DNA from: Gymnodinialimonas sp. 57CJ19
GTDB taxonomy: Bacteria; Pseudomonadota; Alphaproteobacteria; Rhodobacterales; Rhodobacteraceae
Direction of reading: 5' to 3'
DNA: 64,000 bases
Assembly: GCF_038396845.1 (NCBI RefSeq)
Contig: NZ_CP151587.1
Location: 3,322,001-3,386,000, forward strand
Shown here: positions 1-64,000 of the stretch, in pieces
How positions within the stretch are numbered: the stretch's first letter is position 1
Layout of the letters: every line of letters starts with the position of its first letter
Notes under the pieces: model-generated
The model's database searches: none
Seen by the model: only the letters and a program-made list of their open reading frames with translations
Told to the model about the DNA's origin: nothing
Made by a program: the position numbers and the translations under genes

Positions 1-471
1 GTGCCAAACGTCTTGCGGACCTTCTCGGTTAACCAGGAAAAGCTTCGGGCGTTCGGGCAGTATTATAACACGCTCATGCTCGGCGAGAGCCGATTAACCA
101 AACTGGAACGAGAGATGGTCGCCGTGGTCGTCTCTTCGGCAAACCGTTGTTTTTATTGCCTTGTGGCCCACGGCCAAGCGGTACGGAAGATGTCCGGCGA
201 CCCACAGCTGGGTGAAATGTTGGTGATGAACTACCGCGTCGCAGAACTGCCCGAACGTCAGAAAGCCATGCTTGATTTCGCGTGGAAATTAACCACTGCA
301 CCTTGGGAAGTCGCAGGCGAAGAACGCGCCAAGCTAGAGGCCGTGGGCCTGAGCCAGGATGAGATCTTCGACCTCTCTGACGTGATCGCGTTCTTCAACA
401 TGTCTAACCGCTTCGCCATCGCGTCAGACATGATGCCGAACCCGGAATATCACGCAATGGACCGAGAATAG
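1..471 (+). CDS. AhpD-like peroxidase-related protein, 5' end cut by window
   Basis: The frame is open from base 1 and ends at TAG 469-471, giving 156 visible residues. It carries the alkylhydroperoxidase D / carboxymuconolactone decarboxylase signature, with a CxxC pair and nearby His (CFYCLVAHG, about residues 50-58), the redox pair that in AhpD-like proteins reduces peroxides. The C-terminal FNMSNRFA and NPEYHAM stretches are typical of the peroxidase-related subfamily, whose members are usually about 180-195 residues, so roughly 30-40 N-terminal residues are probably upstream of the window. The GTG at base 1 is more likely an internal Val codon than the start. The physiological substrate cannot be told. 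Family assignment is firm. Confidence 0.85.
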   Translation: MPNVLRTFSVNQEKLRAFGQYYNTLMLGESRLTKLEREMVAVVVSSANRCFYCLVAHGQAVRKMSGDPQLGEMLVMNYRVAELPERQKAMLDFAWKLTTAPWEVAGEERAKLEAVGLSQDEIFDLSDVIAFFNMSNRFAIASDMMPNPEYHAMDRE

Positions 472-481
472 CTCTTATTTA

Positions 482-1915
482 TCAGTCGGTTAACCCACGC
501 GCCGCCGCGCGGGTTCCCGGCCCGATATCGCCGTCGATCGCCATCGTGTAAAGCCCGCGTTCCTGCAAAATCGTCTGAAATGCGCGTGCCGTGGCCCCGT
601 CCCATCGGGGCGTTTGGCCGTCGATCGTGCCGCGAAGATCGTTCATGTCGACCTCTCCGCTTTCCAGGGCTGCGATATAGTCAGCGGCGGCCAATTCCGG
701 GTTCGCGGGACGCCCGATGCCGTGCTCGAACAGAAAACCACGCGCCGCGATTCCGCGTGGATCGCCTGTCTCGGCCAGCGCTTCGACCCAGCCGCCACGC
801 AGGAAATCATTGGCCGGAACGCCCTCTGCCCCATCGGAATAGAGGGCGATAAGGTCTTGAACTGCCTCGACATTTCCATCTCTGGCGAGAGTCACGAGTA
901 GCGGCACGGCGCGGCGGGCATTGGGCACACCCAAGGCCTCATCAACGCCACCGGGCACCCCTTCGCCGTCCAAAAAGGTCTGCGCAAGGTTGTATTGCGC
1001 AAAGGGATAGCCCGCCTCCGCGGCCATGCGCATCAGGCGCACCATCTCTGCGCTGTCGGCCTCTACGCCGCGTCCAAGGCGGTACATGAAGGCCAGTGTC
1101 GCCATGCCAGCGGGATCGCCCAAGTCAGCAGCTTGTCTATAGTATTCAACGGCTTGCGCAGCATCTTCGCGGATGGGGCGCAGGCCGAAATTGTGGTAAT
1201 CTCCCAGGCGCGTCATGGCTGCTGCAACGCCCGCCTCGGCGGCGCGTTCATAAAGCGGCACGGCCCGGCGGTGACGTCCAGCCGCTTGCGCTGCCGATGC
1301 CAGATGGTAGAGCGGCGCGCCCTCCTCTGGCAGCGCTTCCGCCGCCTCCCGGCACGCGGGGAACGCCGCCCGCAACGCGTCGAGCGCGGCTGTTTGTTCT
1401 TCTTCAGTCGTATAATTCTCGGCGGAGGGTTCCCCTGCAATTTCAATACATTGCGCCAAGGACGCCTGCGCAGCGGCAGCCTCTGCGGCGCGAGCGGCAC
1501 TCTCGGCAGCCAACACCTCGAACGCGCTGGAAGCCTGCTCAACCGCCTCGGCCCGCTCGGCGGCCAACGCCGCTTCCATGGCCTCCGCTTCCGCCCGAGC
1601 GGCGCTTTCAGCGGCCAATGCTGCAAAAGCCGTTGTAGCGTCTTCAACCGCCGTGGCGCGGGTCGCTGCGGCTTCTGCTTCCGCCCGCTCTGCGCTCTCT
1701 GCGGCCAATGTTTCAAAAGCCCCCAAGGCATCCTCAACCGCGCCCGCGCGTTCCTCCGCCAAATCCTCCTCGGACGGGGCGCGCAAAGCCAGGAGCGCGG
1801 CCAAAGCCTCTTCGACAGCCGCGGCGGCATCGTCGCTTTGGGCAAGAACACCTGTCGCCTTCAGGGAAAGGACAGAAATCAAGGTGATCCGCAGGACGGC
1901 TTTAGGCAAGCGCAT
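482..1915 (-). CDS. Secreted Sel1-repeat protein with Ala-rich coiled-coil repeats and a C-terminal PG-binding-like tail
   Basis: The start is placed at ATG 1915 because the protein then opens with a clean signal peptide (MRLPKAVLR, a hydrophobic core, then VLAQS); the longer frame adds 29 unlikely residues. The mature N-terminus has about three imperfect 30-36 residue repeats built on AVEDA..AFe.LAAESAaRAEAEA, extremely rich in Ala and Glu and probably a helical coiled coil. Next come Sel1/TPR-like repeats (for example LGDYHNFGLRPIREDAAQAVEYYRQAADLG). The end (RAFQTILQERGLY..IDGDIGPGTRAAA) resembles a peptidoglycan-binding type 1 motif. 477 residues. A periplasmic scaffold or envelope role is inference. 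Confidence 0.75.
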   Translation of the reverse strand: MRLPKAVLRITLISVLSLKATGVLAQSDDAAAAVEEALAALLALRAPSEEDLAEERAGAVEDALGAFETLAAESAERAEAEAAATRATAVEDATTAFAALAAESAARAEAEAMEAALAAERAEAVEQASSAFEVLAAESAARAAEAAAAQASLAQCIEIAGEPSAENYTTEEEQTAALDALRAAFPACREAAEALPEEGAPLYHLASAAQAAGRHRRAVPLYERAAEAGVAAAMTRLGDYHNFGLRPIREDAAQAVEYYRQAADLGDPAGMATLAFMYRLGRGVEADSAEMVRLMRMAAEAGYPFAQYNLAQTFLDGEGVPGGVDEALGVPNARRAVPLLVTLARDGNVEAVQDLIALYSDGAEGVPANDFLRGGWVEALAETGDPRGIAARGFLFEHGIGRPANPELAAADYIAALESGEVDMNDLRGTIDGQTPRWDGATARAFQTILQERGLYTMAIDGDIGPGTRAAARGLTD

Positions 1916-2051
1916 TGGGTGCAATCCTTCAGTAAAATCAATTTCTGAAACGATAGACAGCGTGTTTGCCTGAGTCGATACCAACCCGTATCCGCGCCGC
2001 AAAAAGCGTTTAAAAAGCGCTGGTCATGGCAATCGCCCTGAGGCACCTTCT

Positions 2052-2071
2052 CTTAACGAATTTACGTTAAG
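2052..2071. promoter_or_regulatory. Perfect inverted repeat between divergent genes
   Basis: CTTAACG (2052-2058) and CGTTAAG (2065-2071) form a perfect 7-bp inverted repeat with a 6-bp AT-only spacer. It lies in the divergent gap between the Sel1 gene and the polyprenyl-phosphate operon. The symmetry suggests a dimeric operator, but TTAAC/GTTAA half sites also resemble CtrA-type sites with unusual spacing. There is no T-tract, so it is not an ordinary terminator. Confidence 0.4.
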
Positions 2072-2120
2072 GAATAGGTCACTGTCACAGTCCCCGAACA
2101 CCGAAGAACGCGCGCGCCCT

Positions 2121-3521
2121 GTGTTGGTTGTGGACCTTGACGGGACGTTGTTGCGCTCGGACATGTTGTACGAATGCGGTTGGTCGGCCTTGGGGCACGA
2201 CGGGTGGGCGACGGTGCGGGCCTTGGGCAAGCTCAAGAAAGGGCGGGCCGCGTTCAAACGTGCTTTGGTAGAGCTGTCCGATGTGGATATCGGCACCCTG
2301 CCCTACGACGAAGAAATCGTCGCCCGCGTGCGGGATTGGCGCGCAGAAGGTGGGCGCACGATCTTGGCGACGGCCAGCGATCAGGTATTGGCAGACAAGA
2401 TCGCCGCGCATCTGGATATTTTTGACGAGGTTCACGGATCAGACGGGACGCGCAACCTGAAAGGCACTGAAAAAGCGGCCTTTTTGCAGGGCCGCTTTCC
2501 CCAGGGCTTTACCTATATAGGCGACAGCGCGGCGGATTTGGCGGTCTGGGAACGGGCCGAGAAGGCCATCAGCGTCGGCGCGACCCCGAAGGTCGTAGCC
2601 GCCCTTGACCGAGGCAACACCCCCGCCGAACACGTGCCGAGAGAGGCCCCCCCGCGCGCGCTTCTACGCGCCATACGTCCGCAGCAGTGGTTCAAGAACC
2701 TGCTGGTCGCGGTCCCCTTGATCGCGGACCCCGGCCACGGGTTCGGGGCGATTTTGCCGATCATCGGAGCGTTTCTGGCCCTTAGTTTCGCTGCGTCTGC
2801 CGGGTATTTGATTAACGACCTTCTGGACCTACGCGACGACCGCAGCCATCCGCGAAAGCGTCTGCGCCCCTTTGCGGCGGGCACCCTTTCGCCTGAAATC
2901 GGCACCATGGCGATTCCGGTCTTGCTGGCATTGTCGGCTGTTACCTCACTGCTCGTGACGCCCGCCTTGTTGGGGGCTGTGGCGCTCTATTTCGTGGCCA
3001 CGGTCGCCTATTCCGTAGATCTCAAGCAGCACACGTTGGTCGACATTTGCTTGCTGGCTTTTCTGTTCACCTTGCGGATCATCGCGGGCGGTTTGGCGAT
3101 CGGCGTTCCTTTATCGGTGTGGATTTTGGCCTTCTCGATGTTTATCTTCTTTGCTCTGGCGGCAGTTAAACGCTTGGCAGAGCTGACAGATTCCGAGACT
3201 GCCACCCGCGAAACCTCACGCCGCGGCTACATCGCAGAGGACCGGCGCATCGTCAGCCAGATGGCGATTACCTCGGGGTATCTGGCGGTTTTGGTCCTTG
3301 CCCTTTATGTGGACGAGCCGACGACACAGGCCAAATTCGGCGCGCCTTGGTTGTTGTGGGGTGTCTGCCCGCTGCTGATATTCTGGATCAGCCGCATGGT
3401 GCTGAAAGCAGACCGAGGGTTGATGCACGACGATCCGATGATCTTTGCGGTGTCAAATTCCACCTCGCGGTGGGTAATCCTTCTGTGCGGCGTTTTGGTC
3501 GTGGGTGCCGTGTTCCTATGA
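2121..3521 (+). CDS. HAD phosphatase - UbiA prenyltransferase fusion (decaprenyl-phosphate phosphoribosyltransferase-like)
   Basis: 466 residues from GTG 2121. The N-terminal ~170 residues are a HAD domain (motif I VDLDGTLL at the very start, motif IV GDSAADL). The remainder is a UbiA-family integral-membrane prenyltransferase with the Mg-prenyl-diphosphate motif NDLLDLRDDR near residue 231 and a second motif YSVDLKQHTLVD, followed by several membrane segments. UbiA domains of this type (Rv3806c) attach PRPP-derived 5-phosphoribose to polyprenyl phosphate; the fused HAD domain could remove the 5-phosphate (inference). The frame stays open upstream, so a slightly earlier non-ATG start (CTG 2082) is possible. 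The stop overlaps the next start by 4 bp (ATGA), the first of three such couplings. Confidence 0.85.
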   Translation: MLVVDLDGTLLRSDMLYECGWSALGHDGWATVRALGKLKKGRAAFKRALVELSDVDIGTLPYDEEIVARVRDWRAEGGRTILATASDQVLADKIAAHLDIFDEVHGSDGTRNLKGTEKAAFLQGRFPQGFTYIGDSAADLAVWERAEKAISVGATPKVVAALDRGNTPAEHVPREAPPRALLRAIRPQQWFKNLLVAVPLIADPGHGFGAILPIIGAFLALSFAASAGYLINDLLDLRDDRSHPRKRLRPFAAGTLSPEIGTMAIPVLLALSAVTSLLVTPALLGAVALYFVATVAYSVDLKQHTLVDICLLAFLFTLRIIAGGLAIGVPLSVWILAFSMFIFFALAAVKRLAELTDSETATRETSRRGYIAEDRRIVSQMAITSGYLAVLVLALYVDEPTTQAKFGAPWLLWGVCPLLIFWISRMVLKADRGLMHDDPMIFAVSNSTSRWVILLCGVLVVGAVFL

Positions 3522-3928
3522 CGCGCACTGGCCTTATCATCCGCTACGTGGCCTTCGCGGCAGTCGCCGTTGCGGTTAACCTTTTGGTGCAGCGGCTGGT
3601 GCTATTGGGTGGCGACGGTTCACTCTGGTTCGTGGCTGCTTTGGGGGCGGGGACGCTTGCAGGGTTGGTGGTGAAATACCTTCTCGATAAGCGATGGGTT
3701 TTCTTTGATGAGACCCAAGGTGCCGCGGCACAGGGTCGGCAGTTTGGCCTCTATTCTCTGATGGGCGTGGCGACGACGGCAATTTTCTGGGTGACGGAAA
3801 CCGCCTTCTGGCTGACATGGGGCACAGATTTCGCAAGGGAAGCGGGGGCGTTGATCGGCCTCGGGGTGGGGTATTTGACGAAGTATCAACTGGACCGAAG
3901 GTTTGTATTTCAACGGGGCCCCCGATGA
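3518..3928 (+). CDS. GtrA-family membrane protein
   Basis: 136 residues from ATG 3518, which overlaps the preceding stop as ATGA, so translation is likely coupled. Four hydrophobic segments are visible (YVAFAAVAVAVNLLVQRLVL; LWFVAALGAGTLAGLVVKYLL; the GVATTAIFWVTETAFWL region; and the final LIGLGVGYLTKYQLDRRFVF segment), with the GtrA hallmark KYLLDKRWVF / KYQLDRRFVF repeated after helices 2 and 4. GtrA proteins are implicated in moving polyprenyl-phosphate-linked sugars across the inner membrane. In mycobacteria a GtrA gene (Rv3789) also sits immediately before dprE1 and dprE2, so the order is conserved. The in-frame ATG at 3347 would lie inside the preceding gene and is rejected. Confidence 0.85.
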   Translation: MTRTGLIIRYVAFAAVAVAVNLLVQRLVLLGGDGSLWFVAALGAGTLAGLVVKYLLDKRWVFFDETQGAAAQGRQFGLYSLMGVATTAIFWVTETAFWLTWGTDFAREAGALIGLGVGYLTKYQLDRRFVFQRGPR

Positions 3929-5223
3929 AGATGCTGAGCGGCTGGGGCCGTTTTCCCAAGGTCGAATGCCGGGTCGTGCGGGCGCGCACCCAAGAGGATG
4001 TGCGCCAAGCGGTGTTGGAGGCGCCGCTGATCGCAAGGGGCAACGGGCGTGCCTATGGCGACGCCGCCCTGAACCCCGGATTAACACTGGATATGACCGG
4101 CATGGACCGAATGCGGTCGTTTGAAAACGGGGTGTTGGTGGCCGAGGCGGGCGTGCTTCTGGGCGACATTATCCAAGCTTTCCTGCCACGCGGCTGGTTT
4201 CCCATGGTCACGCCGGGCACCAAATTGGTTAGCCTTGGCGGCGCGATTGCGGCCGATGTCCATGGCAAGAACCACCACATTGACGGCTCTTTCCGGACCT
4301 GTGTCGACTGGATCGACCTGATGGGACCCGATGGCACGGTGACCCGGACCAAGCAGGGCGACGCGCTGTTTGATTGGACCCTTGGGGGCATGGGGCTTAC
4401 CGGGGTGATCTTGCGCGCGCAGATCCGCCTGCGCCGGGTCGAGACATCTTGGATCGTGCAGGAAAGCGTAGCGTTAACGTCGTTAACCGATACGATCGCT
4501 GCGTTTGAGGGTGCGATGGACGCGCCCTATTCCGTTGCATGGATCAATTGCAGCGCGGGCAAGACCCACGGCCACAGCATCTTGCTGAAAGGCCGCCACG
4601 CCCTGCCCCAAGACTTGCCGATGGACCGCACCGAGTTCGACCTTGGCCGTCCCGGCAAAACCCCGGTCCCGTTCGGGCTTCCGTTCTTGTTCAAGGGAGC
4701 AGCCCTGCGCACGATCAACAGCATTTACTGGCGCTTGCAACGGCGCAAAGCGGGCCGCGCGGTGGTGGATTGGGATAGCTACTTCTACCCTCTCGATGGA
4801 TTGGCAAATTGGAACAAGCTCTATGGGCGGCACGGGTTTGTGCAGTTCCAATGCGCCCTGCCAAAGGACACGGCGGAAGCCGGATTGGCCGAAATAATGG
4901 AGGCGATAGCCGCCTCTGGCCAAGGGTCGGTGCTGTCCGTCCTGAAACGCCTCGGGTCGCAATCCGGCCCGTTTTCCTTCCCGATGGAGGGCTATACGCT
5001 CGCCATGGATTTCCCGACTAACAAACGGAGCCTTGCGCTAATGGAACGGTTGGACACGATAACTATGGCCCACAAGGGCCGCTTCTACTTGGCCAAGGAC
5101 GCCCGGATGCCAAAGGCCGTGGCGCAGGCCGACCCGCGTGCCGCGGACTTCGCCGCCATGCGCAAACAGGCGGGGATGGCTGAGCGCTTTACGTCCGTTC
5201 AATCGCGGAGGTTGGGATTATGA
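3925..5223 (+). CDS. dprE1: DprE1-like FAD-dependent decaprenylphosphoryl-beta-D-ribose 2-oxidase
   Basis: 432 residues from ATG 3925 (ATGA overlap with gtrA). The N-terminal half is a VAO-type FAD domain with ARGNGRAYGD (about 38-46), TPGTKLVSLGGAIAADVHGKNHHIDG (about 97-121) and GGMGLTG. Near the C-terminus FYLAKDAR contains Lys391, matching the catalytic Lys418 of M. tuberculosis DprE1. In mycobacteria DprE1 oxidises the 2-hydroxyl of decaprenylphosphoryl-ribose and DprE2 reduces the ketone, giving the arabinose epimer. The residue 31 positions before the Lys is Ala360 in GYTLAMDFP, where the mycobacterial protein has Cys387, the covalent target of benzothiazinones. Pathway role is inferred from motifs and gene order. 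Confidence 0.85.
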   Translation: MKMLSGWGRFPKVECRVVRARTQEDVRQAVLEAPLIARGNGRAYGDAALNPGLTLDMTGMDRMRSFENGVLVAEAGVLLGDIIQAFLPRGWFPMVTPGTKLVSLGGAIAADVHGKNHHIDGSFRTCVDWIDLMGPDGTVTRTKQGDALFDWTLGGMGLTGVILRAQIRLRRVETSWIVQESVALTSLTDTIAAFEGAMDAPYSVAWINCSAGKTHGHSILLKGRHALPQDLPMDRTEFDLGRPGKTPVPFGLPFLFKGAALRTINSIYWRLQRRKAGRAVVDWDSYFYPLDGLANWNKLYGRHGFVQFQCALPKDTAEAGLAEIMEAIAASGQGSVLSVLKRLGSQSGPFSFPMEGYTLAMDFPTNKRSLALMERLDTITMAHKGRFYLAKDARMPKAVAQADPRAADFAAMRKQAGMAERFTSVQSRRLGL

Positions 5224-5954
5224 GCCGTCCGATCCTGATCCTGGGGGCTGCCTCTGACATGGCCCGTGCCGTGGCACGATCTTTTGCCGCGGAAGGCCAC
5301 CCGATTCAGCTGGCCGCCCGCAACGTGTCCCGCCTTGCCGAAGACGCCAGCGATCTGCGCACCCGCTTCGGTGTTGAGGTCACTGTTCATGAGTTCGACG
5401 CGCTGGCGACTGATTCTCATAAAGCCTTTGTGGAGGCTTTGCCCACGCTTCCGGCCGTTGCGGTCTGCGCCGTGGGCACCATGGGCACGCAATCGGAAAG
5501 CGAGGCCGATCCGCTGGCCGCCGCCCAGGTTATGCGCGCCAATTTTGAGGGCCCCGCCAGCATTCTGGCGCATCTGGCCAACGCGATGGAGGCCCGCGGC
5601 GCGGGCACCTTGGTTGGCATTTCCTCGGTCGCGGGGGACCGGGGTCGCGCGTCCAATTACGTCTACGGCTCGGCCAAGGCGGGCTTCACGGCATTCCTGT
5701 CGGGTCTTCGCAATCGCCTTGCAAATAAGGGGGTTCACGTGGTCACAGTGCTGCCCGGCTTCGTGAATACCGCCATGTTGGACGGGATTGACACGCCCGC
5801 TCCGCTGACTGCTGAGCCCGAGGAAGTCGGGGCCGCGATCGTGAAAGCGGTGAAGCGAAATACCAACGTCATCTATACACGCCCGATCTGGCGCCTCGTC
5901 ATGGCGGTGATCCGAAATATTCCCGAACCGGTGTTTAAAAAGACCTCGATCTAG
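5220..5954 (+). CDS. dprE2: DprE2-like short-chain dehydrogenase (keto-arabinose reductase)
   Basis: 244 residues from ATG 5220, overlapping the dprE1-like stop as ATGA. It has an unusual N-terminal nucleotide motif ILGAASDMARA in place of the classical TGxxxGIG, as in DprE2-type proteins. The SDR catalytic residues are ISSVAGDRGRASNYVYGSAKAG (Ser, Tyr, Lys). The C-terminal YTRPIWRLVMAVIRNIPEPVFKKT is a basic, amphipathic tail that could hold it at the membrane with its lipid-linked substrate. It should reduce the 2-keto intermediate made by the DprE1-like enzyme with NAD(P)H. It is the last gene of the four-gene unit; a 161-bp gap follows. Confidence 0.8.
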   Translation: MSRPILILGAASDMARAVARSFAAEGHPIQLAARNVSRLAEDASDLRTRFGVEVTVHEFDALATDSHKAFVEALPTLPAVAVCAVGTMGTQSESEADPLAAAQVMRANFEGPASILAHLANAMEARGAGTLVGISSVAGDRGRASNYVYGSAKAGFTAFLSGLRNRLANKGVHVVTVLPGFVNTAMLDGIDTPAPLTAEPEEVGAAIVKAVKRNTNVIYTRPIWRLVMAVIRNIPEPVFKKTSI

Positions 5955-6115
5955 GCGCGACCGGCTGGCAAGATTCCGCGCAAAAATCAAGCGCAGGATG
6001 AGAATCTTGGGCGCGTTGTTGCGATATTAACACCTCCGCCTTAGGGCTGGCTCAGACAAAGGGACATTATCCGTGGCTGAAGGGCTGCGACGTACTAGAT
6101 GGGCAGTGCTTCACG

Positions 6116-7627
6116 ATGAACGGGACAGTAATCGCGCGTGTATTTGCGCGAACAAAATTTTTGACAGCCACGGCGCTGGAACGGCCGAATGGCGTGTTGG
6201 CCGTTGTATTGGCCTCAACCATAATCACCTCGGCTTGCGCCTATGTGGTGGTGTCCGGCGCGGTGACGACGCCGCGCCCGGTGGTCGAAACGGAAGAGGT
6301 TGTCGCGATTAATCCGACACCGCAACGCCGCTACCCCGATGTCACGGCTTTCGACACGAGTATCTCTGCTGTGATCGACCAAGCGCCCGGCGCGCGGGTC
6401 GCCCCCCAATTGGCCGCTCCCGCCGAGGTTGCCGCAGCACCCACTGATCCGGTGGAGCGCTATTCCGTTGTAGCAGGCCGTCCACCGGTGATGCCGGAAC
6501 CACGCCCAAGCATGATCATTACTGTGCCGCAGGTGGTGCAAGTCGTAACCATTGCGCGGAACTTGGATGCGGAACGGGCCTTGGCCCTGCCCCATCCGGT
6601 GGCCCGCCCCGGCGCCACACCTGCACCTGTGGCGACCGAAACGGCACCGCAAACCTCTACCCTTCTGGCCGCGTCCAGCCCGCGCCCCACTCTGCGCCCC
6701 GCAGAGATTGTGACCCGCGCCGCCGCGCTGTCGGAAGCGTTTGACGTTGAAGTCGCCCGCGCGGAAGCACCCGACGCTTTGGGGGGCATCGCCGGAGTCG
6801 GTGAAAGCCCACGCGGCAGCATTTTTGCCGGCGGCAGTGGCGATTGCTCGCCCCGTCTGGCACGTGCGATCCCGCGCCGCTCTGGCTCTGCTGCCAGCGG
6901 TTCTGCCGTTATGGCAAGCGCTGGAAACGGCTCGGGCTCGGGCCGCGACAACCGCATGGTGCAAGAGGCGTTGGCCGGAAACGTCCCCAGCCATATCCGC
7001 GACCTGCACCCCGTCACCTTCAACGGCACCGTTGGCGGGCGCTCGGTTGAGGTAACAATCTGCGTGACGCCCGATTACCTGGCCATCGGATCCGACAGCG
7101 ACCACGTGCGCGTGCCACTGGGCTTGCAGGCCGCCCTACGGGTCGCCGATGCCTTCGACATGATGTTGCCCACGACCACTATGGTTGACGCGATCTACCA
7201 ACAAGCTGACGTGCGTGTTGCCCCGTCCCCGATGACGCCGGGCTCTGCCATGTCGTCCACGGACTACTTCTTGCGCCACGATGCCACGATTGACGGCCAA
7301 TTCTCGCGCGCAGGTGTGCAGGCCGGGATGCTTGTGGCCGGTCACAAGAAGGATCTGGTCCTCGCCAACCGCTTGTCCCGCAATCCAGGCCGTGTCGCGA
7401 TTTACGGCTGGCACCGCACCAACGGCCGCGCGATCCAGCCGCTTTCTACGGTGCACGGCGAATATTACGCCGACTATTCCCATGGCATCCGATTGGTCAG
7501 CCGCACGGCTTTCGTCGATGGCCGTGCCGTGGACCTGCGGGAGCTGCTGACAGACGATCGCTACGCAGGTTTCTTGAACTCTGATGGAACGTTGACCGGC
7601 GCAACCATTCGCCTCGCGTCCCTGTAA
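6116..7627 (+). CDS. Exported or membrane-anchored protein of unknown function
   Basis: 503 residues from ATG 6116. One membrane segment lies near the N-terminus (GVLAVVLASTIITSACAYVVVS, about 26-48), followed by ~200 residues of low-complexity Pro/Ala/Thr sequence that would form a periplasmic linker. The C-terminal third is well ordered and distinctive: VPLGLQAALRVADAFDMMLPTT, GHKKDLVL, NPGRVAIYGWHR, IQPLSTVHGEYYADYSHGIRLV. I remember this block from uncharacterised bacterial proteins but know no function; the conserved His/Tyr/Asp run could be a catalytic site (inference). A strong hairpin terminator follows. Confidence 0.7.
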   Translation: MNGTVIARVFARTKFLTATALERPNGVLAVVLASTIITSACAYVVVSGAVTTPRPVVETEEVVAINPTPQRRYPDVTAFDTSISAVIDQAPGARVAPQLAAPAEVAAAPTDPVERYSVVAGRPPVMPEPRPSMIITVPQVVQVVTIARNLDAERALALPHPVARPGATPAPVATETAPQTSTLLAASSPRPTLRPAEIVTRAAALSEAFDVEVARAEAPDALGGIAGVGESPRGSIFAGGSGDCSPRLARAIPRRSGSAASGSAVMASAGNGSGSGRDNRMVQEALAGNVPSHIRDLHPVTFNGTVGGRSVEVTICVTPDYLAIGSDSDHVRVPLGLQAALRVADAFDMMLPTTTMVDAIYQQADVRVAPSPMTPGSAMSSTDYFLRHDATIDGQFSRAGVQAGMLVAGHKKDLVLANRLSRNPGRVAIYGWHRTNGRAIQPLSTVHGEYYADYSHGIRLVSRTAFVDGRAVDLRELLTDDRYAGFLNSDGTLTGATIRLASL

Positions 7628-7645
7628 GAACCTGTTTCAAAAAGC

Positions 7646-7681
7646 AAAAGGCGCGCCGGATCTGGCGCGCCTTTTGTGTTT
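7646..7681. terminator. Bidirectional intrinsic terminator
   Basis: AAAAGGCGCGCC (7646-7657), a 6-nt loop, and the exact complement GGCGCGCCTTTT (7664-7675), followed by GTGTTTT. A perfect 12-bp stem with a T-tract on the + strand and an A-tract on the other side, between two convergent genes, so it can stop transcription from both directions. Confidence 0.9.
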
Positions 7682-7688
7682 TACCCAC

Positions 7689-8711
7689 CTACTGCACGTC
7701 GCGGAAACAGCGGAACCCGAGGTGATAGTTCCTGTGGCTCGCCTCGGACATCACCCGCGTGCCATGCCAAAACGGTGCCCGCCACCGCGCCCAATGTTCA
7801 TGGGCACGGATCGTATCCCAAATGAACCAAGAGCCTTTCATCTCGGTCACGCCCAAGGTCGTCGATCCGGCAGAGGCCATCTGATCTTCAGCCAAGGGTA
7901 GGTTCATATGCTCGGCGGCGTTGCCATCAATGTCATAGACGCCCAAGGGCGATTGACAGGCCGGGAAACTGCCCGCCGGATAGGTGTTTGACCCGCAGCC
8001 CTGAAAGCTGCCGCCGTTGCACGAGGCGTTCTTGAATGACCCCGTCGCACAAACGCCCGATTGCCACGCGCCGATGGAATAGGTGCCGCGTGTGTTGGCG
8101 TAGTGGTTGTTATGCCAATTGCGGATCGTGTTGACCGCCGCAGACATGCCCATGCCGCGCACTCTGTCGAAGGGATAATCGGGCGGCAGTAGTTGCCCGG
8201 CTGCGGCCCCTTCCCATTCATGGGCGTCGCCGATGCGGCCGCCTTCGGCCGCGCAAAGCTGCGCCGCCTCGTTGGCGCGGACCCAGACGACGGGATAAAC
8301 CATTGGAATGTTTGGGTATTCGAACATGTCCGCACAGGCTGTCGCGTCGCGCGGGGTCTCGGTTTCGGGATCATAGAGCGGCACCATGTAGGGCCCGCCG
8401 CAGATCCTCTCAAACTCTCGATTGCGGTAGCTGGCTTGTACCTGCTCCACCGTGCCGCCGATGCGTGCCGCCGCCTCTTCCGGGGTGAATGGATGGCGGG
8501 TTACCGCCGGATTGCCCTGCCCCATCCACCCATTGGGCGAGTTGGCAAAGATCGTGCGCACGCGGTTGATTTCGGCATTGGAGAGCCCCCGGATGTCCTG
8601 CAATTGCTGGAAAAGAAGCTCATTTCGTTCTGCCAATGACTGCGCGTTGGCCCCCGTCACCGCCAAAACGCTGACGGCGATTGCCGCTTTTACAATCCTG
8701 CTTAGTCCCAT
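7689..8711 (-). CDS. Exported protein with sulfatase-modifying-factor (FGE/SUMF1)-like fold
   Basis: 340 residues from ATG 8711, preceded by GGAGG at 9-nt spacing; a TTG at 8714 is an alternative start. It has a signal peptide (IVKAAIAVSVLAVTGANAQS). The core has FGE/EgtB-like landmarks: VVWVRANEAAQLCAAEGGRIGDAHEWEGAAAG, LGVYDIDGNAAEHM, and the terminal HLGFRCFRDV (HxGFRC). There is a Cys-rich loop (GVCATGSFKNASCNGG...GCGSN...PAC). In this superfamily the fold serves formylglycine generation, sulfoxide synthase or non-catalytic roles, and I cannot choose among them. The upstream gene ends 3 bp before this ATG, so the two are co-translated and probably act together. Confidence 0.7.
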   Translation of the reverse strand: MGLSRIVKAAIAVSVLAVTGANAQSLAERNELLFQQLQDIRGLSNAEINRVRTIFANSPNGWMGQGNPAVTRHPFTPEEAAARIGGTVEQVQASYRNREFERICGGPYMVPLYDPETETPRDATACADMFEYPNIPMVYPVVWVRANEAAQLCAAEGGRIGDAHEWEGAAAGQLLPPDYPFDRVRGMGMSAAVNTIRNWHNNHYANTRGTYSIGAWQSGVCATGSFKNASCNGGSFQGCGSNTYPAGSFPACQSPLGVYDIDGNAAEHMNLPLAEDQMASAGSTTLGVTEMKGSWFIWDTIRAHEHWARWRAPFWHGTRVMSEASHRNYHLGFRCFRDVQ

Positions 8712-8714
8712 CAA

Positions 8715-10451
8715 TCAATGCCTCCGCAATAGGTAGAAGAAATCCCTGTTGTCCGGTGCCGAGATGAAACGCGCGACGCGCCCGTTGTCGGGATCGGCCT
8801 CGGCCATACCCGACACAAGGTGCTGCACATCCATCTCATCCTCACCCTCTTCATCGTGGATATAGAGAGCCATGTAGGTGTGCTCTTGGCTGTTCATGTC
8901 CAAAAGCATGGCGTAATCGCATTGATAGGCTTGGAACGTCCGCGCCATGGCGGACGGCGTAGCTGTTGAAAAATAAGCGTAAATCAGGAACTGGCGACCT
9001 TCCACCGTGCGCACGCAAGCGCCACCGCGCAAAGTGCGCAGGGTGGCGTTTGCGTCGCCCGACCAGTTGCCCCCGCCCCATGACGTGACCCGTGGGCCCG
9101 GAACGCCATCTTCGATAATCGCGACGCCGTTCTGACGCGCGAAGGTCAGTTCCGGCAGTAGCGCGTCATCTTCTTCGGTCCAGGTGCGCATGTTCACGTC
9201 GCCATCTTGGGTCAGATACATGGTCGCAAGGTTCGGCCAAAGGCGCGACAAGAGCACGCCGTTTTGCATGAATCCGTAGTGATGCCCGTAATTGAAGGTC
9301 GCGTAATCGCCAAAGCGCCAGGCGCCGTGATCGCGTTTGAAACCGCCGGTAAACGTCGCCGCGACGCGGTCCACGAAGGCGGGGTTCAACATACCCGTTC
9401 GCACCAGCGGCGCGGGCGTGTTGAAACCATCGGGGCCGCGGCCCTGGTTATGGCGGTTCTGTGGGCGCGAGGACCATTCGAGGCCCGGATGATCGGTGCC
9501 GAGCTCATACCCAATGTCGAACCGGGCCATGTCAAACGCCACAAGATAGACATCGGCGCGCCGCTCGATCCCATCAAGGCCGTTGGCCCCGCCGCTCTGC
9601 ATCACTTCGCTGGCAATCATGCCCGGCTGCATGACCGAGGCGTAAATACCCGGACTTTCCTCGACCTCATACCAGGCGCCCGCCGTCATCGCGCCCGCGT
9701 CGGTGCCCGCCAATTCGAACCCCATATAGGGGCGCATGTTGGGCGTGTTGGAGAGAAGCGCGTTGCCGAGCAGTTCGACGCCGTTAATTTCCTCCAATTC
9801 CTCCTCGCCCTCGGACGAGACCATGAAGGCATCCTCGAAGAACGCGCCTTTGATCAGGTTGACGATGGATTCGCCGAAAATCACGTTCTCGCGCAAGAAT
9901 TCGGCCACGGCCTCGCGGGTGGTGCGGTTGCCAGTGACGGGATTGCGGACGAAAATGCTCCAGTCGCACACCGGGGCATAGGGCAGCGAGCTGGCCTGCG
10001 CTTCCTCCAATTCGCCGTCTTCCCAAGGTGCGCAGGCGAAGCTATCGCCCTCTCCTTCGATGAAAAGTGCGGGGCCGTAGTCGTCTTCGACCAGCGAGAT
10101 GTCCCAGGTCTCTGGGTCACCGTTTTCGAAATGCACAAAGCTCGAACGACCGCCCTCGGGCGTCATTTCCAGCACGAACCATGAGTTTACGTGGGGGTTG
10201 AGTGAGGTCAGCACATAGGTCGTGCCATTCTCATCGGTAACGGTCTGGCCATTGCGAAACGGCTGCATCGCGAAGATGGAGCCCGGTACGTTTGCACCCA
10301 ATTCCGCCATTTGCGCGTCAATTACGCTTTGGTCGGGCAAGGCGATGCCCTGTGCGGCCGCCGGGGGGGCAAAGGAGACGGCGAGGGTCGCCGCGATGGG
10401 AAGGGAAAATGCCGAAAAGAAAGAAAAAGAGGGCAGCAAGTGGAGCTCCAT
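8715..10451 (-). CDS. Exported protein with a C-terminal phosphodiester-glycosidase (DUF2233)-like region
   Basis: 578 residues from ATG 10451, chosen because it opens directly with a signal peptide (FSLPIAATLAVSFAPPAAAQG); 29 upstream in-frame residues are excluded. The N-terminal ~300 residues are acidic and unrecognised. From about residue 380 the sequence follows the layout of phosphodiester glycosidase / NAGPA-like domains: FTGGF, NYGHHYGFMQNGVLL, LATMYLTQDGDVNMRTW, ARQNGVAIIEDG, and finally CDYAMLLDMN, the usual conserved end motif. In that family the domain cleaves sugar-phosphodiester linkages; that is inference here. It forms a coupled pair with the following FGE-like gene. Confidence 0.6.
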   Translation of the reverse strand: MELHLLPSFSFFSAFSLPIAATLAVSFAPPAAAQGIALPDQSVIDAQMAELGANVPGSIFAMQPFRNGQTVTDENGTTYVLTSLNPHVNSWFVLEMTPEGGRSSFVHFENGDPETWDISLVEDDYGPALFIEGEGDSFACAPWEDGELEEAQASSLPYAPVCDWSIFVRNPVTGNRTTREAVAEFLRENVIFGESIVNLIKGAFFEDAFMVSSEGEEELEEINGVELLGNALLSNTPNMRPYMGFELAGTDAGAMTAGAWYEVEESPGIYASVMQPGMIASEVMQSGGANGLDGIERRADVYLVAFDMARFDIGYELGTDHPGLEWSSRPQNRHNQGRGPDGFNTPAPLVRTGMLNPAFVDRVAATFTGGFKRDHGAWRFGDYATFNYGHHYGFMQNGVLLSRLWPNLATMYLTQDGDVNMRTWTEEDDALLPELTFARQNGVAIIEDGVPGPRVTSWGGGNWSGDANATLRTLRGGACVRTVEGRQFLIYAYFSTATPSAMARTFQAYQCDYAMLLDMNSQEHTYMALYIHDEEGEDEMDVQHLVSGMAEADPDNGRVARFISAPDNRDFFYLLRRH

Positions 10452-10776
10452 CAAAATTAAAATTGGCCGCGTGAAAGACGACACGCGGGAATTCTTAGTA
10501 ACTATGAAAGGTTTGCAGCAAAGCGCCGATTCACGCAACGAAATGTCCGCGTGAATTGCGACTGGTCGCCCTTACAGACGATGAGTGGCGCCCCTATCTG
10601 CCCCAGTAACGGGTTGCAGTTGGAGCAGGAATGAGCCGCCGCCTGGGTGCGAAAGCCGAGAGGTCTGGCGCCGATCAGTGCGCGTCAATGAAGTTACTTA
10701 TTAGAAATGATTGTGAATCCAACGCTTTGCGGCCAACCTACCTGCGGATGGGGTCATTTGGGAAAGAGGGAACACC
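10452..10776. other. 325-bp intergenic region between divergent genes
   Basis: The region must hold the promoters of the leftward exported-protein pair and of the rightward small gene at 10777. It is locally AT-richer around 10685-10715. I find no strong inverted repeat, no recognisable RNA gene and no convincing coding frame. A GAGGG ribosome-binding site ends it. Confidence 0.5.
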
Positions 10777-11277
10777 ATGGCTGGGAAGTCCACAGACATG
10801 TCTGAAGTAGCAATTGCAGGCCATAAGAGTACAAATCCGTCAGTCGAAACATGGCGCAAAGCCCAACGGCCTGAGGCCGCGGATGGGGGAATCACGTCCG
10901 AGAAATCGTTCGACAATGAGCTGCGAAGCGCTTTGAGAAGCCGGAATATCGCTGGTGCCCGAAATCTGGTCGCCAATGCCGAGGCGGTGCTTGCGGCCCA
11001 TAATTCCTCACCGCCAAAGGCGGCGCTGGTCCCGTCGCCTGCTCAACTCGCGGCAGCAAAAGCACGGATCGCTATGGCCGTCGGGGATGGTGCCGCCGCC
11101 CGCGCGATCCTTTTGCTGGCGATTGAACGCAGCCCCAAAGATGACGCACTGCGCGCGTTGTTGGCGGAAGTGATGTTGGCCGATGGCCGCGCAACCGATG
11201 TGCGCCCCGTCCTCAACCACTTGAACGGGGGGACGAGTGGCGTTGATGGGGCGCCAAAGGATACGCCTGATACGTGA
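10777..11277 (+). CDS. Small TPR-like protein of unknown function
   Basis: 166 residues from ATG 10777, with AAGAGGG at good spacing. The N-terminal ~50 residues are polar and probably disordered. From about residue 50 helical repeats are visible (LRSALRSRNIAGARNLVANAEAVLAAH; KARIAMAVGDGAAARAILLLAIERSPKDDALRALLAEVMLADGRA), consistent with one or two tetratricopeptide-like hairpins, suggesting a protein-binding role. It stands just outside the chemotaxis cluster and points toward it; whether it belongs to that system is open. No signal peptide. Confidence 0.6.
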   Translation: MAGKSTDMSEVAIAGHKSTNPSVETWRKAQRPEAADGGITSEKSFDNELRSALRSRNIAGARNLVANAEAVLAAHNSSPPKAALVPSPAQLAAAKARIAMAVGDGAAARAILLLAIERSPKDDALRALLAEVMLADGRATDVRPVLNHLNGGTSGVDGAPKDTPDT

Positions 11278-11325
11278 CGTTTGTGGCAAATACACGGATG
11301 TCGTTCGGCATCGCGCGGCCGTGTT

Positions 11326-11715
11326 TCAGAACTCCTCAAAGAGTGAACAAGCGATTTGCGGCGTCTTGGCGCACTGAGTTTGCGCCGTCTCACCGGTGTT
11401 GAGACAGGCTTCACGTACGCTTTCCAAGGTGACGCCCGAACCGAGGGGTTGGGAACGCAGGTGCATATCCCCGGTGGCTGAGACCTCTGCAGCGGCGGCG
11501 CCCGTGATCTGACGTAGGGCATCCAGTGCCTGCACGATGCCATCTATGTCCTGAAGCTCCGTCATTAGCGAGGCCGCAACGTTGCTATCGGACGCGGCAA
11601 GATCGCCAAGCGCATGATCGAGCCGTAGCGCAACTTGCGCCAAGCGCCCCGCCTCGCGGGAAAGATTGGCGAACAGCTTTCCTACCGCAATGGTCGATAC
11701 CCCGCCCCGCGCCAC
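11326..11715 (-). CDS. Small hypothetical protein at the end of the chemotaxis operon
   Basis: 129 residues if translation starts at GTG 11715, which overlaps the TAG stop of the preceding cheY by one base (TAGTG); this looks like termination-reinitiation. A longer frame from ATG 11745 would overlap cheY by 31 bp and is less likely. The sequence is mostly alpha-helical (LFANLSREAGRLAQVALRLDHALGDLAA; MTELQDIDGIVQALDALRQITGAA), ends with several Cys residues and the tail FEEF. The helical pattern would suit a chemotaxis accessory such as a phosphatase or four-helix-bundle partner, but the CheZ/CheX catalytic motif is not evident. I do not recognise a family. Confidence 0.55.
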   Translation of the reverse strand: MARGGVSTIAVGKLFANLSREAGRLAQVALRLDHALGDLAASDSNVAASLMTELQDIDGIVQALDALRQITGAAAAEVSATGDMHLRSQPLGSGVTLESVREACLNTGETAQTQCAKTPQIACSLFEEF

Positions 11716-12101
11716 TATAGCGGCCCCACAACGCGTTCGATGCAAGCTTTCAGCGCCGTTGGCGAGAATGGCTTCTTCAGAAAATTGTTCATCCCCAACT
11801 GCTTACCCTTGTCGATGACGGTGCTGTCCGTGGTGCCCGTGATCAGGATGAACCCTGTCTTTGCCGTCTGCTGATTGCTTCGCAAGGCGTGCAACAGATG
11901 CAGCCCGTCCATTCCCGGCATGTTATAGTCAGAAATAACCATATGCACCGGCGCGGCAGACAGCTTTTGCAGCGCCTCCTGCCCGTCCGCGCAGTGGTCA
12001 ATGGCGCCGATCCCCATCCATTCCAATGCCTGAATGATCAATCCTCGACTGGTCGACATATCGTCCACCACAAGAACCCTCAGCATGTCTTTCGTGCTCA
12101 T
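11715..12101 (-). CDS. cheY: CheY-like single-domain response regulator
   Basis: 128 residues. A complete receiver: acidic pair VVDDMS near residue 12, phosphoacceptor Asp in VISDYNMPGMDG, switch Thr in LITGTT, and Lys in FLKKPFSP. It lacks an output domain, so after phosphorylation by CheA it should act on the flagellar motor or as a phosphate sink. It is the distal of two CheY proteins in this operon, 11 bp after cheR. Two CheYs with one CheA is common in alphaproteobacteria, where usually only one binds the motor; which one does so here cannot be told. Confidence 0.9.
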   Translation of the reverse strand: MSTKDMLRVLVVDDMSTSRGLIIQALEWMGIGAIDHCADGQEALQKLSAAPVHMVISDYNMPGMDGLHLLHALRSNQQTAKTGFILITGTTDSTVIDKGKQLGMNNFLKKPFSPTALKACIERVVGPL

Positions 12102-12112
12102 TTCATGCCCCC

Positions 12113-12973
12113 CTAGGCGCTCAGTTCATAATAGGTCACGCCCGCTGGCTTGAACCGCTTTACGGCGGGGCCGGTGACCCGTTCAGAATGTCCGATAATC
12201 AGGTGGCCCCCGTCCTGCATCACGTTCGCAAACCGAGGCCAAAGGCGTTGCTGCGTCTCTTGAGAAAAGTAGATCACGACGTTGCGACACAGGACGACGT
12301 CAAACTTCCCTTGCATCGGCCAGGGGTGCTGCAAGTTAAGGCACCCAAATTGCACCATGGACCGCACAACTTTGCACACCTCATGATTGTCGCCCGTGAC
12401 CCTTTCGGTGAAGTCTTCAAGGACCGGATGGGCCAGCTTTTCTTCTTCGCTGATCCGAAACCGTCCTCTGCGCCCGACGTCGATGACATTCCGGTCGATA
12501 TCCGTGGCAAGAATGCGCACATCCCATGAAGCTGCTTCGGGAAAGGCGTCGAGAATTGTCATGGCGAGGGAAAATGCCTCTTCGCCGCTGGAACATCCCG
12601 CCGACCAGATGCGCACTTTTGCGCCAGCCCGCGCCTTCTCCATGAGATCGGGCAGAATTGCTGAGCGCAAAGCATCGAAATGGTGCGGCTCACGGAAAAA
12701 TCGCGTCACATTTGTGGTGAGCAAAAGGATCATCTCTTGCAGTTCTGCGGCGCCCTTTGGACCCGAAAGCAAGTCGCAATAGGCGTTCAGATCGCGCACC
12801 CCCAAGTCCCGCAGGCGTCGCGATAGCCGAGAGATCGCAAGGCCCCGCTTACCTTTCGTCAGCTCGATACCCGTTTCGGCTTGCAGGATACTTGCGATAG
12901 TCCCAAACGCTGCATCCTCCGAGGAATGCGGCGATGGGTTGGGATCTGCCGGGGCCGAAACGTCCGAGCTCAT
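12113..12973 (-). CDS. cheR: CheR chemotaxis protein methyltransferase
   Basis: 286 residues, normal for the family. It has the N-terminal helical CheR_N region (SRLSRRLRDLGV..LNAYCDLL), the SAM-binding motif RIWSAGCSSGEEAFSLAM, ILATDIDRNVI and FDVVLCRNVVIYF. It would methylate Glu residues of chemoreceptors with S-adenosylmethionine, opposing CheB during adaptation. Its ATG overlaps the cheW stop by 4 bp. About 25 extra residues at the N-terminus (PADPNPSPHSSED) are probably disordered. No receptor (MCP) gene is present in the window, so its substrates are elsewhere. Confidence 0.93.
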   Translation of the reverse strand: MSSDVSAPADPNPSPHSSEDAAFGTIASILQAETGIELTKGKRGLAISRLSRRLRDLGVRDLNAYCDLLSGPKGAAELQEMILLLTTNVTRFFREPHHFDALRSAILPDLMEKARAGAKVRIWSAGCSSGEEAFSLAMTILDAFPEAASWDVRILATDIDRNVIDVGRRGRFRISEEEKLAHPVLEDFTERVTGDNHEVCKVVRSMVQFGCLNLQHPWPMQGKFDVVLCRNVVIYFSQETQQRLWPRFANVMQDGGHLIIGHSERVTGPAVKRFKPAGVTYYELSA

Positions 12974-13437
12974 GCCGCTTCTCTACCGGCAGTCGGCACG
13001 ACGCGGCCCAAATCCAGGCGGCGGATCATGCGATCTTCCACCAAGACAACACCCGAAATGAATGCCTTCACTTGATCCGAGACCATTTCCGGCACCGCGT
13101 GCATGGCGTCATCTGATACCGCCAAAATATCCGAGACGACATCGGCCAGAAGGCCGATGGTTTGCCCCTCGACCACCGTGATGATGATCACGTGGCGCGC
13201 GCTCGGCTCGGACGGGCCGAAGCCCAAGCGGTCCGACAAATCCACCACCGGAACGACAGAGCCGCGCAGGTTGATGACCCCCTTCACATAGCTTTGGGCG
13301 TGAGGCAATGTTGTCGTTTCTGTCCACCCCCGGATTTCGCGTACTGACATGATGTCAAAGCAAAAATCCTGCTCTGCCACGCAGAACGCGACAACTTCCT
13401 GGGTGCTCTTCTCTACTTCCAGTTCAGTTTGCGACAT
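12970..13437 (-). CDS. cheW: CheW coupling protein
   Basis: 155 residues from ATG 13437, chosen for the GGGAGAG ribosome-binding site before it; an ATG 15 bp upstream is possible. CheW-fold landmarks: VAFCVAEQDFCFDIMSVREI, GVINLRGSVVPVVDL, and IGLLADVVSDIL. It bridges CheA and the chemoreceptors at the membrane. Its start lies 14 bp inside the end of cheA, and its stop overlaps the cheR start, so cheA, cheW and cheR are translated as a coupled series. Confidence 0.93.
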   Translation of the reverse strand: MSQTELEVEKSTQEVVAFCVAEQDFCFDIMSVREIRGWTETTTLPHAQSYVKGVINLRGSVVPVVDLSDRLGFGPSEPSARHVIIITVVEGQTIGLLADVVSDILAVSDDAMHAVPEMVSDQVKAFISGVVLVEDRMIRRLDLGRVVPTAGREAA

Positions 13438-15544
13438 GCAACTCTCCCTCATCGGCGGTATGCGTTATGGGATCAGCATTGGCAGGTACGGGCGCGACGC
13501 CCGCGGCTATGCCTTCGGGATCGACAATCAAGGCAATACGCCCATCCCCCAAAATCGTCGCCGCCGCGATACCGCTGATTTGCGCATAATTGGTCTCTAG
13601 GCTTTTGATCACGACTTGGCGTTGATCGTGGAGGGCATCGACGATCAGGGCGCAGCGCCGCTCCGCTTCGGTTTCGACAACCAGCAACACATGGTCTTCC
13701 AGGTCCGAAGGCTCCTTCCTGAAACCGAACATGGCCCCGAGATCCGCAACTGGCACTAACGTATTGCGGATCGACAACACCCGACTGCCGGACCCGATCG
13801 TGTGGATGTGCGCGCTGTCGGGATGCAAGGTTTCCTGAATCGCCGTAATCGGGATCACCATGGTCTGACCGGCCACCACAACAATCATGCCTTCAAGCAC
13901 CGCAAGGGTCAGCGGCAAACTGATGGAGAAGACAGTCCCTTGGCCCATTTCGGAGGAGATCGCCAGGCGCCCTCCTAGTGAGGATATTTCGTTGCGCACG
14001 ACATCCAGACCGACGCCCCGGCCGGACAGTTCGGACACTTCATCTTTGAGCGAGAAGCCCGGCATAAACAGCAATGCGTCAATCTCGGACGGGGTCAAAG
14101 GGGTATCGGGCGTAACCAGCCCGCGCTCTATGGCGATTTCCCGCACCTTTTCGCGATTGATGCCGCCCCCGTCGTCCGAAATCTCGATCACCACGCGGCC
14201 GGATCTGTGGGCCGCCGACAATGTCACCGTGCCCTCGGCCGGTTTGCCCGCCGCCAACCGATCTTCGGTGGTTTCCAAGCCGTGATCCACCGCATTGCGC
14301 ACCATGTGGTTCAACGGGTCCACGAGGCGTTCCAATACGGTCTTGTCTACTTCCGCCGCTTCGCCCTTCATCACGAGCTTTACGCGCTTACCGGTCATCG
14401 TACCGGCATCGCGGATGGTGCGGGCCATGCGCTGAAACAGAGGTTTCACGGGCTGCGCGCGGATCGCCATCACACCTTCTTGAATCTCACCTGCGAGCTG
14501 TTTGAGGCCTTCAATTTCCTGCAACACATCGTGGCCCGTTGGCAGGTCTATCGTGCCGACCGCCTGGGTCAGCATTGCCTCTTTTATGACCAACTCCCCG
14601 ACCAGGTTGATCAGCTTGTCTACCCGCTCAAAGTCCACCCGAATTGTCTGGAGAGAGGCCGTGGGCGCGGCGGGTTGCGGGGCGCTTTCCACCTTGGGTT
14701 TTGGCGCTTCCACGACCGGGTTGGACGGAGAAGGCAGTGAGGGCGGCGGCGCGAGGTCCGGCAAGGGCGGCTGTGCCATGATCGGAAGCGCCGAAACGGT
14801 GAGATGCGCGCAATCCGTCACGAAGTCAAAAACGTCGCGGATGACGTCCTCCGAGGCATCGGTCTCCAAATTAATGTCCCATGTGATGAAGGACATGGAA
14901 GGGTCGAGTTGCGCCAGAGGCGGCACGTCTGCCACATGGGCCTTGACGGAACAGGTCCCGAACCTGGCGAGAGCGCGGATCAACAGGGCAGGCTCGTTGC
15001 CGCTGCTAAAAAGCTCGGGCTCGGCGCTGAATTTTAACTGATAACCGGACACTTCAGCGGGCGCATCAGGGACCATTCCAAAGTCACCCAGGTCTAGCGA
15101 AAGAGGTTCAAACGCGTCTGCCGCCGCATCGGTTTGCGCTTCGGCGGCGACAGGGGGGCCGATCACCGCATCCAACTGATCCCCAAGGGATATTGCCGGG
15201 GCCGGGTCCAGGTCCTTTCCCTCTCTGGCAGTGGCCACGAGGTCGGACAGGTGGTCGCCGCAGCGTTGGCATAGCAATAGCAAGTCCGGGGATGCCGTGA
15301 CCGCACCGGACCGCACGCGGTCGAGGGCGGTTTCGAAATGATGCGCGAAGGCAACCAGCGCCGTCAGCCCAAATGCCCCCGCGCCGCCCTTGATGGAATG
15401 AACGGCACGGAACACCACGTGAATAGTTTCTTTATCGCCCAAGCCGTCGATCATGAGGCCAAAGCCGTCATGCATCGCTTCCAGGAGTTCCTCACATTCC
15501 TCGAAGAATGAGGAACGGAAGTCGTCTGTTCCGGCGGCGCTCAT
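13424..15544 (-). CDS. cheA: CheA chemotaxis sensor histidine kinase
   Basis: 706 residues from ATG 15544, which overlaps the preceding cheY stop as ATGA. The N-terminal HPt domain carries the phosphorylated His49 (FRAVHSIKGGAGAFG). A response-regulator-binding segment follows (~190-270), then a Pro-rich linker, the dimerisation helices (VDKLINLVGELVIKEAML), the HATPase domain with N-box HMVRNAVDHGLE, DDGGGI and FSLKDEVSELSGRGVGLDVV, and a C-terminal CheW-like domain. It autophosphorylates in receptor arrays and passes phosphate to the CheY proteins. Standard length and complete motifs. Confidence 0.95.
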   Translation of the reverse strand: MSAAGTDDFRSSFFEECEELLEAMHDGFGLMIDGLGDKETIHVVFRAVHSIKGGAGAFGLTALVAFAHHFETALDRVRSGAVTASPDLLLLCQRCGDHLSDLVATAREGKDLDPAPAISLGDQLDAVIGPPVAAEAQTDAAADAFEPLSLDLGDFGMVPDAPAEVSGYQLKFSAEPELFSSGNEPALLIRALARFGTCSVKAHVADVPPLAQLDPSMSFITWDINLETDASEDVIRDVFDFVTDCAHLTVSALPIMAQPPLPDLAPPPSLPSPSNPVVEAPKPKVESAPQPAAPTASLQTIRVDFERVDKLINLVGELVIKEAMLTQAVGTIDLPTGHDVLQEIEGLKQLAGEIQEGVMAIRAQPVKPLFQRMARTIRDAGTMTGKRVKLVMKGEAAEVDKTVLERLVDPLNHMVRNAVDHGLETTEDRLAAGKPAEGTVTLSAAHRSGRVVIEISDDGGGINREKVREIAIERGLVTPDTPLTPSEIDALLFMPGFSLKDEVSELSGRGVGLDVVRNEISSLGGRLAISSEMGQGTVFSISLPLTLAVLEGMIVVVAGQTMVIPITAIQETLHPDSAHIHTIGSGSRVLSIRNTLVPVADLGAMFGFRKEPSDLEDHVLLVVETEAERRCALIVDALHDQRQVVIKSLETNYAQISGIAAATILGDGRIALIVDPEGIAAGVAPVPANADPITHTADEGELHVAN

Positions 15545-15921
15545 CCCTGCCCCTTCGTATCCGCGACACGCTCGATCGCCCAAATCAGTTTCTCGTCGTC
15601 GAAAGGCTTAACGATCCAGCCCGTGGCCCCGGCGGATCGCGCTCGAGCACGCAGCTCTGGAGCGGATTCCGTCGTCAACACAAGGATCGGTACAACGCGA
15701 TCACGGGTCAGCTTGCGCGCCGCTTCAATAAACCCAAACCCGTCGAGGTTGGGCATGTTGATATCGGTAATCACAACGTCGGGATCGCTGTTGGTGAACC
15801 GCTCCAGCCCATCATTGCCATCCTCTGCCAGTTCCACCGAATAGCCGACCCTGCCGAGCGCCGAGCTCAACAAACTGCGCATGGTCTTTGAATCATCAAT
15901 CGCGAGAACAGACAGGCTCAT
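15541..15921 (-). CDS. cheY: CheY chemotaxis response regulator
   Basis: 126 residues. Complete receiver: LAIDDSKTMR, phosphoacceptor in VVITDINMPNLDGFG, LVLTTES with the switch Thr, and the conserved Lys in WIVKPFDDEKL. This is the proximal CheY, encoded directly upstream of cheA and overlapping it by 4 bp, the usual place for the main CheY partner of CheA in Rhodobacterales. Its own ATG overlaps the upstream STAS gene stop by 4 bp. Confidence 0.93.
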   Translation of the reverse strand: MSLSVLAIDDSKTMRSLLSSALGRVGYSVELAEDGNDGLERFTNSDPDVVITDINMPNLDGFGFIEAARKLTRDRVVPILVLTTESAPELRARARSAGATGWIVKPFDDEKLIWAIERVADTKGQG

Positions 15922-16223
15922 TCAATGGCCTCCGTCGTCAGGATGTCCTCTGGCGCTGCCCCGATTGCGGCTGGATCCACGCCAAGTTCTGCCAACGCGG
16001 TTGCCAAGATCGGGCTGACCGGGGCAACGCTGAAATCGTGGCAATCCTCCTGCCATTGCCTTTTCGCCGCGACCAGTATCTGAACAAGAAGCGTTCCGGC
16101 GTAGGCGACGTGATGACTATCCACGCGAAGGGCGGCGCCGCGATGTTCCAGCAACTCTCGGGCGATCGGAGAGGCTGCAAGACTATCGAGATGTCCTTCC
16201 AGGTTGTACGTATCGACCATCAT
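15918..16223 (-). CDS. STAS-domain protein, first gene of the chemotaxis operon
   Basis: 101 residues from an ATG-ATG start (16223 or 16220). It fits a single STAS domain: a short beta strand (YNLEGHLDSLAASPIARELL), then ALRVDSHHVAYAGTLLVQILVAAKRQW, matching the strand-helix around the anti-sigma antagonist phosphorylation site. The usual Ser/Thr in the D-S/T-S motif is present as DSHHV. In alphaproteobacterial che operons a STAS gene is often the first member, of undetermined role. It overlaps cheY by 4 bp. Confidence 0.75.
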   Translation of the reverse strand: MMVDTYNLEGHLDSLAASPIARELLEHRGAALRVDSHHVAYAGTLLVQILVAAKRQWQEDCHDFSVAPVSPILATALAELGVDPAAIGAAPEDILTTEAIE

Positions 16224-16360
16224 CTCGCTCCTTTTAAGGCGCCCATATACGCAACGCCCTGCCCCGACCGGCTATGCTTCCGGCGGCGCGTCATTTCTGT
16301 TCACGGACATACGCAGGGCCGCTGCAAGGAAGGGGTAACGGATGCAATATGAAGGTTGCG

Positions 16361-16375
16361 TTAACAGCCCGGTAA
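16361..16375. promoter_or_regulatory. Possible CtrA-like site in the cheBD / che operon divergent promoter region
   Basis: TTAAC-N5-GGTAA lies in the 296-bp gap between the leftward STAS-che operon and rightward cheBD. CtrA controls motility genes in several Rhodobacterales, and its sites carry paired TTAA half sites. The second half site here is imperfect and a similar TTAAC...GTTA pair occurs at 16426-16442, so this is only a suggestion. Confidence 0.25.
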
Positions 16376-16519
16376 AAATCCAATCCTGATCTGATGCTAG
16401 AATTTCGATGTCTCGACAGAGTTTCTTAACTATTTGCCGTTAGCCCTGAGCAAAGGCGTATTGCTTGCGTCCCCGGTGCCAAAAATGACCGGAAAAAGGG
16501 ATAATAAAAGGGTAGTATA

Positions 16520-17467
16520 GTGATTTCCGGGCTACATCCGCATTCCCCTCTTAGCGTTTCTGTCATCCAACCTGACCACGGCGCCCGGGCTGCATTTGTG
16601 CAAAGGCTTGTCCAAGATGGTCGTCTTAGGGTCGTGGGTACTTTCGCCTCACTGACCGATGCCTACGCGCAAACGGAAGCGCAGCCCCCCGACGTCACGA
16701 TCTGCTCGCCATGCGTCGCGCGGCGGCCTGAATTTCCGATGTTCAGGGCGCTGCTGCACATGATCGGCAGCGCCTTCATTGCTGCCCACACTGCGACCAG
16801 TGCCGGGAGTATTTTTCGCGCGCTTGGCCTTAATGTTGAGGTGCCGCCACCATTCTTTTCCCTCCATTCGCCGGACCGACGCGCGGCACAGCGTGTGGTC
16901 GCCATTGGCGCTTCAACCGGGGGGGTAGAGGCATTGACGGAAGTGCTGTCCAGCTACCCCAAAGACTGCCCGCCGACGCTGATCGTACAACATATCAAGC
17001 CGGAATTTCTGAAGCGTTTCGTTGCACGGCTTGACCGCAACTGCGCGGCCCATGTGACGCTTGGCCAGCACGACATGCCGATGCGCGCGGGCACTGTTGT
17101 CTTCGCACCCGGCCCCCCTTCCCATCTGACCTTGGACCCCCAGCGCATGCGGTGCGTTGTGTCCCAAGCCCCGCCAGTCTCGGGCTATCGACCGTCCATC
17201 GACGCCCTTTTCAATAGTGTAGCCCCCCTACGTAGCCGCGCCGTGGGCGTGATCCTGACGGGCATGGGGCGCGATGGCGTTAAAGGTTTGGGGGCCATCC
17301 ACCGGGCCGACGGCTGGACGATCGCGCAGGATGCAGCGACCTCGACAGTCCACGGCATGCCCCGCCTTGCCACAGAGCAGGGCTTCGCCCGCGAAGTCCT
17401 TCCGCTTCCTGAAATTGGCAAAGCAATCCTAAGCGCCGCCTCCGCAAGCGCAGCACCAATCCAATGA
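16520..17467 (+). CDS. cheB: CheB methylesterase with degenerate receiver domain
   Basis: 315 residues from GTG 16520. The C-terminal CheB esterase domain is complete: Ser132 (IGASTGG), His158 (VQHIK) and Asp252 (LTGMGRDG), with a Ser-His spacing equal to that of E. coli CheB. It should remove methyl groups from receptor glutamates. The N-terminal ~105 residues line up with a receiver but have lost its chemistry: the acidic pair is Gln17-Pro18 (VIQPDHG) and the phosphoacceptor position in PPDVTICSP is Ser63. Phosphorylation by CheA therefore seems impossible, so feedback control must differ. The stop overlaps the cheD start by 4 bp. Confidence 0.9.
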   Translation: MISGLHPHSPLSVSVIQPDHGARAAFVQRLVQDGRLRVVGTFASLTDAYAQTEAQPPDVTICSPCVARRPEFPMFRALLHMIGSAFIAAHTATSAGSIFRALGLNVEVPPPFFSLHSPDRRAAQRVVAIGASTGGVEALTEVLSSYPKDCPPTLIVQHIKPEFLKRFVARLDRNCAAHVTLGQHDMPMRAGTVVFAPGPPSHLTLDPQRMRCVVSQAPPVSGYRPSIDALFNSVAPLRSRAVGVILTGMGRDGVKGLGAIHRADGWTIAQDAATSTVHGMPRLATEQGFAREVLPLPEIGKAILSAASASAAPIQ

Positions 17468-17985
17468 TCAATTTTGCCAACCCATATATGCAGCACGTCA
17501 TGCAGGGACAGTTGCGCGTTTCGAACGACCCGAAACAAACGCTCACCAGTATTCTGGGCTCTTGCATTTCTGCCTGTATGCGCGACCCGGAGTTGCGGTT
17601 GGGGGGGATGAACCACTTTCTCCTGCCCGGCGACGACCCGCGAAATGGCAACAGTGTCCGATACGGTGGCCGCAGTATGGAGGAGCTCACCAATGCGCTG
17701 CTGCGAAAAGGCGCAGCACGGCATCGGTTGGAGGTTTGGCTATTCGGCGGTGCCAGTGTTCTGGGCGGAAAAACCGGCGTAGGAGAGGCGAATTGCACCT
17801 TTGCCTACGACTTCGTGCGCACCGAAGGGTTCACTCTGCGCGGCCACGATCTTGGCGGCACCCGTGGCAGGCGCGTTCGCTTTTCCCCCTACACCGGAGA
17901 GGTGGAAGTGTCTCTTATGCGAGTGGTCCCGGTCTCGAAACCCGTCGCCGCCGTTCCCGTCAGCCCGGAAATCGAGCTTTTCTAG
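17464..17985 (+). CDS. cheD: CheD chemoreceptor glutamine deamidase
   Basis: 173 residues from ATG 17464 (ATGA overlap with cheB). The catalytic triad of the family is visible: Thr28, Cys34 (ILGSCISAC) and His51 (GGMNHFLLPG), with the Cys-His spacing seen in Thermotoga CheD. GGASVLGG and IGERN-like GVGEANCTFAYDF follow. It should deamidate receptor Gln residues to Glu, providing methylation sites. With CheB unable to be phosphorylated, CheD could carry more of the adaptation control (inference). Divergent from the cheA operon. Confidence 0.92.
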   Translation: MINFANPYMQHVMQGQLRVSNDPKQTLTSILGSCISACMRDPELRLGGMNHFLLPGDDPRNGNSVRYGGRSMEELTNALLRKGAARHRLEVWLFGGASVLGGKTGVGEANCTFAYDFVRTEGFTLRGHDLGGTRGRRVRFSPYTGEVEVSLMRVVPVSKPVAAVPVSPEIELF

Positions 17986-18104
17986 CTTTTCTCTTTGATC
18001 AGCAACGGCCAAAGGCGTATGCCCCTGAGGCAGAGAGGCATGTTGCCTCGACATCCTGGCACCGATCCACTGGCGCCATTGAAACGTTCACTTTGCGCTG
18101 ATGT

Positions 18105-18135
18105 TGGCCCTACTCGTCTGAAATTTTGGCCCTAC
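18105..18135 (+). promoter_or_regulatory. Candidate TauR operator upstream of xsc
   Basis: Two direct repeats TGGCCCTAC at 18105-18113 and 18127-18135, exactly 22 bp apart (two helical turns). The same element with the same spacing precedes tpa. It resembles the CTGGAC(T)TAA direct repeats that I recall for Rhodobacter capsulatus TauR. It lies 76-106 bp before the xsc start. Confidence 0.6.
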
Positions 18136-18210
18136 CACTTTTGAGACCAATTGGCTCATTAATTGCGCAATTGCGGACCCACGGGGGAGTCCGCTCTGGG
18201 GAGATTCGCC

Positions 18211-19992
18211 ATGAAAATGACCACCGAAGAAGCCTTCGTCAAAACACTTCAGATGCATGGCATCGACAACGCATTCGGCATTATCGGCTCTGCCATGATG
18301 CCGATTTCCGACATTTTCCCCGATGCGGGCATCACCTTCTGGGACTGCGCCCATGAAACTTCGGGCGGCATGATGGCTGACGGCTACACCCGCGCCACCG
18401 GCAAGATGTCGATGATGATCGCGCAAAACGGCCCCGGCATCACCAACTTCGTGACCGCCGTGAAGACTGCCTACTGGAACCACACCCCGGTGCTGCTGGT
18501 CACGCCGCAGGCCGCCAACAAGACCATCGGTCAGGGCGGTTTCCAGGAAATGGAGCAGATGAACCTGTTCGCCGATTGCGTCGCCTATCAGGAAGAAGTG
18601 CGTGACCCCTCGCGCATCGCCGAGACGCTGAACCGCGTGATCATGCAGGCCAAACGCGCCTCTGCCCCCGCTCAGATCAACGTGCCGCGCGATTTCTGGA
18701 CCCAGGTGATCGACATCGAGCTGCCCGTCATCGTCGACTTCGAACTGCCTCAGGGCGGTGAAGCGGCCGTGCAGGAAGCGGCAGATCTGCTGTCCAACGC
18801 CAAATTCCCCGTCATCCTGAACGGTGCCGGTGCGATCCTATCTGCAGGCGGCATCGAGGCGTCCCGCGTGCTGGCCGAGCGTCTCGACGCGCCCGTTTGC
18901 GTTGGCTACCAGCACAACGATGCCTTTCCCGGCAACCACCCCCTCTACGCCGGTCCCCTGGGCTACAACGGCTCCAAGGCGGGCATGGAGCTGATCTCGA
19001 AGGCCGACGTGGTCCTGTGCCTTGGCACCCGTCTGAACCCCTTCTCCACCCTGCCCGGCTACGGCATTGATTACTGGCCCACGGACGCCAAGATCATTCA
19101 GGTGGACCTGAACCCCGACCGCATCGGCCTGACCAAAAAGGTCACCGTCGGCATCGTCGGCGACGCGGCCAAGGTTGCCCAGGGCATTACCGAGAAGCTG
19201 TCTGACGGCGCCGGCGACACCGACCGTCAGGCGCGCAAGGACATGATCGCTCAGACCAAGTCCGCATGGGCGCAGGAACTGACGTCGATGACTGAAGAGC
19301 AGGACGATCCCGGCACCGACTGGAACGAGCGTGCCCGCAACGCGAAGCCCGATTGGATGGCCCCGCGCATGGCGTGGCGTGCAATCCAGGCCGCGCTTCC
19401 GGTGGAGGCGATCATCTCCTCCGATATCGGCAACAACTGCGCCATCGGCAACGCCTACCCCTCGTTCAACGACAGCCGCAAGTACCTGGCCCCCGGCCTC
19501 TTCGGCCCCTGTGGCTATGGCCTGCCCTCCATCGTCGGTGCCAAGATCGGCCGCCCGGATGTACCGGTTGTTGGTTTTGCGGGCGACGGCGCCTTCGGCA
19601 TTTCGGTCAACGAGCTGACGGCGATTGGCCGTGGCGACTGGCCCGCGATCACGCAGATCGTGTTCCGCAACTATCAGTGGGGCGCTGAGAAGCGGAACTC
19701 GACGCTGTGGTTCGACGACAACTTCGTCGGCACCGAGCTGGACGAGGATGTCTCCTACGCCGGTATCGCCAAAGCCTGTGGCCTGAAGGGCGTTGTCGCC
19801 CGCACGCAGGACGAGCTGACGGCGGCCCTTGATCAGGCGATCAAGGATCAGATGGAGAACGGTATCACCACGCTGATCGAGGCGATGATCAACCAGGAGT
19901 TGGGTGAGCCCTTCCGTCGCGACGCGATGAAGAAGCCGGTCAAGGTTGCGGGCATCTCCAAGGACGATATGCGCCCCCAGAAGGTCGGCTGA
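18211..19992 (+). CDS. xsc: Sulfoacetaldehyde acetyltransferase
   Basis: 593 residues, the normal Xsc length, from ATG 18211 behind GGGGAGA; the upstream in-frame codon at 18163 has no such site. It is a ThDP-dependent enzyme: catalytic Glu in the [14 protein letters not shown] segment near residue 50, pyrimidine-domain [28 protein letters not shown], and the ThDP/Mg motif [13 protein letters not shown]...[12 protein letters not shown]. It converts sulfoacetaldehyde plus phosphate to acetyl phosphate and sulfite, the desulfonation step of taurine catabolism. pta begins 2 bp after its stop, so acetyl phosphate goes straight to acetyl-CoA. Confidence 0.95.
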
Positions 19993-19993
19993 C

Positions 19994-20977
19994 ATGAGCA
20001 AGGTGGCGAGTGATCCGCTGGCCGCCATTGCCGCCCGCGCGGCGGCGGACTTGAAGCACATCGTGCTAAGTGAAGGCAGTGACCCGCGCGTGCAAGAAGC
20101 CGCGCGGGTTGCTGTGGACCGGGGCTTGGCCCGGGTCACCATTGTGGGGCCCGGCGCCCTCTCCGCTACGATCCCCGGCGTGTCTGTCGAAGACCCCGAG
20201 ACCTCCCCCCATTTTCCCGCCTTTACCGCCGCCTTCCATGCCCTGCGCGCCCACAAGGGCGTGACCGAGGAACAGGCCGCCCGTTTCGTCCGCCAACCCC
20301 TCGTCTTTGCGGCCATGATGGTGCGCGAGGGGCTGGCCGACGGCACCGTGGGCGGCGCGGTTCATACGACCTCCGACACCGTGCGCGCCGCGCTTCAGGT
20401 GATCGGCAAGGCCAAGGGCGCGGCGCTGGTGTCCTCCTTCTTCCTGATGGTGCTGCCCGAGGGGCATCCGATGGGACGCCAAGGGTTCATCTTCTCCGAC
20501 TGTGGGCTGGTCATTGACCCGTCCGCCGAAGAACTGTCCTCCATCGCGCAGCAGGCGGCGGCGTCGGCGCGGACCTTGCTCGACACGACGCCCCGGGTGG
20601 GCATGCTGTCATTCTCTTCCAAGGGCAGCGCGCGGCATCCGAATGTGGACAAGGTCACGCAGGCCACCGCGCTTGCGAGGGAAGCGGCGCCCGATCTGGC
20701 GATTGATGGAGAGCTGCAGTTCGATGCCGCGATCGTGCCCTCTGTCGGGGCCTCGAAGGCGCCCGGCTCCGAGGTTGCGGGCCACGCCAATGTGCTGGTC
20801 TTCCCGAACCTCGATGCTGGCAATATCGGCTACAAGATCGCGCAGCGGATTGGGGGGGCGACGGCGATTGGGCCGGTCCTTCAAGGGTTGGCGAAGCCGG
20901 CCAATGATCTGTCGCGGGGCTGTACGGCGGACGATATCGTTCAGATCATCGCGGTCACGGCCGTTCAGGCGCAGTAA
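19994..20977 (+). CDS. pta: Phosphate acetyltransferase
   Basis: 327 residues from ATG 19994, one base after the xsc stop. A single PTA_PTB domain without the N-terminal regulatory domains of long Pta proteins. Landmarks: [76 protein letters not shown], and [34 protein letters not shown]. It converts the acetyl phosphate made by Xsc to acetyl-CoA. Xsc-Pta coupling is the standard arrangement in sulfonate-degrading alphaproteobacteria. Confidence 0.95.
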
Positions 20978-21110
20978 CGCCTGCTCAAGCGTGAGCATCC
21001 GCCCAAGTCACTGTCAAACAACGCAAAATTATTCATATACAAGAATTGCGCACACCATTCTGGGCGCTCTCTGGCCGTGCACTCACCTCTCGTATCACCT
21101 GCAAATGTCG

Positions 21111-21141
21111 TGGCCTTAATCATCGTCCCTTCTGGCCCTAC
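21111..21141 (+). promoter_or_regulatory. Candidate TauR operator upstream of tpa
   Basis: TGGCCTTAA at 21111-21119 and TGGCCCTAC at 21133-21141, again 22 bp apart, as before xsc. The 3' edge is 86 bp from the aminotransferase start. The repeated 22-bp period at two promoters of the same pathway is the main support. Confidence 0.6.
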
Positions 21142-21226
21142 TCCGACTCTGCGCTTGGCGCGACTTTTGTGCATCGTTTTCATGCCCCCCGAGGTTGCTC
21201 GGCGGGCATTTTTGGGAGGGTCCACC

Positions 21227-22558
21227 ATGGCCTATGATGCAACGAACTCGCTTGAAGCGCACTGGATGCCATTCTCTGACAACCGCGGCTTCAAGGAAGA
21301 CCCGCGCCTTGTTGTCCGTGCGGAAGGCGTCCACCTTTACGACCACAAGGGCGGCCAATTGCTGGACGGCTCCTCGGGCCTGTTCTGCTCGCCCGCCGGG
21401 CACTGCCACCCGAAGATCGCCGAGGCCGTCTCCAAGCAGATGACCGAATACACCTACGTCATGCCGTTTCAGGCGGGCCACCCGGGCAGCTTCGCGCTGG
21501 CCGAGAAGATCAGCCGCATGTTGCCCGAGAAGATGAACCACGTGTTCTTCACCAACTCCGGCTCTGAATCCGTGGACACGGCGATGAAGATCGTCATGGC
21601 GTACTGGAACGCGCGTGGCGAAAGCCGCCCCCGTTTCGTGTCCCGCGAGCGCGCCTATCACGGCGTGAACATCGGCGGCGTGAGCCTGTCGGGCATGGTC
21701 AAGAACCGCGATATCTTCCACGCCACGGTGCCCGGCGTGATGATGCTGCGCCACACCTATGACCCGTCCGAGACGTTCATCCCCGGCGGCCATTCCGAGC
21801 ATAGCGGCGAGGAACTCGCCAATGATCTGGAGCGGATGGCCCAGACCTACGGCGGCGGCAATATCGCGGCTGTATTTGTCGAGCCCGTGGCCGGGTCCAC
21901 CGGTGCGCTGCCGCCCCCCAAGGGCTATCTGGAGCGTCTGCGCAAGATCTGTGACCAATACGGAATCCTGCTGGTATTTGATGAGGTTATCACCGGTTTC
22001 GGCCGTATGGGCACGGCCTTCGCCGCGCAGCGCTACGGCGTGGAGCCTGACATCATCACCATGGCCAAGGCGCTGACCAACGGCTCCATCCCCATGGGGG
22101 CCGTGGCCTGCCGCGATGACATTTACGAGACGGTCGTAGGCTCTTCCAAGCGCGGGTTGACGGAGTTTTTCCACGGCTACACCTACTCGGGCCACCCGGC
22201 GGCCTGCGCGGCGGGCAACGCCATGATGGACATCCTTGAAGAAGAGGGGCTGTACCAACGCTCTGCCGATCTGATCCCCTATTTTGAAGAGGCGCTGATG
22301 GGCGGGTTGAAGGACCATGAGATGATCAAGGACATCCGCGTTGCGGGCCTGATGGCGGGCGTCGAAGTGCACGCGGAAGGTGGCCCCGGCATGCGCGGCA
22401 CCGAGTTGCAAAAGCGCATGTTCTGGGACGGACTGTCGGTGAAATTCACCGGGGACAACGCGATCATCGCGCCGCAGTTCATCGCCACGCGCGAGAATGT
22501 TGACGAGATCGTCGGCCGCTTCCGCAAAACGTTGGACCACATGCAGGCCAACGGTTAA
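21227..22558 (+). CDS. tpa: Taurine--pyruvate aminotransferase (class III, omega-aminotransferase family)
   Basis: 443 residues from ATG 21227, behind a strong GGGAGGG. Class III PLP-fold: TNSGSESVDTAMKIVMAYW, ERAYHGVNIGG, VEPVAGSTGALPPPKGYL, FDEVITGFGRMG, and PLP-lysine in TMAKALTNGSIPMGAV. The sequence alone fits an omega-amino acid--pyruvate aminotransferase (beta-alanine or taurine). I choose taurine from context: xsc-pta upstream, tauR downstream and a shared putative TauR operator. It transfers the taurine amino group to pyruvate, giving sulfoacetaldehyde and alanine. A terminator follows. Confidence 0.82.
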   Translation: MAYDATNSLEAHWMPFSDNRGFKEDPRLVVRAEGVHLYDHKGGQLLDGSSGLFCSPAGHCHPKIAEAVSKQMTEYTYVMPFQAGHPGSFALAEKISRMLPEKMNHVFFTNSGSESVDTAMKIVMAYWNARGESRPRFVSRERAYHGVNIGGVSLSGMVKNRDIFHATVPGVMMLRHTYDPSETFIPGGHSEHSGEELANDLERMAQTYGGGNIAAVFVEPVAGSTGALPPPKGYLERLRKICDQYGILLVFDEVITGFGRMGTAFAAQRYGVEPDIITMAKALTNGSIPMGAVACRDDIYETVVGSSKRGLTEFFHGYTYSGHPAACAAGNAMMDILEEEGLYQRSADLIPYFEEALMGGLKDHEMIKDIRVAGLMAGVEVHAEGGPGMRGTELQKRMFWDGLSVKFTGDNAIIAPQFIATRENVDEIVGRFRKTLDHMQANG

Positions 22559-22565
22559 CGCTATC

Positions 22566-22595
22566 GGGGCGGGGGGAAACCTCCGCCCCTTTTTT
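22566..22595 (+). terminator. Intrinsic terminator of tpa
   Basis: GGGGCGGGGG (22566-22575), GAAA loop, CCTCCGCCCC (22580-22589; one G-U pair) and six Ts. Eight bases after the tpa stop and 24 bp before the next start. Confidence 0.9.
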
Positions 22596-22618
22596 CATTC
22601 AATCCGGGTCTCCCACAT

Positions 22619-25057
22619 ATGTCCAAAGTCCCCTCTCACGCGCGCGTCGTCATCGTCGGCGGCGGCGTCGCTGGCTGTTCCGTGGCCTATCACCTGACGA
22701 AACTGGGTTGGAAAGATGTGGTTCTGCTGGAACGCAAGCGCCTGACAAGCGGGACAACCTGGCACGCGGCGGGGCTGATCGCGCAACTTCGCGCGACCAA
22801 GAACATGACGCGGTTGGCGAAGTATTCCCAGGAATTGTACGGGAACTTGGAGGCCGAGACGGGCGTGGCCACGGGGTTCCGCCGCTGCGGCTCCATCACC
22901 ATGGCGCTGACCGAGCACCGGGCGGAGGAGATCCGCAGGCAGGCCAGCATGGCGCGGTCGTTCGGCGTGGAGGTCGAGGAGATCGACGCCGCAGAGGTCA
23001 ACCGCCATTACCCCCACGTGAACACCGAGGGCATGACGGCGGCGGTGTATTTGCCGCTGGATGGGCAAGGCGACCCGGCCAACATCGCGCTGGCCATGGC
23101 CAAGGGCGCGCGCATGGGCGGCGCGACGGTGTTGGAGAACGTGAAGGTCACGGGCGTGGACGTGGCGGGCGGAAAGGTTAACGGCGTTAACTGGGAGGCC
23201 GATGGCGAGGCTGGAACGATCCAGGCCGACATGGTGGTGAACTGTGCAGGCATGTGGGCGCGCGATTTTGGCGCCATGGCGGGCGTGAATGTGCCGCTGC
23301 AAGCGTGCGAGCATTTCTACATCGTGACGGAGGCCATTGACGGCTTGCAGCAGTTGCCTGTTCTGCGGGTGCCGGACGAATGCGCCTACTACAAGGAAGA
23401 CGCGGGCAAGATGCTGCTTGGCGCGTTCGAGCCGGTGTCCAAGCCCTGGGGGCCGATCCCCGAGGATTTCGAGTTCGACCAGCTGCCCGAGGATTTCGAC
23501 CACTTCGAGCCGATCCTGGAGCAGGCTTGCGAGCGGATGCCGATGCTGGCCGAGGCGGGCATTCACACGTTCTTCAACGGCCCTGAAAGCTTCACGCCCG
23601 ATGATGCGTATCACATGGGGCCCGCTCCGGAAGTGGAGGGCTATTGGGTCTGCGCGGGCTTCAACTCGATTGGCATTCAATCCGCTGGCGGCGCGGGATG
23701 GGCGCTGGCGGAGTGGATGGAAAACGGCCTGCCGCCGTTTGACGTGGGCGACGTGGACATTCGCCGGATGCAGCCGTTTCAGCGGAACCGGAGGTATTTG
23801 AAGGAACGGGCTTCCGAGACGCTCGGGCTGCTCTACGCCGACCACTACCCCTACCGCCAGAAGGCCACGGCACGCGGGGTGCGGCGGTCCGTGTTGCACG
23901 AGCACTTGAAGGCTAATGGCGCGGTTTTCGGAGAGTTGGCAGGTTGGGAGCGGGCCAATTGGTACGCCAACGAGGGGCAGGAGCGGGAATACGTCTACGA
24001 TTGGAAGGGCCAGAACTGGTTCGACAATCAGGCGCAAGAGCACCGCGCGGTGCGCGAGGCGGTGGGCATGTACGACATGTCCTCCTTCGGCAAGATCCGC
24101 GTGGATGGCCCCGACGCGGAGGCGTTCCTGAACCGGATTGCGGGCGGGGATATGGCGGTGCCCGTGGGCAAGATCGTCTACACGCAATTCCTCAACCCAC
24201 GCGGCGGGATCGAGGCGGATGTCACCATCACGCGGCTGGCGCGCGACAGCTATCTGGTGGTCACGCCTGCGGCCACGCTGATCCGCGACATGGCATGGCT
24301 GAAGATGCACCGCCGCGACGAGATGGTGGTGCTGACGGACATGACGGCGGCCGAAGCGGTGATCGCCGTGATGGGCCCTAACGCAAGGGCGCTGATGCAG
24401 GCCGTCAGCCCGACCGACTGGTCCAACGACGCCTTCCCCTTCGGCACTGCGCAGGAAATCGAGATCGGCCTCGGCACCGCCCGCGCCCACCGCGTCACCT
24501 ACGTGGGCGAGTTGGGGTGGGAGATCTACGTCTCCGCCGACCAAGCCGCCCATGTCTTCGAAACCCTCCACGCCGCCGGCGCCGACCACGGGCTGCGGCT
24601 GTGCGGGATGCACATGATGGACAGCGCCCGGATCGAAAAGGCCTTCCGCCACTTCGGCCATGACATCACCGGCGAGGATCACGTCGTCGAAGCGGGCCTT
24701 GGCTTTGCCGTCGCCAAAAACAAAACCAACTTCATCGGCGCCGACGCGGTCGCGAAAAAGCGCGAAGAGGGCCTGCAAATGCGCCTGGTCCAATTCAAGC
24801 TGACCGATCCCGAACCCATGCTCTTCCACGCCGAGCCCATCATCCGCAACGGCGAGGTCGTCAGCTACATCACCTCCGGCAACTACGGCCACACCCTCGG
24901 CGGTGCCATCGGCTTGGGCTATGTCCCCTGCCCCGGTGAAACCCCCGCCGAGATGCTCGCCTCCACCTTTGAGATCGAAGTCGCCGGCACCCGCATAAAG
25001 GCCCAGGCCTCCACGCGCCCCATGTACGACCCAAAATCCGAACGCGCCCGCGCCTGA
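22619..25057 (+). CDS. FAD-dependent dehydrogenase with folate-binding GcvT domain (dimethylglycine/sarcosine dehydrogenase family)
   Basis: 812 residues. The N-terminal DAO domain has VVIVGGGVAGCSVAYHLTKLG, and LTSGTTWHAAGL with the His that binds FAD covalently in dimethylglycine dehydrogenase. An FAO_M linker follows near 380-430. The C-terminal half is a GcvT aminomethyltransferase domain (MYDMSSFGKIRVDGPDAEAFL; YVGELGWEIYVSAD; RIEKAFRHFGHDI) and GCV_T_C (SYITSGNYGHTLGGAIGLGYV). Such enzymes oxidatively demethylate N-methylated amines and pass the one-carbon unit to tetrahydrofolate. The substrate is not fixed by sequence. Its place between tpa and tauR raises N-methyltaurine as a candidate (inference); sarcosine, dimethylglycine or another N-methyl compound are alternatives. 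Confidence 0.85.
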   Translation: MSKVPSHARVVIVGGGVAGCSVAYHLTKLGWKDVVLLERKRLTSGTTWHAAGLIAQLRATKNMTRLAKYSQELYGNLEAETGVATGFRRCGSITMALTEHRAEEIRRQASMARSFGVEVEEIDAAEVNRHYPHVNTEGMTAAVYLPLDGQGDPANIALAMAKGARMGGATVLENVKVTGVDVAGGKVNGVNWEADGEAGTIQADMVVNCAGMWARDFGAMAGVNVPLQACEHFYIVTEAIDGLQQLPVLRVPDECAYYKEDAGKMLLGAFEPVSKPWGPIPEDFEFDQLPEDFDHFEPILEQACERMPMLAEAGIHTFFNGPESFTPDDAYHMGPAPEVEGYWVCAGFNSIGIQSAGGAGWALAEWMENGLPPFDVGDVDIRRMQPFQRNRRYLKERASETLGLLYADHYPYRQKATARGVRRSVLHEHLKANGAVFGELAGWERANWYANEGQEREYVYDWKGQNWFDNQAQEHRAVREAVGMYDMSSFGKIRVDGPDAEAFLNRIAGGDMAVPVGKIVYTQFLNPRGGIEADVTITRLARDSYLVVTPAATLIRDMAWLKMHRRDEMVVLTDMTAAEAVIAVMGPNARALMQAVSPTDWSNDAFPFGTAQEIEIGLGTARAHRVTYVGELGWEIYVSADQAAHVFETLHAAGADHGLRLCGMHMMDSARIEKAFRHFGHDITGEDHVVEAGLGFAVAKNKTNFIGADAVAKKREEGLQMRLVQFKLTDPEPMLFHAEPIIRNGEVVSYITSGNYGHTLGGAIGLGYVPCPGETPAEMLASTFEIEVAGTRIKAQASTRPMYDPKSERARA

Positions 25058-25121
25058 TATCCGCACCCGAACGCGCTAGGCCGCTCCTTCATCTTGGCAA
25101 ATACACCTCTGGGGGGAACGT

Positions 25122-25159
25122 CTTTTTCCCCGGAAAAAGGCGTGGGGGGCTAGCCCCCC
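25122..25159. repeat. Pair of adjacent perfect palindromes (REP-like intergenic element)
   Basis: CTTTTTCC/GGAAAAAG (25122-25139, 2-nt loop) is followed after 4 bp by the 16-bp palindrome GGGGGGCTAGCCCCCC (25144-25159), in the gap between convergent genes. The preceding stretch TTGGCAAATACACCTCTGGGGG looks like intergenic repeats common in Rhodobacterales; TGGCAAATACAC also occurs at 11285-11296 after another gene end. A role in transcription termination is plausible. Confidence 0.5.
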
Positions 25160-25192
25160 TGCACCGCCAACCTCGTCCCGAACACCAGCAAG

Positions 25193-26668
25193 TCACCCCA
25201 TCTCGGCGATGGTCTCGGCAATCAATGCCACCCCATCGGCGATCCGTGCCGTCTCTATGGTGGCAAACCCCAACCGCAGCCTGTTGCGCGGTGCGCCCTC
25301 ACACCCATAAAACGCCGATCCCGCCTCGACCAGCACGCTCTTTTCGCGCAGGGCTACGGCCAAGGCGTCCGCATCCAGCCCCTCTGGCCCCAACATCCAC
25401 AGCGTCGTGCCCCCTGTGGCCCGGCTCAACGCGGGCGTTAACCCGTTCTCTGCCAAGGCCGCCCGCAAAACCTCATTGCGCCGCGCCATCCGCGTGCGCA
25501 TCCGGCGTGAATGGCTGTTGTAGTGCCCCTCTGACAGGAAATAGGCCACCGTGCGCTGGGTCAGCCCCGGGGGATGGCGCTCTGATAACGTCCGCACCGC
25601 CCGCGCGTGGTCCACAAACCGCGCGTCCGCGGTCAAATACCCCAACCGCAGGCCCGGAAAGATAGATTTGGAGAAACTGCCCACATAGACGACCCGCCCC
25701 TGTTGATCCAACGAGCGCAAAGCCGGAAGCGACGGGGAGGCGTAGCTCATTTCGTAATCGTAATCGTCCTCTATCACGATGAAATCGCTCGCCTCGGCCC
25801 GCTCCAACAAGGCGCGGCGGCGGGCCATGGACATGGTCGCGCCGGTGGGGGCCTGGTGGGACGGGGTCACAAACACCGCTCTGACCCCGTCGGGGATCTG
25901 ATCCACCTGCATCCCATCGCGATCCACCGGCACCGGGTGGATGGTCAGCCCCTGTTGGCGCAGCAGGTTGCGCAACTCTGGATAGCCCGGCTCCTCCATC
26001 GCGACATCGCCGCCTTTCCCGCCAAACAGCACCTGCACCGTCAGCCACAGCGCATTCTGTGCGCCCGCCGTGACCAGCACTTCATCCACCGTCGCAGCCA
26101 CGCCACGCCCGGACACCGAGCGGCGTACGATTTGTTCTACAAGAAACGGATCGTCGCGGTCACTGGCGTCATCGGCCACTTGCTCGAAATGTCGTTTCCC
26201 CAACCCGCGCCGCACGCAATCGCGCCAGTCGTCCACCGGGAACCGCGCCACGTCGGGCTCTCCGAAAATAAAGGGATAGCGATATCTGCGCCAATCCGCC
26301 GGAGAGGCCTGCGCCCCCAAGGCGGGCGGCACCGGGCCAAGGCGGGCGCCCCAATCCAACCGAGCCGCGTCATCGGCCTGTCCCAAGGGGCTGACCTCCA
26401 TCTGCGTCGGCGCATCGCTGGCCACAAAGAAACCGGACCGGGGCAGCGATACGATATAGCCCGTGGACAGCAGGCTTTCATAGGCAAGGCTGACGGTTAT
26501 GCGGCTGATTCCAAGGTGTTGCGCCAGGGCACGCGTGGCGGGCAACCGGTCGCCGGGCGCAAAGCGTCGGTCCCAGATGGCACGGGTAATCGCGTCCTTC
26601 AGGCGTGTCTGAAGGCCCACGTTGGCATCTTCTGGCAGGAAGATATGGTGCTCGGAAATGATGGCCAT
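25193..26668 (-). CDS. tauR: MocR-type PLP-dependent transcription regulator, probable TauR
   Basis: 491 residues. The N-terminal GntR-type winged helix (LKDAITRAIWDRRFAPGDRLPATRALAQHLGISRITVSLAYESLLSTGYI) is joined to a class I aminotransferase-like domain with SHQAPTGATMSMARR, IVIEDDYDYEM and the PLP-lysine segment VVYVGSFSKSIFPGLRLGYL. This is the architecture of TauR, the taurine-responsive activator of tpa in Rhodobacter capsulatus. Proximity to tpa/xsc and the 22-bp repeats upstream of both support the call. Related PdxR and GabR have the same architecture, so the ligand is inference. Divergent from the threonine aldolase gene. Confidence 0.82.
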   Translation of the reverse strand: MAIISEHHIFLPEDANVGLQTRLKDAITRAIWDRRFAPGDRLPATRALAQHLGISRITVSLAYESLLSTGYIVSLPRSGFFVASDAPTQMEVSPLGQADDAARLDWGARLGPVPPALGAQASPADWRRYRYPFIFGEPDVARFPVDDWRDCVRRGLGKRHFEQVADDASDRDDPFLVEQIVRRSVSGRGVAATVDEVLVTAGAQNALWLTVQVLFGGKGGDVAMEEPGYPELRNLLRQQGLTIHPVPVDRDGMQVDQIPDGVRAVFVTPSHQAPTGATMSMARRRALLERAEASDFIVIEDDYDYEMSYASPSLPALRSLDQQGRVVYVGSFSKSIFPGLRLGYLTADARFVDHARAVRTLSERHPPGLTQRTVAYFLSEGHYNSHSRRMRTRMARRNEVLRAALAENGLTPALSRATGGTTLWMLGPEGLDADALAVALREKSVLVEAGSAFYGCEGAPRNRLRLGFATIETARIADGVALIAETIAEMG

Positions 26669-26687
26669 AGAGACTCGCTAAAATGAT

Positions 26688-26727
26688 AAGGCCAGAATGG
26701 GGAATTCTGCCCGAAACAACAAGGCCA
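26688..26727 (-). promoter_or_regulatory. Possible autoregulatory TauR half sites
   Basis: AAGGCCA at 26688-26694 and 26721-26727 (TGGCCTT on the minus strand), 33 bp apart, about three helical turns, starting 20 bp before the regulator's ATG. The core matches the repeats upstream of xsc and tpa but the spacing differs, so binding is less certain. Confidence 0.35.
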
Positions 26728-26798
26728 AGCGTCGTCTTGGGGTTGCCAATGCCCCGCGCCCATGGTGCTTTCCCCTGACCGTAAAGGAGCCGCGCGTG

Positions 26799-27830
26799 AT
26801 GCCCCAATATACTGCCAATACCTCGCCCCGTGGTCGCGTCCTTGCGGACCTGCGATCAGACACCGTCACGCAGCCGTGCGACCAAATGCGCGCGGCCATG
26901 GCCGCGGCGGAGGTGGGCGACGATGTGTATGGCGACGATCCCAGCGTGAACCGCATGGAGGCCTCCCTGGCAGAGCGTTTGGGCAAGGACGCCGCCCTTT
27001 TTGCCCCCTCGGGCACGCAATCCAACCTGTTGGCGATGCTGGCCCATTGCGGGCGCGGAGAAGAGGTTATCGCGGGCGGTGCGTACCATGTGATCCGCTA
27101 TGAGGCGGCGGGTGCCTCTGTCTTGGGCGGCGTGGCCTTGCACGCTTTGGATGTCGCCGCCGATGGCGCGTTGGAAGCCGACGATATTACCGCGGCGATC
27201 AAGGAAGACGACAGCCACCATCCCATCAGCCGCCTTTTATCGCTGGAGAACACTCACAACGGCCAAGCGGTATCCCTGCCCCGGATGCAGGCCGCCGTGG
27301 ACGCGGGCCGCGCGGCGGGGTTGAGCCTGCATCTGGACGGCGCCCGGTTCTTCAACGCCATCACTGCCCTTGGATGCGCGGAAACGGCGCTTGCGGGGCC
27401 GTTTGATACCGTGTCGATCTGCCTGTCCAAGGGCCTCGGCGCGCCAATCGGGTCGGTTCTTGTGGGGCCGAAAGACCTGATCGCGCGGGCGCGGCGGATG
27501 CGCAAGATGTTGGGCGGCGGGATGCGGCAGGCGGGGGTTTTGGCCGCGGCCGGGCTTTACGCACTGGACAACAACGTCACCAGATTGGCCGAGGATCATG
27601 CCCGCGCAGAGGATCTTGCCAGGCACCTGTCCGCGCTGGAATTGGGCGACGTCTCGCAGAACACCAACATGGTTTTCCTGACGCCGCGCCCGGGGTTGGA
27701 GCTGAGCCAACTGGCCAGCCACGGCATCCGCACCTCTGCGCCGGAACCCGCGCTGCGTCTTGTTTTGCATCGCGATATTACCGACGCGGGATTTGCGGCC
27801 ACGAAGGCGGCGTTTGCCGCTGTTGCATAG
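26799..27830 (+). CDS. ltaE: Low-specificity L-threonine aldolase
   Basis: 343 residues from ATG 26799 (a GTG directly before it is equally possible), behind AAAGGAG. Family landmarks: LRSDTVTQPCDQMRAAM, GDDVYGDDPSVNRME, FAPSGTQSNLLAML, LENTHNGQAVSLP, LHLDGARFFNA, and PLP-lysine in CLSKGLGAPIGSVL. It cleaves L-threonine or L-allo-threonine to glycine and acetaldehyde. Normal length. The upstream region is shared with the divergent MocR regulator, so TauR might also affect this gene, but I see no separate copy of the 22-bp operator. Confidence 0.92.
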   Translation: MPQYTANTSPRGRVLADLRSDTVTQPCDQMRAAMAAAEVGDDVYGDDPSVNRMEASLAERLGKDAALFAPSGTQSNLLAMLAHCGRGEEVIAGGAYHVIRYEAAGASVLGGVALHALDVAADGALEADDITAAIKEDDSHHPISRLLSLENTHNGQAVSLPRMQAAVDAGRAAGLSLHLDGARFFNAITALGCAETALAGPFDTVSICLSKGLGAPIGSVLVGPKDLIARARRMRKMLGGGMRQAGVLAAAGLYALDNNVTRLAEDHARAEDLARHLSALELGDVSQNTNMVFLTPRPGLELSQLASHGIRTSAPEPALRLVLHRDITDAGFAATKAAFAAVA

Positions 27831-27914
27831 GGTATCGGCTCGCCGATTGAAGGACACATATGCCCCGGCGCGGTGGCATCCGCCGCAAAGGCGCAACAGA
27901 AAATGAGGCTTCCC

Positions 27915-28841
27915 ATGAACGATACACTCACCACCCATGATGCGCTGGAAGACCCGCGCAATGCCGACATCAAGATCTACGTGAACGGCGACATCGTCCA
28001 CCGCGACGATGCCAAGGTGTCGGTCTATGACAGCGGGTTTTTGTTGGGGGATGGCATGTGGGAAGGTCTGCGCCTTTACGAGGGCGTGTGGAGCTTTCTT
28101 GACGAACACATGGACCGCTTCTTCGACAGCTGCAAAGCGGTGTCGCTGGATGTGGGCATGGACCGCGCGGGCATCTTCGAGGCGCTGGAGGCGACGCGGA
28201 AGGCCAACGATATGCACACCGACGTGCATTGCCGCCTGATGCTGACGCGCGGGGTGAAGGTGAAGCCGTTCCAGCACCCGTCGCTGTCCCGCTCGGGTCC
28301 GACCCTGGTGATTATCTGCGAACACTCCAAACCCGTGGACCGCTTGCACGACGCGGGCATTCGCCTGGCCACGGTGCCACAGGTGCGTGGCCTGCCGATG
28401 AGCCAGGACGCCAAATACAACAGCCACTCCAAGCTGAATTGCGTGATTGCCTGCCTTCAGGCCGAGCAGGCGGGGGCGGACGAGGGGCTGATGCTGGACC
28501 CCCATGGTTTTGTGAACACCACCAACGCCTGCAACTTCTTCATCGTGCGCAAGGGCGAGGTTTGGACGTCGACCGGGGATTACTGCATGAACGGGGTGAC
28601 GCGTCAGAAGGTGATTGACCTGTGCCACGCCGAAGGGATCACGGTGCGAGAGAAGAACTACTCGTTGTATGAGGCGGTGTCAGCGGACGAGGCGTTCCTG
28701 ACCGGCACTTTCGGGGCGCAAACCCCCGTGGCCGAGATTGATGGCAAGCCGATCGGCACCATGGACCGCCCCGTCACCGCCCGCATTCAAGCCGCTTACA
28801 AGGCATTGATCGCAAGGCATATTGCAGAGCAGAGCGCCTAG
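27915..28841 (+). CDS. Class IV aminotransferase (branched-chain / D-amino acid aminotransferase-like)
   Basis: 308 residues from ATG 27915, preceded by GAGG at 7 bp; an upstream in-frame ATG lacks such a site. Fold type IV PLP enzyme: YVNGDIVHRDDAKVSVYDSGFLLGDGMWEGLRLYEG, PLP-lysine in YNSHSKLNCVIA, EGLMLDPHGFVNTTNACNFF and ITVREKNYSLYEAVSADEAFLTGTF. The family includes BCAT, D-amino acid aminotransferase and aminodeoxychorismate lyase; the sequence does not settle which. Its last four bases (CTAG) are shared with the convergent phnM gene, so both stop codons overlap in one palindrome. Confidence 0.8.
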   Translation: MNDTLTTHDALEDPRNADIKIYVNGDIVHRDDAKVSVYDSGFLLGDGMWEGLRLYEGVWSFLDEHMDRFFDSCKAVSLDVGMDRAGIFEALEATRKANDMHTDVHCRLMLTRGVKVKPFQHPSLSRSGPTLVIICEHSKPVDRLHDAGIRLATVPQVRGLPMSQDAKYNSHSKLNCVIACLQAEQAGADEGLMLDPHGFVNTTNACNFFIVRKGEVWTSTGDYCMNGVTRQKVIDLCHAEGITVREKNYSLYEAVSADEAFLTGTFGAQTPVAEIDGKPIGTMDRPVTARIQAAYKALIARHIAEQSA

Positions 28842-30004
28842 GCCACCCGCGCGCCCGCCGACCACACGCTTTGGACCACCGGCACGCCCTCATGGGTGCG
28901 GAAGCGGACCACATCGGCGCGTTGTCCCACGGCCAGCGTGCCCCGATCCGTCAGGCCCGAGACCCGCGCAGGCGCGGTTGTGACCGTGGCCATGGCGCGG
29001 GCCAGATCGCCCCAGACCTCGCCCAAACGCACGGCCGCAAATAACAAAGCGGACGGCACGTAGTCCGACGACAGAATATCGAGTGTGCCCGCCTCGGCCA
29101 GTTCCAACGCCGAGACATTGCCCGAATGGGACGCGCCCCGGATCAAGTTGGGGGCGCCCATCATCACCGCAATCCCCGCGTCCCGGCAAGCGTCGGCCGC
29201 GATGCGCGTGGTGGGGAATTCGGCCAGGGCCACGCCGTGGGTGCCGGACCGCGCCACGTGATCCGGGGTCGTGTCATCGTGGCTCGCCAAGGTGGCCCCA
29301 AGCCGCGCGGCGGCGGCAACGGCGGCGGCTTCATGGACCTCGCGCACCTCTTCCCCTAACGCGGTGCGGGTACGGACGTGTTCATCAAAGGTCCCCTGGG
29401 ACAGCCCGTGTTTGCCGCGCATGTAGATCTCGTATTGCTTGAGGTCCGCGAACTGCCTTTGTCCCGGCGTGTGGTCCATCAACGACACGATGCCCACGCG
29501 ATCCTCGGGGCCGAACTCTTCCAATTCCTCGATTAACGAATGAGAGCAGATCTCGGCCCGCAGGTGCAGGTGGTGGCTGATCCTCAACGCGCCGCGTGCG
29601 CGGGCTGCCAGCATCTCTGTCGCCATTTCGCGGGCATAGCGTGCCCAACTGGCATCGCCCTGCGCCTTGAGCGACCCGGCGCGGATGGCGTCAAAAACCG
29701 TGGTGATGCCGCAGGATGCAAGCTCGGCATCATGGGCAACGAGGGCGGCGGCATGGGGCCAATGGACGCCCGGACGGGGCCGAATGTGGCGTTCAAGATT
29801 GTCGGTGTGCAGCTCGACCAGCCCCGGCGACACGATATCGCCCGCGCAATCCACGGCCCCCGCAGGCACGGTAGCGCCCTCGGTCACATCCACGATATGC
29901 GCGCCGTCGAAGGTGATCTGGCCGCGCACTTCGCCTTGGGGCAGGATCAACCGGGCATTGGCAAGGGTCACGGGCTGGGGCATCAGAGAGGACGGATCAG
30001 GCAT
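28838..30004 (-). CDS. phnM: Alpha-D-ribose 1-methylphosphonate 5-triphosphate diphosphatase
   Basis: 388 residues from ATG 30004 behind AGAGG; about 100 upstream in-frame residues are rejected as antisense to the neighbour. Amidohydrolase superfamily: IVSPGLVELHTDNLERH, FDAIRAGSLK, ISHHLHLRAEI, SLMDHTPGQRQF, LASHDDTT, and SSDYVPSALLFAAVRL, characteristic of PhnM. It removes diphosphate from the ribose-methylphosphonate triphosphate made by PhnGHIL before C-P cleavage by PhnJ. None of the phnGHIJKL genes is in the window. Confidence 0.92.
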   Translation of the reverse strand: MPDPSSLMPQPVTLANARLILPQGEVRGQITFDGAHIVDVTEGATVPAGAVDCAGDIVSPGLVELHTDNLERHIRPRPGVHWPHAAALVAHDAELASCGITTVFDAIRAGSLKAQGDASWARYAREMATEMLAARARGALRISHHLHLRAEICSHSLIEELEEFGPEDRVGIVSLMDHTPGQRQFADLKQYEIYMRGKHGLSQGTFDEHVRTRTALGEEVREVHEAAAVAAAARLGATLASHDDTTPDHVARSGTHGVALAEFPTTRIAADACRDAGIAVMMGAPNLIRGASHSGNVSALELAEAGTLDILSSDYVPSALLFAAVRLGEVWGDLARAMATVTTAPARVSGLTDRGTLAVGQRADVVRFRTHEGVPVVQSVWSAGARVA

Positions 30005-30023
30005 GGCAACCTCTGGGGAAAAA

Positions 30024-30704
30024 ATGGATCGGTTCAAAAGATACGGTTTATATGTGGTGCCCGAGGGCGCGTTATTCTCAAAAGGCTCTACTTGGTTGGG
30101 GTGGGATAGTGTCGCGGGAAAACCTGTGGTGCATTCCCCGGTTGACGACTTGCCCGAGGATATTGCCACCCTCACCGCCACGCCCCGAAAATACGGGTTC
30201 CATGGCACGATAAAGCCGCCGTTCGTACTGGCAAAGGGCACGGATGCCGATGGGCTGAATGATGCCGCCCGCGCGTTTTGTGCGACCCGCCCGCCGGTGG
30301 TGATCCCCACGCTGGAGGTGCGGCGGCTTGGGGGATTTGTGGCGCTGGTGCCGTCGGAGCCCTCGGGTGCCTTGGCCGAATTGGCCAGCGCCGCCGTGGC
30401 AGGTTTGGACAGCTTCCGTGCGCCACCGTCGGACGCGGAACTGGCGCGGCGCCGGAAGGCGGGCCTGACCGAAGCGCAAGAGGCGCTGCTGCAGCGTTGG
30501 GGCTATCCTTACGTGATGGAGGCGTTCCGTTTCCACATGACCCTGACCGGGCGCACGCCCCACGCCAACGCGGTTCAACGCGTGCTGGCGCAACACTTTG
30601 CCCCGGAGCTGTCTGCGCCCTTCGCCATCAACTCCCTTGCTTTGATGGCCGAGGGCGACGCGGGGGTTTTCCACCTGCTTCATCGCCACCCCCTTTCGGG
30701 ATAA
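30024..30704 (+). CDS. DUF1045 phosphonate-metabolism protein, 2H phosphoesterase-like
   Basis: 226 residues from ATG 30024 (a weaker in-frame ATG at 30003 overlaps the phnM start). It starts YGLYVVPEGALF and has two HxT motifs, GFHGTIKPPF and FRFHMTLTGR, about 115 residues apart, the signature of 2H phosphoesterases that act on cyclic or 2',3'-type phosphodiesters. DUF1045 genes recur in phn operons that lack phnP. A role in opening the 5-phosphoribosyl 1,2-cyclic phosphate left by C-P lyase (the PhnP reaction) is therefore attractive (inference). Its start is 19 bp from the divergent phnM start, and it overlaps the convergent phnN end by 25 bp. Confidence 0.8.
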   Translation: MDRFKRYGLYVVPEGALFSKGSTWLGWDSVAGKPVVHSPVDDLPEDIATLTATPRKYGFHGTIKPPFVLAKGTDADGLNDAARAFCATRPPVVIPTLEVRRLGGFVALVPSEPSGALAELASAAVAGLDSFRAPPSDAELARRRKAGLTEAQEALLQRWGYPYVMEAFRFHMTLTGRTPHANAVQRVLAQHFAPELSAPFAINSLALMAEGDAGVFHLLHRHPLSG

Positions 30705-31258
30705 AGCGCTGATATCGCGGCAGAAACGCTTGCTTCCAGCGTGTCGGAGTTATCGACCTCTACCACCTGCAAGCCGGGGGGCATGGGCGGCGCAATGCGC
30801 GATAATCGGCGGTCGCGCCCGGCGCGATCTTCCCGCCCCCGAGAGGTGAGGCGCTGCGACAAAACATCGGGCGTGGCGGTGATGTGCAGGACGACAAGCC
30901 GCGCGAACTGCTGGCAGGCTTGCGCCAAGACGCTGCGCGACAGGTTCGCCAGGACATCTTGCCCCCCTGCCAACGCGTCCGAAACCTGTGCCGGGATACC
31001 ATAGGACAGGCCATGGGCCTGCCAATGCAGCGCGAATGCCCCTTGGGCGAGGCGGGTGGCGAATTCGGCCTCTGTCACGGCGTCATAATCTTCGCCCCCC
31101 GCCTCCGGGGCGCGTGTGATAACCCGACGCGCCCGGTGCAGCGCCGGAACCTGGGCGCAGATCCCCGCCATCACACTGTCTTTGCCACTTCCCGATGGGC
31201 CCACAACGACAATAAACCGTCCCGGTGCCACGTGATGGGGATCAAGGACATTAGACAT
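30680..31258 (-). CDS. phnN: Ribose 1,5-bisphosphate phosphokinase
   Basis: 192 residues. Guanylate-kinase-like P-loop protein: Walker A VVGPSGSGKDSVMAG near the N-terminus, RRVITRAPEAGGEDYDAVTEAEF, ALHWQAHGLSYGIP, and RLTSRGREDRAGRDRRL. It phosphorylates ribose 1,5-bisphosphate to PRPP, the last step in salvaging ribose after C-P bond cleavage. Leftward, divergent from the phnF regulator gene, with the AT-rich region 31259-31350 between them. Confidence 0.92.
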   Translation of the reverse strand: MSNVLDPHHVAPGRFIVVVGPSGSGKDSVMAGICAQVPALHRARRVITRAPEAGGEDYDAVTEAEFATRLAQGAFALHWQAHGLSYGIPAQVSDALAGGQDVLANLSRSVLAQACQQFARLVVLHITATPDVLSQRLTSRGREDRAGRDRRLSRIAPPMPPGLQVVEVDNSDTLEASVSAAISALYPERGWR

Positions 31259-31280
31259 ATTACCGGGTTGTCCGTTTATT

Positions 31281-31295
31281 TATACAACTATACAA
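31281..31295. promoter_or_regulatory. AT-rich direct repeat in the phnN-phnF divergent promoter
   Basis: TATACAA at 31281-31287 and 31289-31295, an 8-bp-period direct repeat in the only AT-rich stretch of the gap. It may be part of a promoter or a PhnF operator. The symmetry is poor, so the assignment is tentative. Confidence 0.3.
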
Positions 31296-31350
31296 ATACT
31301 CTGCGCCTGTCGTTGACCACATGCAAGCCTCTCATCGGGAAAGGATGATC

Positions 31351-32076
31351 ATGGGACGTATCCCGATCTGGACGGCGATCCACGACACCCTGGTCGAAGA
31401 GATTGCCGCCGGGCATTTCCCGCCCGGAGCACGCCTGCCGACCGAGGCGCAGCTGGCGGATCGCTTCGGTGTGAACCGCCACACCGTGCGCCGGGCCTTG
31501 GCCGCCCTTGCGGATCGCGACATTGTCTTTTCGCGGCGCGGTGCCGGGGTCTTTGTGCGCCATACCCCAACGCCCTACCCCATCGGGCGCCGTGTGCGGT
31601 TCCACCAAAATCTGTTGGACGCCAACCGCGTACCTGATCGGCGTGTCTTGCATCTGGAAACCCGCACCGCGACCCTGGACGAGGTCGAGGCGTTGGATCT
31701 TGGTGGTACGCCCCTGATCCATATCTCCGAGGGGATCATCCGGTCCGATGATGTCACCGTCGGCGCGTTCCGGTCGGTTTTTCCCGCCGCCCGGTTCCCG
31801 GACTTTCTGGAAATCATGCGAGAGACACGCTCGGTCACGAAAACCTTCGCGGCCCATGGCGTGACTGACTACACCCGCGCCCGAACCGAGGTCACGGCCC
31901 AGGTTGCCACGAAATCCCGCGCCGACCTGCTGGAAATACGCCCTCGGGATCCGATCTTGCGCACGATCAGCATCAACGTGGATCACGAGGGCGTGCCGAT
32001 AGAATTCGGACGGGCGTGGTTTGCCGCAGACAAGGTCACGCTTACGGTGACGGACACTGAACCACGGGGCTTCTGA
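31351..32076 (+). CDS. phnF: GntR/HutC-type phosphonate regulator
   Basis: 241 residues from ATG 31351 behind AAAGG; ATGs at 31321 and 31345 are alternatives. The N-terminal GntR winged helix reads PIWTAIHDTLVEEIAAGHFPPGARLPTEAQLADRFGVNRHTVRRALAALADRDIVFSRRGAGVFV. A UTRA ligand-binding domain follows (VTKTFAAHGVTDYTRARTEV, GVPIEFGRAWFAADKVTLTV). It is the expected repressor of phosphonate genes. In most Rhodobacterales phnF faces phnGHIJKL; here it faces phnN. Confidence 0.85.
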   Translation: MGRIPIWTAIHDTLVEEIAAGHFPPGARLPTEAQLADRFGVNRHTVRRALAALADRDIVFSRRGAGVFVRHTPTPYPIGRRVRFHQNLLDANRVPDRRVLHLETRTATLDEVEALDLGGTPLIHISEGIIRSDDVTVGAFRSVFPAARFPDFLEIMRETRSVTKTFAAHGVTDYTRARTEVTAQVATKSRADLLEIRPRDPILRTISINVDHEGVPIEFGRAWFAADKVTLTVTDTEPRGF

Positions 32077-32224
32077 CGCCCTGAACTGACCGATCGCTGC
32101 CGAGAGTTGGCAGGCAAGATCCGGGCCCCCTGCCCTATTTGCAGAAAAATTCGCCGCACGGCGACGGAAACCGAGCGCTCGCCCGTTCAATAAAGAGCAT
32201 GCATACTCGGGGACCGTTCAAACG

Positions 32225-33568
32225 ATGCGTAAGCTACTTACTCTTGTTGTCGCGCTGGCCATTCTGACGGGCGCTTATTCCTATTCCTTCGGCGTGCCTG
32301 CGCCGCTGCTTGCCATGGTTACGGGTACAGCAGATGGCCCGGCAGAGGCTGAAGAGACTGCCCCTGCCGCGCGTCCCGGTGGCGGGGGTGGGCCGGGCGG
32401 CCGCGGGGGTCGTGGGGGCCGTGGAGGCGGAGCAAACACCACAACCGTGGTGACCCAAGCGCTGGAAATGCGCCCCCATGAAAGCGTGATCAGCGCCGTT
32501 GGCACCGCCTCGGCTTTGCGCAGTGCGGAAGTTGTGTCTGACGTTGCGGGCACTGTGGTTGAGACCAATCTGATTGCCAACCGGGAGGTCACCGCGGGCG
32601 ATGTTCTTGTGCGCCTCGATGCCCGCGCCGAGGTCTTGAACCTTGAAGTGGCCACCGCGCAACTGGAACAAGCCATCGCCACCGTTGCACGGTACGAGCG
32701 CTTGCAAGCCACCGGCACTTCCACTGTCACCGAAGTGAGCCTGTCCGAGGCCCGGTTGGCGCAACGGTTGGCCGAGGCGGATGTGGGGCTGGCGGAATTG
32801 GCCGTGGAAGAGCGGATCATTCGCGCGCCCATCAGCGGGCGTTTGGCGCTCAGCGATGTGGAGGTTGGCGACACGCTCAGCGCCAACAGCGTGCTGGTCA
32901 GCATCGACCAGTCGAGCTCGTTGGTGATTGAGTTTGAGCTTCCTGAGCGCGCCGTGGGGCTGTTGGCCGAGGCCGAGGACGTCCTCGCCACGACGTCTAC
33001 ATTCACTGGACGGGTGTTCACTGCCTCCATCATATCGTTCGACAGCCGCATTGATGACGTGACCCGCAGCGTCACGGTCGAGGCGTTGATCGACAACGCC
33101 GATGGCCTGTTGTGGCCCGGCATGACCTTCGCCGTGCGCCTGACGCAGGAAAGTGAGCCTTTGCCCGTTGTCCCTTCGACTGCCATCACATGGTCACGGG
33201 AGGGGTCGAGCGTTTGGATTGATGCGGGGGGCGTGGCCGAGCAGGTGCCGGTGACGATCCTGTATCGCCAGAACGACTCTGCCTGGATCAGCTCGGATAT
33301 TGCCCGAGGGGCCATGGTCGTGACGGAAGGCGCCCACAAGCTGCGCGAAGGTGCGGCGATTTCGACGGGGGCTGGTGAGAGGCCTCGGGCGGCAGAAGGT
33401 GCTGGGAGGAATGCAGAGGACGATGGCGCGCCAGAGGACGATGGCGCGCCAGAGGCCGATGCGGGAACTCGCCCCCGTGACCGCGAAAACGGACAAAGGG
33501 GCCGAAATGCCGGGGCCGAAGAAGCGGACCCGAGCGCCGACGCCACCAAACCGGAAGACGCGACATGA
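32225..33568 (+). CDS. RND efflux periplasmic adaptor (membrane fusion protein)
   Basis: 447 residues. N-terminal membrane anchor or signal (LLTLVVALAILTGAYSYSFG), then a low-complexity Gly/Arg segment (GGGGGPGGRGGRGGRGGG) and the lipoyl/hairpin/barrel core: VVSDVAGTVVETNLIANREVTAGDVLVRLDARAE, coiled-coil ARLAQRLAEADVGLAEL, RAPISGRLALSDVEVGDTL. The C-terminal ~75 residues are an acidic, Arg-containing disordered tail that includes a tandem duplication. It should link the inner-membrane pump encoded next to an outer-membrane TolC-type channel that is not in the window. The stop overlaps the pump start by 4 bp. Confidence 0.9.
   Translation: MRKLLTLVVALAILTGAYSYSFGVPAPLLAMVTGTADGPAEAEETAPAARPGGGGGPGGRGGRGGRGGGANTTTVVTQALEMRPHESVISAVGTASALRSAEVVSDVAGTVVETNLIANREVTAGDVLVRLDARAEVLNLEVATAQLEQAIATVARYERLQATGTSTVTEVSLSEARLAQRLAEADVGLAELAVEERIIRAPISGRLALSDVEVGDTLSANSVLVSIDQSSSLVIEFELPERAVGLLAEAEDVLATTSTFTGRVFTASIISFDSRIDDVTRSVTVEALIDNADGLLWPGMTFAVRLTQESEPLPVVPSTAITWSREGSSVWIDAGGVAEQVPVTILYRQNDSAWISSDIARGAMVVTEGAHKLREGAAISTGAGERPRAAEGAGRNAEDDGAPEDDGAPEADAGTRPRDRENGQRGRNAGAEEADPSADATKPEDAT
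33415..33450 (+). repeat. 18-bp tandem duplication inside the adaptor gene
   Basis: Two exact copies of an 18-bp unit (33415-33432 and 33433-33450) encode EDDGAP twice, in the disordered tail of the adaptor. A third, decayed copy follows. Because 18 is a multiple of three, unit-number changes keep the reading frame. Confidence 0.85.
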
Positions 33569-36500
33569 GCACGTCCAAAGCCCCAAGCCGGAAAACTGGC
33601 TTCACCGATCTGTTTATTGCCCGCCCGATCCTTGGCATTGTCTTTAACCTGTTGATCCTGATCGCCGGATTGGCCGCATTGGTGGCCGTTGACGTGCGCG
33701 AAATGCCCGATGTGGATTCCCCGGTTCTGTCGGTTCGAAGCTCCTACCCAGGGGCCGTTGCCGGCACCGTGGACCGCGATGTCACGCAGGTGTTGGAAGA
33801 TGCGCTCAGCGCGTTGGAAGGCCTCGCTTACATGGAGTCCACCTCCAGCGCTGAATCCAGCCGCATCACCATTGAGCTTTCCGGCAGCACCGATGTGGAT
33901 GTTGCCGCCAATGAGGCCCGAGAGATCGTGTCGAGCACCCTGCGCCAGTTGCCCGACGGCCTTGATGATGACCCCACGGTCACCAAAAGCGATGCCGCCG
34001 CCGATGCCATCATTCGCCTTGCCCTGTTGGGGGACGCGGATCTGAACACGCTGACCGCCTTGGCCGAAGGCGCGGTCTATGACCGTCTGTCCACCATCGA
34101 CGGCATCGCCGAAGTCACTGTGCGCGGCAACCGTGCCAACGAGTTCCGCGTCACCTTGGACCGCCCTGGCCTGCTGAGCCGTGGCCTGACGATTTTTGAC
34201 GTCTCATCCGCTTTGGCGGCGCTGCGTGATGACACCCCCCTGGGCACGTTGGAGACCGATACCCAAACCCTGGCCCTGCGGGTCGGCAATGCCAATGTGA
34301 CTGTGGATATGGTCGGCCAAGTGCCGATCGACGCCAATACCCGCGTCGCCGATGTGGCGTTCGTGCGCCTGATGCCGGAAGACGGCGCAGTAGTCACGCG
34401 GGTCAACGGGCAGACGGCTGTTGGCCTCGACATTACGCGGCAATCGGTGGGCAACACGCTTGCGATCTCGCGCGATGTGGGCGTGGCGGTGGAAGAACTC
34501 CGCGCCGCGCTTCCCGAGGGGGTAGAGTTGGTGGTGACGTCGGATGATGGCATTTTCATCGAAGGCTCCATCAGCGAGGTAATCAAATCCATCGGCCTTG
34601 CGACCCTTATCGTGATTGCGGTGATCTTCGCGTTCCTGCGCTCGCCTCGGGCGACGATCATCCCTGCCATCACCATTCCCGTGGCCTTGGTTGGCACGAT
34701 CGCAGCGATCTGGATCACCGGTTTTTCCGTCAACACCATCAGCCTTCTGGCGTTGGTCTTGGCGACCGGCATGGTGGTGGACGATTCCATCGTTGTGATT
34801 GAGAACATTGTGAGAAAGCGCAAGCAGGGCTTGGGCGCGTTTGCGGCGGCGGCGTCTGGCACGAATGAGGTGTTCTTTGCGGTTATCTCCACCACCGCGA
34901 CCCTTGCGGCGGTGTTTATCCCGATCTCGTTCCTGCCCGGTCAAGCGGGCGGCGTGTTCAGCGAATTCGGCTTCGTGCTGGCCTTTGCGGTGACCCTTTC
35001 GTCGATCACGGCGCTGACGCTTGCCCCGGTGCTTGCGGCCTTCCTTGACCCCGGCAAAATCGCAGACACGACCCCTGCCCCGTCCAAACCCGGTTGGCTG
35101 TCGCGGGCGTTTGACACCGTGATGGACCACGCCATTCGGATGCCCCTGATCGTCGTGGCCGTCGCGGGCGGCTTTGCCATTATCGCAGCGGGCGCGGCGG
35201 GGTCCTTGTCCTCCAGCATCACCCCGACCGAGGATCGCGGCTTCTTTCTTGTGTCAGCGCGGGGCGCGTCGGACACCACGATTGATTACCTCGACACCCA
35301 AGTGGAGATGATCGAGGAAATCCTGACCCCATACCAGGAAAGCGGCCAGATCGCGGCGGTGCAAAGCATTGTCGGTGTTGGCAGTGGCACCAGCGCCTTC
35401 ATTATCGTGCGCCTGCCCGATTGGAATGAACGGGACTTCTCGCAAGAACAGATCGTGTCCGAGATCAGCACCCTTTTGGCCGAGGTTCCCGGCGTACAGG
35501 CCAGCGCCCGGTCCACCAACAGCCTCAACATTCGCGGCGGCGGACAAGGTTTGCAATTTGCGATTACCGGCACCAATGTCGATGACATGACCGAGGCCGC
35601 AGCCGAGCTTGTGGCCGCCATGGGCCGAGACGAAAGCTTCTTCAACGCGCAGCTGTCCAACGATGCCGTGCAAGCCCAGTACGAGGTGCGCGTTGATCCC
35701 GAAATGGCCCGGCTCTTTGGTCTGACGGAGGCGGAGATCACCCAAACCGTCAGCGCGATGATCCAAGGCACCACCGCCGTGACCGTGTTTGCCGACGACC
35801 AGGAAACCGATGTGTCCGTGGTCCCCGGCGGGCCGCCGATCAATGACCCCTCGGACCTCGACTCGATCCAGTTGCGTCTGCCCGGCGGCGGCTATGTGCC
35901 TCTGTCCTCGGCCGCGACGCTGGAACCAATCGTGACCCAATCCTCGCTTCAACGCCAAGGCGGCGCGCTGGCCGTTTCCGCCCAGGCCAACCTTGCCGAA
36001 GGCGTCGATCTGGGCACCGCCATGGCCCGCCTGTCCGAGATCGCACAGACCAGCCTGCCCGACGGCATGGGCCTGATCTTCATCGGAGAGGCCGCATCGC
36101 TGAGCGATAGCCAGACGGCGATGTACACGGTGTTCGGCGTCGCGTTCCTGATCGTGTTCCTTGTGCTGGCCGCCCAATTTGAAAGCGTTGCCAGCGCCTT
36201 GGTTATCATGTTGACGGTGCCTTTCGGGCTGGCCGCGGCGCTTCTGGCGATTTCCGTGACTGGCGGGTCGTTGAATTACTACAGCCAAATCGGCTTGGTG
36301 ATGCTGATTGGGGTCATGGCAAAGAACGGCATCTTGATTGTCGAATTCGCCAACCAATTGCGCGAGGCGGGCCAGGATATCGACAGCGCCATCCGCGACG
36401 CCCTGCGCCTGCGCATCCGGCCTGTGATGATGACGATGGTCTCCACCGTCTTCGGCGGCTTGCCCCTGATCCTGACCTCGGGCGCGGGCGCAGAGGCGCG

Positions 36501-36672
36501 GATCGCCGTGGGCTGGGTCATCGTCGGCGGCTTGGGCTTCGCCACCGTCTTCACCCTTTTCCTGACGCCGGTGTTTTATCGCTGGATTACCGTCTGGGGG
36601 GCAGTACCCGGCATGGCCGCAAAACGTCTTTCGCGCGAGAGTACCGCAGAGGAGACCGTTGCGGCGCAGTAA
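33565..36672 (+). CDS. RND-family efflux transporter, inner-membrane subunit
   Basis: 1035 residues, normal for AcrB/MexB-type pumps. Twelve membrane segments in two homologous halves with large periplasmic loops. Proton-relay residues are present: adjacent Asp pair in GMVVDDSIVVIENI on TM4 and Lys in IGVMAKNGILIVEFANQL on TM10. The substrate cannot be told; the adaptor-pump pair without repressor fits the MexF-like branch. ATG 33565 overlaps the adaptor stop. The gap to the next gene (36673-36774) holds only a short CCCCTT/AAGGGG hairpin without a T-tract. Confidence 0.93.
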   Translation: MSTSKAPSRKTGFTDLFIARPILGIVFNLLILIAGLAALVAVDVREMPDVDSPVLSVRSSYPGAVAGTVDRDVTQVLEDALSALEGLAYMESTSSAESSRITIELSGSTDVDVAANEAREIVSSTLRQLPDGLDDDPTVTKSDAAADAIIRLALLGDADLNTLTALAEGAVYDRLSTIDGIAEVTVRGNRANEFRVTLDRPGLLSRGLTIFDVSSALAALRDDTPLGTLETDTQTLALRVGNANVTVDMVGQVPIDANTRVADVAFVRLMPEDGAVVTRVNGQTAVGLDITRQSVGNTLAISRDVGVAVEELRAALPEGVELVVTSDDGIFIEGSISEVIKSIGLATLIVIAVIFAFLRSPRATIIPAITIPVALVGTIAAIWITGFSVNTISLLALVLATGMVVDDSIVVIENIVRKRKQGLGAFAAAASGTNEVFFAVISTTATLAAVFIPISFLPGQAGGVFSEFGFVLAFAVTLSSITALTLAPVLAAFLDPGKIADTTPAPSKPGWLSRAFDTVMDHAIRMPLIVVAVAGGFAIIAAGAAGSLSSSITPTEDRGFFLVSARGASDTTIDYLDTQVEMIEEILTPYQESGQIAAVQSIVGVGSGTSAFIIVRLPDWNERDFSQEQIVSEISTLLAEVPGVQASARSTNSLNIRGGGQGLQFAITGTNVDDMTEAAAELVAAMGRDESFFNAQLSNDAVQAQYEVRVDPEMARLFGLTEAEITQTVSAMIQGTTAVTVFADDQETDVSVVPGGPPINDPSDLDSIQLRLPGGGYVPLSSAATLEPIVTQSSLQRQGGALAVSAQANLAEGVDLGTAMARLSEIAQTSLPDGMGLIFIGEAASLSDSQTAMYTVFGVAFLIVFLVLAAQFESVASALVIMLTVPFGLAAALLAISVTGGSLNYYSQIGLVMLIGVMAKNGILIVEFANQLREAGQDIDSAIRDALRLRIRPVMMTMVSTVFGGLPLILTSGAGAEARIAVGWVIVGGLGFATVFTLFLTPVFYRWITVWGAVPGMAAKRLSRESTAEETVAAQ

Positions 36673-36774
36673 TGCCCGTGCGAAATCCCCTTACAAGGGG
36701 TGGTGCCCGCTGTGCCCGATGACCCTGCGGTTCCGGGCCGATCCGGGCCGTCGCAGCGCGAACCCGCGCGCGTT

Positions 36775-38346
36775 TCAGGCAACGTCCTCTGAGAGGAGAC
36801 GCTTGAGAACCTTACCCTGCGGGCTGAGCGGAAGCTCTGTTCTGAACTCGAACGCGCGGGGCACTTTATAGTTGGCCATATGGTCGCGGGACCAGGCGAT
36901 CAGGTCAGCTTCACTAACGCTTGAGTTCGGGCGCAGCACGACAAAGGCTTTCCCGACTTCGCCCATTCGCGCATCGTCGATGCCAATCACAGCAACCTGT
37001 CCCACCGCCGGGTGGGCGGACAACATGCGTTCGATCTCGGCGGGGTAGCAGTTGAACCCGCCGGTGATGAACATCTCCTTCATGCGATCCTCGACGACGA
37101 GGTTGCCGTCATCGTCGTAGCGCCCCACGTCACCGGTATGCAGCCAGCCGTCGGCGTCAATCGTCGCCGCGGTTGCCTCGGGATCATCAAAGTAGCCCTG
37201 CATCACGATGTAGCCGCGGATCACGATCTCTCCGGTTTCGCCGCGGGGCAGGATTTCCCCCTCAGGGTTCATGATCTCAAGCTCGATGCCCGGCATCGGT
37301 TTGCCCGCAGTTTTCGACACCGTCGCAATAGGATCGGTGGTGTTGCACATGGTTCCATAGCCGCCACATTCCGTCAGCCCATAGCCATTGCACACGCCCT
37401 CACACCCCAGATCGCTGCGCATGCGTTCCACGAGGACAGACGGAATGACCGCGCCGCCGGTGATGCCCAAGCGAAGTGTTGAGCGATCAATGTTTTCAAA
37501 GCCGGGGTGGTTCAACATGCCCTGGAAGATCGCCGGGGGGCCGGGAATGACGCTGATCTTGTCGCGGGCGACCCGTTCCAGAACCTCTTCTGCGTCGAAG
37601 GCCTGATGGGGCACCACCGTTGCCCCGACGATCAACGATCCGATCGCGCCGCCACGATACCCGAACGCATGGAAGAATGGCGGGATCACCAGGGTGCGGT
37701 CGCCACGGCGCAGGCCCACGCGGGCTGTCCATGCGGCCACGACATCAAGAAACTGCTTATGGGCATACATGACACCTTTGGAGCGCCCCGTTGTGCCCGA
37801 GGTAAACAGGATATCGCAGATTGTGTCGGGCGTGAGCGCGGCCTCTCTCTGTGCCAAAACCTGCTCAGGCACAGCATCGGCACGCGCCATGAAGGCATCC
37901 CATGCGGTGTCCGTTTGTGTGGCCCCGATGACCACAACCTCTGATATCTGTGCGCGGGTGGGTGCGGTCAGCATGTCGGGATAATGGCTGCCCAGAAAAT
38001 CCCCCACCGACACGATGAGTTTCGCGCCGCCGCGCAGGGCCAGATCCTCGATTTCGGCCCCTTTGAAACGTGTGGAGACCGGGATCAGGATCGCGCCGAC
38101 GCTGGCAATCCCCATCGCGGCCACCAGCCATTCTGCGGAATTTGGCGCAAGGATCATGACACGGTCGCCCGCCATCACGTCTGTAGCAATCAACGCCCGC
38201 GCGAAAGTTTTCCGTTGCGCGTCAAACGCGCGGAAGCTCAGCTGTGTGGCGCCGTCGTCAATGAACATGTCCTCGCCGTAAACCTCGGCCGCGCGTGCAC
38301 AGCAGGCAGGCAATGTGGTGAAAGTCCAATCGTGTGATACGAGCAT
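36775..38346 (-). CDS. fadD3: FadD3-like HIP--CoA ligase (acyl-CoA synthetase)
   Basis: 523 residues from ATG 38346. ANL-superfamily: DILFTSGTTGRSKGVMYAHKQ, PPFFHAFGYRGGAIGSL, VIPGPPAIFQGMLNHPG, NGYGLTECGGYGTMC, DGWLHTGDVGRYDDDGNL, MFITGGFNCYPAEIE and the terminal LPLSPQGKVLKR lysine. Many stretches agree with remembered Mycobacterium FadD3, which activates HIP (3aS-H-4a(3'-propanoate)-7ab-methylhexahydro-1,5-indanedione), the product left after loss of steroid rings A and B. Occurrence with IpdAB, IpdC, IpdF and EchA20 look-alikes strengthens this. Generic medium-chain ligase is the alternative. Preceded by operator F. Confidence 0.78.
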   Translation of the reverse strand: MLVSHDWTFTTLPACCARAAEVYGEDMFIDDGATQLSFRAFDAQRKTFARALIATDVMAGDRVMILAPNSAEWLVAAMGIASVGAILIPVSTRFKGAEIEDLALRGGAKLIVSVGDFLGSHYPDMLTAPTRAQISEVVVIGATQTDTAWDAFMARADAVPEQVLAQREAALTPDTICDILFTSGTTGRSKGVMYAHKQFLDVVAAWTARVGLRRGDRTLVIPPFFHAFGYRGGAIGSLIVGATVVPHQAFDAEEVLERVARDKISVIPGPPAIFQGMLNHPGFENIDRSTLRLGITGGAVIPSVLVERMRSDLGCEGVCNGYGLTECGGYGTMCNTTDPIATVSKTAGKPMPGIELEIMNPEGEILPRGETGEIVIRGYIVMQGYFDDPEATAATIDADGWLHTGDVGRYDDDGNLVVEDRMKEMFITGGFNCYPAEIERMLSAHPAVGQVAVIGIDDARMGEVGKAFVVLRPNSSVSEADLIAWSRDHMANYKVPRAFEFRTELPLSPQGKVLKRLLSEDVA

Positions 38347-38423
38347 CACGCCCCCTGAAAGATCCAGAAATTGCAACCTGTTCGGTCGGTGTGAAAGCAT
38401 TGCCCCAATCGGCCGGGAAATGG

Positions 38424-38439
38424 CATCGTCCAATAAGAC
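38424..38439. promoter_or_regulatory. Island operator F (CATCGTC-N6-GAC)
   Basis: CATCGTC at 38424-38430 and GAC at 38437-38439, between divergent fadD3 (78 bp from its start) and the SDR gene at 38502 (62 bp). One of six copies of this element, each in front of a transcription unit of the island. Confidence 0.6.
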
Positions 38440-38501
38440 GACGTCTTTGGCTGCATCTTCTCTAGGTCTGAGCCACGGAATTTGGAACAAGGATCAACGC
38501 T

Positions 38502-39299
38502 ATGCGCGCACCAATCTCTTCGGGTGACATTCACCTGGGCGGCAAGATTGCCATCGTAACCGGTGGCAGCCGGGGCATCGGCGCGGGGATCGCCGCAATG
38601 TTGCTGGAGGCCGGGGCGGAAGTTGCGATTTGCGGGCGCAGCGCACCAGAGGTCTTGCCCCAAGGCGGCGGCAAGACGGCTCGTTTCTGGCCCTGCGATG
38701 TGCGCGACGCGGGCGCGGTTGCCGAATTTGTGGCCAGTGTGGGCAAAGCCTTTGGCCGGATTGATATCCTCGTCAATAACGCCGGCGGCGCGCCCGCGTC
38801 CGATGCGGCGACGGTCTCGCCCCGGTTTCACGAAAAGATCGTCGCGCTCAACCTGATGGCGCCAATCCACATGGCGCAGGCCGTGCATTCGTGGATGGTC
38901 CGCAATGAAGGGGGGGGCAGCATCGTGAATATCGCATCGGTTTCAGGAACGCGGCCCTCGCCGGGGACGGCGGTATACGGGGCCGCGAAGGCCGGACTTT
39001 TGGGCCTGACACGCAGCCTGGCCGCAGAATGGGGGCCGACCGTTCGGGTCAATGCGATCGTGGTGGGGCTGGTCGACAGTGGCGGCGATGCCTTGCCCTA
39101 CGGAACCGCGGCAGCACAGGAAGCGATTGCGGCGTCCTTGCCGCTGAAACGGCTGGGGGTGCCAGCCGATATCGCGGCGGCCACGTTGTATCTGTCCAGT
39201 CCGATGGCTGCCTATGTCTCGGGCGCGGTGCTGGAGGTTCACGGCGGGGGCGAGCGGCCCCTGTTCCTTGATCTGGTGGCGCAGCATTCCGGGGGCTGA
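38502..39299 (+). CDS. Short-chain dehydrogenase/reductase of the steroid island
   Basis: 265 residues. Classical SDR: TGGSRGIGAGIAAMLLEAGA, NNAGGAP, catalytic NIASVSGTRPSPGTAVYGAAKAGLLG (Ser, Tyr, Lys), and a C-terminal LEVHGGGERP in place of the usual DGG. Divergent from fadD3 with operator F between them, so probably co-regulated. It could act on a 3-hydroxyacyl-CoA or a ring hydroxyl of HIP-derived CoA esters; the substrate is not deducible. Its stop codon lies in the loop of a perfect hairpin. Confidence 0.8.
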   Translation: MRAPISSGDIHLGGKIAIVTGGSRGIGAGIAAMLLEAGAEVAICGRSAPEVLPQGGGKTARFWPCDVRDAGAVAEFVASVGKAFGRIDILVNNAGGAPASDAATVSPRFHEKIVALNLMAPIHMAQAVHSWMVRNEGGGSIVNIASVSGTRPSPGTAVYGAAKAGLLGLTRSLAAEWGPTVRVNAIVVGLVDSGGDALPYGTAAAQEAIAASLPLKRLGVPADIAAATLYLSSPMAAYVSGAVLEVHGGGERPLFLDLVAQHSGG

Positions 39300-39308
39300 G
39301 CCCCCGGA
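39288..39308. terminator. Hairpin between convergent SDR genes, stop codon in loop
   Basis: TCCGGGGGC (39288-39296) pairs perfectly with GCCCCCGGA (39300-39308); the 3-nt loop TGA is the stop codon of the rightward SDR. There is no T-tract, so it is a weak or Rho-assisted terminator, or protects both convergent mRNA ends. Confidence 0.5.
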
Positions 39309-39316
39309 GTGCCCGT

Positions 39317-40222
39317 TCAGGACGTCCCCCACACCGGCTTGGCCTTGGGGCGATCAGCCATCAGCCGGTCCACGGCACCGCCGACTTCCTCGGCTTGCCA
39401 CATGCGACCGGCATCTTCCGAGGGGCCATCGCTCCAGCCAAGACACAGCGTCAGCTTGCCGCCAATCAGTTCAAACACCTGCCCCGTTACCTCTGACGAC
39501 GCCGCAGAACACAGCCACGCCACAAGCGGAGCGGTGTTTTCGGGCGCGAACGTGTCAAAATCGCCGTCCTTCTTGCTCATCGCTTCGCCGAATGCGCCTT
39601 CGGTCATTCGCGTACGGGCGTTGGGAGTCAGCGCATTGGCCGTGATGCCGTAACGTGCCAGTTCCGCCGCCTGAACCAATGTCATCGTGGCAATGCCGCC
39701 CTTCGCCGTTGAATAGGCCGTCTGCCCCATGGAGCCGTGCAGCCCGGCGCCCGACGTGGTGTTGACGATACGCCCGTCCACCGGCTTGCCCGCCTTGGCC
39801 TGGCCGCGCCAGTAATCCACCGCATGGCGAGAGGTGCAAAAATGGCCGCGCAGGTGGACGTGCATGATTGCGTCCCACTCATCCGGCGTAGCCGAGACAA
39901 ACATCCTGTCGCGCACGAAACCGGCGTTGTTGACCACTGCGTGGAGGCCGCCGAAGGTCTCGATTGCCTGGGCAACCATGGTGCCCGTCGCGTCCCAATC
40001 GGCAACATCGGCGTGGTTGGCAATAGCGCGTCCGCCGGCTGCCGTGATCTCGGCCACGACGGCATCTGCGGGGCTTTCGCCCGTATCCTCGCCATGGTTG
40101 CTGACGCCCAGGTCATTTACCACAACCGCAGCCCCCTGGGCCGCCAGCTCCAGCGCATAAGCGCGGCCAAGGCCCCGGCCCGCGCCTGTTACAATCACCA
40201 CCCGGTCGTCACAAATGCCCAT
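39317..40222 (-). CDS. Rv3548c-type SDR of the steroid C/D-ring pathway
   Basis: 301 residues from ATG 40222 with a perfect AGGAGG six bases upstream. It begins GICDDRVVIVTGAGRGLGRAYALELAAQGA, then VNDLGVSNHGEDTGESP, VNNAGFVRDRMF, and catalytic NTTSGAGLHGSMGQTAYSTAKGGIATMTL; ends with an extended GWSDGP...KPVWG tail. Start, insertions and tail match what I remember of Rv3548c, a KstR2-regulon SDR with a hydroxysteroid-dehydrogenase-4-like (MFE2-type) N-terminus, which suggests oxidation of a 3-hydroxyacyl-CoA side chain. Last gene of the echA-fadE-fadE-fadA6 unit. Confidence 0.75.
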   Translation of the reverse strand: MGICDDRVVIVTGAGRGLGRAYALELAAQGAAVVVNDLGVSNHGEDTGESPADAVVAEITAAGGRAIANHADVADWDATGTMVAQAIETFGGLHAVVNNAGFVRDRMFVSATPDEWDAIMHVHLRGHFCTSRHAVDYWRGQAKAGKPVDGRIVNTTSGAGLHGSMGQTAYSTAKGGIATMTLVQAAELARYGITANALTPNARTRMTEGAFGEAMSKKDGDFDTFAPENTAPLVAWLCSAASSEVTGQVFELIGGKLTLCLGWSDGPSEDAGRMWQAEEVGGAVDRLMADRPKAKPVWGTS

Positions 40223-40475
40223 CTCGAGCCTCCTCATTCTGTGTATTTCGCCCCAATCGCACCGGGATCGCATTTTCCCTGTTGCGCGGGCGGTTCGGTT
40301 CCATTTCGGTCAGCGGCGCGGTTTCGCACAGGCTGCCCAGGGCGCGTTTTGCCAGGCGCTGGTATTCACCGTGGCCGTTGTTGCGCCAAGCGATCTCATC
40401 CGCTGACAGGGACCGCGCGATCCGCGCTGGTGAGCCCGCCACCGGACGCAGCCCCTCGAACGCGCAACAGGCCAT
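40209..40475 (-). CDS. Possible small protein between fadA6 and the Rv3548c-type SDR
   Basis: 88 residues, same strand, starting 3 bp after the fadA6 stop and ending 14 bp inside the SDR start region. The 256-bp gap it fills is otherwise empty in an operon where genes normally touch, which supports a real gene. The sequence (IARSLSADEIAWRNNGHGEYQRLAKRALG, then a basic, Asn-rich tail) is soluble-looking and unlike the shadow frames nearby, but I do not recognise it. The ribosome-binding site is poor. Confidence 0.35.
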   Translation of the reverse strand: MACCAFEGLRPVAGSPARIARSLSADEIAWRNNGHGEYQRLAKRALGSLCETAPLTEMEPNRPRNRENAIPVRLGRNTQNEEARDGHL

Positions 40476-40478
40476 GGT

Positions 40479-41630
40479 CTAGAGACGCTCGATGATGGTC
40501 ACGTTGGCCTGGCCCCCGCCCTCGCACATGGTTTGCAAACCATAGCGCCCGCCGCGGCGTTCCAGCTCGTATAGCATCGTGGTCATCAACCGCGCGCCGG
40601 TGGCGCCAAGGGGATGCCCGAGCGCGATAGCGCCTCCATTCACATTGACCTTGTCGTGGGGAATGCCAAGTTCCTTCATCCACGCCATCGGGATCGACGC
40701 AAATGCTTCGTTACATTCAAACAGGTCGATATCGTCGACGCTCAACCCGACTTTCGCCAAGGCATGTTGCGTTGCGGGGATTGGCGCGGTCAGCATCCAG
40801 ACCGGATCAGCGGCGCGCACGGTCAGATGGTGAATGCGCGCACGGGGCTTGAGGCCGTGATCCTTCACCGCCCGCTCAGATGCGATCAGCAAGGCCGCCG
40901 CGGCATCGGCGTTCTGGCTTGCGACGCCTGCATGGATCGTGCCGCCTTCGCGCAGCGGTTGCAGGGTCGCCATACGCTCCAGCGTGGTATCACGGCGCGG
41001 CGGTTCATCGTGATCGAGCCCGTTGAGCGGCGCGATTTCCGGGGCGAAACGGCCTTCGTCCATCGCCGCCAGGGCGCGGGTATGGCTTTCCAAGGCGAAG
41101 GCTTCCATCTGATCGCGGGATATCTCCCACTTGTCGGCGATCATCTGGGCAGAGCGGAACTGGTTCACCTCGGCATCCCCATAGCGGGCTTGCCACCCCG
41201 GAGAGGTCGAGAACGGATCCGGGAAACCAAACGCCTGCCCCGCCATCATCGCCCCGGAAATCGGGATCGCATTGAGGTTTTGCACCCCGCCTGCCACCAC
41301 CAGATCCTGCGTGCCGCTCATCACACCTTGCGCGGCAAAATGGACGGCCTGCTGGGACGAGCCGCATTGGCGGTCAACCGTGACGCCGGGAACATGCTCG
41401 GGCAGCCCCGCCACCAACCAGCAGGTCCGCGCAATGTCGCCTGCTTGTGGCCCAAGCGTTTCGACACAGCCAAAGACCACATCGTCGACCGCTGCCGGAT
41501 CTATGCCGGTGCGTTCCATCAGGACCTTGATCGGATGGGCCCCAAGATCGGCAGGGTGCAGGTCTGCGAAACTGCCCTTCTTGCGGCCCACGGGAGTGCG
41601 GATGGCGTCGATGATATAGGCTTCAGGCAT
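40479..41630 (-). CDS. fadA6: FadA6-like steroid 3-ketoacyl-CoA thiolase
   Basis: 383 residues from ATG 41630, which lies 8 bp inside the end of the upstream fadE. Thiolase residues: acylated Cys89 (VDRQCGSSQQA), GGAIALGHPLGATGARL with the His, and the second Cys in LQTMCEGGGQANVTIIERL. The opening AYIIDAIRTPVG and internal KDHGLKPRARIHHLTVRAADPVWMLTAPIPAT agree closely with remembered FadA6 (Rv3556c), which thiolyses the open-chain dioxo-decanedioyl-CoA formed after ring opening by IpdAB. Conserved neighbours (acyl-CoA dehydrogenases, Rv3548c-type SDR) support this. Confidence 0.82.
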   Translation of the reverse strand: MPEAYIIDAIRTPVGRKKGSFADLHPADLGAHPIKVLMERTGIDPAAVDDVVFGCVETLGPQAGDIARTCWLVAGLPEHVPGVTVDRQCGSSQQAVHFAAQGVMSGTQDLVVAGGVQNLNAIPISGAMMAGQAFGFPDPFSTSPGWQARYGDAEVNQFRSAQMIADKWEISRDQMEAFALESHTRALAAMDEGRFAPEIAPLNGLDHDEPPRRDTTLERMATLQPLREGGTIHAGVASQNADAAAALLIASERAVKDHGLKPRARIHHLTVRAADPVWMLTAPIPATQHALAKVGLSVDDIDLFECNEAFASIPMAWMKELGIPHDKVNVNGGAIALGHPLGATGARLMTTMLYELERRGGRYGLQTMCEGGGQANVTIIERL

Positions 41631-42669
41631 GGGATGTTTCCTGCGGGAAAAGAGTGTCGGGGGCGAAAGGCAGCGCGTCCAGCCGCGCTGCATAGCGATT
41701 TCGGTGGTGTGTTTCGGTGCCAAAGGTCCGGCGCAACGCCAAGGTACGCTTGAGATAAAGATGCACGTCGGCCTCTTGCGAGTAGCCCATGCCGCCGTGG
41801 ACCTGAATGGCCGTGCGCGTGGCAAGGTCCGCCGCCCGGCCACAGGCGATTTTCGCGTGACTGATCCGGGCGCTCGTGGCCTGCCCCGCCCCCGGCAACA
41901 GCGCCGATGCCGCATGCAGCACCGGGCGTGCAAATTCCACCGCGACCTGCGCGCTGGCCAAATGATGCTTCAGCGCTTGATTGACGCCAATGGGCTTGCC
42001 GAATTGCGTACGCTCGCAAGCATAAGCGACCGAGATATCAATGGCCTTCTGCGCGATGCCCAGAAGTTGCGCGGCGGCAAAAAACGCGCCCGCGTCAGCG
42101 GCCTGGTTTGTGACTTGCGCCGCGGCATCGCCCTCGGCCACTACGTCTGCGCTTGTGCTGGTCACGGTGAGTAGCCGGCGCAACGGGTCGATTGTCGGTT
42201 GCGGTGTCAGCGTGACGTTCGCGGCCGCCGCAAGGCGCACCCGATCCGTGTCCATGATCAGGAAATGACTGGCCCGGTCCGCGCCATCGACAAGACGCGC
42301 GTCCGGGTGGGACACGGCGACGTGGGTCGACCCTGCCAAAACATCGGCGATCAACGCCTTTTGCCCCAGAGAGGACAAAGCGGGCAGAACAACGCCCATG
42401 ACGTTCAACAAAGGCTCGGGCAACAAGGCCGCGCCACAGGCCTGGGCAATATCCACCACGTCCGGCCCCGACAACGCGAGGCCGCCCTGAGCCTCGGGCA
42501 TCAACGCGCCCAGAAGTCCCAGATCGACCAAGCCCTGCCACCGGGCCTGATCAAAACATCCCTCCGATGCCGCCAGCTTTCGCAGGTCTGCAGTTGTGCA
42601 ATGCTCCGTCAGGAACCCCTGCACCATTTCGGACATCATCAACTGTTCTTGGGTGAAGACGAATTGCAT
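41623..42669 (-). CDS. Acyl-CoA dehydrogenase, probable beta-type subunit (FadE32/33-like)
   Basis: 348 residues from ATG 42669. Acyl-CoA dehydrogenase fold: helical N-terminus (FTQEQLMMSEMVQGFLTEHC), LGLLGALMPEAQGGLAL, and the C-terminal FAD contacts YACERTQFGKPIGVNQALKHHLA and AIQVHGGMGYSQEADVHLYLKR. It lacks the EPxxGSD segment of the beta-sheet domain. Steroid-pathway dehydrogenases often form alpha2beta2 heterotetramers in which each subunit supplies half of the FAD site; this one has the half missing from its upstream neighbour. Five bases separate the two genes. Confidence 0.78.
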   Translation of the reverse strand: MQFVFTQEQLMMSEMVQGFLTEHCTTADLRKLAASEGCFDQARWQGLVDLGLLGALMPEAQGGLALSGPDVVDIAQACGAALLPEPLLNVMGVVLPALSSLGQKALIADVLAGSTHVAVSHPDARLVDGADRASHFLIMDTDRVRLAAAANVTLTPQPTIDPLRRLLTVTSTSADVVAEGDAAAQVTNQAADAGAFFAAAQLLGIAQKAIDISVAYACERTQFGKPIGVNQALKHHLASAQVAVEFARPVLHAASALLPGAGQATSARISHAKIACGRAADLATRTAIQVHGGMGYSQEADVHLYLKRTLALRRTFGTETHHRNRYAARLDALPFAPDTLFPQETSHA

Positions 42670-42674
42670 CGCGG

Positions 42675-43838
42675 TCACTTCCTTGGCATGCCGAGCATCC
42701 GCTCGGCGATGATGTTGCGTTGGATCTCGTTGGTTCCGGCGTAGATCGGTCCGGCGAGGGAAAACAGATACCCGTCCAGCCAACCGCCCGCATCGGGCGC
42801 CGCATCAGCGCCCGGGAGCAATTCCGCGCTGCCGCCCAAAATATCGAGGGCGGTTTCATGCAGCGCGATGTCCAGCTCGGACCAGAAGATCTTGTTGGTG
42901 GATGCCTCGGCCCCGATCGAGCCCCCCGCGACCAACCGAGAGGCGGTCGCGTAGATCGACAGGGCATAGGCCTCGGCCCCCATGCAGGCATCCGCGACCC
43001 GTGCGCGCAAGGTGGGATCGAGCGCCTCCCCTTGAGAGCGCGCCAAAGCCACAAGCGCCTGTGCGGCCATTTGATAGCGTGCGGGGCTGCGCAGCATAAG
43101 GCCCCGTTCAAACCCGGCCGTGGCCATGCAGATTTTCCACCCCTCGCCCTCGGCCCCAAGGATATTTTCCGCAGGCACCCGGACGTCGTCCAAATGCAGT
43201 TCCGCGAACCCGTGTTCGCCGTTGATCTGGTGGATCGGAGTCCGTGTGACGCCCGGCGTGTCGAGGGGGAACAGGATGAGGCTGAGCCCGTGATGGCGTT
43301 CGCTATCCGGGTCACTGCGAAACAGACCAAAGGCCCAATCGGCATAGACCGCCCGTGACGACCAGATCTTGTGACCTGAGAGCACGTATTCATCACCGTC
43401 GCGCACGGCCTTTGCCCGGACCGCTGCCATATCTGATCCGGCCTGAGGTTCGGACCACGCCTGCGCCCAGATTTCCTCACCGGTCGCCATCTTGGGCAGG
43501 AATCGCTTTTTCTGCGCGTCGGTTCCGAATTCCATCAACGTCGGCCCCAACAGGAAAATTCCGTTCTGGTTGACCCGAAGAGGGGCACGGGCGGCGTAGT
43601 ATTCTTCTTCGAAGATCAGCCAGCGGATCAGGTCGACACCGCGTCCACCGTAGGCCTCTGGCCATGTGACCATGCCCCATCGCCCCTCGTTCAGGACCGC
43701 CTCCCAGGCGCGGTGCGCTTCAAACCCCTCACGCGAGGCATCGAAACTGGGCAATGGCGTGGCGGGCACATTGTCGGCCATCCAATCGCGCACCTCCATT
43801 CGGAAGGCGTTTTCCTCGGGGGTAAATGTCAGGTCCAT
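42675..43838 (-). CDS. Acyl-CoA dehydrogenase, FadE31-like alpha-type subunit
   Basis: 387 residues. Landmarks: ALNEGRWGMVTWPEAYGGRG-like region, IFEEEYYAARAP, GPTLMEFGTDAQKKRFLP, WAQAWSEPQAGSDMAAV, GHKIWSSRAVYADWAFGLFRSD, INGEHGFAELHLDDVRVP and the end FSLAGPIYAGTNEIQRNIIAERMLGMPR. It closely resembles remembered FadE31 (Rv3562). It keeps EPQAGSD but lacks the RTQFG FAD-contact motif, the reverse of its partner gene, so the two probably form one heteromeric enzyme dehydrogenating a late ring-opened CoA ester. Confidence 0.8.
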   Translation of the reverse strand: MDLTFTPEENAFRMEVRDWMADNVPATPLPSFDASREGFEAHRAWEAVLNEGRWGMVTWPEAYGGRGVDLIRWLIFEEEYYAARAPLRVNQNGIFLLGPTLMEFGTDAQKKRFLPKMATGEEIWAQAWSEPQAGSDMAAVRAKAVRDGDEYVLSGHKIWSSRAVYADWAFGLFRSDPDSERHHGLSLILFPLDTPGVTRTPIHQINGEHGFAELHLDDVRVPAENILGAEGEGWKICMATAGFERGLMLRSPARYQMAAQALVALARSQGEALDPTLRARVADACMGAEAYALSIYATASRLVAGGSIGAEASTNKIFWSELDIALHETALDILGGSAELLPGADAAPDAGGWLDGYLFSLAGPIYAGTNEIQRNIIAERMLGMPRK

Positions 43839-43844
43839 GAAAAA

Positions 43845-44732
43845 TCAGCCCTTCTTCGCGGCGTCTTTGTTGGCTTTCGCCATTCCGCCCGCGTCGAGGC
43901 CCGAAAGCCTGTCGCCAGACACCAGTTCGTTCTGGGCGTGGGCGAAGTGATGCATATGGAACACCGCATCCATCGAGGTGCGCTTGCCCCGTGCATCCTC
44001 CACATGGTTCACCGCCTGTTTGGTCAACCACATGCCAAGCGGCGGCATCCCGGCCAATTTCTCGGCCCATTGTGTCGTGGTTGCGGAAAGCTCATCGCGT
44101 GGCACGATCTTGTTGACCATGCCAAACGTCTCGGCCCGCGCGGCAGGCATCCGGTCGCCCAGAAGCAAGAATTCCTTGGCGACACGCGGCGGCAACTCAA
44201 ACGCATGGGCGAAATATTCGACGCCCGGAATGCCCATCCGGATCACCGGGTCCTGAAAGAACGCGTCTTCTGACGCGACGATCAGGTCGCAGACCCAAGC
44301 CAGCATCAAGCCGCCCGCGATGCAGGCGCCTTGCACCATGGCGATGGTGGGCTTTGGGCAATCGCGCCACCGACGGCACATGCCAAGGTATTGCTCCTGC
44401 TCGCGCGCATAGAGGAACTCTGCGCCGTCCTTCCTGGTGTGGTCTTCCCACAACAAGCGCCGCTCAAACGGTTGATCCACATCGCGACCCGGCGTGCCAA
44501 TGTCGTGACCTGCGGAGAAATGCTTCCCCTCGCCGCCCAGAACGATGGCCTTCACGTCGTCATCATCAACGGCACGGCGGAACGCATCGTCCAGAGCATA
44601 GGTCATCTGGGAATTTTGGGCGTTGTTGAATTTGGGCCGGTTCATCATGATCCAGGCCACAGCGTTTTCGACGCGGTATGTGACCGGTTCATCTGTCTCG
44701 TACTGTGGCGCGCTTGGCTGATCTTGCGTCAT
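43845..44732 (-). CDS. Enoyl-CoA hydratase/isomerase family protein
   Basis: 295 residues from ATG 44732. Crotonase fold: AWIMMNRPKFNNAQNSQM, VLGGEGKHFSAGHDIGTPG (oxyanion hole), an insertion of ~30 residues with many charged and aromatic residues, then MVQGACIAGGLMLAWVCDLIVASEDAFFQDPV and GIPGVEYFAHAFELPPRVAKEFLLLGD. It heads the operon echA-fadE-fadE-fadA6-SDR and is preceded by operator A. The neighbours suggest it hydrates the 2-enoyl-CoA produced by the FadE pair, before thiolysis. It is distinct from the EchA20-like hydrolase at 56875. Confidence 0.82.
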   Translation of the reverse strand: MTQDQPSAPQYETDEPVTYRVENAVAWIMMNRPKFNNAQNSQMTYALDDAFRRAVDDDDVKAIVLGGEGKHFSAGHDIGTPGRDVDQPFERRLLWEDHTRKDGAEFLYAREQEQYLGMCRRWRDCPKPTIAMVQGACIAGGLMLAWVCDLIVASEDAFFQDPVIRMGIPGVEYFAHAFELPPRVAKEFLLLGDRMPAARAETFGMVNKIVPRDELSATTTQWAEKLAGMPPLGMWLTKQAVNHVEDARGKRTSMDAVFHMHHFAHAQNELVSGDRLSGLDAGGMAKANKDAAKKG

Positions 44733-44819
44733 GGGTTTCGGTCCTTGTCCTATGCAGGCGCGCCCTTGGTTCGGTCGCCCGTTTTCCCTGTCAGACCTAC
44801 GCGCCACGGGCCGCGCAAT

Positions 44820-44835
44820 CATCGTCTGTTGAGAC
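44820..44835. promoter_or_regulatory. Island operator A (CATCGTC-N6-GAC)
   Basis: CATCGTC 44820-44826, GAC 44833-44835, extended by TAACG. Inner symmetry GTCT/AGAC. Located 88 bp before the echA start at 44732, downstream of the thioesterase stop. The 21-bp core is identical to operator C. Confidence 0.7.
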
Positions 44836-44848
44836 TAACGCACCCGCC

Positions 44849-45355
44849 TTAGTCCTGGCGGTCCATGCTGACGCGGCGTCCAAGACCCTCAGGCACAGGC
44901 ACACCTTTTTGCGTTTCCAGCAGGGCGTTCCAGGCACGGGATTGCGCGTTATCGGGGATTGGCGCGGGCCTGCGGGTTGTCAGATCCATATGGAGGAGCA
45001 TGGTTTCCATCGTGGCAGAGCGGCGACCGTCCGACCTGTTCCAAAGCTGAAAAAACAGATGGAACCGCTTGCCGTCCGTCGCGGCCAACCATGCGGTGAC
45101 ACAGATTGGCGTGCCTTCCAGCAATTCCGCCTGATAGCGGACATGCTTCTCGACGCGGAAATAGCCTTTCGCCTCTTGCTGAGGGTACGCCGGCGTCCAC
45201 CCCATATCATAAAAGAACGCCATATCGGCGTTCTCCATGATCCGGTCATAGGATTTCACGTTCATATGCCCGTTTTCGTCGATGTCATCGGGTCCGACGT
45301 ATCCTGTCCAACAAACGGGCCCCGCCGAAGCCGGTAACGCTGCATACTCACCCAT
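44849..45355 (-). CDS. Hotdog-fold acyl-CoA thioesterase
   Basis: 168 residues from ATG 45355, which lies 8 bp inside the end of livF. 4-Hydroxybenzoyl-CoA thioesterase-like hotdog: TGYVGPDDIDENGHMNVKSYDRIMENADMAFFYDMG, with the Asp/Glu-N-GHMN active-site loop, then RVEKHVRYQAELLEGTPICVTAWLAATDG. It probably releases CoA from a dead-end or overflow acyl-CoA intermediate; the substrate is unknown. It is co-transcribed with the ABC transporter genes, not with the beta-oxidation genes, which hints at a link with export or uptake of acids. Confidence 0.78.
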   Translation of the reverse strand: MGEYAALPASAGPVCWTGYVGPDDIDENGHMNVKSYDRIMENADMAFFYDMGWTPAYPQQEAKGYFRVEKHVRYQAELLEGTPICVTAWLAATDGKRFHLFFQLWNRSDGRRSATMETMLLHMDLTTRRPAPIPDNAQSRAWNALLETQKGVPVPEGLGRRVSMDRQD

Positions 45356-46076
45356 TGGAGGCCGTCGCCAGGCGTTCAGCGTTCCAATCTGCCAGCCGCG
45401 CATCAAGATCGCTCGAGGCACATTCCAACGCCACTTCGCCCCGGCTGATGATCATTGCGCGGTCGGTGTAGGGTTGTGTCAACTTCAAGTGCTGCTCCAC
45501 GATCACGACAGCGGTGCCGGATTCCGCCCACTTTCGCAAGAAAGACAGGATCGGCGGCAACAGCATCTGGGCGACACCCATGGAAGGCTCGTCACACAGC
45601 AGAACCTTCGGTCGGGCGACAAACGCCTGCCCCAAAGCCAGGATCTGTTGTTGACCGCCTGAAAGGTCACGGGCTGGCTGATCGCGCTTTTCCTGGAGGA
45701 TCGGAAACACTTCATGGATCTCCCGAAGCGATTTCTCAAAACTTCCCTTGTCGCGCACTGCCGCCGCCTGGCCCAAGCGAAGGTTGTCGTAGACCGTCAA
45801 CTCCGGAAAGACGCGGTGGTTATCGAGGACCAGCCGCAACCCTTCACGCGCCACTTTTTCAGGCGGCAAGCCCGTGACGTTCTTGCCGTTGAGCACGACA
45901 GACCCCGAGCTTGGCGTGTTGAACCCACTGATCGCACGCAGCAGCGTCGACTTGCCCGCGCCGTTTTCGCCGCCGATCAACAGAATTTCTCCGGGTTCGA
46001 TGGACAGGGATACATCGCGCACAACGGGGATATCGCCGTATCCAGCGGTTAAACCTTTGACTTCAAGCAATGGCAT
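45348..46076 (-). CDS. livF: LivF-type ABC transporter ATPase
   Basis: 242 residues. Walker A GENGAGKSTL, Q-loop, signature LSGGQQQILALGQAF, Walker B VLLCDEPSMGV, H-loop VEQHLK. The LivF branch is indicated by LLEVKGLTAGYGDIPVVRDVSL and RLVLDNHRVFPELTVYDNLRLG. It energises import with the LivM-LivG fusion and LivH. It starts 14 bp inside the upstream gene. Confidence 0.9.
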   Translation of the reverse strand: MPLLEVKGLTAGYGDIPVVRDVSLSIEPGEILLIGGENGAGKSTLLRAISGFNTPSSGSVVLNGKNVTGLPPEKVAREGLRLVLDNHRVFPELTVYDNLRLGQAAAVRDKGSFEKSLREIHEVFPILQEKRDQPARDLSGGQQQILALGQAFVARPKVLLCDEPSMGVAQMLLPPILSFLRKWAESGTAVVIVEQHLKLTQPYTDRAMIISRGEVALECASSDLDARLADWNAERLATASNG

Positions 46077-47865
46077 GATCGCCTCCCACAAAAAGATGCT
46101 GAACGGCGGGGTCTTTCGCGAGATCATCGGGGCGGCCCTGCGCCACGACCTGCCCGGTCTCCAGCACGGTGATCCGGTCCGCAATGGACCAGACGAGCTC
46201 CAGGTCATGCTCCACCAGTACCACCGCCGTGCCAAGTTTTTGGCTAAGCAACCGCACAAGGTTCGAGAATTCCGCCCGCTCTTCGCTAGAAAGGCCCGCG
46301 GCAGGTTCGTCGAAAAGCACGACACGGCTGTCTTTCAACACCACGCGCACGACCTCAAGAATGCGGCGCTGACCGTGGGAAAGAAGCGTCGGCATTCCGT
46401 CGGCATGTTCCGCCTCCATCTGACGCAAGATCCGGGCCAGTTCTTCGGGCAAGGCCGTTTCGCGCGCATCCAGACCGACGCGTACGTTGTTCCACACCGA
46501 GAACGACGGGAAGATACGGGGCGTCTGAAACGTGCGCCCCAGACCCAGGGACGCAATTCCCGGCGCAGATGCCGCGGAGACATCGCGCCCGGTGAAGGTG
46601 TAGCTGCCATCATTCATGCGGCTGAAACCGTTCAGGATGTTCAGAAGCGAGGTTTTTCCCGATCCGTTCGCCCCGACCAGACCGTGAATTTCGCCCGGCC
46701 GAAGATCCATATCGACATGGTCAACGGCGACCACAGAGCCGAAACGCTTGGTCGCCCCCTTGACCGAGATGATCGGCTCGGCGTCGGGGCTGGTCGCGTG
46801 ATCTGGCAGGCTCGATAGCCAATCCGTCAACGCCGTCAGGTGAAAGGCGCGCTCGCCGCCGCCGCTTTGGCTCCGTTTGCGGCGCCATTCCTCGACCGTT
46901 CCAACGACCCCATCGGGAAATACCAACACGACGAAAAGCGTGATGAACCCGTAAACCAGCGGTTTGTAATGCGCTAGGTCGACCAGCAGGATGTTGGGTA
47001 TCGTGAAGACCGCCCAGATTCCGATAACCGGCCCCAGGATTTGCCCGCGCCCACCGACAACCACTGCAAAGAAGAAGATGAAAGAGACATCCATCAAGAA
47101 GCTTTGCGGTGTCACAAAGCTTACCGCAGGAACGAAAAGCAGGCCGCAGATGCCGGTGCCGATGGCGGCAATAAGGAACGCGGCAGAGCTCATCACGCCG
47201 GGACGAATGCCAAGCGAGCGCGCGGCCTCGGGGCTTTCCGCAGCGGTGCGCATGCGCCGGCCAAGCCGGGAGCGGCGCATCATCAGATGAAACGTCAGTG
47301 CCGCGATCGGCGCCGCCGTGCACAGCAGTGACAAGCCACTGATGCCAAACAGGAAAGGCTCGTTCAAGGACGGCATCGACATGGGAATACCGTTGAGCCC
47401 CTGCGTGAGATCATCCATTTGCAGCAACAACTGCGGGAAGACGACCGCCGCCGATAGCGTCACGAAGCCCAGGTGGAACCCCTGCACCCGCAGCGCCGGA
47501 AGTGCGAACAACAGCCCGCCCCCCGCCGCCGCGATCAGACCCCACAGTAGCCCCAAGGCAAGGGGCATCTCGTGGATGCCGTAGGCGATGGCAAAGCCAT
47601 AAGCGCCAAGCCCCAGCAAGACGCCTTGGCCAAAGGATTTCTGGCCCGCGTCCACGAAAAGCCAGTTCTGCAAGACCGTCACAGCGATGTAGATATTCAT
47701 AAGCTGGAAGGAGTGCTCCCAATATGAGTTTCCGATCAGCGCCGGCACGATACCGGTAATCAACAACAGACCTGTCGCCAGCCAAAGCTGCTGCATGTCG
47801 CTGTCAAAGCCCGAGTTTTTCGGCGCCGCTGGGGATTGCGAATTATTCAAGGTTTGCGTGTTCAT
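46063..47865 (-). CDS. LivM permease - LivG ATPase fusion protein
   Basis: 600 residues from ATG 47865. Residues ~25-335 are a LivM-type permease (ten or so hydrophobic segments, FGQGVLLGLGAYGFA, AAESPEAARSLGI, VVVGGRGQILGPVIG). After a ~45-residue linker, residues ~370-600 are a complete LivG ATPase with Walker A VGANGSGKTSLLN, LGRTFQTPRIF, LLSHGQRRILEV, and VVLFDEPAAGLS. Permease-ATPase fusions of this class occur in some proteobacteria. No substrate-binding protein gene is present. Confidence 0.9.
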   Translation of the reverse strand: MNTQTLNNSQSPAAPKNSGFDSDMQQLWLATGLLLITGIVPALIGNSYWEHSFQLMNIYIAVTVLQNWLFVDAGQKSFGQGVLLGLGAYGFAIAYGIHEMPLALGLLWGLIAAAGGGLLFALPALRVQGFHLGFVTLSAAVVFPQLLLQMDDLTQGLNGIPMSMPSLNEPFLFGISGLSLLCTAAPIAALTFHLMMRRSRLGRRMRTAAESPEAARSLGIRPGVMSSAAFLIAAIGTGICGLLFVPAVSFVTPQSFLMDVSFIFFFAVVVGGRGQILGPVIGIWAVFTIPNILLVDLAHYKPLVYGFITLFVVLVFPDGVVGTVEEWRRKRSQSGGGERAFHLTALTDWLSSLPDHATSPDAEPIISVKGATKRFGSVVAVDHVDMDLRPGEIHGLVGANGSGKTSLLNILNGFSRMNDGSYTFTGRDVSAASAPGIASLGLGRTFQTPRIFPSFSVWNNVRVGLDARETALPEELARILRQMEAEHADGMPTLLSHGQRRILEVVRVVLKDSRVVLFDEPAAGLSSEERAEFSNLVRLLSQKLGTAVVLVEHDLELVWSIADRITVLETGQVVAQGRPDDLAKDPAVQHLFVGGDHAIA

Positions 47866-47866
47866 C

Positions 47867-48766
47867 TTACACCTTCCGCGCGGCTGCACGGCCAAACAGG
47901 CCTTGTGGCAAGAACATGAGGATCGCAACCAGAACCAGAAGCGAGGCCAGATCCTGATAGGCGCCGCCGATGTAAAACGCCGTCATTGCAGCGACGATGC
48001 CCACAAGCGGCCCTCCGATCAGGGTGCCTGTGTTGTTTCCGATCCCGCCAACGACGGCCGCCACGAACCCATTGAGAACATAGCGCAGGCCCGCGTCAGG
48101 GCTGACCGAAATCATCGGGGCAACCATGAAGCCCACGGACCCCACGATGACACCTGAGATACCGAAAGCCAGAAGTTGCAACTTCCGCACATCAAGACCT
48201 GCTGCGCGGGCGGCCTCGAAGTCCTGGCTCAATGCGCTGATTGCCAGCCCGTAGAAGGTACGCCGCAGGAACCACCGCAGGGCAAAATACCACAAGAACA
48301 TGGAGGCAATGGCCAGAAGGAACGCCCCCGGCGTGCGGACGCCAAAGATCTCGACCCGTGGCACGGGGCCGCGAACCATGTTGCCGAAGACGCCAAAGTT
48401 CAGCGTCAGCAGCGACGCAATGATGACCGATACGGAAACCGTCGAAATGATCCAACTGTTCTGTTCCACAGAGGATCGCAGCGGTTTGAGCGTCAGCCAC
48501 CCCTGGGCGGCGGTCAGAATACCGATGCCGATGCTGACAAGGATCAGGACCGGAATCCAGATGCCGAAGCCCACCCGGTTGGCAAACACATACGCCCCGA
48601 ACGCGCCCAACAGGAAGATCGCACCCTGCGCGAAGTTCAGGATGCCGGTGGCGTTATGAACGATGTTGAAACTCATCGCGATGATGGCAAATAGTGCCCC
48701 CACCGCGGCCCCTCGCAGTATGATCGTCGAGACCATATCGAAGTTCATAAAAAGATCGCTAAACAT
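47867..48766 (-). CDS. livH: LivH-type ABC transporter permease
   Basis: 299 residues from ATG 48766 behind GGGAGG. LivH landmarks: LRGAAVGALFAIIAMSFNIVHNATGILNFAQGAIFLLGAFGAYVFA, RRTFYGLAISALSQDFEAARAAGLDVRKLQLLAFGISG, and VAAVVGGIGNNTGTLIGGPLVGIV. Seven or eight membrane segments. One base separates its stop from the livM-livG start. The family classically imports branched-chain amino acids, but many paralogues serve aromatic or alicyclic acids; inside this island a steroid-derived acid such as HIP or a bile-acid fragment is plausible (inference). Confidence 0.9.
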   Translation of the reverse strand: MFSDLFMNFDMVSTIILRGAAVGALFAIIAMSFNIVHNATGILNFAQGAIFLLGAFGAYVFANRVGFGIWIPVLILVSIGIGILTAAQGWLTLKPLRSSVEQNSWIISTVSVSVIIASLLTLNFGVFGNMVRGPVPRVEIFGVRTPGAFLLAIASMFLWYFALRWFLRRTFYGLAISALSQDFEAARAAGLDVRKLQLLAFGISGVIVGSVGFMVAPMISVSPDAGLRYVLNGFVAAVVGGIGNNTGTLIGGPLVGIVAAMTAFYIGGAYQDLASLLVLVAILMFLPQGLFGRAAARKV

Positions 48767-48868
48767 CCATCCTCCCAAACGGTTCTGCGCCGTCATGACA
48801 CGTGGATCGTCCAAACTTGGATACCACCCTGACAGTGTCCCAACCATGAACGGTCATGGCGGGCGAAC

Positions 48869-48884
48869 CATCGTCCCTACGGAC
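48869..48884. promoter_or_regulatory. Island operator D (CATCGTC-N6-GAC)
   Basis: CATCGTC 48869-48875, GAC 48882-48884, followed by TAAGG. Inner bases are GTCC/GGAC, a compensated change relative to GTCT/AGAC in operators A, B and C. It touches the TetR gene stop codon and lies 103 bp before livH. Confidence 0.65.
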
Positions 48885-49636
48885 TAAGGTTTAGATTCCG
48901 TTGGCGGACCGATGCTTTCCGCGATGCCGCCCAAGTCGTCGATCACGGAGCCCAATCGCGCGCGCAGGGTTTCGAGCCGGTGATCGGATGCTTCCGGGCC
49001 GCAAATGCTGCTGAGGGCAAGATCGGCGATCGCTTCTGCAACTTCTTGCGCGCTCAACCGTCCGTCGGCGCGGTACCAGCGCGAGGTCCAGTTCGCCATA
49101 CCGATAATTGAAAACGCCGAGATCTGGGCGTCTACGCGGCGAAACTCTCCCGCCGCGATACCCTCTCGAATCAATCGCACGTGTTCATCGTAGATGGCGC
49201 GCCGGGACTGGTCGTAGTCCTTGCGCAGGTGATCGGGGATTTGTGCTTCCAGCCGCGCAAGCCGCACGAACCGAGACCCGAACGACAAGCGCCGCACCAC
49301 GCCATCCAGAACAACATCGCGAAGCCGTTGCGTCGCACTAAGTCCCGGCTCGTTCGCCAATTGATGAATACGCGCGACCGGCGCCAAAGCCTCGGATTCC
49401 ACGATGGAAGCCAGAATTTCGTCCTTCGACGCGAAGTAGTGATAGATTGCCGAGCGCCCCAGCCCCACCTCCCGCGCGATTGTGGCCATCGAGACGCGAT
49501 CAAACCCGTGTTCGTCGAACATGCGCGCGGCGATGTCCAACAGCTCTTCGCGCACCAGCTCTTTGCGGGGGTTGGTTTCGCGGCGCGGTTCCCGGTCCGT
49601 GTCCGGGCGTGCTGTGTTCATTTTCGTGTCTGACAT
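48884..49636 (-). CDS. TetR-family regulator, candidate repressor of the steroid island
   Basis: 250 residues from ATG 49636 (its A is shared with the upstream TGA stop, TGATG; a GTG lies directly before). After ~25 polar residues comes the HTH: ELLDIAARMFDEHGFDRVSMATIAREVGLGRSAIYHYFASKDEILASIVE. The ligand domain (ARLEAQIPDHLRKDYDQSRRAIYDEHVRLI, MANWTSRWYRADGRLSAQEVAEAI) has the layout of KstR2/FadR-type repressors of CoA-ester catabolism. In actinobacteria KstR2 represses the same pathway and responds to HIP-CoA. Third gene of the operator-B unit, so it may repress its own synthesis. Confidence 0.85.
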   Translation of the reverse strand: MSDTKMNTARPDTDREPRRETNPRKELVREELLDIAARMFDEHGFDRVSMATIAREVGLGRSAIYHYFASKDEILASIVESEALAPVARIHQLANEPGLSATQRLRDVVLDGVVRRLSFGSRFVRLARLEAQIPDHLRKDYDQSRRAIYDEHVRLIREGIAAGEFRRVDAQISAFSIIGMANWTSRWYRADGRLSAQEVAEAIADLALSSICGPEASDHRLETLRARLGSVIDDLGGIAESIGPPTESKP

Positions 49637-50526
49637 CACCGGTCATCCCTTATCAGTGCAGCCGCCTGTTTGACTGCCCGTCGCCCCGTCTCGGCCGCGT
49701 ACCGGGCGCATTGCTTCGCAGGCATCGCGGCCGCTTGTGGGGAAATCACCTCGACCGTGACACCGTGGCGGCATGCGGCTGGCCACAGCGCGGCCAGAAA
49801 TCCGGCGCTATCGACGCCGCCTCCTTCGCCCGGAAACAGGCGGTTCTGTGTTGCCGCGAGGCGCGTTTGAAGATCCGTTGGCGTCATCGGAAAAGCATCA
49901 CTGATTTGAACTCCAACAACAAGAGACGGATCAAGGGCTGACAAGCGGTCCGTGTCCAGTGGGCCACTCACCGAAAGATGCCATGCATCGAGCAACAGGC
50001 CCGCCGCCGCCCCGCCCGCGTCCACCAATGCGATCGCATCGGGCAACGCCGAAATCCTGCCCCAGGAGATCAGCTCCAACGCAATCCCAAGTCCCGCGTC
50101 CGACGCACGGCGACAAAGGTTCTGGAAGGGCGGGATCAAATCGGTAAGGGGAATATCCTTCCCCGCGATATCTGCGCCAACGTTGATATGCGTTGCGCCG
50201 AACAATTGCGCAGTTGCTATGGCGTGCTCGGCAGAGCCAAGATCCGGTGCGTCATGCCAATCCGCTAAAAATTCAACCGCCGGGACGCTCAGCCCTGCTT
50301 CGGAAACGGCATCCCGCAACGCCACAGGGTCCGCGCCGTCGGCCACCAGGGCAGCGTGATCCCGAAAATGGACGAGCATTCCATCAAAGCCGGCACGGGA
50401 AACCGCATCAACGCGGTCGTGAAACCCGTGTCGCGCCCCCTGCCCCGGCAAGGCACCCGCGATGGTATGAGAGGCGCAGATCAAGCGCGGCCGTTCGGGC
50501 GTGGCCGAGGGTCGGTCGGGCACCAT
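49636..50526 (-). CDS. Sugar phosphate isomerase/epimerase-like TIM-barrel protein
   Basis: 296 residues from ATG 50526. Xylose-isomerase-like TIM barrel: LICASHTIAGALP at strand 1, GFDGMLVHFRDHAAL, VEFLADWHD, GATHINVGADIAG, ALELISWGRI, GLLLDAWHLSVSG, VGVQISDAF, and VEVISP, with Glu/Asp/His residues at strand ends that suit a divalent-metal site. Such proteins isomerise or epimerise sugars, but homologues in catabolic islands act on other substrates. It lies between thiolase and regulator genes, with no counterpart that I recall in the mycobacterial pathway. Function unknown. Confidence 0.65.
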   Translation of the reverse strand: MVPDRPSATPERPRLICASHTIAGALPGQGARHGFHDRVDAVSRAGFDGMLVHFRDHAALVADGADPVALRDAVSEAGLSVPAVEFLADWHDAPDLGSAEHAIATAQLFGATHINVGADIAGKDIPLTDLIPPFQNLCRRASDAGLGIALELISWGRISALPDAIALVDAGGAAAGLLLDAWHLSVSGPLDTDRLSALDPSLVVGVQISDAFPMTPTDLQTRLAATQNRLFPGEGGGVDSAGFLAALWPAACRHGVTVEVISPQAAAMPAKQCARYAAETGRRAVKQAAALIRDDR

Positions 50527-50537
50527 CCCAACGCGCC

Positions 50538-51737
50538 TTACGAGAAGATCTCGAACAGGCCGGCAGCCCCCATGCCGCCGCCCACGCACATGGTGACAAC
50601 GCCCCATTTGGCACCGCGCCGACCGCCTTCGATCAACAGGTGCCCCGCCAGTCGCGCGCCGGTCATCCCGAAAGGATGCCCCACGGCAATGGCGCCACCG
50701 TCCACGTTCAGCTTTTCGGGGTCGATCCCCAGTGTGTCACGGCAATAGAGCGCCTGGCTGGCGAAGGCTTCGTTCAATTCCCAAAGGTCGATATCATCCA
50801 CCGACAGCCCGTGGTGCGCCAATAGTTTCGGCACCGCCAGAACAGGGCCAATGCCCATCTCTTCGGGGGCACACCCCGCCACGGCCATGCCGCGAAAGGC
50901 ACCCAGAGGTGTCAGACCCTCGGCCTCTGCCACCGCGTCAGAGGTCAGGACAAGCGCCGATGCGCCATCGGAGAGTTGCGAGCTGTTGCCAGCGGTAATG
51001 AACCGCCCTTCCTGCACAATCGCGCCCCCCTTGTAGACCGGATCGAGGCCCGAGAGCTTTTCTGCCGTGGTGCCTGCCCGCATCCCCTCGTCCTGGGTCA
51101 GCATGGCATCCTCGGTCACCCATTCACCGTCCTGTGTCCTTACCTTCTTTACCGTCGCCATCGGGGCCAATTCTGCGTCAAAGCGGCCTGCCTCTTGCGC
51201 GGCAACGGTGCGCTGCTGGCTTTGGGCGGCAAAGGCGTCCTGCGCCTCACGGGTGATCCCATAGCGATCCGCGACGATTTCCGCCGTTTCGATCATTGGC
51301 ATATACATATGCGGGGAAAGCGCCGTCACGGCATCCGAGATGTTGCGGTAGCTGTTCTTGTGCTTGGTCTGCACAAGAGAGATCGACTCCACCCCGCCCG
51401 CAATCGCGACCTCCAGCCCATCCTCGCGCACTTGCCGGTCTGCCATCGCAATGGCCATCAACCCAGACGAGCACATGCGATCAACGCTCATGCCGGGAAC
51501 GCTATCGGAGAAACCCGCAGCGACGGCGGTCAAGCGCCCGATGTTGTACCCCTGCGTGCCCTGTTGCGCGGAACATCCCATCACGACATCACCCACGCGC
51601 GTCGAATCCAACCCTGTACGCGCCAACGCCTCTCGGGCTGCATGGCCCGCCATGGCGGGCGCTTCTGTATCATTGAAGGCGCCGCGAAAGGCTTTGCCGA
51701 CTGGAGTTCTTGCGGTTGCGACGATGACAGCGCCCAT
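50538..51737 (-). CDS. Acetyl-CoA C-acyltransferase (thiolase)
   Basis: 399 residues from ATG 51737 behind AAGAGG. Complete thiolase: Cys89 ([10 protein letters not shown]), [31 protein letters not shown], and [16 protein letters not shown]. It is the second thiolase of the island and, unlike the FadA6-like one, of the general FadA/AtoB type. It may finish HIP side-chain or late dicarboxyl-CoA degradation. First gene of the unit thiolase-TIM barrel-TetR, 74 bp downstream of operator B. Confidence 0.9.
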
Positions 51738-51810
51738 GGGTAGCCTCTTGTTTTGAATTACCGACCCGCGCGGAGCCACCTTGAGGCAGACCAGATTTGC
51801 CCCGCGCTCT

Positions 51811-51826
51811 CATCGTCTGAGGAGAC
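51811..51826. promoter_or_regulatory. Island operator B (CATCGTC-N6-GAC)
   Basis: CATCGTC 51811-51817, GAC 51824-51826, with inner symmetry GTCT/AGAC and following TAGC. It precedes the thiolase-TIM barrel-TetR unit, so the regulator gene is itself under this element. Confidence 0.68.
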
Positions 51827-51885
51827 TAGCCGACTACCCACCACCCAATCGCAAAATTGACGCTGTGCAGATAAATTCGACAATC

Positions 51886-51902
51886 TGTCAATTTATTTGA
51901 CA
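51886..51902. promoter_or_regulatory. Inverted repeat in the thiolase-LuxR divergent region
   Basis: TGTCAA (51886-51891), TTTAT, TTGACA (51897-51902). A perfect 6-bp inverted repeat in an AT-rich patch, with further GACA/TGTC words around it (51879-51915). Possible operator for the LuxR-type protein encoded 105 bp to the right, or a promoter -35 region (TTGACA). Confidence 0.4.
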
Positions 51903-52007
51903 ATACGTCGACAGGCCGTCAAAGTTTGAACAGGGAGCCGATTCTGCTGCTGGTGCGGCACAGATCGGAAGTCGCCGTTTTACCGGTGCAAGAGGGAGAC
52001 GTGACAC

Positions 52008-53000
52008 ATGCTAGACTTTCAGACTTCAACGCTGGCCATTCATCCGGGCCTGATCGACACGATCTACAGAACCACGGTTGATGAGGGCGACCTGGACGCC
52101 GCTTTGCAGGCCATCGCGGAAACCATCGGTGCGCGCGCCGTGCGCTTGATCCGCGCCGGACGCGGTGAAGACGTCGTGCTTGGCTCGGTCGGACCTTCGA
52201 TGGACGAATGTGCCGAAATGCGCCGTCGGCGCACGGACGGCTCCGTACTGACCGACGGTCGGCGTCTGGTGTTGAGCACAACGACCAGCACCGCTTCCGA
52301 CACCGCGTCACCGGAGCTTTTGCAAAGCCTTCTGTGCCATCTGGACCGCGCCGTTGCGCTTGCGAACCGGTTGAGTTCCGCAGACATGGAACGCAACATC
52401 GGGTCGGATCTGCTGGAGCGTTTGTCTGTCGGCACCGTGTTTCTGGATGCTGAACGCAACGTTGTGACCATGACGGGAATGGCAAGCACCCTGATCGCAG
52501 CTGGCGACGGATTGCGGCTACGCGGCGGCATGATCTCGGCCCTGTGCGGCACCGAAGACCGGGCGCTGCAATCTGCAATCAAAGCGACGCTGAGCCACCC
52601 GGAAAACGGCCCGTCGGATGTTTTACGGGTCCACCAGCCCCGGTGCGAGCGCGCGCTTGGCATCGTGGTGCAACCCATCGCGAAATCTGCCCAGTCGGGC
52701 GGAATTGCCTGCGCTCTGGTGATCCGCGATAGCGAGCGGACCTGCGCCCCCGGCGAGGCAATGCTACGCAAACTGTTCGATCTGACCCCCGCCGAGGCGA
52801 CGCTGACAAGCATCCTCTCCATGGGGTTAACGCTCGACGAAGCCTCGGCCGAGTTGGACATCAGCCGCAACACGGCGCGTGCCCACCTGCGGGCGATTTT
52901 CTCCAAATGCGGGATCAACCGGCAAACCGAACTGGTGCGTCTGGTGCTGACCAGCGTGGCCATGTTGGGCAAAGGGGTGGAGACGCGCCGGGCGGCCTGA
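52008..53000 (+). CDS. LuxR-type HTH transcription regulator
   Basis: 330 residues from ATG 52008 behind GAGGGAG. The C-terminal ~60 residues are a LuxR/GerE helix-turn-helix (FDLTPAEATLTSILSMGLTLDEASAELDISRNTARAHLRAIFSKCGINRQTELVRLV). The N-terminal ~260 residues have a PAS-like middle (GTVFLDAERNVVTMTGMASTLIAAGDGLRLRGGMI), so it may bind a small ligand; no receiver Asp is seen. It is the only rightward gene in the middle of the island, divergent from the thiolase-TetR unit, and could be its activator. A strong terminator follows. Confidence 0.82.
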   Translation: MLDFQTSTLAIHPGLIDTIYRTTVDEGDLDAALQAIAETIGARAVRLIRAGRGEDVVLGSVGPSMDECAEMRRRRTDGSVLTDGRRLVLSTTTSTASDTASPELLQSLLCHLDRAVALANRLSSADMERNIGSDLLERLSVGTVFLDAERNVVTMTGMASTLIAAGDGLRLRGGMISALCGTEDRALQSAIKATLSHPENGPSDVLRVHQPRCERALGIVVQPIAKSAQSGGIACALVIRDSERTCAPGEAMLRKLFDLTPAEATLTSILSMGLTLDEASAELDISRNTARAHLRAIFSKCGINRQTELVRLVLTSVAMLGKGVETRRAA

Positions 53001-53031
53001 GCCGTTACAATCCCGGCCCGGAAACGAAGAT

Positions 53032-53060
53032 GGGGTGCCAATTGGCACCCCTTTGTTTAT
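53032..53060 (+). terminator. Intrinsic terminator after the LuxR-type gene
   Basis: GGGGTGCC (53032-53039), AATT loop, GGCACCCC (53044-53051), followed by TTTGTTTAT. A perfect palindrome between convergent genes, so it may serve both directions. Confidence 0.88.
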
Positions 53061-53078
53061 CCAGGCCAAGCTATGAAA

Positions 53079-53843
53079 CTAGACTGAGTAGCCGCCGTCC
53101 ACGCTGATCGTCTGGCCGGTCACAAACCCCGATTTCGCGGAATCCGCAAAGAACGCCACCGCCTCTGCGATGTCTTCGGGGCGGCCGGCACGGCGCAGGG
53201 GCGTGGCTTTTGCCGCCGCCTCCAGATACGCGGCGTCGATGGCACCGGACGCGGATAGCGCCTCGTGTTGGCCAGCCTCGATCAAGCCGATACCGACGCC
53301 ATTGGCACGAACGCCGAAACGCCCCTCCTCCTTCGCGATGCCCAACATCGTGGCGGTAACGGCTGCCTTTGGCACAACCGACAGACCATCGGCGGGCGCA
53401 TAGCGATATTGCGCGGCACTGTGACAGGCCACGACCGAGCCCTTGGTGTCTCGTAAAGCGGGCAATGCCGCGTGGATCAGCCGGAAGAACCCCAATGCGT
53501 CCTGGATCAGATGTCCCTCCATCAAGGCGGGATCGGTCCGGCTTAGGTGCACCAATTGGACGAGCGGGCCCGCGGCGTAGATGACGGTATCCAACGCGCC
53601 ATGGGTTTCAAGCACCGCCGCGATCAGAGCGGGCGCCGCGTCGGGCTGTGCCAGATCCAGTTGGTGAATGCTGGCGTCCTGTCCGGACGCGCGCACGGAT
53701 GTTGCCACCCGTGCTGCCCGATCATGGCCGGAGTTATAGGTTATCGCCACGTCCCAGCCGTCGCGGGCCAGCGTTGTACAGATAACCGCCCCAATGCCAC
53801 CGCTGCCGCCCACCACAAGGGCAGTGCCCTTGGCGGCGCTCAT
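53079..53843 (-). CDS. SDR-family oxidoreductase downstream of ipdB
   Basis: 254 residues from ATG 53843, overlapping the ipdB stop as ATGA. FabG-like SDR: ALVVGGSGGIGAVICTTLARDGWDVAITYNS, VIYAAGPL in place of NNAG, VACHSAAQYRYAPADGLSVVPKAAVTATM, where the usual YxxxK region is changed (Tyr is shifted; VVPK holds the Lys), and ITVDGGY-like TISVDGGYSV at the end. The altered active site means the activity is uncertain. Third gene of the unit ipdA-ipdB-SDR. Confidence 0.72.
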   Translation of the reverse strand: MSAAKGTALVVGGSGGIGAVICTTLARDGWDVAITYNSGHDRAARVATSVRASGQDASIHQLDLAQPDAAPALIAAVLETHGALDTVIYAAGPLVQLVHLSRTDPALMEGHLIQDALGFFRLIHAALPALRDTKGSVVACHSAAQYRYAPADGLSVVPKAAVTATMLGIAKEEGRFGVRANGVGIGLIEAGQHEALSASGAIDAAYLEAAAKATPLRRAGRPEDIAEAVAFFADSAKSGFVTGQTISVDGGYSV

Positions 53844-54640
53844 GCCGCTTGTCGCAATCCGGGTGGGTTTCCCTTTACGGCTTTGGCACGCATATCGTGC
53901 GGGTCCAGCTGGCGGATGATCTCCAACTGCGCTGCGGTCGGTGCTGGCGTTTCGCCCATGCCGTCGCCCGCCAAAAGCGCAAATCCCGTGGCTTCCTGCA
54001 CCATGTCGAAGCTGACACCGGGATGCAGTGAGACGACACGCGCGGCATGATCGGGGCCGCCAAAGTCCATGACGCACAGGTCTGTGATGATCGGACCTAC
54101 CTGAATATCAGGACGGCGCATGCCTTCGGGCCAGCGCTTGTCCGAGTAACCCACGGACGACACAACATCGACTTCACCCGCCACAAATACCCGTTTGGAA
54201 TGGGCCGGGATCAACATCGAGTTTCTGTGGCAAATCGAGTTGCCGGGGAACCCGCGCACCCCAAGCATCTGCACCTTCGGCTGCTTGAAGTCGCCCAGGC
54301 ATGAAATGTTGGATTGGGCCCATTGGTCAATTTGCACCGGCGTGACCATGGCGTGTCTCTGCCCCCGCCACAGGGTTGCGAAAACGCGGTTGAAGGGCAT
54401 CCATCCGGCAAAACCGGGGACGTCTTCCGCCTGCGCGCCAAGCGGCACGGGATCTTCCGTCAGGAAGGCCTCTCCGTCGGTCATCATCAGGCCCGGTTCA
54501 AACGTCAGCTTGGCCAGGCCCGCCGCGAGGCGGGGCAAGGTGCCGATACCGGTGGTAAACAATTCGCCATCACCGCGAAACGCTTCGGCGGCGGCAACGA
54601 TCATCAATTCGGCCAGGGTGAATTCAGGTGTGTCGGACAT
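53840..54640 (-). CDS. ipdB: IpdB-like ring-cleaving hydrolase, beta subunit
   Basis: 266 residues from ATG 54640 behind GAGAGG. CoA-transferase family I fold. Segments LMMTDGEAFL, GWMPFNRVFATLWRGQRHAM, QIDQWAQSNISCLGDFKQPKVQMLGVRGFPGNSICH, KRVFVAGEVDVVSSVGY and MDFGGPDHAARVVSLHPGVSFDMVQEATGF agree with remembered mycobacterial IpdB (Rv3552). In Mycobacterium IpdAB hydrolyses the last carbocycle of the cyclohexenone intermediate COCHEA-CoA, not a CoA transfer. Twelve bases follow the ipdA stop. Confidence 0.85.
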   Translation of the reverse strand: MSDTPEFTLAELMIVAAAEAFRGDGELFTTGIGTLPRLAAGLAKLTFEPGLMMTDGEAFLTEDPVPLGAQAEDVPGFAGWMPFNRVFATLWRGQRHAMVTPVQIDQWAQSNISCLGDFKQPKVQMLGVRGFPGNSICHRNSMLIPAHSKRVFVAGEVDVVSSVGYSDKRWPEGMRRPDIQVGPIITDLCVMDFGGPDHAARVVSLHPGVSFDMVQEATGFALLAGDGMGETPAPTAAQLEIIRQLDPHDMRAKAVKGNPPGLRQAA

Positions 54641-54651
54641 CGGATCGCCTC

Positions 54652-55530
54652 TCAAAATACAGGAATTGGAAGGCTGCGCACGGCACCCGCCCCGCCCACC
54701 GCAGCTTGGTAAGCCTCTTCGCCACCCGCCACATACTCGGCCATATATTCGGCCCAAGCCTCGGCATCGCCAGCGGTCGCGCCATAGGTCTTGAGGTGGT
54801 CCATGTCCCACCCATACACGCCATGGGACGTGGTCGGATGCGCGCCTAGCGGCGCCGGAACCACAGACTTCACCATGCCTCGGTGGAACAGGCTCTTGTA
54901 AGCTTGGTCAGAATGTGTCCGGTCCAGACGCTCTACCACTTCTTCTGCGGAAACGATCACCCGCTCCGATGCTCGGGCGAAGAGATCGTCAAAGTAGGGA
55001 TCGGGGCCGTCGGTCTGTGTGTTGCCCCAATGATCGGCCCGGCTCACGTGGATCAACGCGACATCCAAGGGGATCGCAGGCATCGCCAAAAGGATATCCT
55101 GCGGGTCATAGGGGGACACCACGGTTTTCATATAGGGGTTATTTTCGGGCACGGCAGTGCCAAGGCCCACCTGTGTGGGCGCGAAAGACACCCCTTCGGC
55201 CGCCGCGCGCAACCCCAGCAACAGCAACCCTTCGTCCAGCTCATTTACCGAAACGCTACCGGTCTCGCGCGCCTTGCGGAACCACGGCTCCAACGGGATC
55301 CTATCCAGCGACACGAAGCCATAGGTCACCTTCGAGACCTTGCCCGCCGCGCATAGCATGCCGACTTCGGGGCCTCCGTAACACACCAGATGCAGATCCT
55401 TCAGATCGGACCGCAAAATTTCGCGGATCAATGCCATCGGTTTGCGCCGGGGGCCCCATCCACCAATGCCGATGGTCATGCCGTCGCGCAGGGTCGCGAT
55501 CGCACCGGTCAGGTCGGTCCTCTTGTCCAT
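54652..55530 (-). CDS. ipdA: IpdA-like ring-cleaving hydrolase, alpha subunit
   Basis: 292 residues from ATG 55530. The opening DKRTDLTGAIATLRDGMTIGIGGWGPRRKPMALIREILRSDLKDLHLVCYGGPEVGMLCAAGKV matches the remembered start of mycobacterial IpdA (Rv3551) almost continuously; further matches are YGFVSLD, IAMP-like LLAMPAIPLDVALIHVS and GPDPYFDDLFARASERVIVS. It forms the hydrolase with IpdB. Ordinary CoA transferases of this family begin differently, which makes the IpdA call specific. First gene of a three-gene unit, 60 bp downstream of operator C. Confidence 0.88.
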   Translation of the reverse strand: MDKRTDLTGAIATLRDGMTIGIGGWGPRRKPMALIREILRSDLKDLHLVCYGGPEVGMLCAAGKVSKVTYGFVSLDRIPLEPWFRKARETGSVSVNELDEGLLLLGLRAAAEGVSFAPTQVGLGTAVPENNPYMKTVVSPYDPQDILLAMPAIPLDVALIHVSRADHWGNTQTDGPDPYFDDLFARASERVIVSAEEVVERLDRTHSDQAYKSLFHRGMVKSVVPAPLGAHPTTSHGVYGWDMDHLKTYGATAGDAEAWAEYMAEYVAGGEEAYQAAVGGAGAVRSLPIPVF

Positions 55531-55589
55531 GGAATCACTCTTTTATTGCTGTAGGTTGCATAGACATTGGCCCGTGCGCCGCGCCGTCT

Positions 55590-55605
55590 CATCGTCTGTT
55601 GAGAC
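55590..55605. promoter_or_regulatory. Island operator C (CATCGTC-N6-GAC)
   Basis: CATCGTC 55590-55596, GAC 55603-55605, continuing TAACG; core identical to operator A over 21 bp although the flanks differ. It sits 60 bp before ipdA, between the MaoC stop and the ipdA start. Confidence 0.7.
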
Positions 55606-55615
55606 TAACGAAACC

Positions 55616-56083
55616 TCACTCGGGCAGAAACGCATAGCGTTGCAGGGTATCGGCCACGCACGCGGGCTTGTCGGTGCCCTCAATCTCGACTGTCAGACGC
55701 ACTTTTGTCTGGATCATCCGGTTGCCCAAATCCTGGGCCTCAAGAATTTCGCCATGGACCCGGATACGAGACCCCACCGGCACCGGCGCAGGGAACCGCA
55801 CACGGTCGACGCCATAGTTCACCCCCCAGTCCAGATTGTCGGGCATGAACAGATCAGGCAGAGCCATGTTAACCAGCGAAAGCGACAGGAAACCGTGGGC
55901 GATGGTCTTGCCGAACGGACCATTGGCGGCGCGTTCGGGGTCCACATGCAACCATTGGTGATCGCCAGTTGCATCCGCGAACATGTCAATGCGGTCCTGT
56001 TCGATGACCATCCAGTCGGTGGGCCCAAGACTTTTGCCAATGGCCGCAGTCACTTCCGAGGCGGAGGTAAAGGTAAACGTCAT
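55616..56083 (-). CDS. MaoC-family dehydratase
   Basis: 155 residues from ATG 56083 behind AGGAG. Hotdog-fold MaoC/R-hydratase: DWMVIEQDRIDMFADATGDHQWLHVDPERAANGPFGKTIAHGFLSLSL, with the catalytic Asp/His pair (DATGDHQWLH), and NYGVDRVRFPAPVPVGSRIRV. It should hydrate a 2-enoyl-CoA or dehydrate a 3-hydroxyacyl-CoA. The mycobacterial C/D-ring regulon does not have an obvious homologue that I recall, so it may serve HIP side-chain oxidation here. Last gene of the long fadE-to-maoC unit. Confidence 0.85.
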   Translation of the reverse strand: MTFTFTSASEVTAAIGKSLGPTDWMVIEQDRIDMFADATGDHQWLHVDPERAANGPFGKTIAHGFLSLSLVNMALPDLFMPDNLDWGVNYGVDRVRFPAPVPVGSRIRVHGEILEAQDLGNRMIQTKVRLTVEIEGTDKPACVADTLQRYAFLPE

Positions 56084-56092
56084 GAACGGCTC

Positions 56093-56878
56093 CTATGCGC
56101 GTTGAGAAGAAACGGAAACCACCTCACCCACCATGTAGGAGGCGTAGTCGGAGGCGAGGAATATGATCACATTGGCGACTTCCCAGACCTCGGCGGCGCG
56201 GCCGAAGGCCTCTCGATCCGCAAGCGCCTTGAGAGCTTCTTCCGGCGCGGATCGGGCAAGGAATTCATGCATCGCGATCGAGGGGGAGACCGCGTTGATA
56301 CGGATACCGTGGTCTGCTGCTTCCAGCCCCGAGCACCGCGTCAGCGCCATGACACCCGCTTTGGCGGCCGCATAATGCGCCTGACCTTTTTGAGCGCGCC
56401 AGCCCAGAACCGAGGCATTGTTCACGATGGCCCCGCCCTTGCGCGCGGTCATGAACGGCAGCATGGCGCGGGTCATGCGCATCGTGCCTGTCAACGTCAC
56501 GTCCAGCACGCGGGTCCATTCATCGTCCTGCATCTCAACCACAGGTTTCAGACCACCCAACCCGGCATTGTTGACGAGGATATCGGTGCCACCCAGTGCC
56601 TCTTCCGCTGCGGCGACAAGCGCTTGCACTTCGTCCTCGACCGTTACGTTGCAGATCTGGCCGAACACGGCGCAGTCGGGCGACAGCGCCTGCAAGTCGG
56701 CGACGGCCTGATCCAGCCGCCCTTGGTGGATATCGGACACCATCACGGCACGGGCGCCTTCCTCGACCGCTCGTCTGGCGGTGGCAAAGCCAATTCCTTT
56801 TCCAGCGGCCGCGGTGATCAGGACAGAGCGCCCCTTCAGCAGACCGTGGCCGGGCACATAATCGGGCGCTTTGTTCAT
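56093..56878 (-). CDS. ipdF: IpdF-like SDR (5-hydroxy-indene-carboxyl-CoA dehydrogenase)
   Basis: 261 residues. SDR with an atypical nucleotide motif VLITAAAGKGIGFATARRAVEEGA, preceded by VPGHGLLKG. Very strong agreement with remembered IpdF (Rv3559c) in NNAGLGGLKPVVEMQDDEWTRVLDVTL, IVNNASVLGWRAQKGQAHYAAAKAGVMALTRCSGLEAA, RINAVSPSIAMHEFL, EAFGRAAEVWEVA and FLASDYASYMVGEVVSVS. In Mycobacterium IpdF oxidises the 5-hydroxyl of the indene-carboxyl-CoA intermediate before ring D hydrolysis. Overlaps the upstream echA20 stop by 4 bp. Confidence 0.85.
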   Translation of the reverse strand: MNKAPDYVPGHGLLKGRSVLITAAAGKGIGFATARRAVEEGARAVMVSDIHQGRLDQAVADLQALSPDCAVFGQICNVTVEDEVQALVAAAEEALGGTDILVNNAGLGGLKPVVEMQDDEWTRVLDVTLTGTMRMTRAMLPFMTARKGGAIVNNASVLGWRAQKGQAHYAAAKAGVMALTRCSGLEAADHGIRINAVSPSIAMHEFLARSAPEEALKALADREAFGRAAEVWEVANVIIFLASDYASYMVGEVVSVSSQRA

Positions 56879-57648
56879 TTCTTGTCATCCTTGGAAAAAT
56901 CAGCGGCGCGGCCGGTGGCCACGAATGCGTCACGCGTGGCTTGGCTTTCGGCGGTCAGATACGCCTGCGCGGTAAAGCCTTGTTCCCACCGGTAGGCCCG
57001 TTCCAGATCGGTCGCCTCGATCCCGTTGAGGGATTCCTTGGCCAACGCGATCATTGTGGGGCTTTTGGCGGCAATCTTCGCGGCAATCTGCATCGCGGTG
57101 TCGCGCAGGGCGTCGCGCGGCACGACATCGGCGATACCGCCCCATCTGGCGGCTTCCGTCGCAGTAATCGGATCGCCCGTGTAATACATCCGGCGCACCA
57201 GTTGCAGTGGCAGCATGCGCTGCAAATGGGCCCCCGCCCCCAACGCGCCCCGGTCGACCTCTGGCACCCCAAGCGTCGCGTCATCCGCCAGGACGACGAT
57301 ATCGGCCGAGCCGCAGATGCCGATGCCGCCGCCCAGTACAAATCCCTGCGCGGCAGCAATGACCGGCGCGCGGCCCTGATGAACGGCGCGGAAGGTTTCC
57401 CAATTGCCCTTGTTGACGTCGATGATCCTTTCAGGGTGCGCCTGTAGTTCCTTTATGTCGACCCCGGCGCAAAACCCGCGCCCCTCGGCACGGATCACCA
57501 CGACCCGTGTATCAGGATCTGCATGGGCTGCCTCAATCGTGCGGGCCAGTGCAAACCACCCCGCCGAGTCCAGCGCGTTAACAGGCGGATTGTCGATGAC
57601 CACCTCTGCGATGTGATCGTTGATCGTCAGATGAATGGGATCAGCCAT
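56875..57648 (-). CDS. echA20: EchA20-like ring D hydrolase (crotonase family)
   Basis: 257 residues. Crotonase fold: VVIDNPPVNALDSAGWFALARTIEAAHADPDTRVVVIRAEGRGFCAGVDIKELQ, AAQGFVLGGGIGICGSADIVVLADDATLGVPEVDRGALGAGAHLQRM, and AKESLNGIE...AYRWEQGFT. The stretches fit remembered EchA20 (Rv3550), which hydrolyses ring D of the dioxo-hexahydroindene-carboxyl-CoA. It starts 8 bp inside the ipdC-like gene and overlaps ipdF, so three pathway steps are translationally linked. Confidence 0.83.
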   Translation of the reverse strand: MADPIHLTINDHIAEVVIDNPPVNALDSAGWFALARTIEAAHADPDTRVVVIRAEGRGFCAGVDIKELQAHPERIIDVNKGNWETFRAVHQGRAPVIAAAQGFVLGGGIGICGSADIVVLADDATLGVPEVDRGALGAGAHLQRMLPLQLVRRMYYTGDPITATEAARWGGIADVVPRDALRDTAMQIAAKIAAKSPTMIALAKESLNGIEATDLERAYRWEQGFTAQAYLTAESQATRDAFVATGRAADFSKDDKK

Positions 57649-58723
57649 GGGCCGCCTCCTTGTTGTGTGTCAGCGATGTCATCGCGGAAATACGCGCCAA
57701 TGCGTCCGCTTCTATCCCCGAGATCAGTGCCTCGCAGCTTTGCAGTTCCCCGATCAAAGCCGCGACCTGACCGGATGGCAAAAGCCCCTCTTTGGTGTCG
57801 CCCTCCACCAATCCCTTGACCACGAGGGTCGGCAGGTTGGGTGCCATGACCGTTGCCGCGAATGAGCTGTCGTCAGACCGCGCCGCACGCCATGCAAGCG
57901 ATGCCATGTCGGCATAGCTCATCGCGTTTGCGCGCCCGTAGGCGAGACCGTGGCGAATGCTGGCGACAAACCGTTTCACGCCAGTCATTCCTTCCAGCCG
58001 TCGCACTTCAGCGTTTTCGATGAACCGTTGTGGCAAGCCATCGACCGCCTTGGTCACGCGGATCACCGACGGGTCGCCGGTCTTGAGGTAGGTCTCCAGG
58101 GTGTCGCGCGCGACCGGGCTGTCGGTCGTCAGCAGGAAGCGCGTGCCCATGGCAATACCCTGCGCCCCCCACGCCAGCGCCGCAGCAAGGCCGCGGCCAT
58201 CATGGAAACCGCCTGCGGCAACGACAGGCACGTCGACCGCATCGAGCACTTGCGGCAGCAGCAGGGACGTCGGGACCGATCCGGTATGCCCGCCGCCCTC
58301 ACCGCCTTGAACGGTGATGATGTCCGCCCCGAGCTCCACCGCTTTCACGGCGTGTTTCAGCGCGCCGACCGTGGGCATGCACAAGATGCCCGCATCCTTG
58401 AAGCGCCCGATGGTAGCGGCGTCTGGCCCGCGTCCGTAGCTGACAGCGCGAATGCGATCGGCGTGGGCCAGAATTGCCGCGATGATCTCATCCGCGTTGG
58501 GCTGGAACATATGGAAATTGACGCCAAATTTCCCGTCACACGTGTTTTCGACTTGTGTGATCTGCGCATCAACCTCGCCCGGTGGGATAGAGGCCCCTGC
58601 AAGGAAACCAAACCCCCCGGCCCTTGTCGTTGCAGCGACCAGGGGCGGCTCTGCCACCCAGCCCATCGCCGTTTGCACGACAGGCACGCGGCACCCAAGC
58701 AGCCGTGTAAGTTCAGTTTGCAC
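57641..58723 (-). CDS. ipdC: IpdC-like FMN-dependent reductase (nitronate monooxygenase family)
   Basis: 360 residues from GTG 58723; the longer frame runs back into the preceding SDR and has no better start. NMO/2-nitropropane dioxygenase TIM barrel: VPVVQTAMGWVAEPPLVAATTRAGGFGFLAGA, KFGVNFHMFQPNADEII, ITVQGGEGGGHTGSVPTSLLLPQVLDAVDVPVVAAGGFHDGRGLAAALAWGAQGIAMGTRFLLT. Size and context match IpdC (Rv3553), the reductase acting on the 5-hydroxy-indene-carboxyl-CoA in the mycobacterial pathway. A generic nitronate monooxygenase is the alternative if context is ignored. Confidence 0.8.
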   Translation of the reverse strand: MQTELTRLLGCRVPVVQTAMGWVAEPPLVAATTRAGGFGFLAGASIPPGEVDAQITQVENTCDGKFGVNFHMFQPNADEIIAAILAHADRIRAVSYGRGPDAATIGRFKDAGILCMPTVGALKHAVKAVELGADIITVQGGEGGGHTGSVPTSLLLPQVLDAVDVPVVAAGGFHDGRGLAAALAWGAQGIAMGTRFLLTTDSPVARDTLETYLKTGDPSVIRVTKAVDGLPQRFIENAEVRRLEGMTGVKRFVASIRHGLAYGRANAMSYADMASLAWRAARSDDSSFAATVMAPNLPTLVVKGLVEGDTKEGLLPSGQVAALIGELQSCEALISGIEADALARISAMTSLTHNKEAAHG

Positions 58724-58728
58724 GCCGC

Positions 58729-59484
58729 TCAATGGAACACCCGCCCGCCGTTGACCAACAAGGCCTGACCGGTGATGTAACGCGCTTTGTCCGAGGCAAG
58801 GAACAAGACCGCATTGGCGATATCCTCGGGCTCGCAAATCTGTTTCATCGGCACCGCGTCGCGGGCACGCTCAAAGCTGTCGCGCGGGATGCGTTGCATG
58901 GCGCGTGTGTTCGTCGGGCCAGGGCATACGGCGTTTGCGGTCATCCCATAGGGGCCGATTTCGCGGGCGAGACCACGCATGAAGCCCAGAACGCCGGACT
59001 TGGCGGCGGCGTAGTCGACGCAGCCCAAATCGCCATTGAACGCACTGTCCGACGAGATCGAGATAATCCGGCCCGCCTTGCGATCTTTCATCGAAGCAAC
59101 AACTTCGCGGGTGCAGTGAACCGCCGCGCGCAAGGATATGTCGAGAACAAAATCGAGGGTGTCATGCTTGGCCTCGGAGAACGGCGTCGTGGCCTCGCGC
59201 GCCGTCTGGCCAAGGTTGTTCACCAACACATCAACCGGGCCAAGCGCCTCTACGGCGCCGGAAAACGCCGCGACGATCGTATCGAGGTCAATGAAGTCGC
59301 CTTGCATCGTGTGGACCTTGGCCCCCAATGCACGGGCATCTTCCGCTGTCTGTTCCAGCGCCTCACCGTCGATGTCAAAGATCGCCAGATCGGCACCAGC
59401 GTCAGCAAAACCCAGCGTGATCGCCCGCCCGATTCCATGCGCTGCCCCCGTGATCGCCACTACCTTTTTGTCAAAGTCCTTCAT
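58729..59484 (-). CDS. SDR-family oxidoreductase
   Basis: 251 residues from ATG 59484 behind GAGAGG. Classical SDR: VVAITGAAHGIGRAITLGFADAGADLAIFDID, NNLGQTA, catalytic SISSDSAFNGDLGCVDYAAAKSGVLGFMRGLAREIGPYGM, NAVCPGPTNT, and LLVNGGRVFH. It resembles 2-hydroxycyclohexanecarboxyl-CoA dehydrogenase (BadH)-type SDRs acting on alicyclic CoA esters, which fits a ring intermediate. Five bases separate its stop from the ipdC-like GTG. Exact substrate unknown. Confidence 0.8.
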   Translation of the reverse strand: MKDFDKKVVAITGAAHGIGRAITLGFADAGADLAIFDIDGEALEQTAEDARALGAKVHTMQGDFIDLDTIVAAFSGAVEALGPVDVLVNNLGQTAREATTPFSEAKHDTLDFVLDISLRAAVHCTREVVASMKDRKAGRIISISSDSAFNGDLGCVDYAAAKSGVLGFMRGLAREIGPYGMTANAVCPGPTNTRAMQRIPRDSFERARDAVPMKQICEPEDIANAVLFLASDKARYITGQALLVNGGRVFH

Positions 59485-60040
59485 TGTCCATCCTCTCATT
59501 CCATTGTGCAGCGAGGGCCTGCGCAAAGGCTGGCACCACTCGGTAACTTGGGTCGTCGCGCCCTGCGCATCCGCGCTCGGACGTGGCGGCAGGGTCATTC
59601 CAATCGGCGGCATTCACGCCCCGGCGATCGACCCAGTCGATCACCACATGGCGCGAGCGGAAGAACCACGCGCCACCGCGACGCGCGTAGTGATCGAGGC
59701 TGCGTGACCCGGTGACCACATGGTGCGCATCCGGCCCATGTGTGCGGTGATAGTTCAGTTTGTGAACCTCGCCTTGCGCGGTGTCGCCGTCGATCTCGAA
59801 CGCGGTCTGCATCACGTAATGCGCCGTCGCCGAATAGGCTTTCAGCGCAGTTTCCACATACGTGACGTAATCATCTGCCGACCCGGTGAAGGCGCGGCCG
59901 TGGGCATCGGTGCCCTCGGGCAGGTAAAGGGCCCTCAGCATGGCCAAATCGCGCCGGTCCACGGCCCGGGAATAGGCCGCGACAAGACGGCTCAACGCGT
60001 CTGCATCGGCGATCTCCTGGGGGCTACGGGGGCGGATCAT
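59471..60040 (-). CDS. SnoaL-like (NTF2-fold) protein
   Basis: 189 residues. SnoaL-like cone fold: DADALSRLVAAYSRAVDRRDLAMLRALYLPEG, ETALKAYSATAHYVMQTAFEIDGDTAQGEVHKLNYHRT, and a C-terminal GGAWFFRSRHVVIDWVD. This family covers aldol cyclases, dehydratases, steroid delta-isomerases and ring-hydroxylating dioxygenase small subunits. The polar residues (Asp, His, Arg) suggest catalysis. It overlaps both neighbours (4 and 14 bp). It has no counterpart that I recall in the mycobacterial KstR2 regulon. Confidence 0.72.
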   Translation of the reverse strand: MIRPRSPQEIADADALSRLVAAYSRAVDRRDLAMLRALYLPEGTDAHGRAFTGSADDYVTYVETALKAYSATAHYVMQTAFEIDGDTAQGEVHKLNYHRTHGPDAHHVVTGSRSLDHYARRGGAWFFRSRHVVIDWVDRRGVNAADWNDPAATSERGCAGRDDPSYRVVPAFAQALAAQWNERMDNEGL

Positions 60041-62292
60041 GGGGCTGTTCCGCGCGGCTCGCGGGGCATCTTCAACCCATGCTCTGCAATGATGTTGAGC
60101 TGGATCTCCGAGGTGCCGCCATAGATCGTATCCGCACGGGAAAACAGATACAGATGCTGCAAGCGCCGAACGTCCGGATCATCGGACCAGGCCGCCGCCG
60201 CTGGCCCGATGACATCCATCGCCAGATCCCCCAGACTGCGGTGCCATTGCGACCATTCCAGCTTGTAGCCCAGCATTTCCGGCCCGGCGCGGCCCTCGGA
60301 TTGTGCCTGCAACATCCGCATCGCACCGTGGCGCATGGCCCGCAATCCGGACCAGGCACGGCCAAGCGGTTCGGCAAGCGTATCCGTATCGGTGCGCGCG
60401 CGCGCCAAGCGAATGACGGTGTCCAGCTCGCGCGCGAACCCCATCTGTTGCCCCAGGGTCGAGATCCCCCGCTCGTGACCCAATAGCGCCATCGCGATTT
60501 TCCAGCCGTCGCCCACGCCGCCCAGCATGTCACAGGCCTTGGCACGGGCATCGTTGAAGAAAATCTCGTTGAATTCCGCCTCGCCGTTGATCTGCTTGAT
60601 CGGGCGCGTATCAATCTCCGGTTGGTCTAGCGGCATCATCAAGAAGACCAAGCCGTTGCGTCCGACCGACCCTTCTTCGGCGCGGGCCAATACGAAGACC
60701 CAGTCCGACACATGGGCGAGCGACGTCCAGACCTTTTGCCCCGTCACCAGCCAATCACCGGTATCGGGACATAGGCGCGCCCGGGTCCGCACAGCGCCAA
60801 GGTCCGAGCCCGCGGTGGGTTCGGAATAGCCCTGCGCCCAGAATGTTTCACCCTTTAGAATGCCCGGCAGAAAACGCGCTATCTGGTCGTCTGTGCCAAA
60901 CTCGATCAGCGTTGGCGCCATAAGCCCCTCGCCGATATGGCCCATGCGTCCCGGACCACCACGGGCGGCATATTCCTCATGGAACGCCACTTGATCCGCG
61001 ATGGATATGCCCCGACCGCCGGCGCTTTCGGGCAGACCGATACCGACCCACCCTCCGCCGGCCAATTCCCGTTCCCACGCCTTGCGCAGCTCGACCTCTG
61101 CGTCGCCGTCGCCGGCATGACCCCGATCCTTGAGCACGTCAAAATCACCCGTCAGATGTGCGTCCAGCCAATGGCGCACCTCGTTGCGCCAGGGTGTATC
61201 GGCCACCTGCGGCACGGCGGATAGATCCCCCGCCAAAAGCGCCCGCCCGATGGTTGCGAAGTTCTGGCTTGGCGTCCCGGCCAAATCCTGCTGCGCCCGT
61301 GCGCGCTTGAAGAAGAGATGCGGGGCGTATTCCCACGTCGCCCCGACGCCGCCGTGCAACTGGATCGCCTCTGACGCCATGGCGGATTGCACGTCACGCG
61401 CGATGGCCCAAGCAGCGCGGGCCTCTTGACCGGCAACCGCCTGCTCCTTGTCCAGCCCTTCGGCTGCGCCAGCGATCATCGCATCGGCGGTGTTGATCTG
61501 AACGAACAGCGCCGCCATGCGGTGTTTGATGGCTTGAAACGACGCGATCGAACGGCCGAATTGCCGACGCTCCTGAATGTAATCCAACGTTAAATCGAAT
61601 GCGCCCCGCGCCGCGCCTGCCGCTTCCGCCGCGAGGGCAACATGGGCCCGGTCCAGCGCGGTGTCCAAGGCATCAGCGCCGCCATCAACGGGAAGAAGGC
61701 GCGTCACAGGCACCGTGCATCCGTCAAGCGGCACCCTGCCAACGGGGTGTGTCGGATCGAAGCTTTGATCGCCATCCGATGCGTCCGGCCCGTCCATGGC
61801 AAACAGAACCACCTGTCCGTCCAATGTCGCCGGAACAACGATCAAATCGGCATCGGGGGCATCGGGAACCAGGCCCAGATCGCCCGTCAGACGGTAGCCG
61901 TCATCGGTTGCTGTCGCTGTCACCTGATCCGCGTTCCAACACCCCAGTGTGGCGCGCAGATCCCCTTCCGCAATCTTCTCCAGCCAAGGCAGTCCGGCCT
62001 CTCCGGCGGCGCATAATACGGGCGCGACTACCCCGACGGTGGACACGAACGGCACAGGAGACAACACCCGGCCCAGCTCGCGCACCAATGGCGTCAGCGC
62101 CGCCAAGCCCAGGTTCAACCCTCCGGCCGCTTCTGGTAAGGATATTCCGCACAGTTGCAGATCTTTCGCCAACGCGGTCCAGACCGCATCATCTGCGGCT
62201 CCGTCGTGGGCATCTTGAGCGGGCCTCAGCCCTCCCGCCTCGGCGAGGTACCGCGAAAGGGCATCCTGCATCATCTGGATTTCGTCGTTCAT
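60037..62292 (-). CDS. Fused double acyl-CoA dehydrogenase (FadE34-like architecture, FadE30-like C-terminal half)
   Basis: 751 residues from ATG 62292 (GGAAG site; ATG 62304 is possible), about twice a normal acyl-CoA dehydrogenase. The N-terminal half (~1-365) has YIQERRQFGRSIASFQAIKHRMA and QLHGGVGATWEY but no EPxxGSD. The C-terminal half (~370-751) has GIGLPESAGGRGISIADQVAFHEEYAARGG, WAQGYSEPTAGSDLGAV, GQKVWTSLAHVSDWVFVLAR, INGEAEFNEIFF, LGDLAMDVIG and DTIYGGTSEIQLNIIAEHG but no RxQFG. Each half thus has the FAD-site part that the other lacks, a covalent alpha-beta pair. The C-terminal half resembles FadE30, which desaturates the HIP-CoA propionyl side chain. Confidence 0.85.
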   Translation of the reverse strand: MNDEIQMMQDALSRYLAEAGGLRPAQDAHDGAADDAVWTALAKDLQLCGISLPEAAGGLNLGLAALTPLVRELGRVLSPVPFVSTVGVVAPVLCAAGEAGLPWLEKIAEGDLRATLGCWNADQVTATATDDGYRLTGDLGLVPDAPDADLIVVPATLDGQVVLFAMDGPDASDGDQSFDPTHPVGRVPLDGCTVPVTRLLPVDGGADALDTALDRAHVALAAEAAGAARGAFDLTLDYIQERRQFGRSIASFQAIKHRMAALFVQINTADAMIAGAAEGLDKEQAVAGQEARAAWAIARDVQSAMASEAIQLHGGVGATWEYAPHLFFKRARAQQDLAGTPSQNFATIGRALLAGDLSAVPQVADTPWRNEVRHWLDAHLTGDFDVLKDRGHAGDGDAEVELRKAWERELAGGGWVGIGLPESAGGRGISIADQVAFHEEYAARGGPGRMGHIGEGLMAPTLIEFGTDDQIARFLPGILKGETFWAQGYSEPTAGSDLGAVRTRARLCPDTGDWLVTGQKVWTSLAHVSDWVFVLARAEEGSVGRNGLVFLMMPLDQPEIDTRPIKQINGEAEFNEIFFNDARAKACDMLGGVGDGWKIAMALLGHERGISTLGQQMGFARELDTVIRLARARTDTDTLAEPLGRAWSGLRAMRHGAMRMLQAQSEGRAGPEMLGYKLEWSQWHRSLGDLAMDVIGPAAAAWSDDPDVRRLQHLYLFSRADTIYGGTSEIQLNIIAEHGLKMPREPRGTAP

Positions 62293-62368
62293 TCCGTCTT
62301 CCATCGTGCCATTCGGTCTTTTCTTTGATCTGCCATGGTTGCAGAGCTAACAGCCCGCTGTCACGGGG

Positions 62369-62384
62369 CATCGTCCGAACTGAG
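62369..62384. promoter_or_regulatory. Island operator E (CATCGTC-N6-GAG)
   Basis: CATCGTC 62369-62375 and GAG 62382-62384, the most divergent of the six copies; the outer bases GCATC/GATGC (62368-62372, 62385-62389) add symmetry. It lies between the leftward fused fadE unit (77 bp) and the rightward SnoaL-SnoaL-OYE unit (52 bp), so it could control both. Confidence 0.5.
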
Positions 62385-62435
62385 GATGCTAGATTGCCGC
62401 CTGCCGTGCGACGTGTTCCTTGTCTCCCGCAATAG

Positions 62436-62942
62436 ATGGACCTGCATGTGCCTGAGAGTTTGGAAAAACTGAATGAGCGCCTTACCGCGCTGGAAGATCG
62501 CCAGACCATTGCCGATCTGATAGCGGGATATGGCCCCGCGATTGATGCGCTGGACGGCGACGGCGCCGCCGCGATCTGGGCCGCCGACGGCACCTATGAC
62601 ATCGGCGCAGACGTGACGTTGAATGGCCGAGCCGAGATCGCCGGAATTGCGGAGATGGATCAGCATCGCGCCTATGTCACGAAGGGATGCGCGCATGTCT
62701 TGTCGCCCCACAAGATTGTCGTGGACGGGGCGTTCGCAACGGCCCACGGCTATTCGGTCGTGCTCTTGCACGATGCTTCCACAGGGGGCTGGATGGCAGA
62801 GCGGGTCAGCGCAAACCGATGGGCGTTTCGCAAGGAAAACGGGACGTGGCAGGCTGTGACCCGCAAAGCCTGCCTGTTGGACGGGGCCGACGTCCCCCGC
62901 GCACTTTTGAACTGGACCGAACCGCAGGGAAACCCCACATGA
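62436..62942 (+). CDS. SnoaL-like (NTF2-fold) protein
   Basis: 168 residues from ATG 62436; no clear ribosome-binding site. It starts with a short coiled helix (LEKLNERLTALEDRQTIADLIAGYGPAIDAL), then the cone-fold pattern DGDGAAAIWAADGTYDIGADVTLNGRAEIAGI and GCAHVLSPHKIVVDGAFATAHGYSVVLLHD...RVSANRWAFRKENGTWQAVTRKA. Such proteins are isomerases, dehydratases or hydratases of ketones. It heads a rightward unit with a second SnoaL-like gene and an Old Yellow Enzyme gene. Confidence 0.75.
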   Translation: MDLHVPESLEKLNERLTALEDRQTIADLIAGYGPAIDALDGDGAAAIWAADGTYDIGADVTLNGRAEIAGIAEMDQHRAYVTKGCAHVLSPHKIVVDGAFATAHGYSVVLLHDASTGGWMAERVSANRWAFRKENGTWQAVTRKACLLDGADVPRALLNWTEPQGNPT

Positions 62943-63580
62943 CCGACACTGATTTGAACGACATTCGCGCCCGCCTCGACCGAATCGAGGCCCGCGAGGA
63001 AATACGGCAACTGCCGTCCAAGTACGCGCTCGCCCTCGATATGCGCGACATGGATGCGTTGGTCGGCCTGTTCCCCGAAGACGTCCGCGCAGGGGGCGGC
63101 AAGGTCGGGCGCGGGGCGCTGAAAGCATGGTTCACGCAGACGCTCAGCCAGCAATTCACTGGCACATCACATCACGTTGGCAACCAGATCATCGAATTCC
63201 TCGATCCTGACACCGCCGTCGGCATCGTCTACTCCAAGAACGAGCATGAAACCGGTGATGAATGGGTCATCATGCAAATGATGTACCATGATCGCTATGA
63301 GCGGATCGGCGAGCGCTGGTATTTCCGCTCTCGTCAGCCGCTTTACTGGTATGCGACCGACCTCAACAAACCGCCTTTGGGCAATCAGAAAATGCGGTGG
63401 CCCGGGCGCGACCCCTACGAGGGCGGGTTCCACGACCTGTTCCCCAGTTGGGCGGCGTTCTGGTCCCGTGAAGGCTCGGGCCCAGACACCACGCCCGCCG
63501 TGGCCGACCCCGCACCGCTGGAGCGCTTCATCGAAACGATGCGCAAAGGCCAAGAAGTGAGTAACATCCGTGTCCGTTGA
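62939..63580 (+). CDS. SnoaL-like (NTF2-fold) protein
   Basis: 213 residues from ATG 62939, overlapping the previous stop as ATGA. Again an N-terminal helix (DIRARLDRIEAREEIRQLPSKYALALDMRDMDALVGLFPED), then TSHHVGNQIIEFLDPDTAVGIVYSKNEHETGDEWVIMQMMYHDRYERIGERWYFRSRQPLYWY. Longer than its neighbour, with an added C-terminal W-rich segment (WPGRDPYEGGFHDLFPSWAAFW). It and the preceding protein may form a heteromer, since paired SnoaL-like proteins are known in steroid side-chain pathways (inference). Confidence 0.75.
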   Translation: MTDTDLNDIRARLDRIEAREEIRQLPSKYALALDMRDMDALVGLFPEDVRAGGGKVGRGALKAWFTQTLSQQFTGTSHHVGNQIIEFLDPDTAVGIVYSKNEHETGDEWVIMQMMYHDRYERIGERWYFRSRQPLYWYATDLNKPPLGNQKMRWPGRDPYEGGFHDLFPSWAAFWSREGSGPDTTPAVADPAPLERFIETMRKGQEVSNIRVR

Positions 63581-64000
63581 TCTTTCCCCCCTCTTCTCTC
63601 CGATAGACATTGCGGGCCTGTCCCTGCCGAACCGCTTGGTCATGGCCCCGATGAGCCGTTATTTCTGCCCCGATGGTATCCCCCACGCGGACGTTGCGGC
63701 CTATTACCGACGCCGTGTCGAAGGCGGTGTTGGGTTGATCCTGTCGGAGGCCACCTACATCAATCACCCCTCGGCCGAGTGTTATCGGGGCGTGCCACGG
63801 TTTCACGGGGCGGCGCTGGAGGGGTGGAAAACGGTGATTGACGCGGTCCACGAGGCGGGCGGCAAAATGTTCCCCCAGCTTTGGCATGTGGGCAGTTTTC
63901 GGCAACCGGGCATGGCACCCGAACCCGCCGTTCCGGGCCTTGGCCCCTCCGAGAATACAAACCCCGCAGCCGAAGGCGATGCCGCGACCCGGGCGATGAC
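63570..64000 (+). CDS. NADH:flavin oxidoreductase (Old Yellow Enzyme family), cut by window end
   Basis: Reads from GTG 63570 (11 bp inside the previous gene; an in-frame stop lies at 63558) to the window edge, 143 residues visible. N-terminal OYE landmarks: LFSPIDIAGLSLPNRLVMAPMSRYF, VAAYYRRRVEGGVGLILSEATYI, and FPQLWHVGS, in which the His of the WHxG region is expected. OYE-type enzymes use FMN to reduce activated C=C bonds. In this island it could reduce an enone or dienoyl-CoA intermediate. The C-terminal two thirds, including any Fe-S region, are outside the window. Confidence 0.85.
   Translation, partial: MSVDLSPLFSPIDIAGLSLPNRLVMAPMSRYFCPDGIPHADVAAYYRRRVEGGVGLILSEATYINHPSAECYRGVPRFHGAALEGWKTVIDAVHEAGGKMFPQLWHVGSFRQPGMAPEPAVPGLGPSENTNPAAEGDAATRAM

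Follow-up and report, generated by a model that had tools for sequence, protein, structure and literature searches.

The window, meaning the whole 64,000-nucleotide stretch of the Gymnodinialimonas sp. 57CJ19 genome that was analysed, contains an island of genes predicted from the identities of key genes to encode lower steroid-ring (HIP, C/D-ring) degradation (Table 1). The HIP identity of these key genes is established. The deduced IpdA matched chains of PDB entries 6co6 and 6con (best 1.3e-78) and IpdB matched the same entries, 6con and 6co6 (best 1.7e-54), while the labels echA20 and ipdC were assigned from pathway order. The genes encoding the TIM-barrel-like protein and a thiolase precede tetR and share its direction. 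The TetR-family protein scored 60.3 bits against PF00440 and 89.2 bits against PF17932, and its AlphaFold model (mean pLDDT 89.6) gave fold matches filled by TetR chains. By sequence, KstR2 was not the top match; 3dcf, 3vpr and others scored higher.

Table 1. Genes and predicted operators of the island, in window coordinates; bit scores of operators are from a matrix built on other genomes.
Feature	Position	Strand	Basis or context
FadD3-like HIP-CoA ligase	36775-38490 (likely start 38346-38349)	-	NCBIfam PRK07656, 649.9 bits, slightly below the cut-off of 657
Operator A, TCGTCTTATTGGACGA on the - strand	38426-38441	-	between fadD3 (-) and SDR gene (+)
SDR	38502-39299	+	NCBIfam PRK07856, above cut-off
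SDR, thiolase, two acyl-CoA dehydrogenases, enoyl-CoA hydratase	39317-44822 (likely first start 44732)	-	NCBIfam
Operator B	44822-44837	-	ahead of enoyl-CoA hydratase unit; exact; 27.9 bits
Thioesterase-like protein and branched-chain-type ABC transporter livF, livMG, livH	44849-48847 (likely first start 48766)	-	NCBIfam, Pfam 4HBT_2
Operator C	48871-48886	-	ahead of livH; exact; 25.2 bits
TetR-family regulator, predicted binder	48884-49639	-	Pfam TetR_N and TetR_C_24; orthologues accompany operator
TIM-barrel-like protein (weak QuiC match) and thiolase	49636-51779 (likely start 51737)	-	NCBIfam
Operator D	51813-51828	-	ahead of thiolase-TIM-tetR unit; exact; 27.7 bits
SDR, ipdB, ipdA	53079-55530	-	PDB matches
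Operator E	55592-55607	-	ahead of ipdA-ipdB; exact; 27.9 bits
maoC, SDR, echA20-like, ipdC-like, SDR, SnoaL-like, two-domain fused acyl-CoA dehydrogenase	55616-62304	-	NCBIfam, Pfam
Operator F	62371-62386	-	ahead of fused acyl-CoA dehydrogenase; 2 mismatches; 11.4 bits

An earlier, sequence-only reading had proposed a palindromic operator, CATCGTC-N6-GAC, before six transcription units of the island. Its six coordinates were correct when checked against the sequence, with exact matches at 38424, 44820, 48869, 51811 and 55590 and a GAG end at 62369. The paired inner changes that it described were also present, GTCT/AGAC at 44820, 51811 and 55590 and GTCC/GGAC at 48869; the inner bases at 38424 are GTCC/AGAC. 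The identical stretch said to be common to two sites (44820 and 55590) is indeed shared, but comprises 22 bases rather than 21. All six sites are real, but the set extends beyond them, with one exact site (66091 in the window frame, 2.1 kb beyond the window end) and one site with a single mismatch (68003). Five of the six fit the palindrome TMGTCY-N4-RGACKA and the sixth (62369) is degenerate. Operator A matched TMGTCYNNNNRGACKA exactly with a score of 24.2 bits against the matrix from other genomes, and operator C shares bases with the tetR stop codon. The distal half of operator F is degenerate and the promoter-side half, GGACGATG, is intact. With gene starts chosen by the analyst among in-frame codons, the gaps between palindrome and likely start were 60-104 bp (approximately 55-110 bp in the earlier reading): 60 bp for the SDR, 61 for ipdA, 66 for the fused dehydrogenase, 75 for the thiolase, 76-79 for fadD3, 89 for the enoyl-CoA hydratase and 104 for livH.

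The word CATCGTC-N6-GAC was too loose to suffice as a motif; the information is carried by the full palindrome TMGTCY-N4-RGACKA. The loose word had 39 matches genome-wide, of which 32 were outside the window, and at ≤2 mismatches the window alone had 169; it was rejected as a genome-wide marker because 29 of the 30 outside matches checked (of 32) lie in coding-like ORFs. The full palindrome did not show such scatter: six of its seven exact copies in the closed 3.86 Mb genome are in the island (five in the window and one beyond its end). With ≤1 mismatch it was found eight times in the window, five of them exact, against 0.73 expected, and none of 100 shuffled windows reached eight. Read backwards, the palindrome has 11 copies in this genome. 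An exact word was also observed at genome position 630585, in or beside short overlapping ORFs. The one-mismatch words at 10566, 27994 and 57281 were treated as chance matches; the first is outside the island, 28 bp past the listed ORF 8715-10538, the second inside ORF 27873-28841 and the third inside the echA20-like ORF. When the matrix was trained only on other genomes, five of the six sites took the five highest ranks within 102 kb. Site 62369 ranked 13th, below 10566, 71812 and 27992 (outside the island) and the opposite strand of true sites, so that its support comes from conservation and not from the matrix score. Simply counting full words in each genome was also rejected as a marker, as genomes without this TetR held 0-10 exact words each (61 relatives surveyed, own genome included) and the maximum belonged to one of them. 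What distinguishes the word is its clustering ahead of the genes of one pathway, not its number per genome.

Forty-four loci found with the TetR protein contained 80 exact copies of the word versus 0-1 at other spacings, a co-occurrence that is partly built in because the loci were selected through the TetR gene. Conservation upstream of orthologous operons, on which the sequence-only reading had made its claim depend, was found across genera and orders, even where the gene order is rearranged. The exact word preceded 40 of 41 thiolase starts, the other having a one-mismatch copy, and 12 of the 14 enoyl-CoA hydratase starts examined. For ipdA the word was exact at 7 of 28 starts and had one mismatch at two; ahead of livH it was exact in Thalassorhabdomicrobium (L074) and had one mismatch in G052. 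The promoter-side half RGACGATG preceded 23 of 24 starts of the fused dehydrogenase gene. The word was absent with two TetR homologues that have a different recognition helix and no island, and the 50 kb taken from the genome with a more distant TetR (G092, 32%) contained no exact and one one-mismatch word. The word, its position and its conservation in TetR loci are established.

The direction of the site relative to the gene was assignable for 67 of 95 sites. Towards the gene, 52 read TAGTC..GACGA and 13 TCGTC..GACGA, and two read the opposite way, such that 65 of the 67 have one prevailing orientation. The distance between the site and a -10-like TA was fixed in 46 of the 67; at 38 of 67 sites the TA was offset by 38 bases from the site start, and the other offsets averaged 0.84 sites. 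This polarity and the constant TA distance in most promoters are established, and the polarity together with the apparently fixed spacing to the -10-like TA is new in this analysis. In the dehydrogenase class, 20 of 23 sites had A at 39 and the promoter-side half was the invariant one. The six sites of the ipdA class had no TA at 38. Among the window sites, TA was at 38 for the hydratase alone and at 37 for the SDR and fused dehydrogenase, A was at 39 for livH and ipdA, and neither was present for the thiolase and fadD3. Taking the TA as -12/-11 places the palindrome centre near -42, close to the class II-like position near -41.5 that was examined with predicted start sites. The ATG or TTG directly behind the palindrome would be a candidate -35, with a spacer of 17 or 16 bp.

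The reading we favour, and which is probable to a modest degree, is that TMGTCY-N4-RGACKA is the operator of the island TetR, which would keep the HIP regulon repressed until released by a CoA-thioester intermediate. A TetR dimer would bind the palindrome and block the -35 region that the site abuts, and HIP-CoA or a neighbouring CoA ester would be the effector. The regulon would take in uptake through livHMGF and a binding protein past the window end. The TetR protein is the predicted binder by association, its gene adjoining the sites in lower-pathway islands. Since tetR follows operator D with the same orientation, TetR would also control itself; such control is proposed for this operon layout, as the 260 bp scanned upstream of 43 tetR starts held neither an exact nor a one-mismatch copy of the word in any case. 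The location near -42 in one prevailing orientation also suits activation, and the label of repressor is therefore a candidate one. It is possible, if rather unlikely, that the TetR dimer occupies the same sites as an activator, contacting RNA polymerase in a class II-like arrangement just 5' of a weak -35. The polarity and the TA at 38 are consistent with it, as are the A at 39 and the invariant promoter-side half of the dehydrogenase class, and TetR-type activators exist, such as FasR (PMC7382501). However, KstR2 and EdcR, TetR regulators of steroid genes, are described as repressors, repression would likewise give a fixed spacing if the -35 were fused to the operator, and the ipdA class and the varied window sites depart from the pattern.

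The genomes with this TetR were compared with those having HIP genes and no such TetR. The KshA_C profile found no KshA in three genomes, including this one. None of 39 genomes with this TetR, a set that includes G092 and two island-less genomes and leaves L080 outside, had a strong KshA match; six had weak matches, the best at 29.1 bits and five above the 23.3 cut-off. As a positive control, KshA was found in all seven HIP-gene genomes lacking this TetR (188-284 bits). The KstD model NF009479 gave at best 21.9 bits in this genome, an absence that is weaker evidence than the KshA result with its positive control. A partial match to the model was seen in another genome (G405, 127.6 bits). An ipdB at E ≤ 1e-50 occurred in eight of 385 class-level genomes, this one included. 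The other seven had no orthologue of this TetR (best 65.9 bits) and no word on their contigs within 10 kb of ipdB, which in G705 is 2.8 kb from the contig end; the nearest words were at ~14.5 kb (G609), 17.8 kb (G705) and 23.1 kb (G686).

As to the question whether upper-pathway genes also carry the word, it precedes KstD, HsaA-like and HsaC-like genes in another alphaproteobacterial family (f42). Three f42 genomes, of the group that has the HIP gene and KshA but no detectable orthologue of this TetR, have it beside ring A/B genes, and each of the seven places read showed the GACGATG polarity again, so that another protein can probably read the word. That the word is a general alphaproteobacterial steroid-catabolism operator read by another regulator, the adjoining TetR being incidental, is nevertheless improbable given the position of the TetR gene in lower-pathway islands, the lack of the word with the two homologues of different recognition helix, and the absence of any word genome-wide in two HIP-gene genomes without such a TetR (G493 and G591). 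Chance words favoured by codon usage, as the coding-like matches of the loose word and the up to 10 full words in genomes without the TetR might suggest, have virtually no likelihood, because the full palindromes of the island are clustered, intergenic and conserved and the comparative counts already refute chance.

Returning to repression of a HIP regulon by the island TetR, the shared word likely defines a steroid regulon. A broader and quite speculative reading, which we consider unlikely, is that TAGTC-N6-GACGATG is an alphaproteobacterial steroid-catabolism control box, governing ring A/B genes in whole-steroid families and only C/D-ring and uptake genes in a guild that lost or never had KshA and finishes remnants, with TetR near -42 as a CoA-ester-tuned activator rather than a plain repressor. 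If true, the guild would consist of bacteria importing bicyclic remnants left by others. We infer this 'remnant scavenger' lifestyle for the KshA-less genomes, and it is to be read with two points that bear on it: KshA would be missing as well from a 2,3-seco route that is independent of oxygen (PMC5790920), and some genomes in the KshA comparison are MAGs. For Rhodobacteraceae and Rhizobiales, the first evidence of steroid degradation was reported by a metagenome study (PMC5790920). In Rhodobacteraceae, Stappia and Rhizobiales, the word read with its clustering may serve to mark steroid genes. Taken with the KshA split, the word points to bacteria living on steroid remnants, and steroid cross-feeding becomes testable per strain.

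The protein has a TetR_N HTH with a TetR-type helical ligand domain, and a conserved palindrome lies ahead of its presumed targets, as in TetR families with palindromic operators. AibR, solved with isovaleryl-CoA, and PfmR are near the predicted model in fold; they belong to other pathways and hosts and, to our knowledge, have no steroid link. In class II activator promoters of the CRP type, a palindrome centred ~42 bases before the start abuts a weak -35; the geometry here would be the same if the predicted starts hold, and the protein family differs. The bile-salt cluster bsd I of Caenibius tardaugens, another alphaproteobacterial steroid cluster, likewise contains a TetR gene, and palindromes have been put forward as its operators, but these are other words (ATAGGGCCATTG and GCATGCGGGATGC) and the genes are for the side chain, not the C/D rings (PMC12882949). 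EdcR of the same species is a TetR repressor of an alphaproteobacterial steroid cluster with a palindromic operator, TnnCnnTACnAnTnGTAnnGnnA, and governs the estrogen upper pathway (PMC8700777); that operator was not found in the window, which had one two-mismatch match, at 23990, against 0.37 expected. According to a 2021 review, bile-acid-degrading Proteobacteria have no homologues of KstR1 or KstR2 (PMC8399759); actinobacterial KstR2 is the only regulator of the HIP pathway named in the literature surveyed. The KstR2 word AnCAAGnnCTTGnT had no exact match in the window and two with one mismatch against 1.09 expected, and the comparative data support the claim of a dimer-type operator that defines a regulon distinct from it. 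Here, unlike in the KstR2 regulon, ABC uptake genes bear the site. As described for mycobacteria and rhodococci, KstR2 exerts TetR-family control of HIP (C/D-ring) genes such as fadD3, ipdAB and ipdC through few palindromic sites ahead of divergent units (PMC3068626, PMC5380842), and the predicted operators here also precede HIP catabolic genes, namely fadD3, ipdA, thiolase and hydratase.

Comparative sequence analysis indicates that the palindrome TMGTCY-N4-RGACKA is a real and conserved operator of the lower steroid regulon, most likely read by the TetR-family protein of the island (TetR, 48884-49639), its predicted binder. The six sites claimed in the sequence-only reading were confirmed in both position and sequence, and the full palindrome fits five of them; the shorter word proposed there, CATCGTC-N6-GAC, failed as a specific marker, since it occurs 39 times genome-wide and the copies lie largely within coding regions. 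Words with at most one mismatch to the palindrome number 8 in the window against 0.73 expected. The closed 3.86 Mb genome contains seven exact copies: five in the window, one 2.1 kb past the window end and one distant. The count alone is ordinary since 61 relatives contain 0 to 10 exact words per genome, and the own genome has 11 occurrences of the reversed word; the unusual feature is the clustering of six of the seven exact words at one island. The sequence TCGTCTATGAAGACGA or its reverse complement was found at ten places in a genome without TetR (G025), where it is apparently a dispersed repeat.

One scan of species genomes, using a query alignment of three TetR proteins, yielded 44 loci, two of which coincide with those of G052 and G405, two further genomes with TetR and the island. 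Island genes were present in 42 of the loci, and no word was found in the two TetR loci lacking them (L115, L116). At least one exact word occurs in 41 of the 44, and L084 has one-mismatch words only. The loci (851 kb) contain 80 exact words versus an average of 1.25 for permuted half-sites (n = 359), and each of the other spacings from 0 to 11 gave 0 or 1. With the two duplicate loci dropped and the own region, G052 and G405 added, 95 exact sites were placed; four lie inside a homology-mapped reading frame, each N-terminal in a ligase or hydratase frame listed too long. Conservation upstream of orthologous operons, on which the sequence-only reading had staked the motif, was borne out, for example before the thiolase genes. 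The word was present in none of 629 coding controls and in the 260 bp upstream of none of 43 starts of tetR itself. Two TetR-island segments of differing gene content (L093, L102) lie ∼43 kb apart on one Bradyrhizobium contig, and a Burkholderiales-labelled contig (L088) has a segment laid out like Rhizobiales loci, the result of horizontal transfer or a mislabelled bin.

Operator sites and neighbouring features, with counts of gene starts having the word within 260 bp upstream (some misses are own-window frames listed too long, fadD3 and livK)
Feature	Position	Exact	One mismatch	Remark
fadD3	38424	2/5
SDR1	38424	2/8	1
enoyl-CoA hydratase	44820	12/14
livH	48869	2/11	4
thiolase	51811	40/41	1
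ipdA	55590	7/28	2
fused dehydrogenase, site	62369
livK	66091 (window frame)	2/3		exact site; overlaps the start of the frame listed for a branched-chain-type substrate-binding protein (its first codons)
KstD, HsaA-like, HsaC-like (f42)	L178:10095, L179:7939, L180:11421; L182:1736; L183:6223, 8688			GACGATG polarity
TRAP transporter (G405)	L148:7121
fused dehydrogenase, gene	60037-62304			755 aa
SnoaL-like proteins	62436-62942, 59471-60040

The site before the fused dehydrogenase has a poor matrix score (11.4 bits); its conservation indicates that it is real. RGACGATG was found before 23 of 24 starts of the N-terminal acyl-CoA dehydrogenase half of the fusion, the miss being G052; the count excludes a match to a paralogue in the own genome. 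In this class the half-site is 96% alike versus 33% across 40 bases upstream. Decay in one genome was rejected; the distal half is similarly degenerate throughout the dehydrogenase starts and the site is therefore a standing asymmetric version. The gene itself fuses two acyl-CoA dehydrogenase domains, matching one continuous stretch in G052 and separate adjoining stretches in G405. Small SnoaL-like proteins recurrently adjoin operators at lower- and upper-pathway loci.

Direction was assignable to 67 of the 95 sites, with gene-side GACGA in 65 and far-side TAGTC in 52. At 38 of the 67, a TA follows the start of the site at an offset of 38 bases, compared with an average of 0.84 at other offsets, and 46 have it within one base of that position; the dehydrogenase class has A at 39 in 20 of 23. 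If the TA is -12/-11, the ATG or TTG that immediately follows the palindrome would be the -35 with a spacer of 17 or 16 bp, and the palindrome centre would fall near -42, the start sites being predicted. A missing thymine at -7 is described as common in alphaproteobacterial promoters (PMC8407463). Against the promoter model, the ipdA class (6 sites) has no TA at 38. Within the own island the hydratase has TA at 38, the SDR and fused dehydrogenase have it at 37, livH, ipdA and livK have A at 39, and the thiolase and fadD3 have none of these. By the habit of its family TetR may be a repressor; by the geometry it may be an activator.

The proposed check of whether upper-pathway genes also carry the word found an answer in three genomes of f42, a family of Alphaproteobacteria, in which the ring-opening oxygenase KshA is present, the TetR orthologue is absent, and the places read have exact words with a GACGATG tail. 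In G483 the word precedes KstD (a 3-oxosteroid 1-dehydrogenase match of 548 bits, cut-off 788), an HsaA-like gene and an HsaC-like extradiol dioxygenase. In G609 and G705 it precedes frames similar in length to that of KstD, and in G609 also an HsaA-like gene (395.7 bits against a cut-off of 450). Each genome has 11-15 words, with gene neighbours read for a minority. No TetR with the same helix was found among the best matches or in the stretches examined.

The island carries genes of the lower steroid pathway, with family matches to a FadD3-family ligase, thiolases and acyl-CoA dehydrogenases; judged by family matches and by the order of steps in the pathway, other proteins are presumably EchA20-, IpdC- and IpdF-like. 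The best PDB matches of IpdA and IpdB are 6co6/6con chains (1.3e-78 and 1.7e-54). The TetR orthologue is absent from 12 other genomes of the genus (best 2.0e-15 versus 4.6e-162 for the gene itself) and present in 3 of 394 of the family sample, own included, which suggests that the island was acquired. The substrate-binding protein past the window end (66.6 bits, cut-off 477), with in-frame later starts ∼50 bp downstream of the site, one (66035) behind GGAGG, would be in keeping with the island's livHMGF genes. Genes for uptake are repeatedly found downstream of the word, namely livH and livK in the own genome, an ABC set in G052 and a TRAP transporter in G405. The last (DctQ, DctM), with an SDR gene, is on a contig distinct from that of the island and hints at a second uptake route.

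KshA, described as a key oxygenase in aerobic ring opening (PMC5790920), was not found in the own genome, G052 or G405. In 36 further island genomes the best match was 29.1 bits, with five above the 23.3 cut-off. The model performed as expected on a positive control, giving 188-284 bits in 7 of 7 class-level genomes with ipdB and without TetR. Thus, in this sample, TetR and the word accompany a KshA-less lower pathway. We infer that HIP and similar bicyclic remnants are imported; an anaerobic 2,3-seco route may operate instead. A limited search of open-licence literature on steroid regulation and degradation in Proteobacteria or Rhodobacteraceae turned up no proteobacterial operator of HIP genes. 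With respect to imported remnants, Rhodococcus jostii is known to have an ABC and an MFS transporter for those of cholate (PMC8399759).
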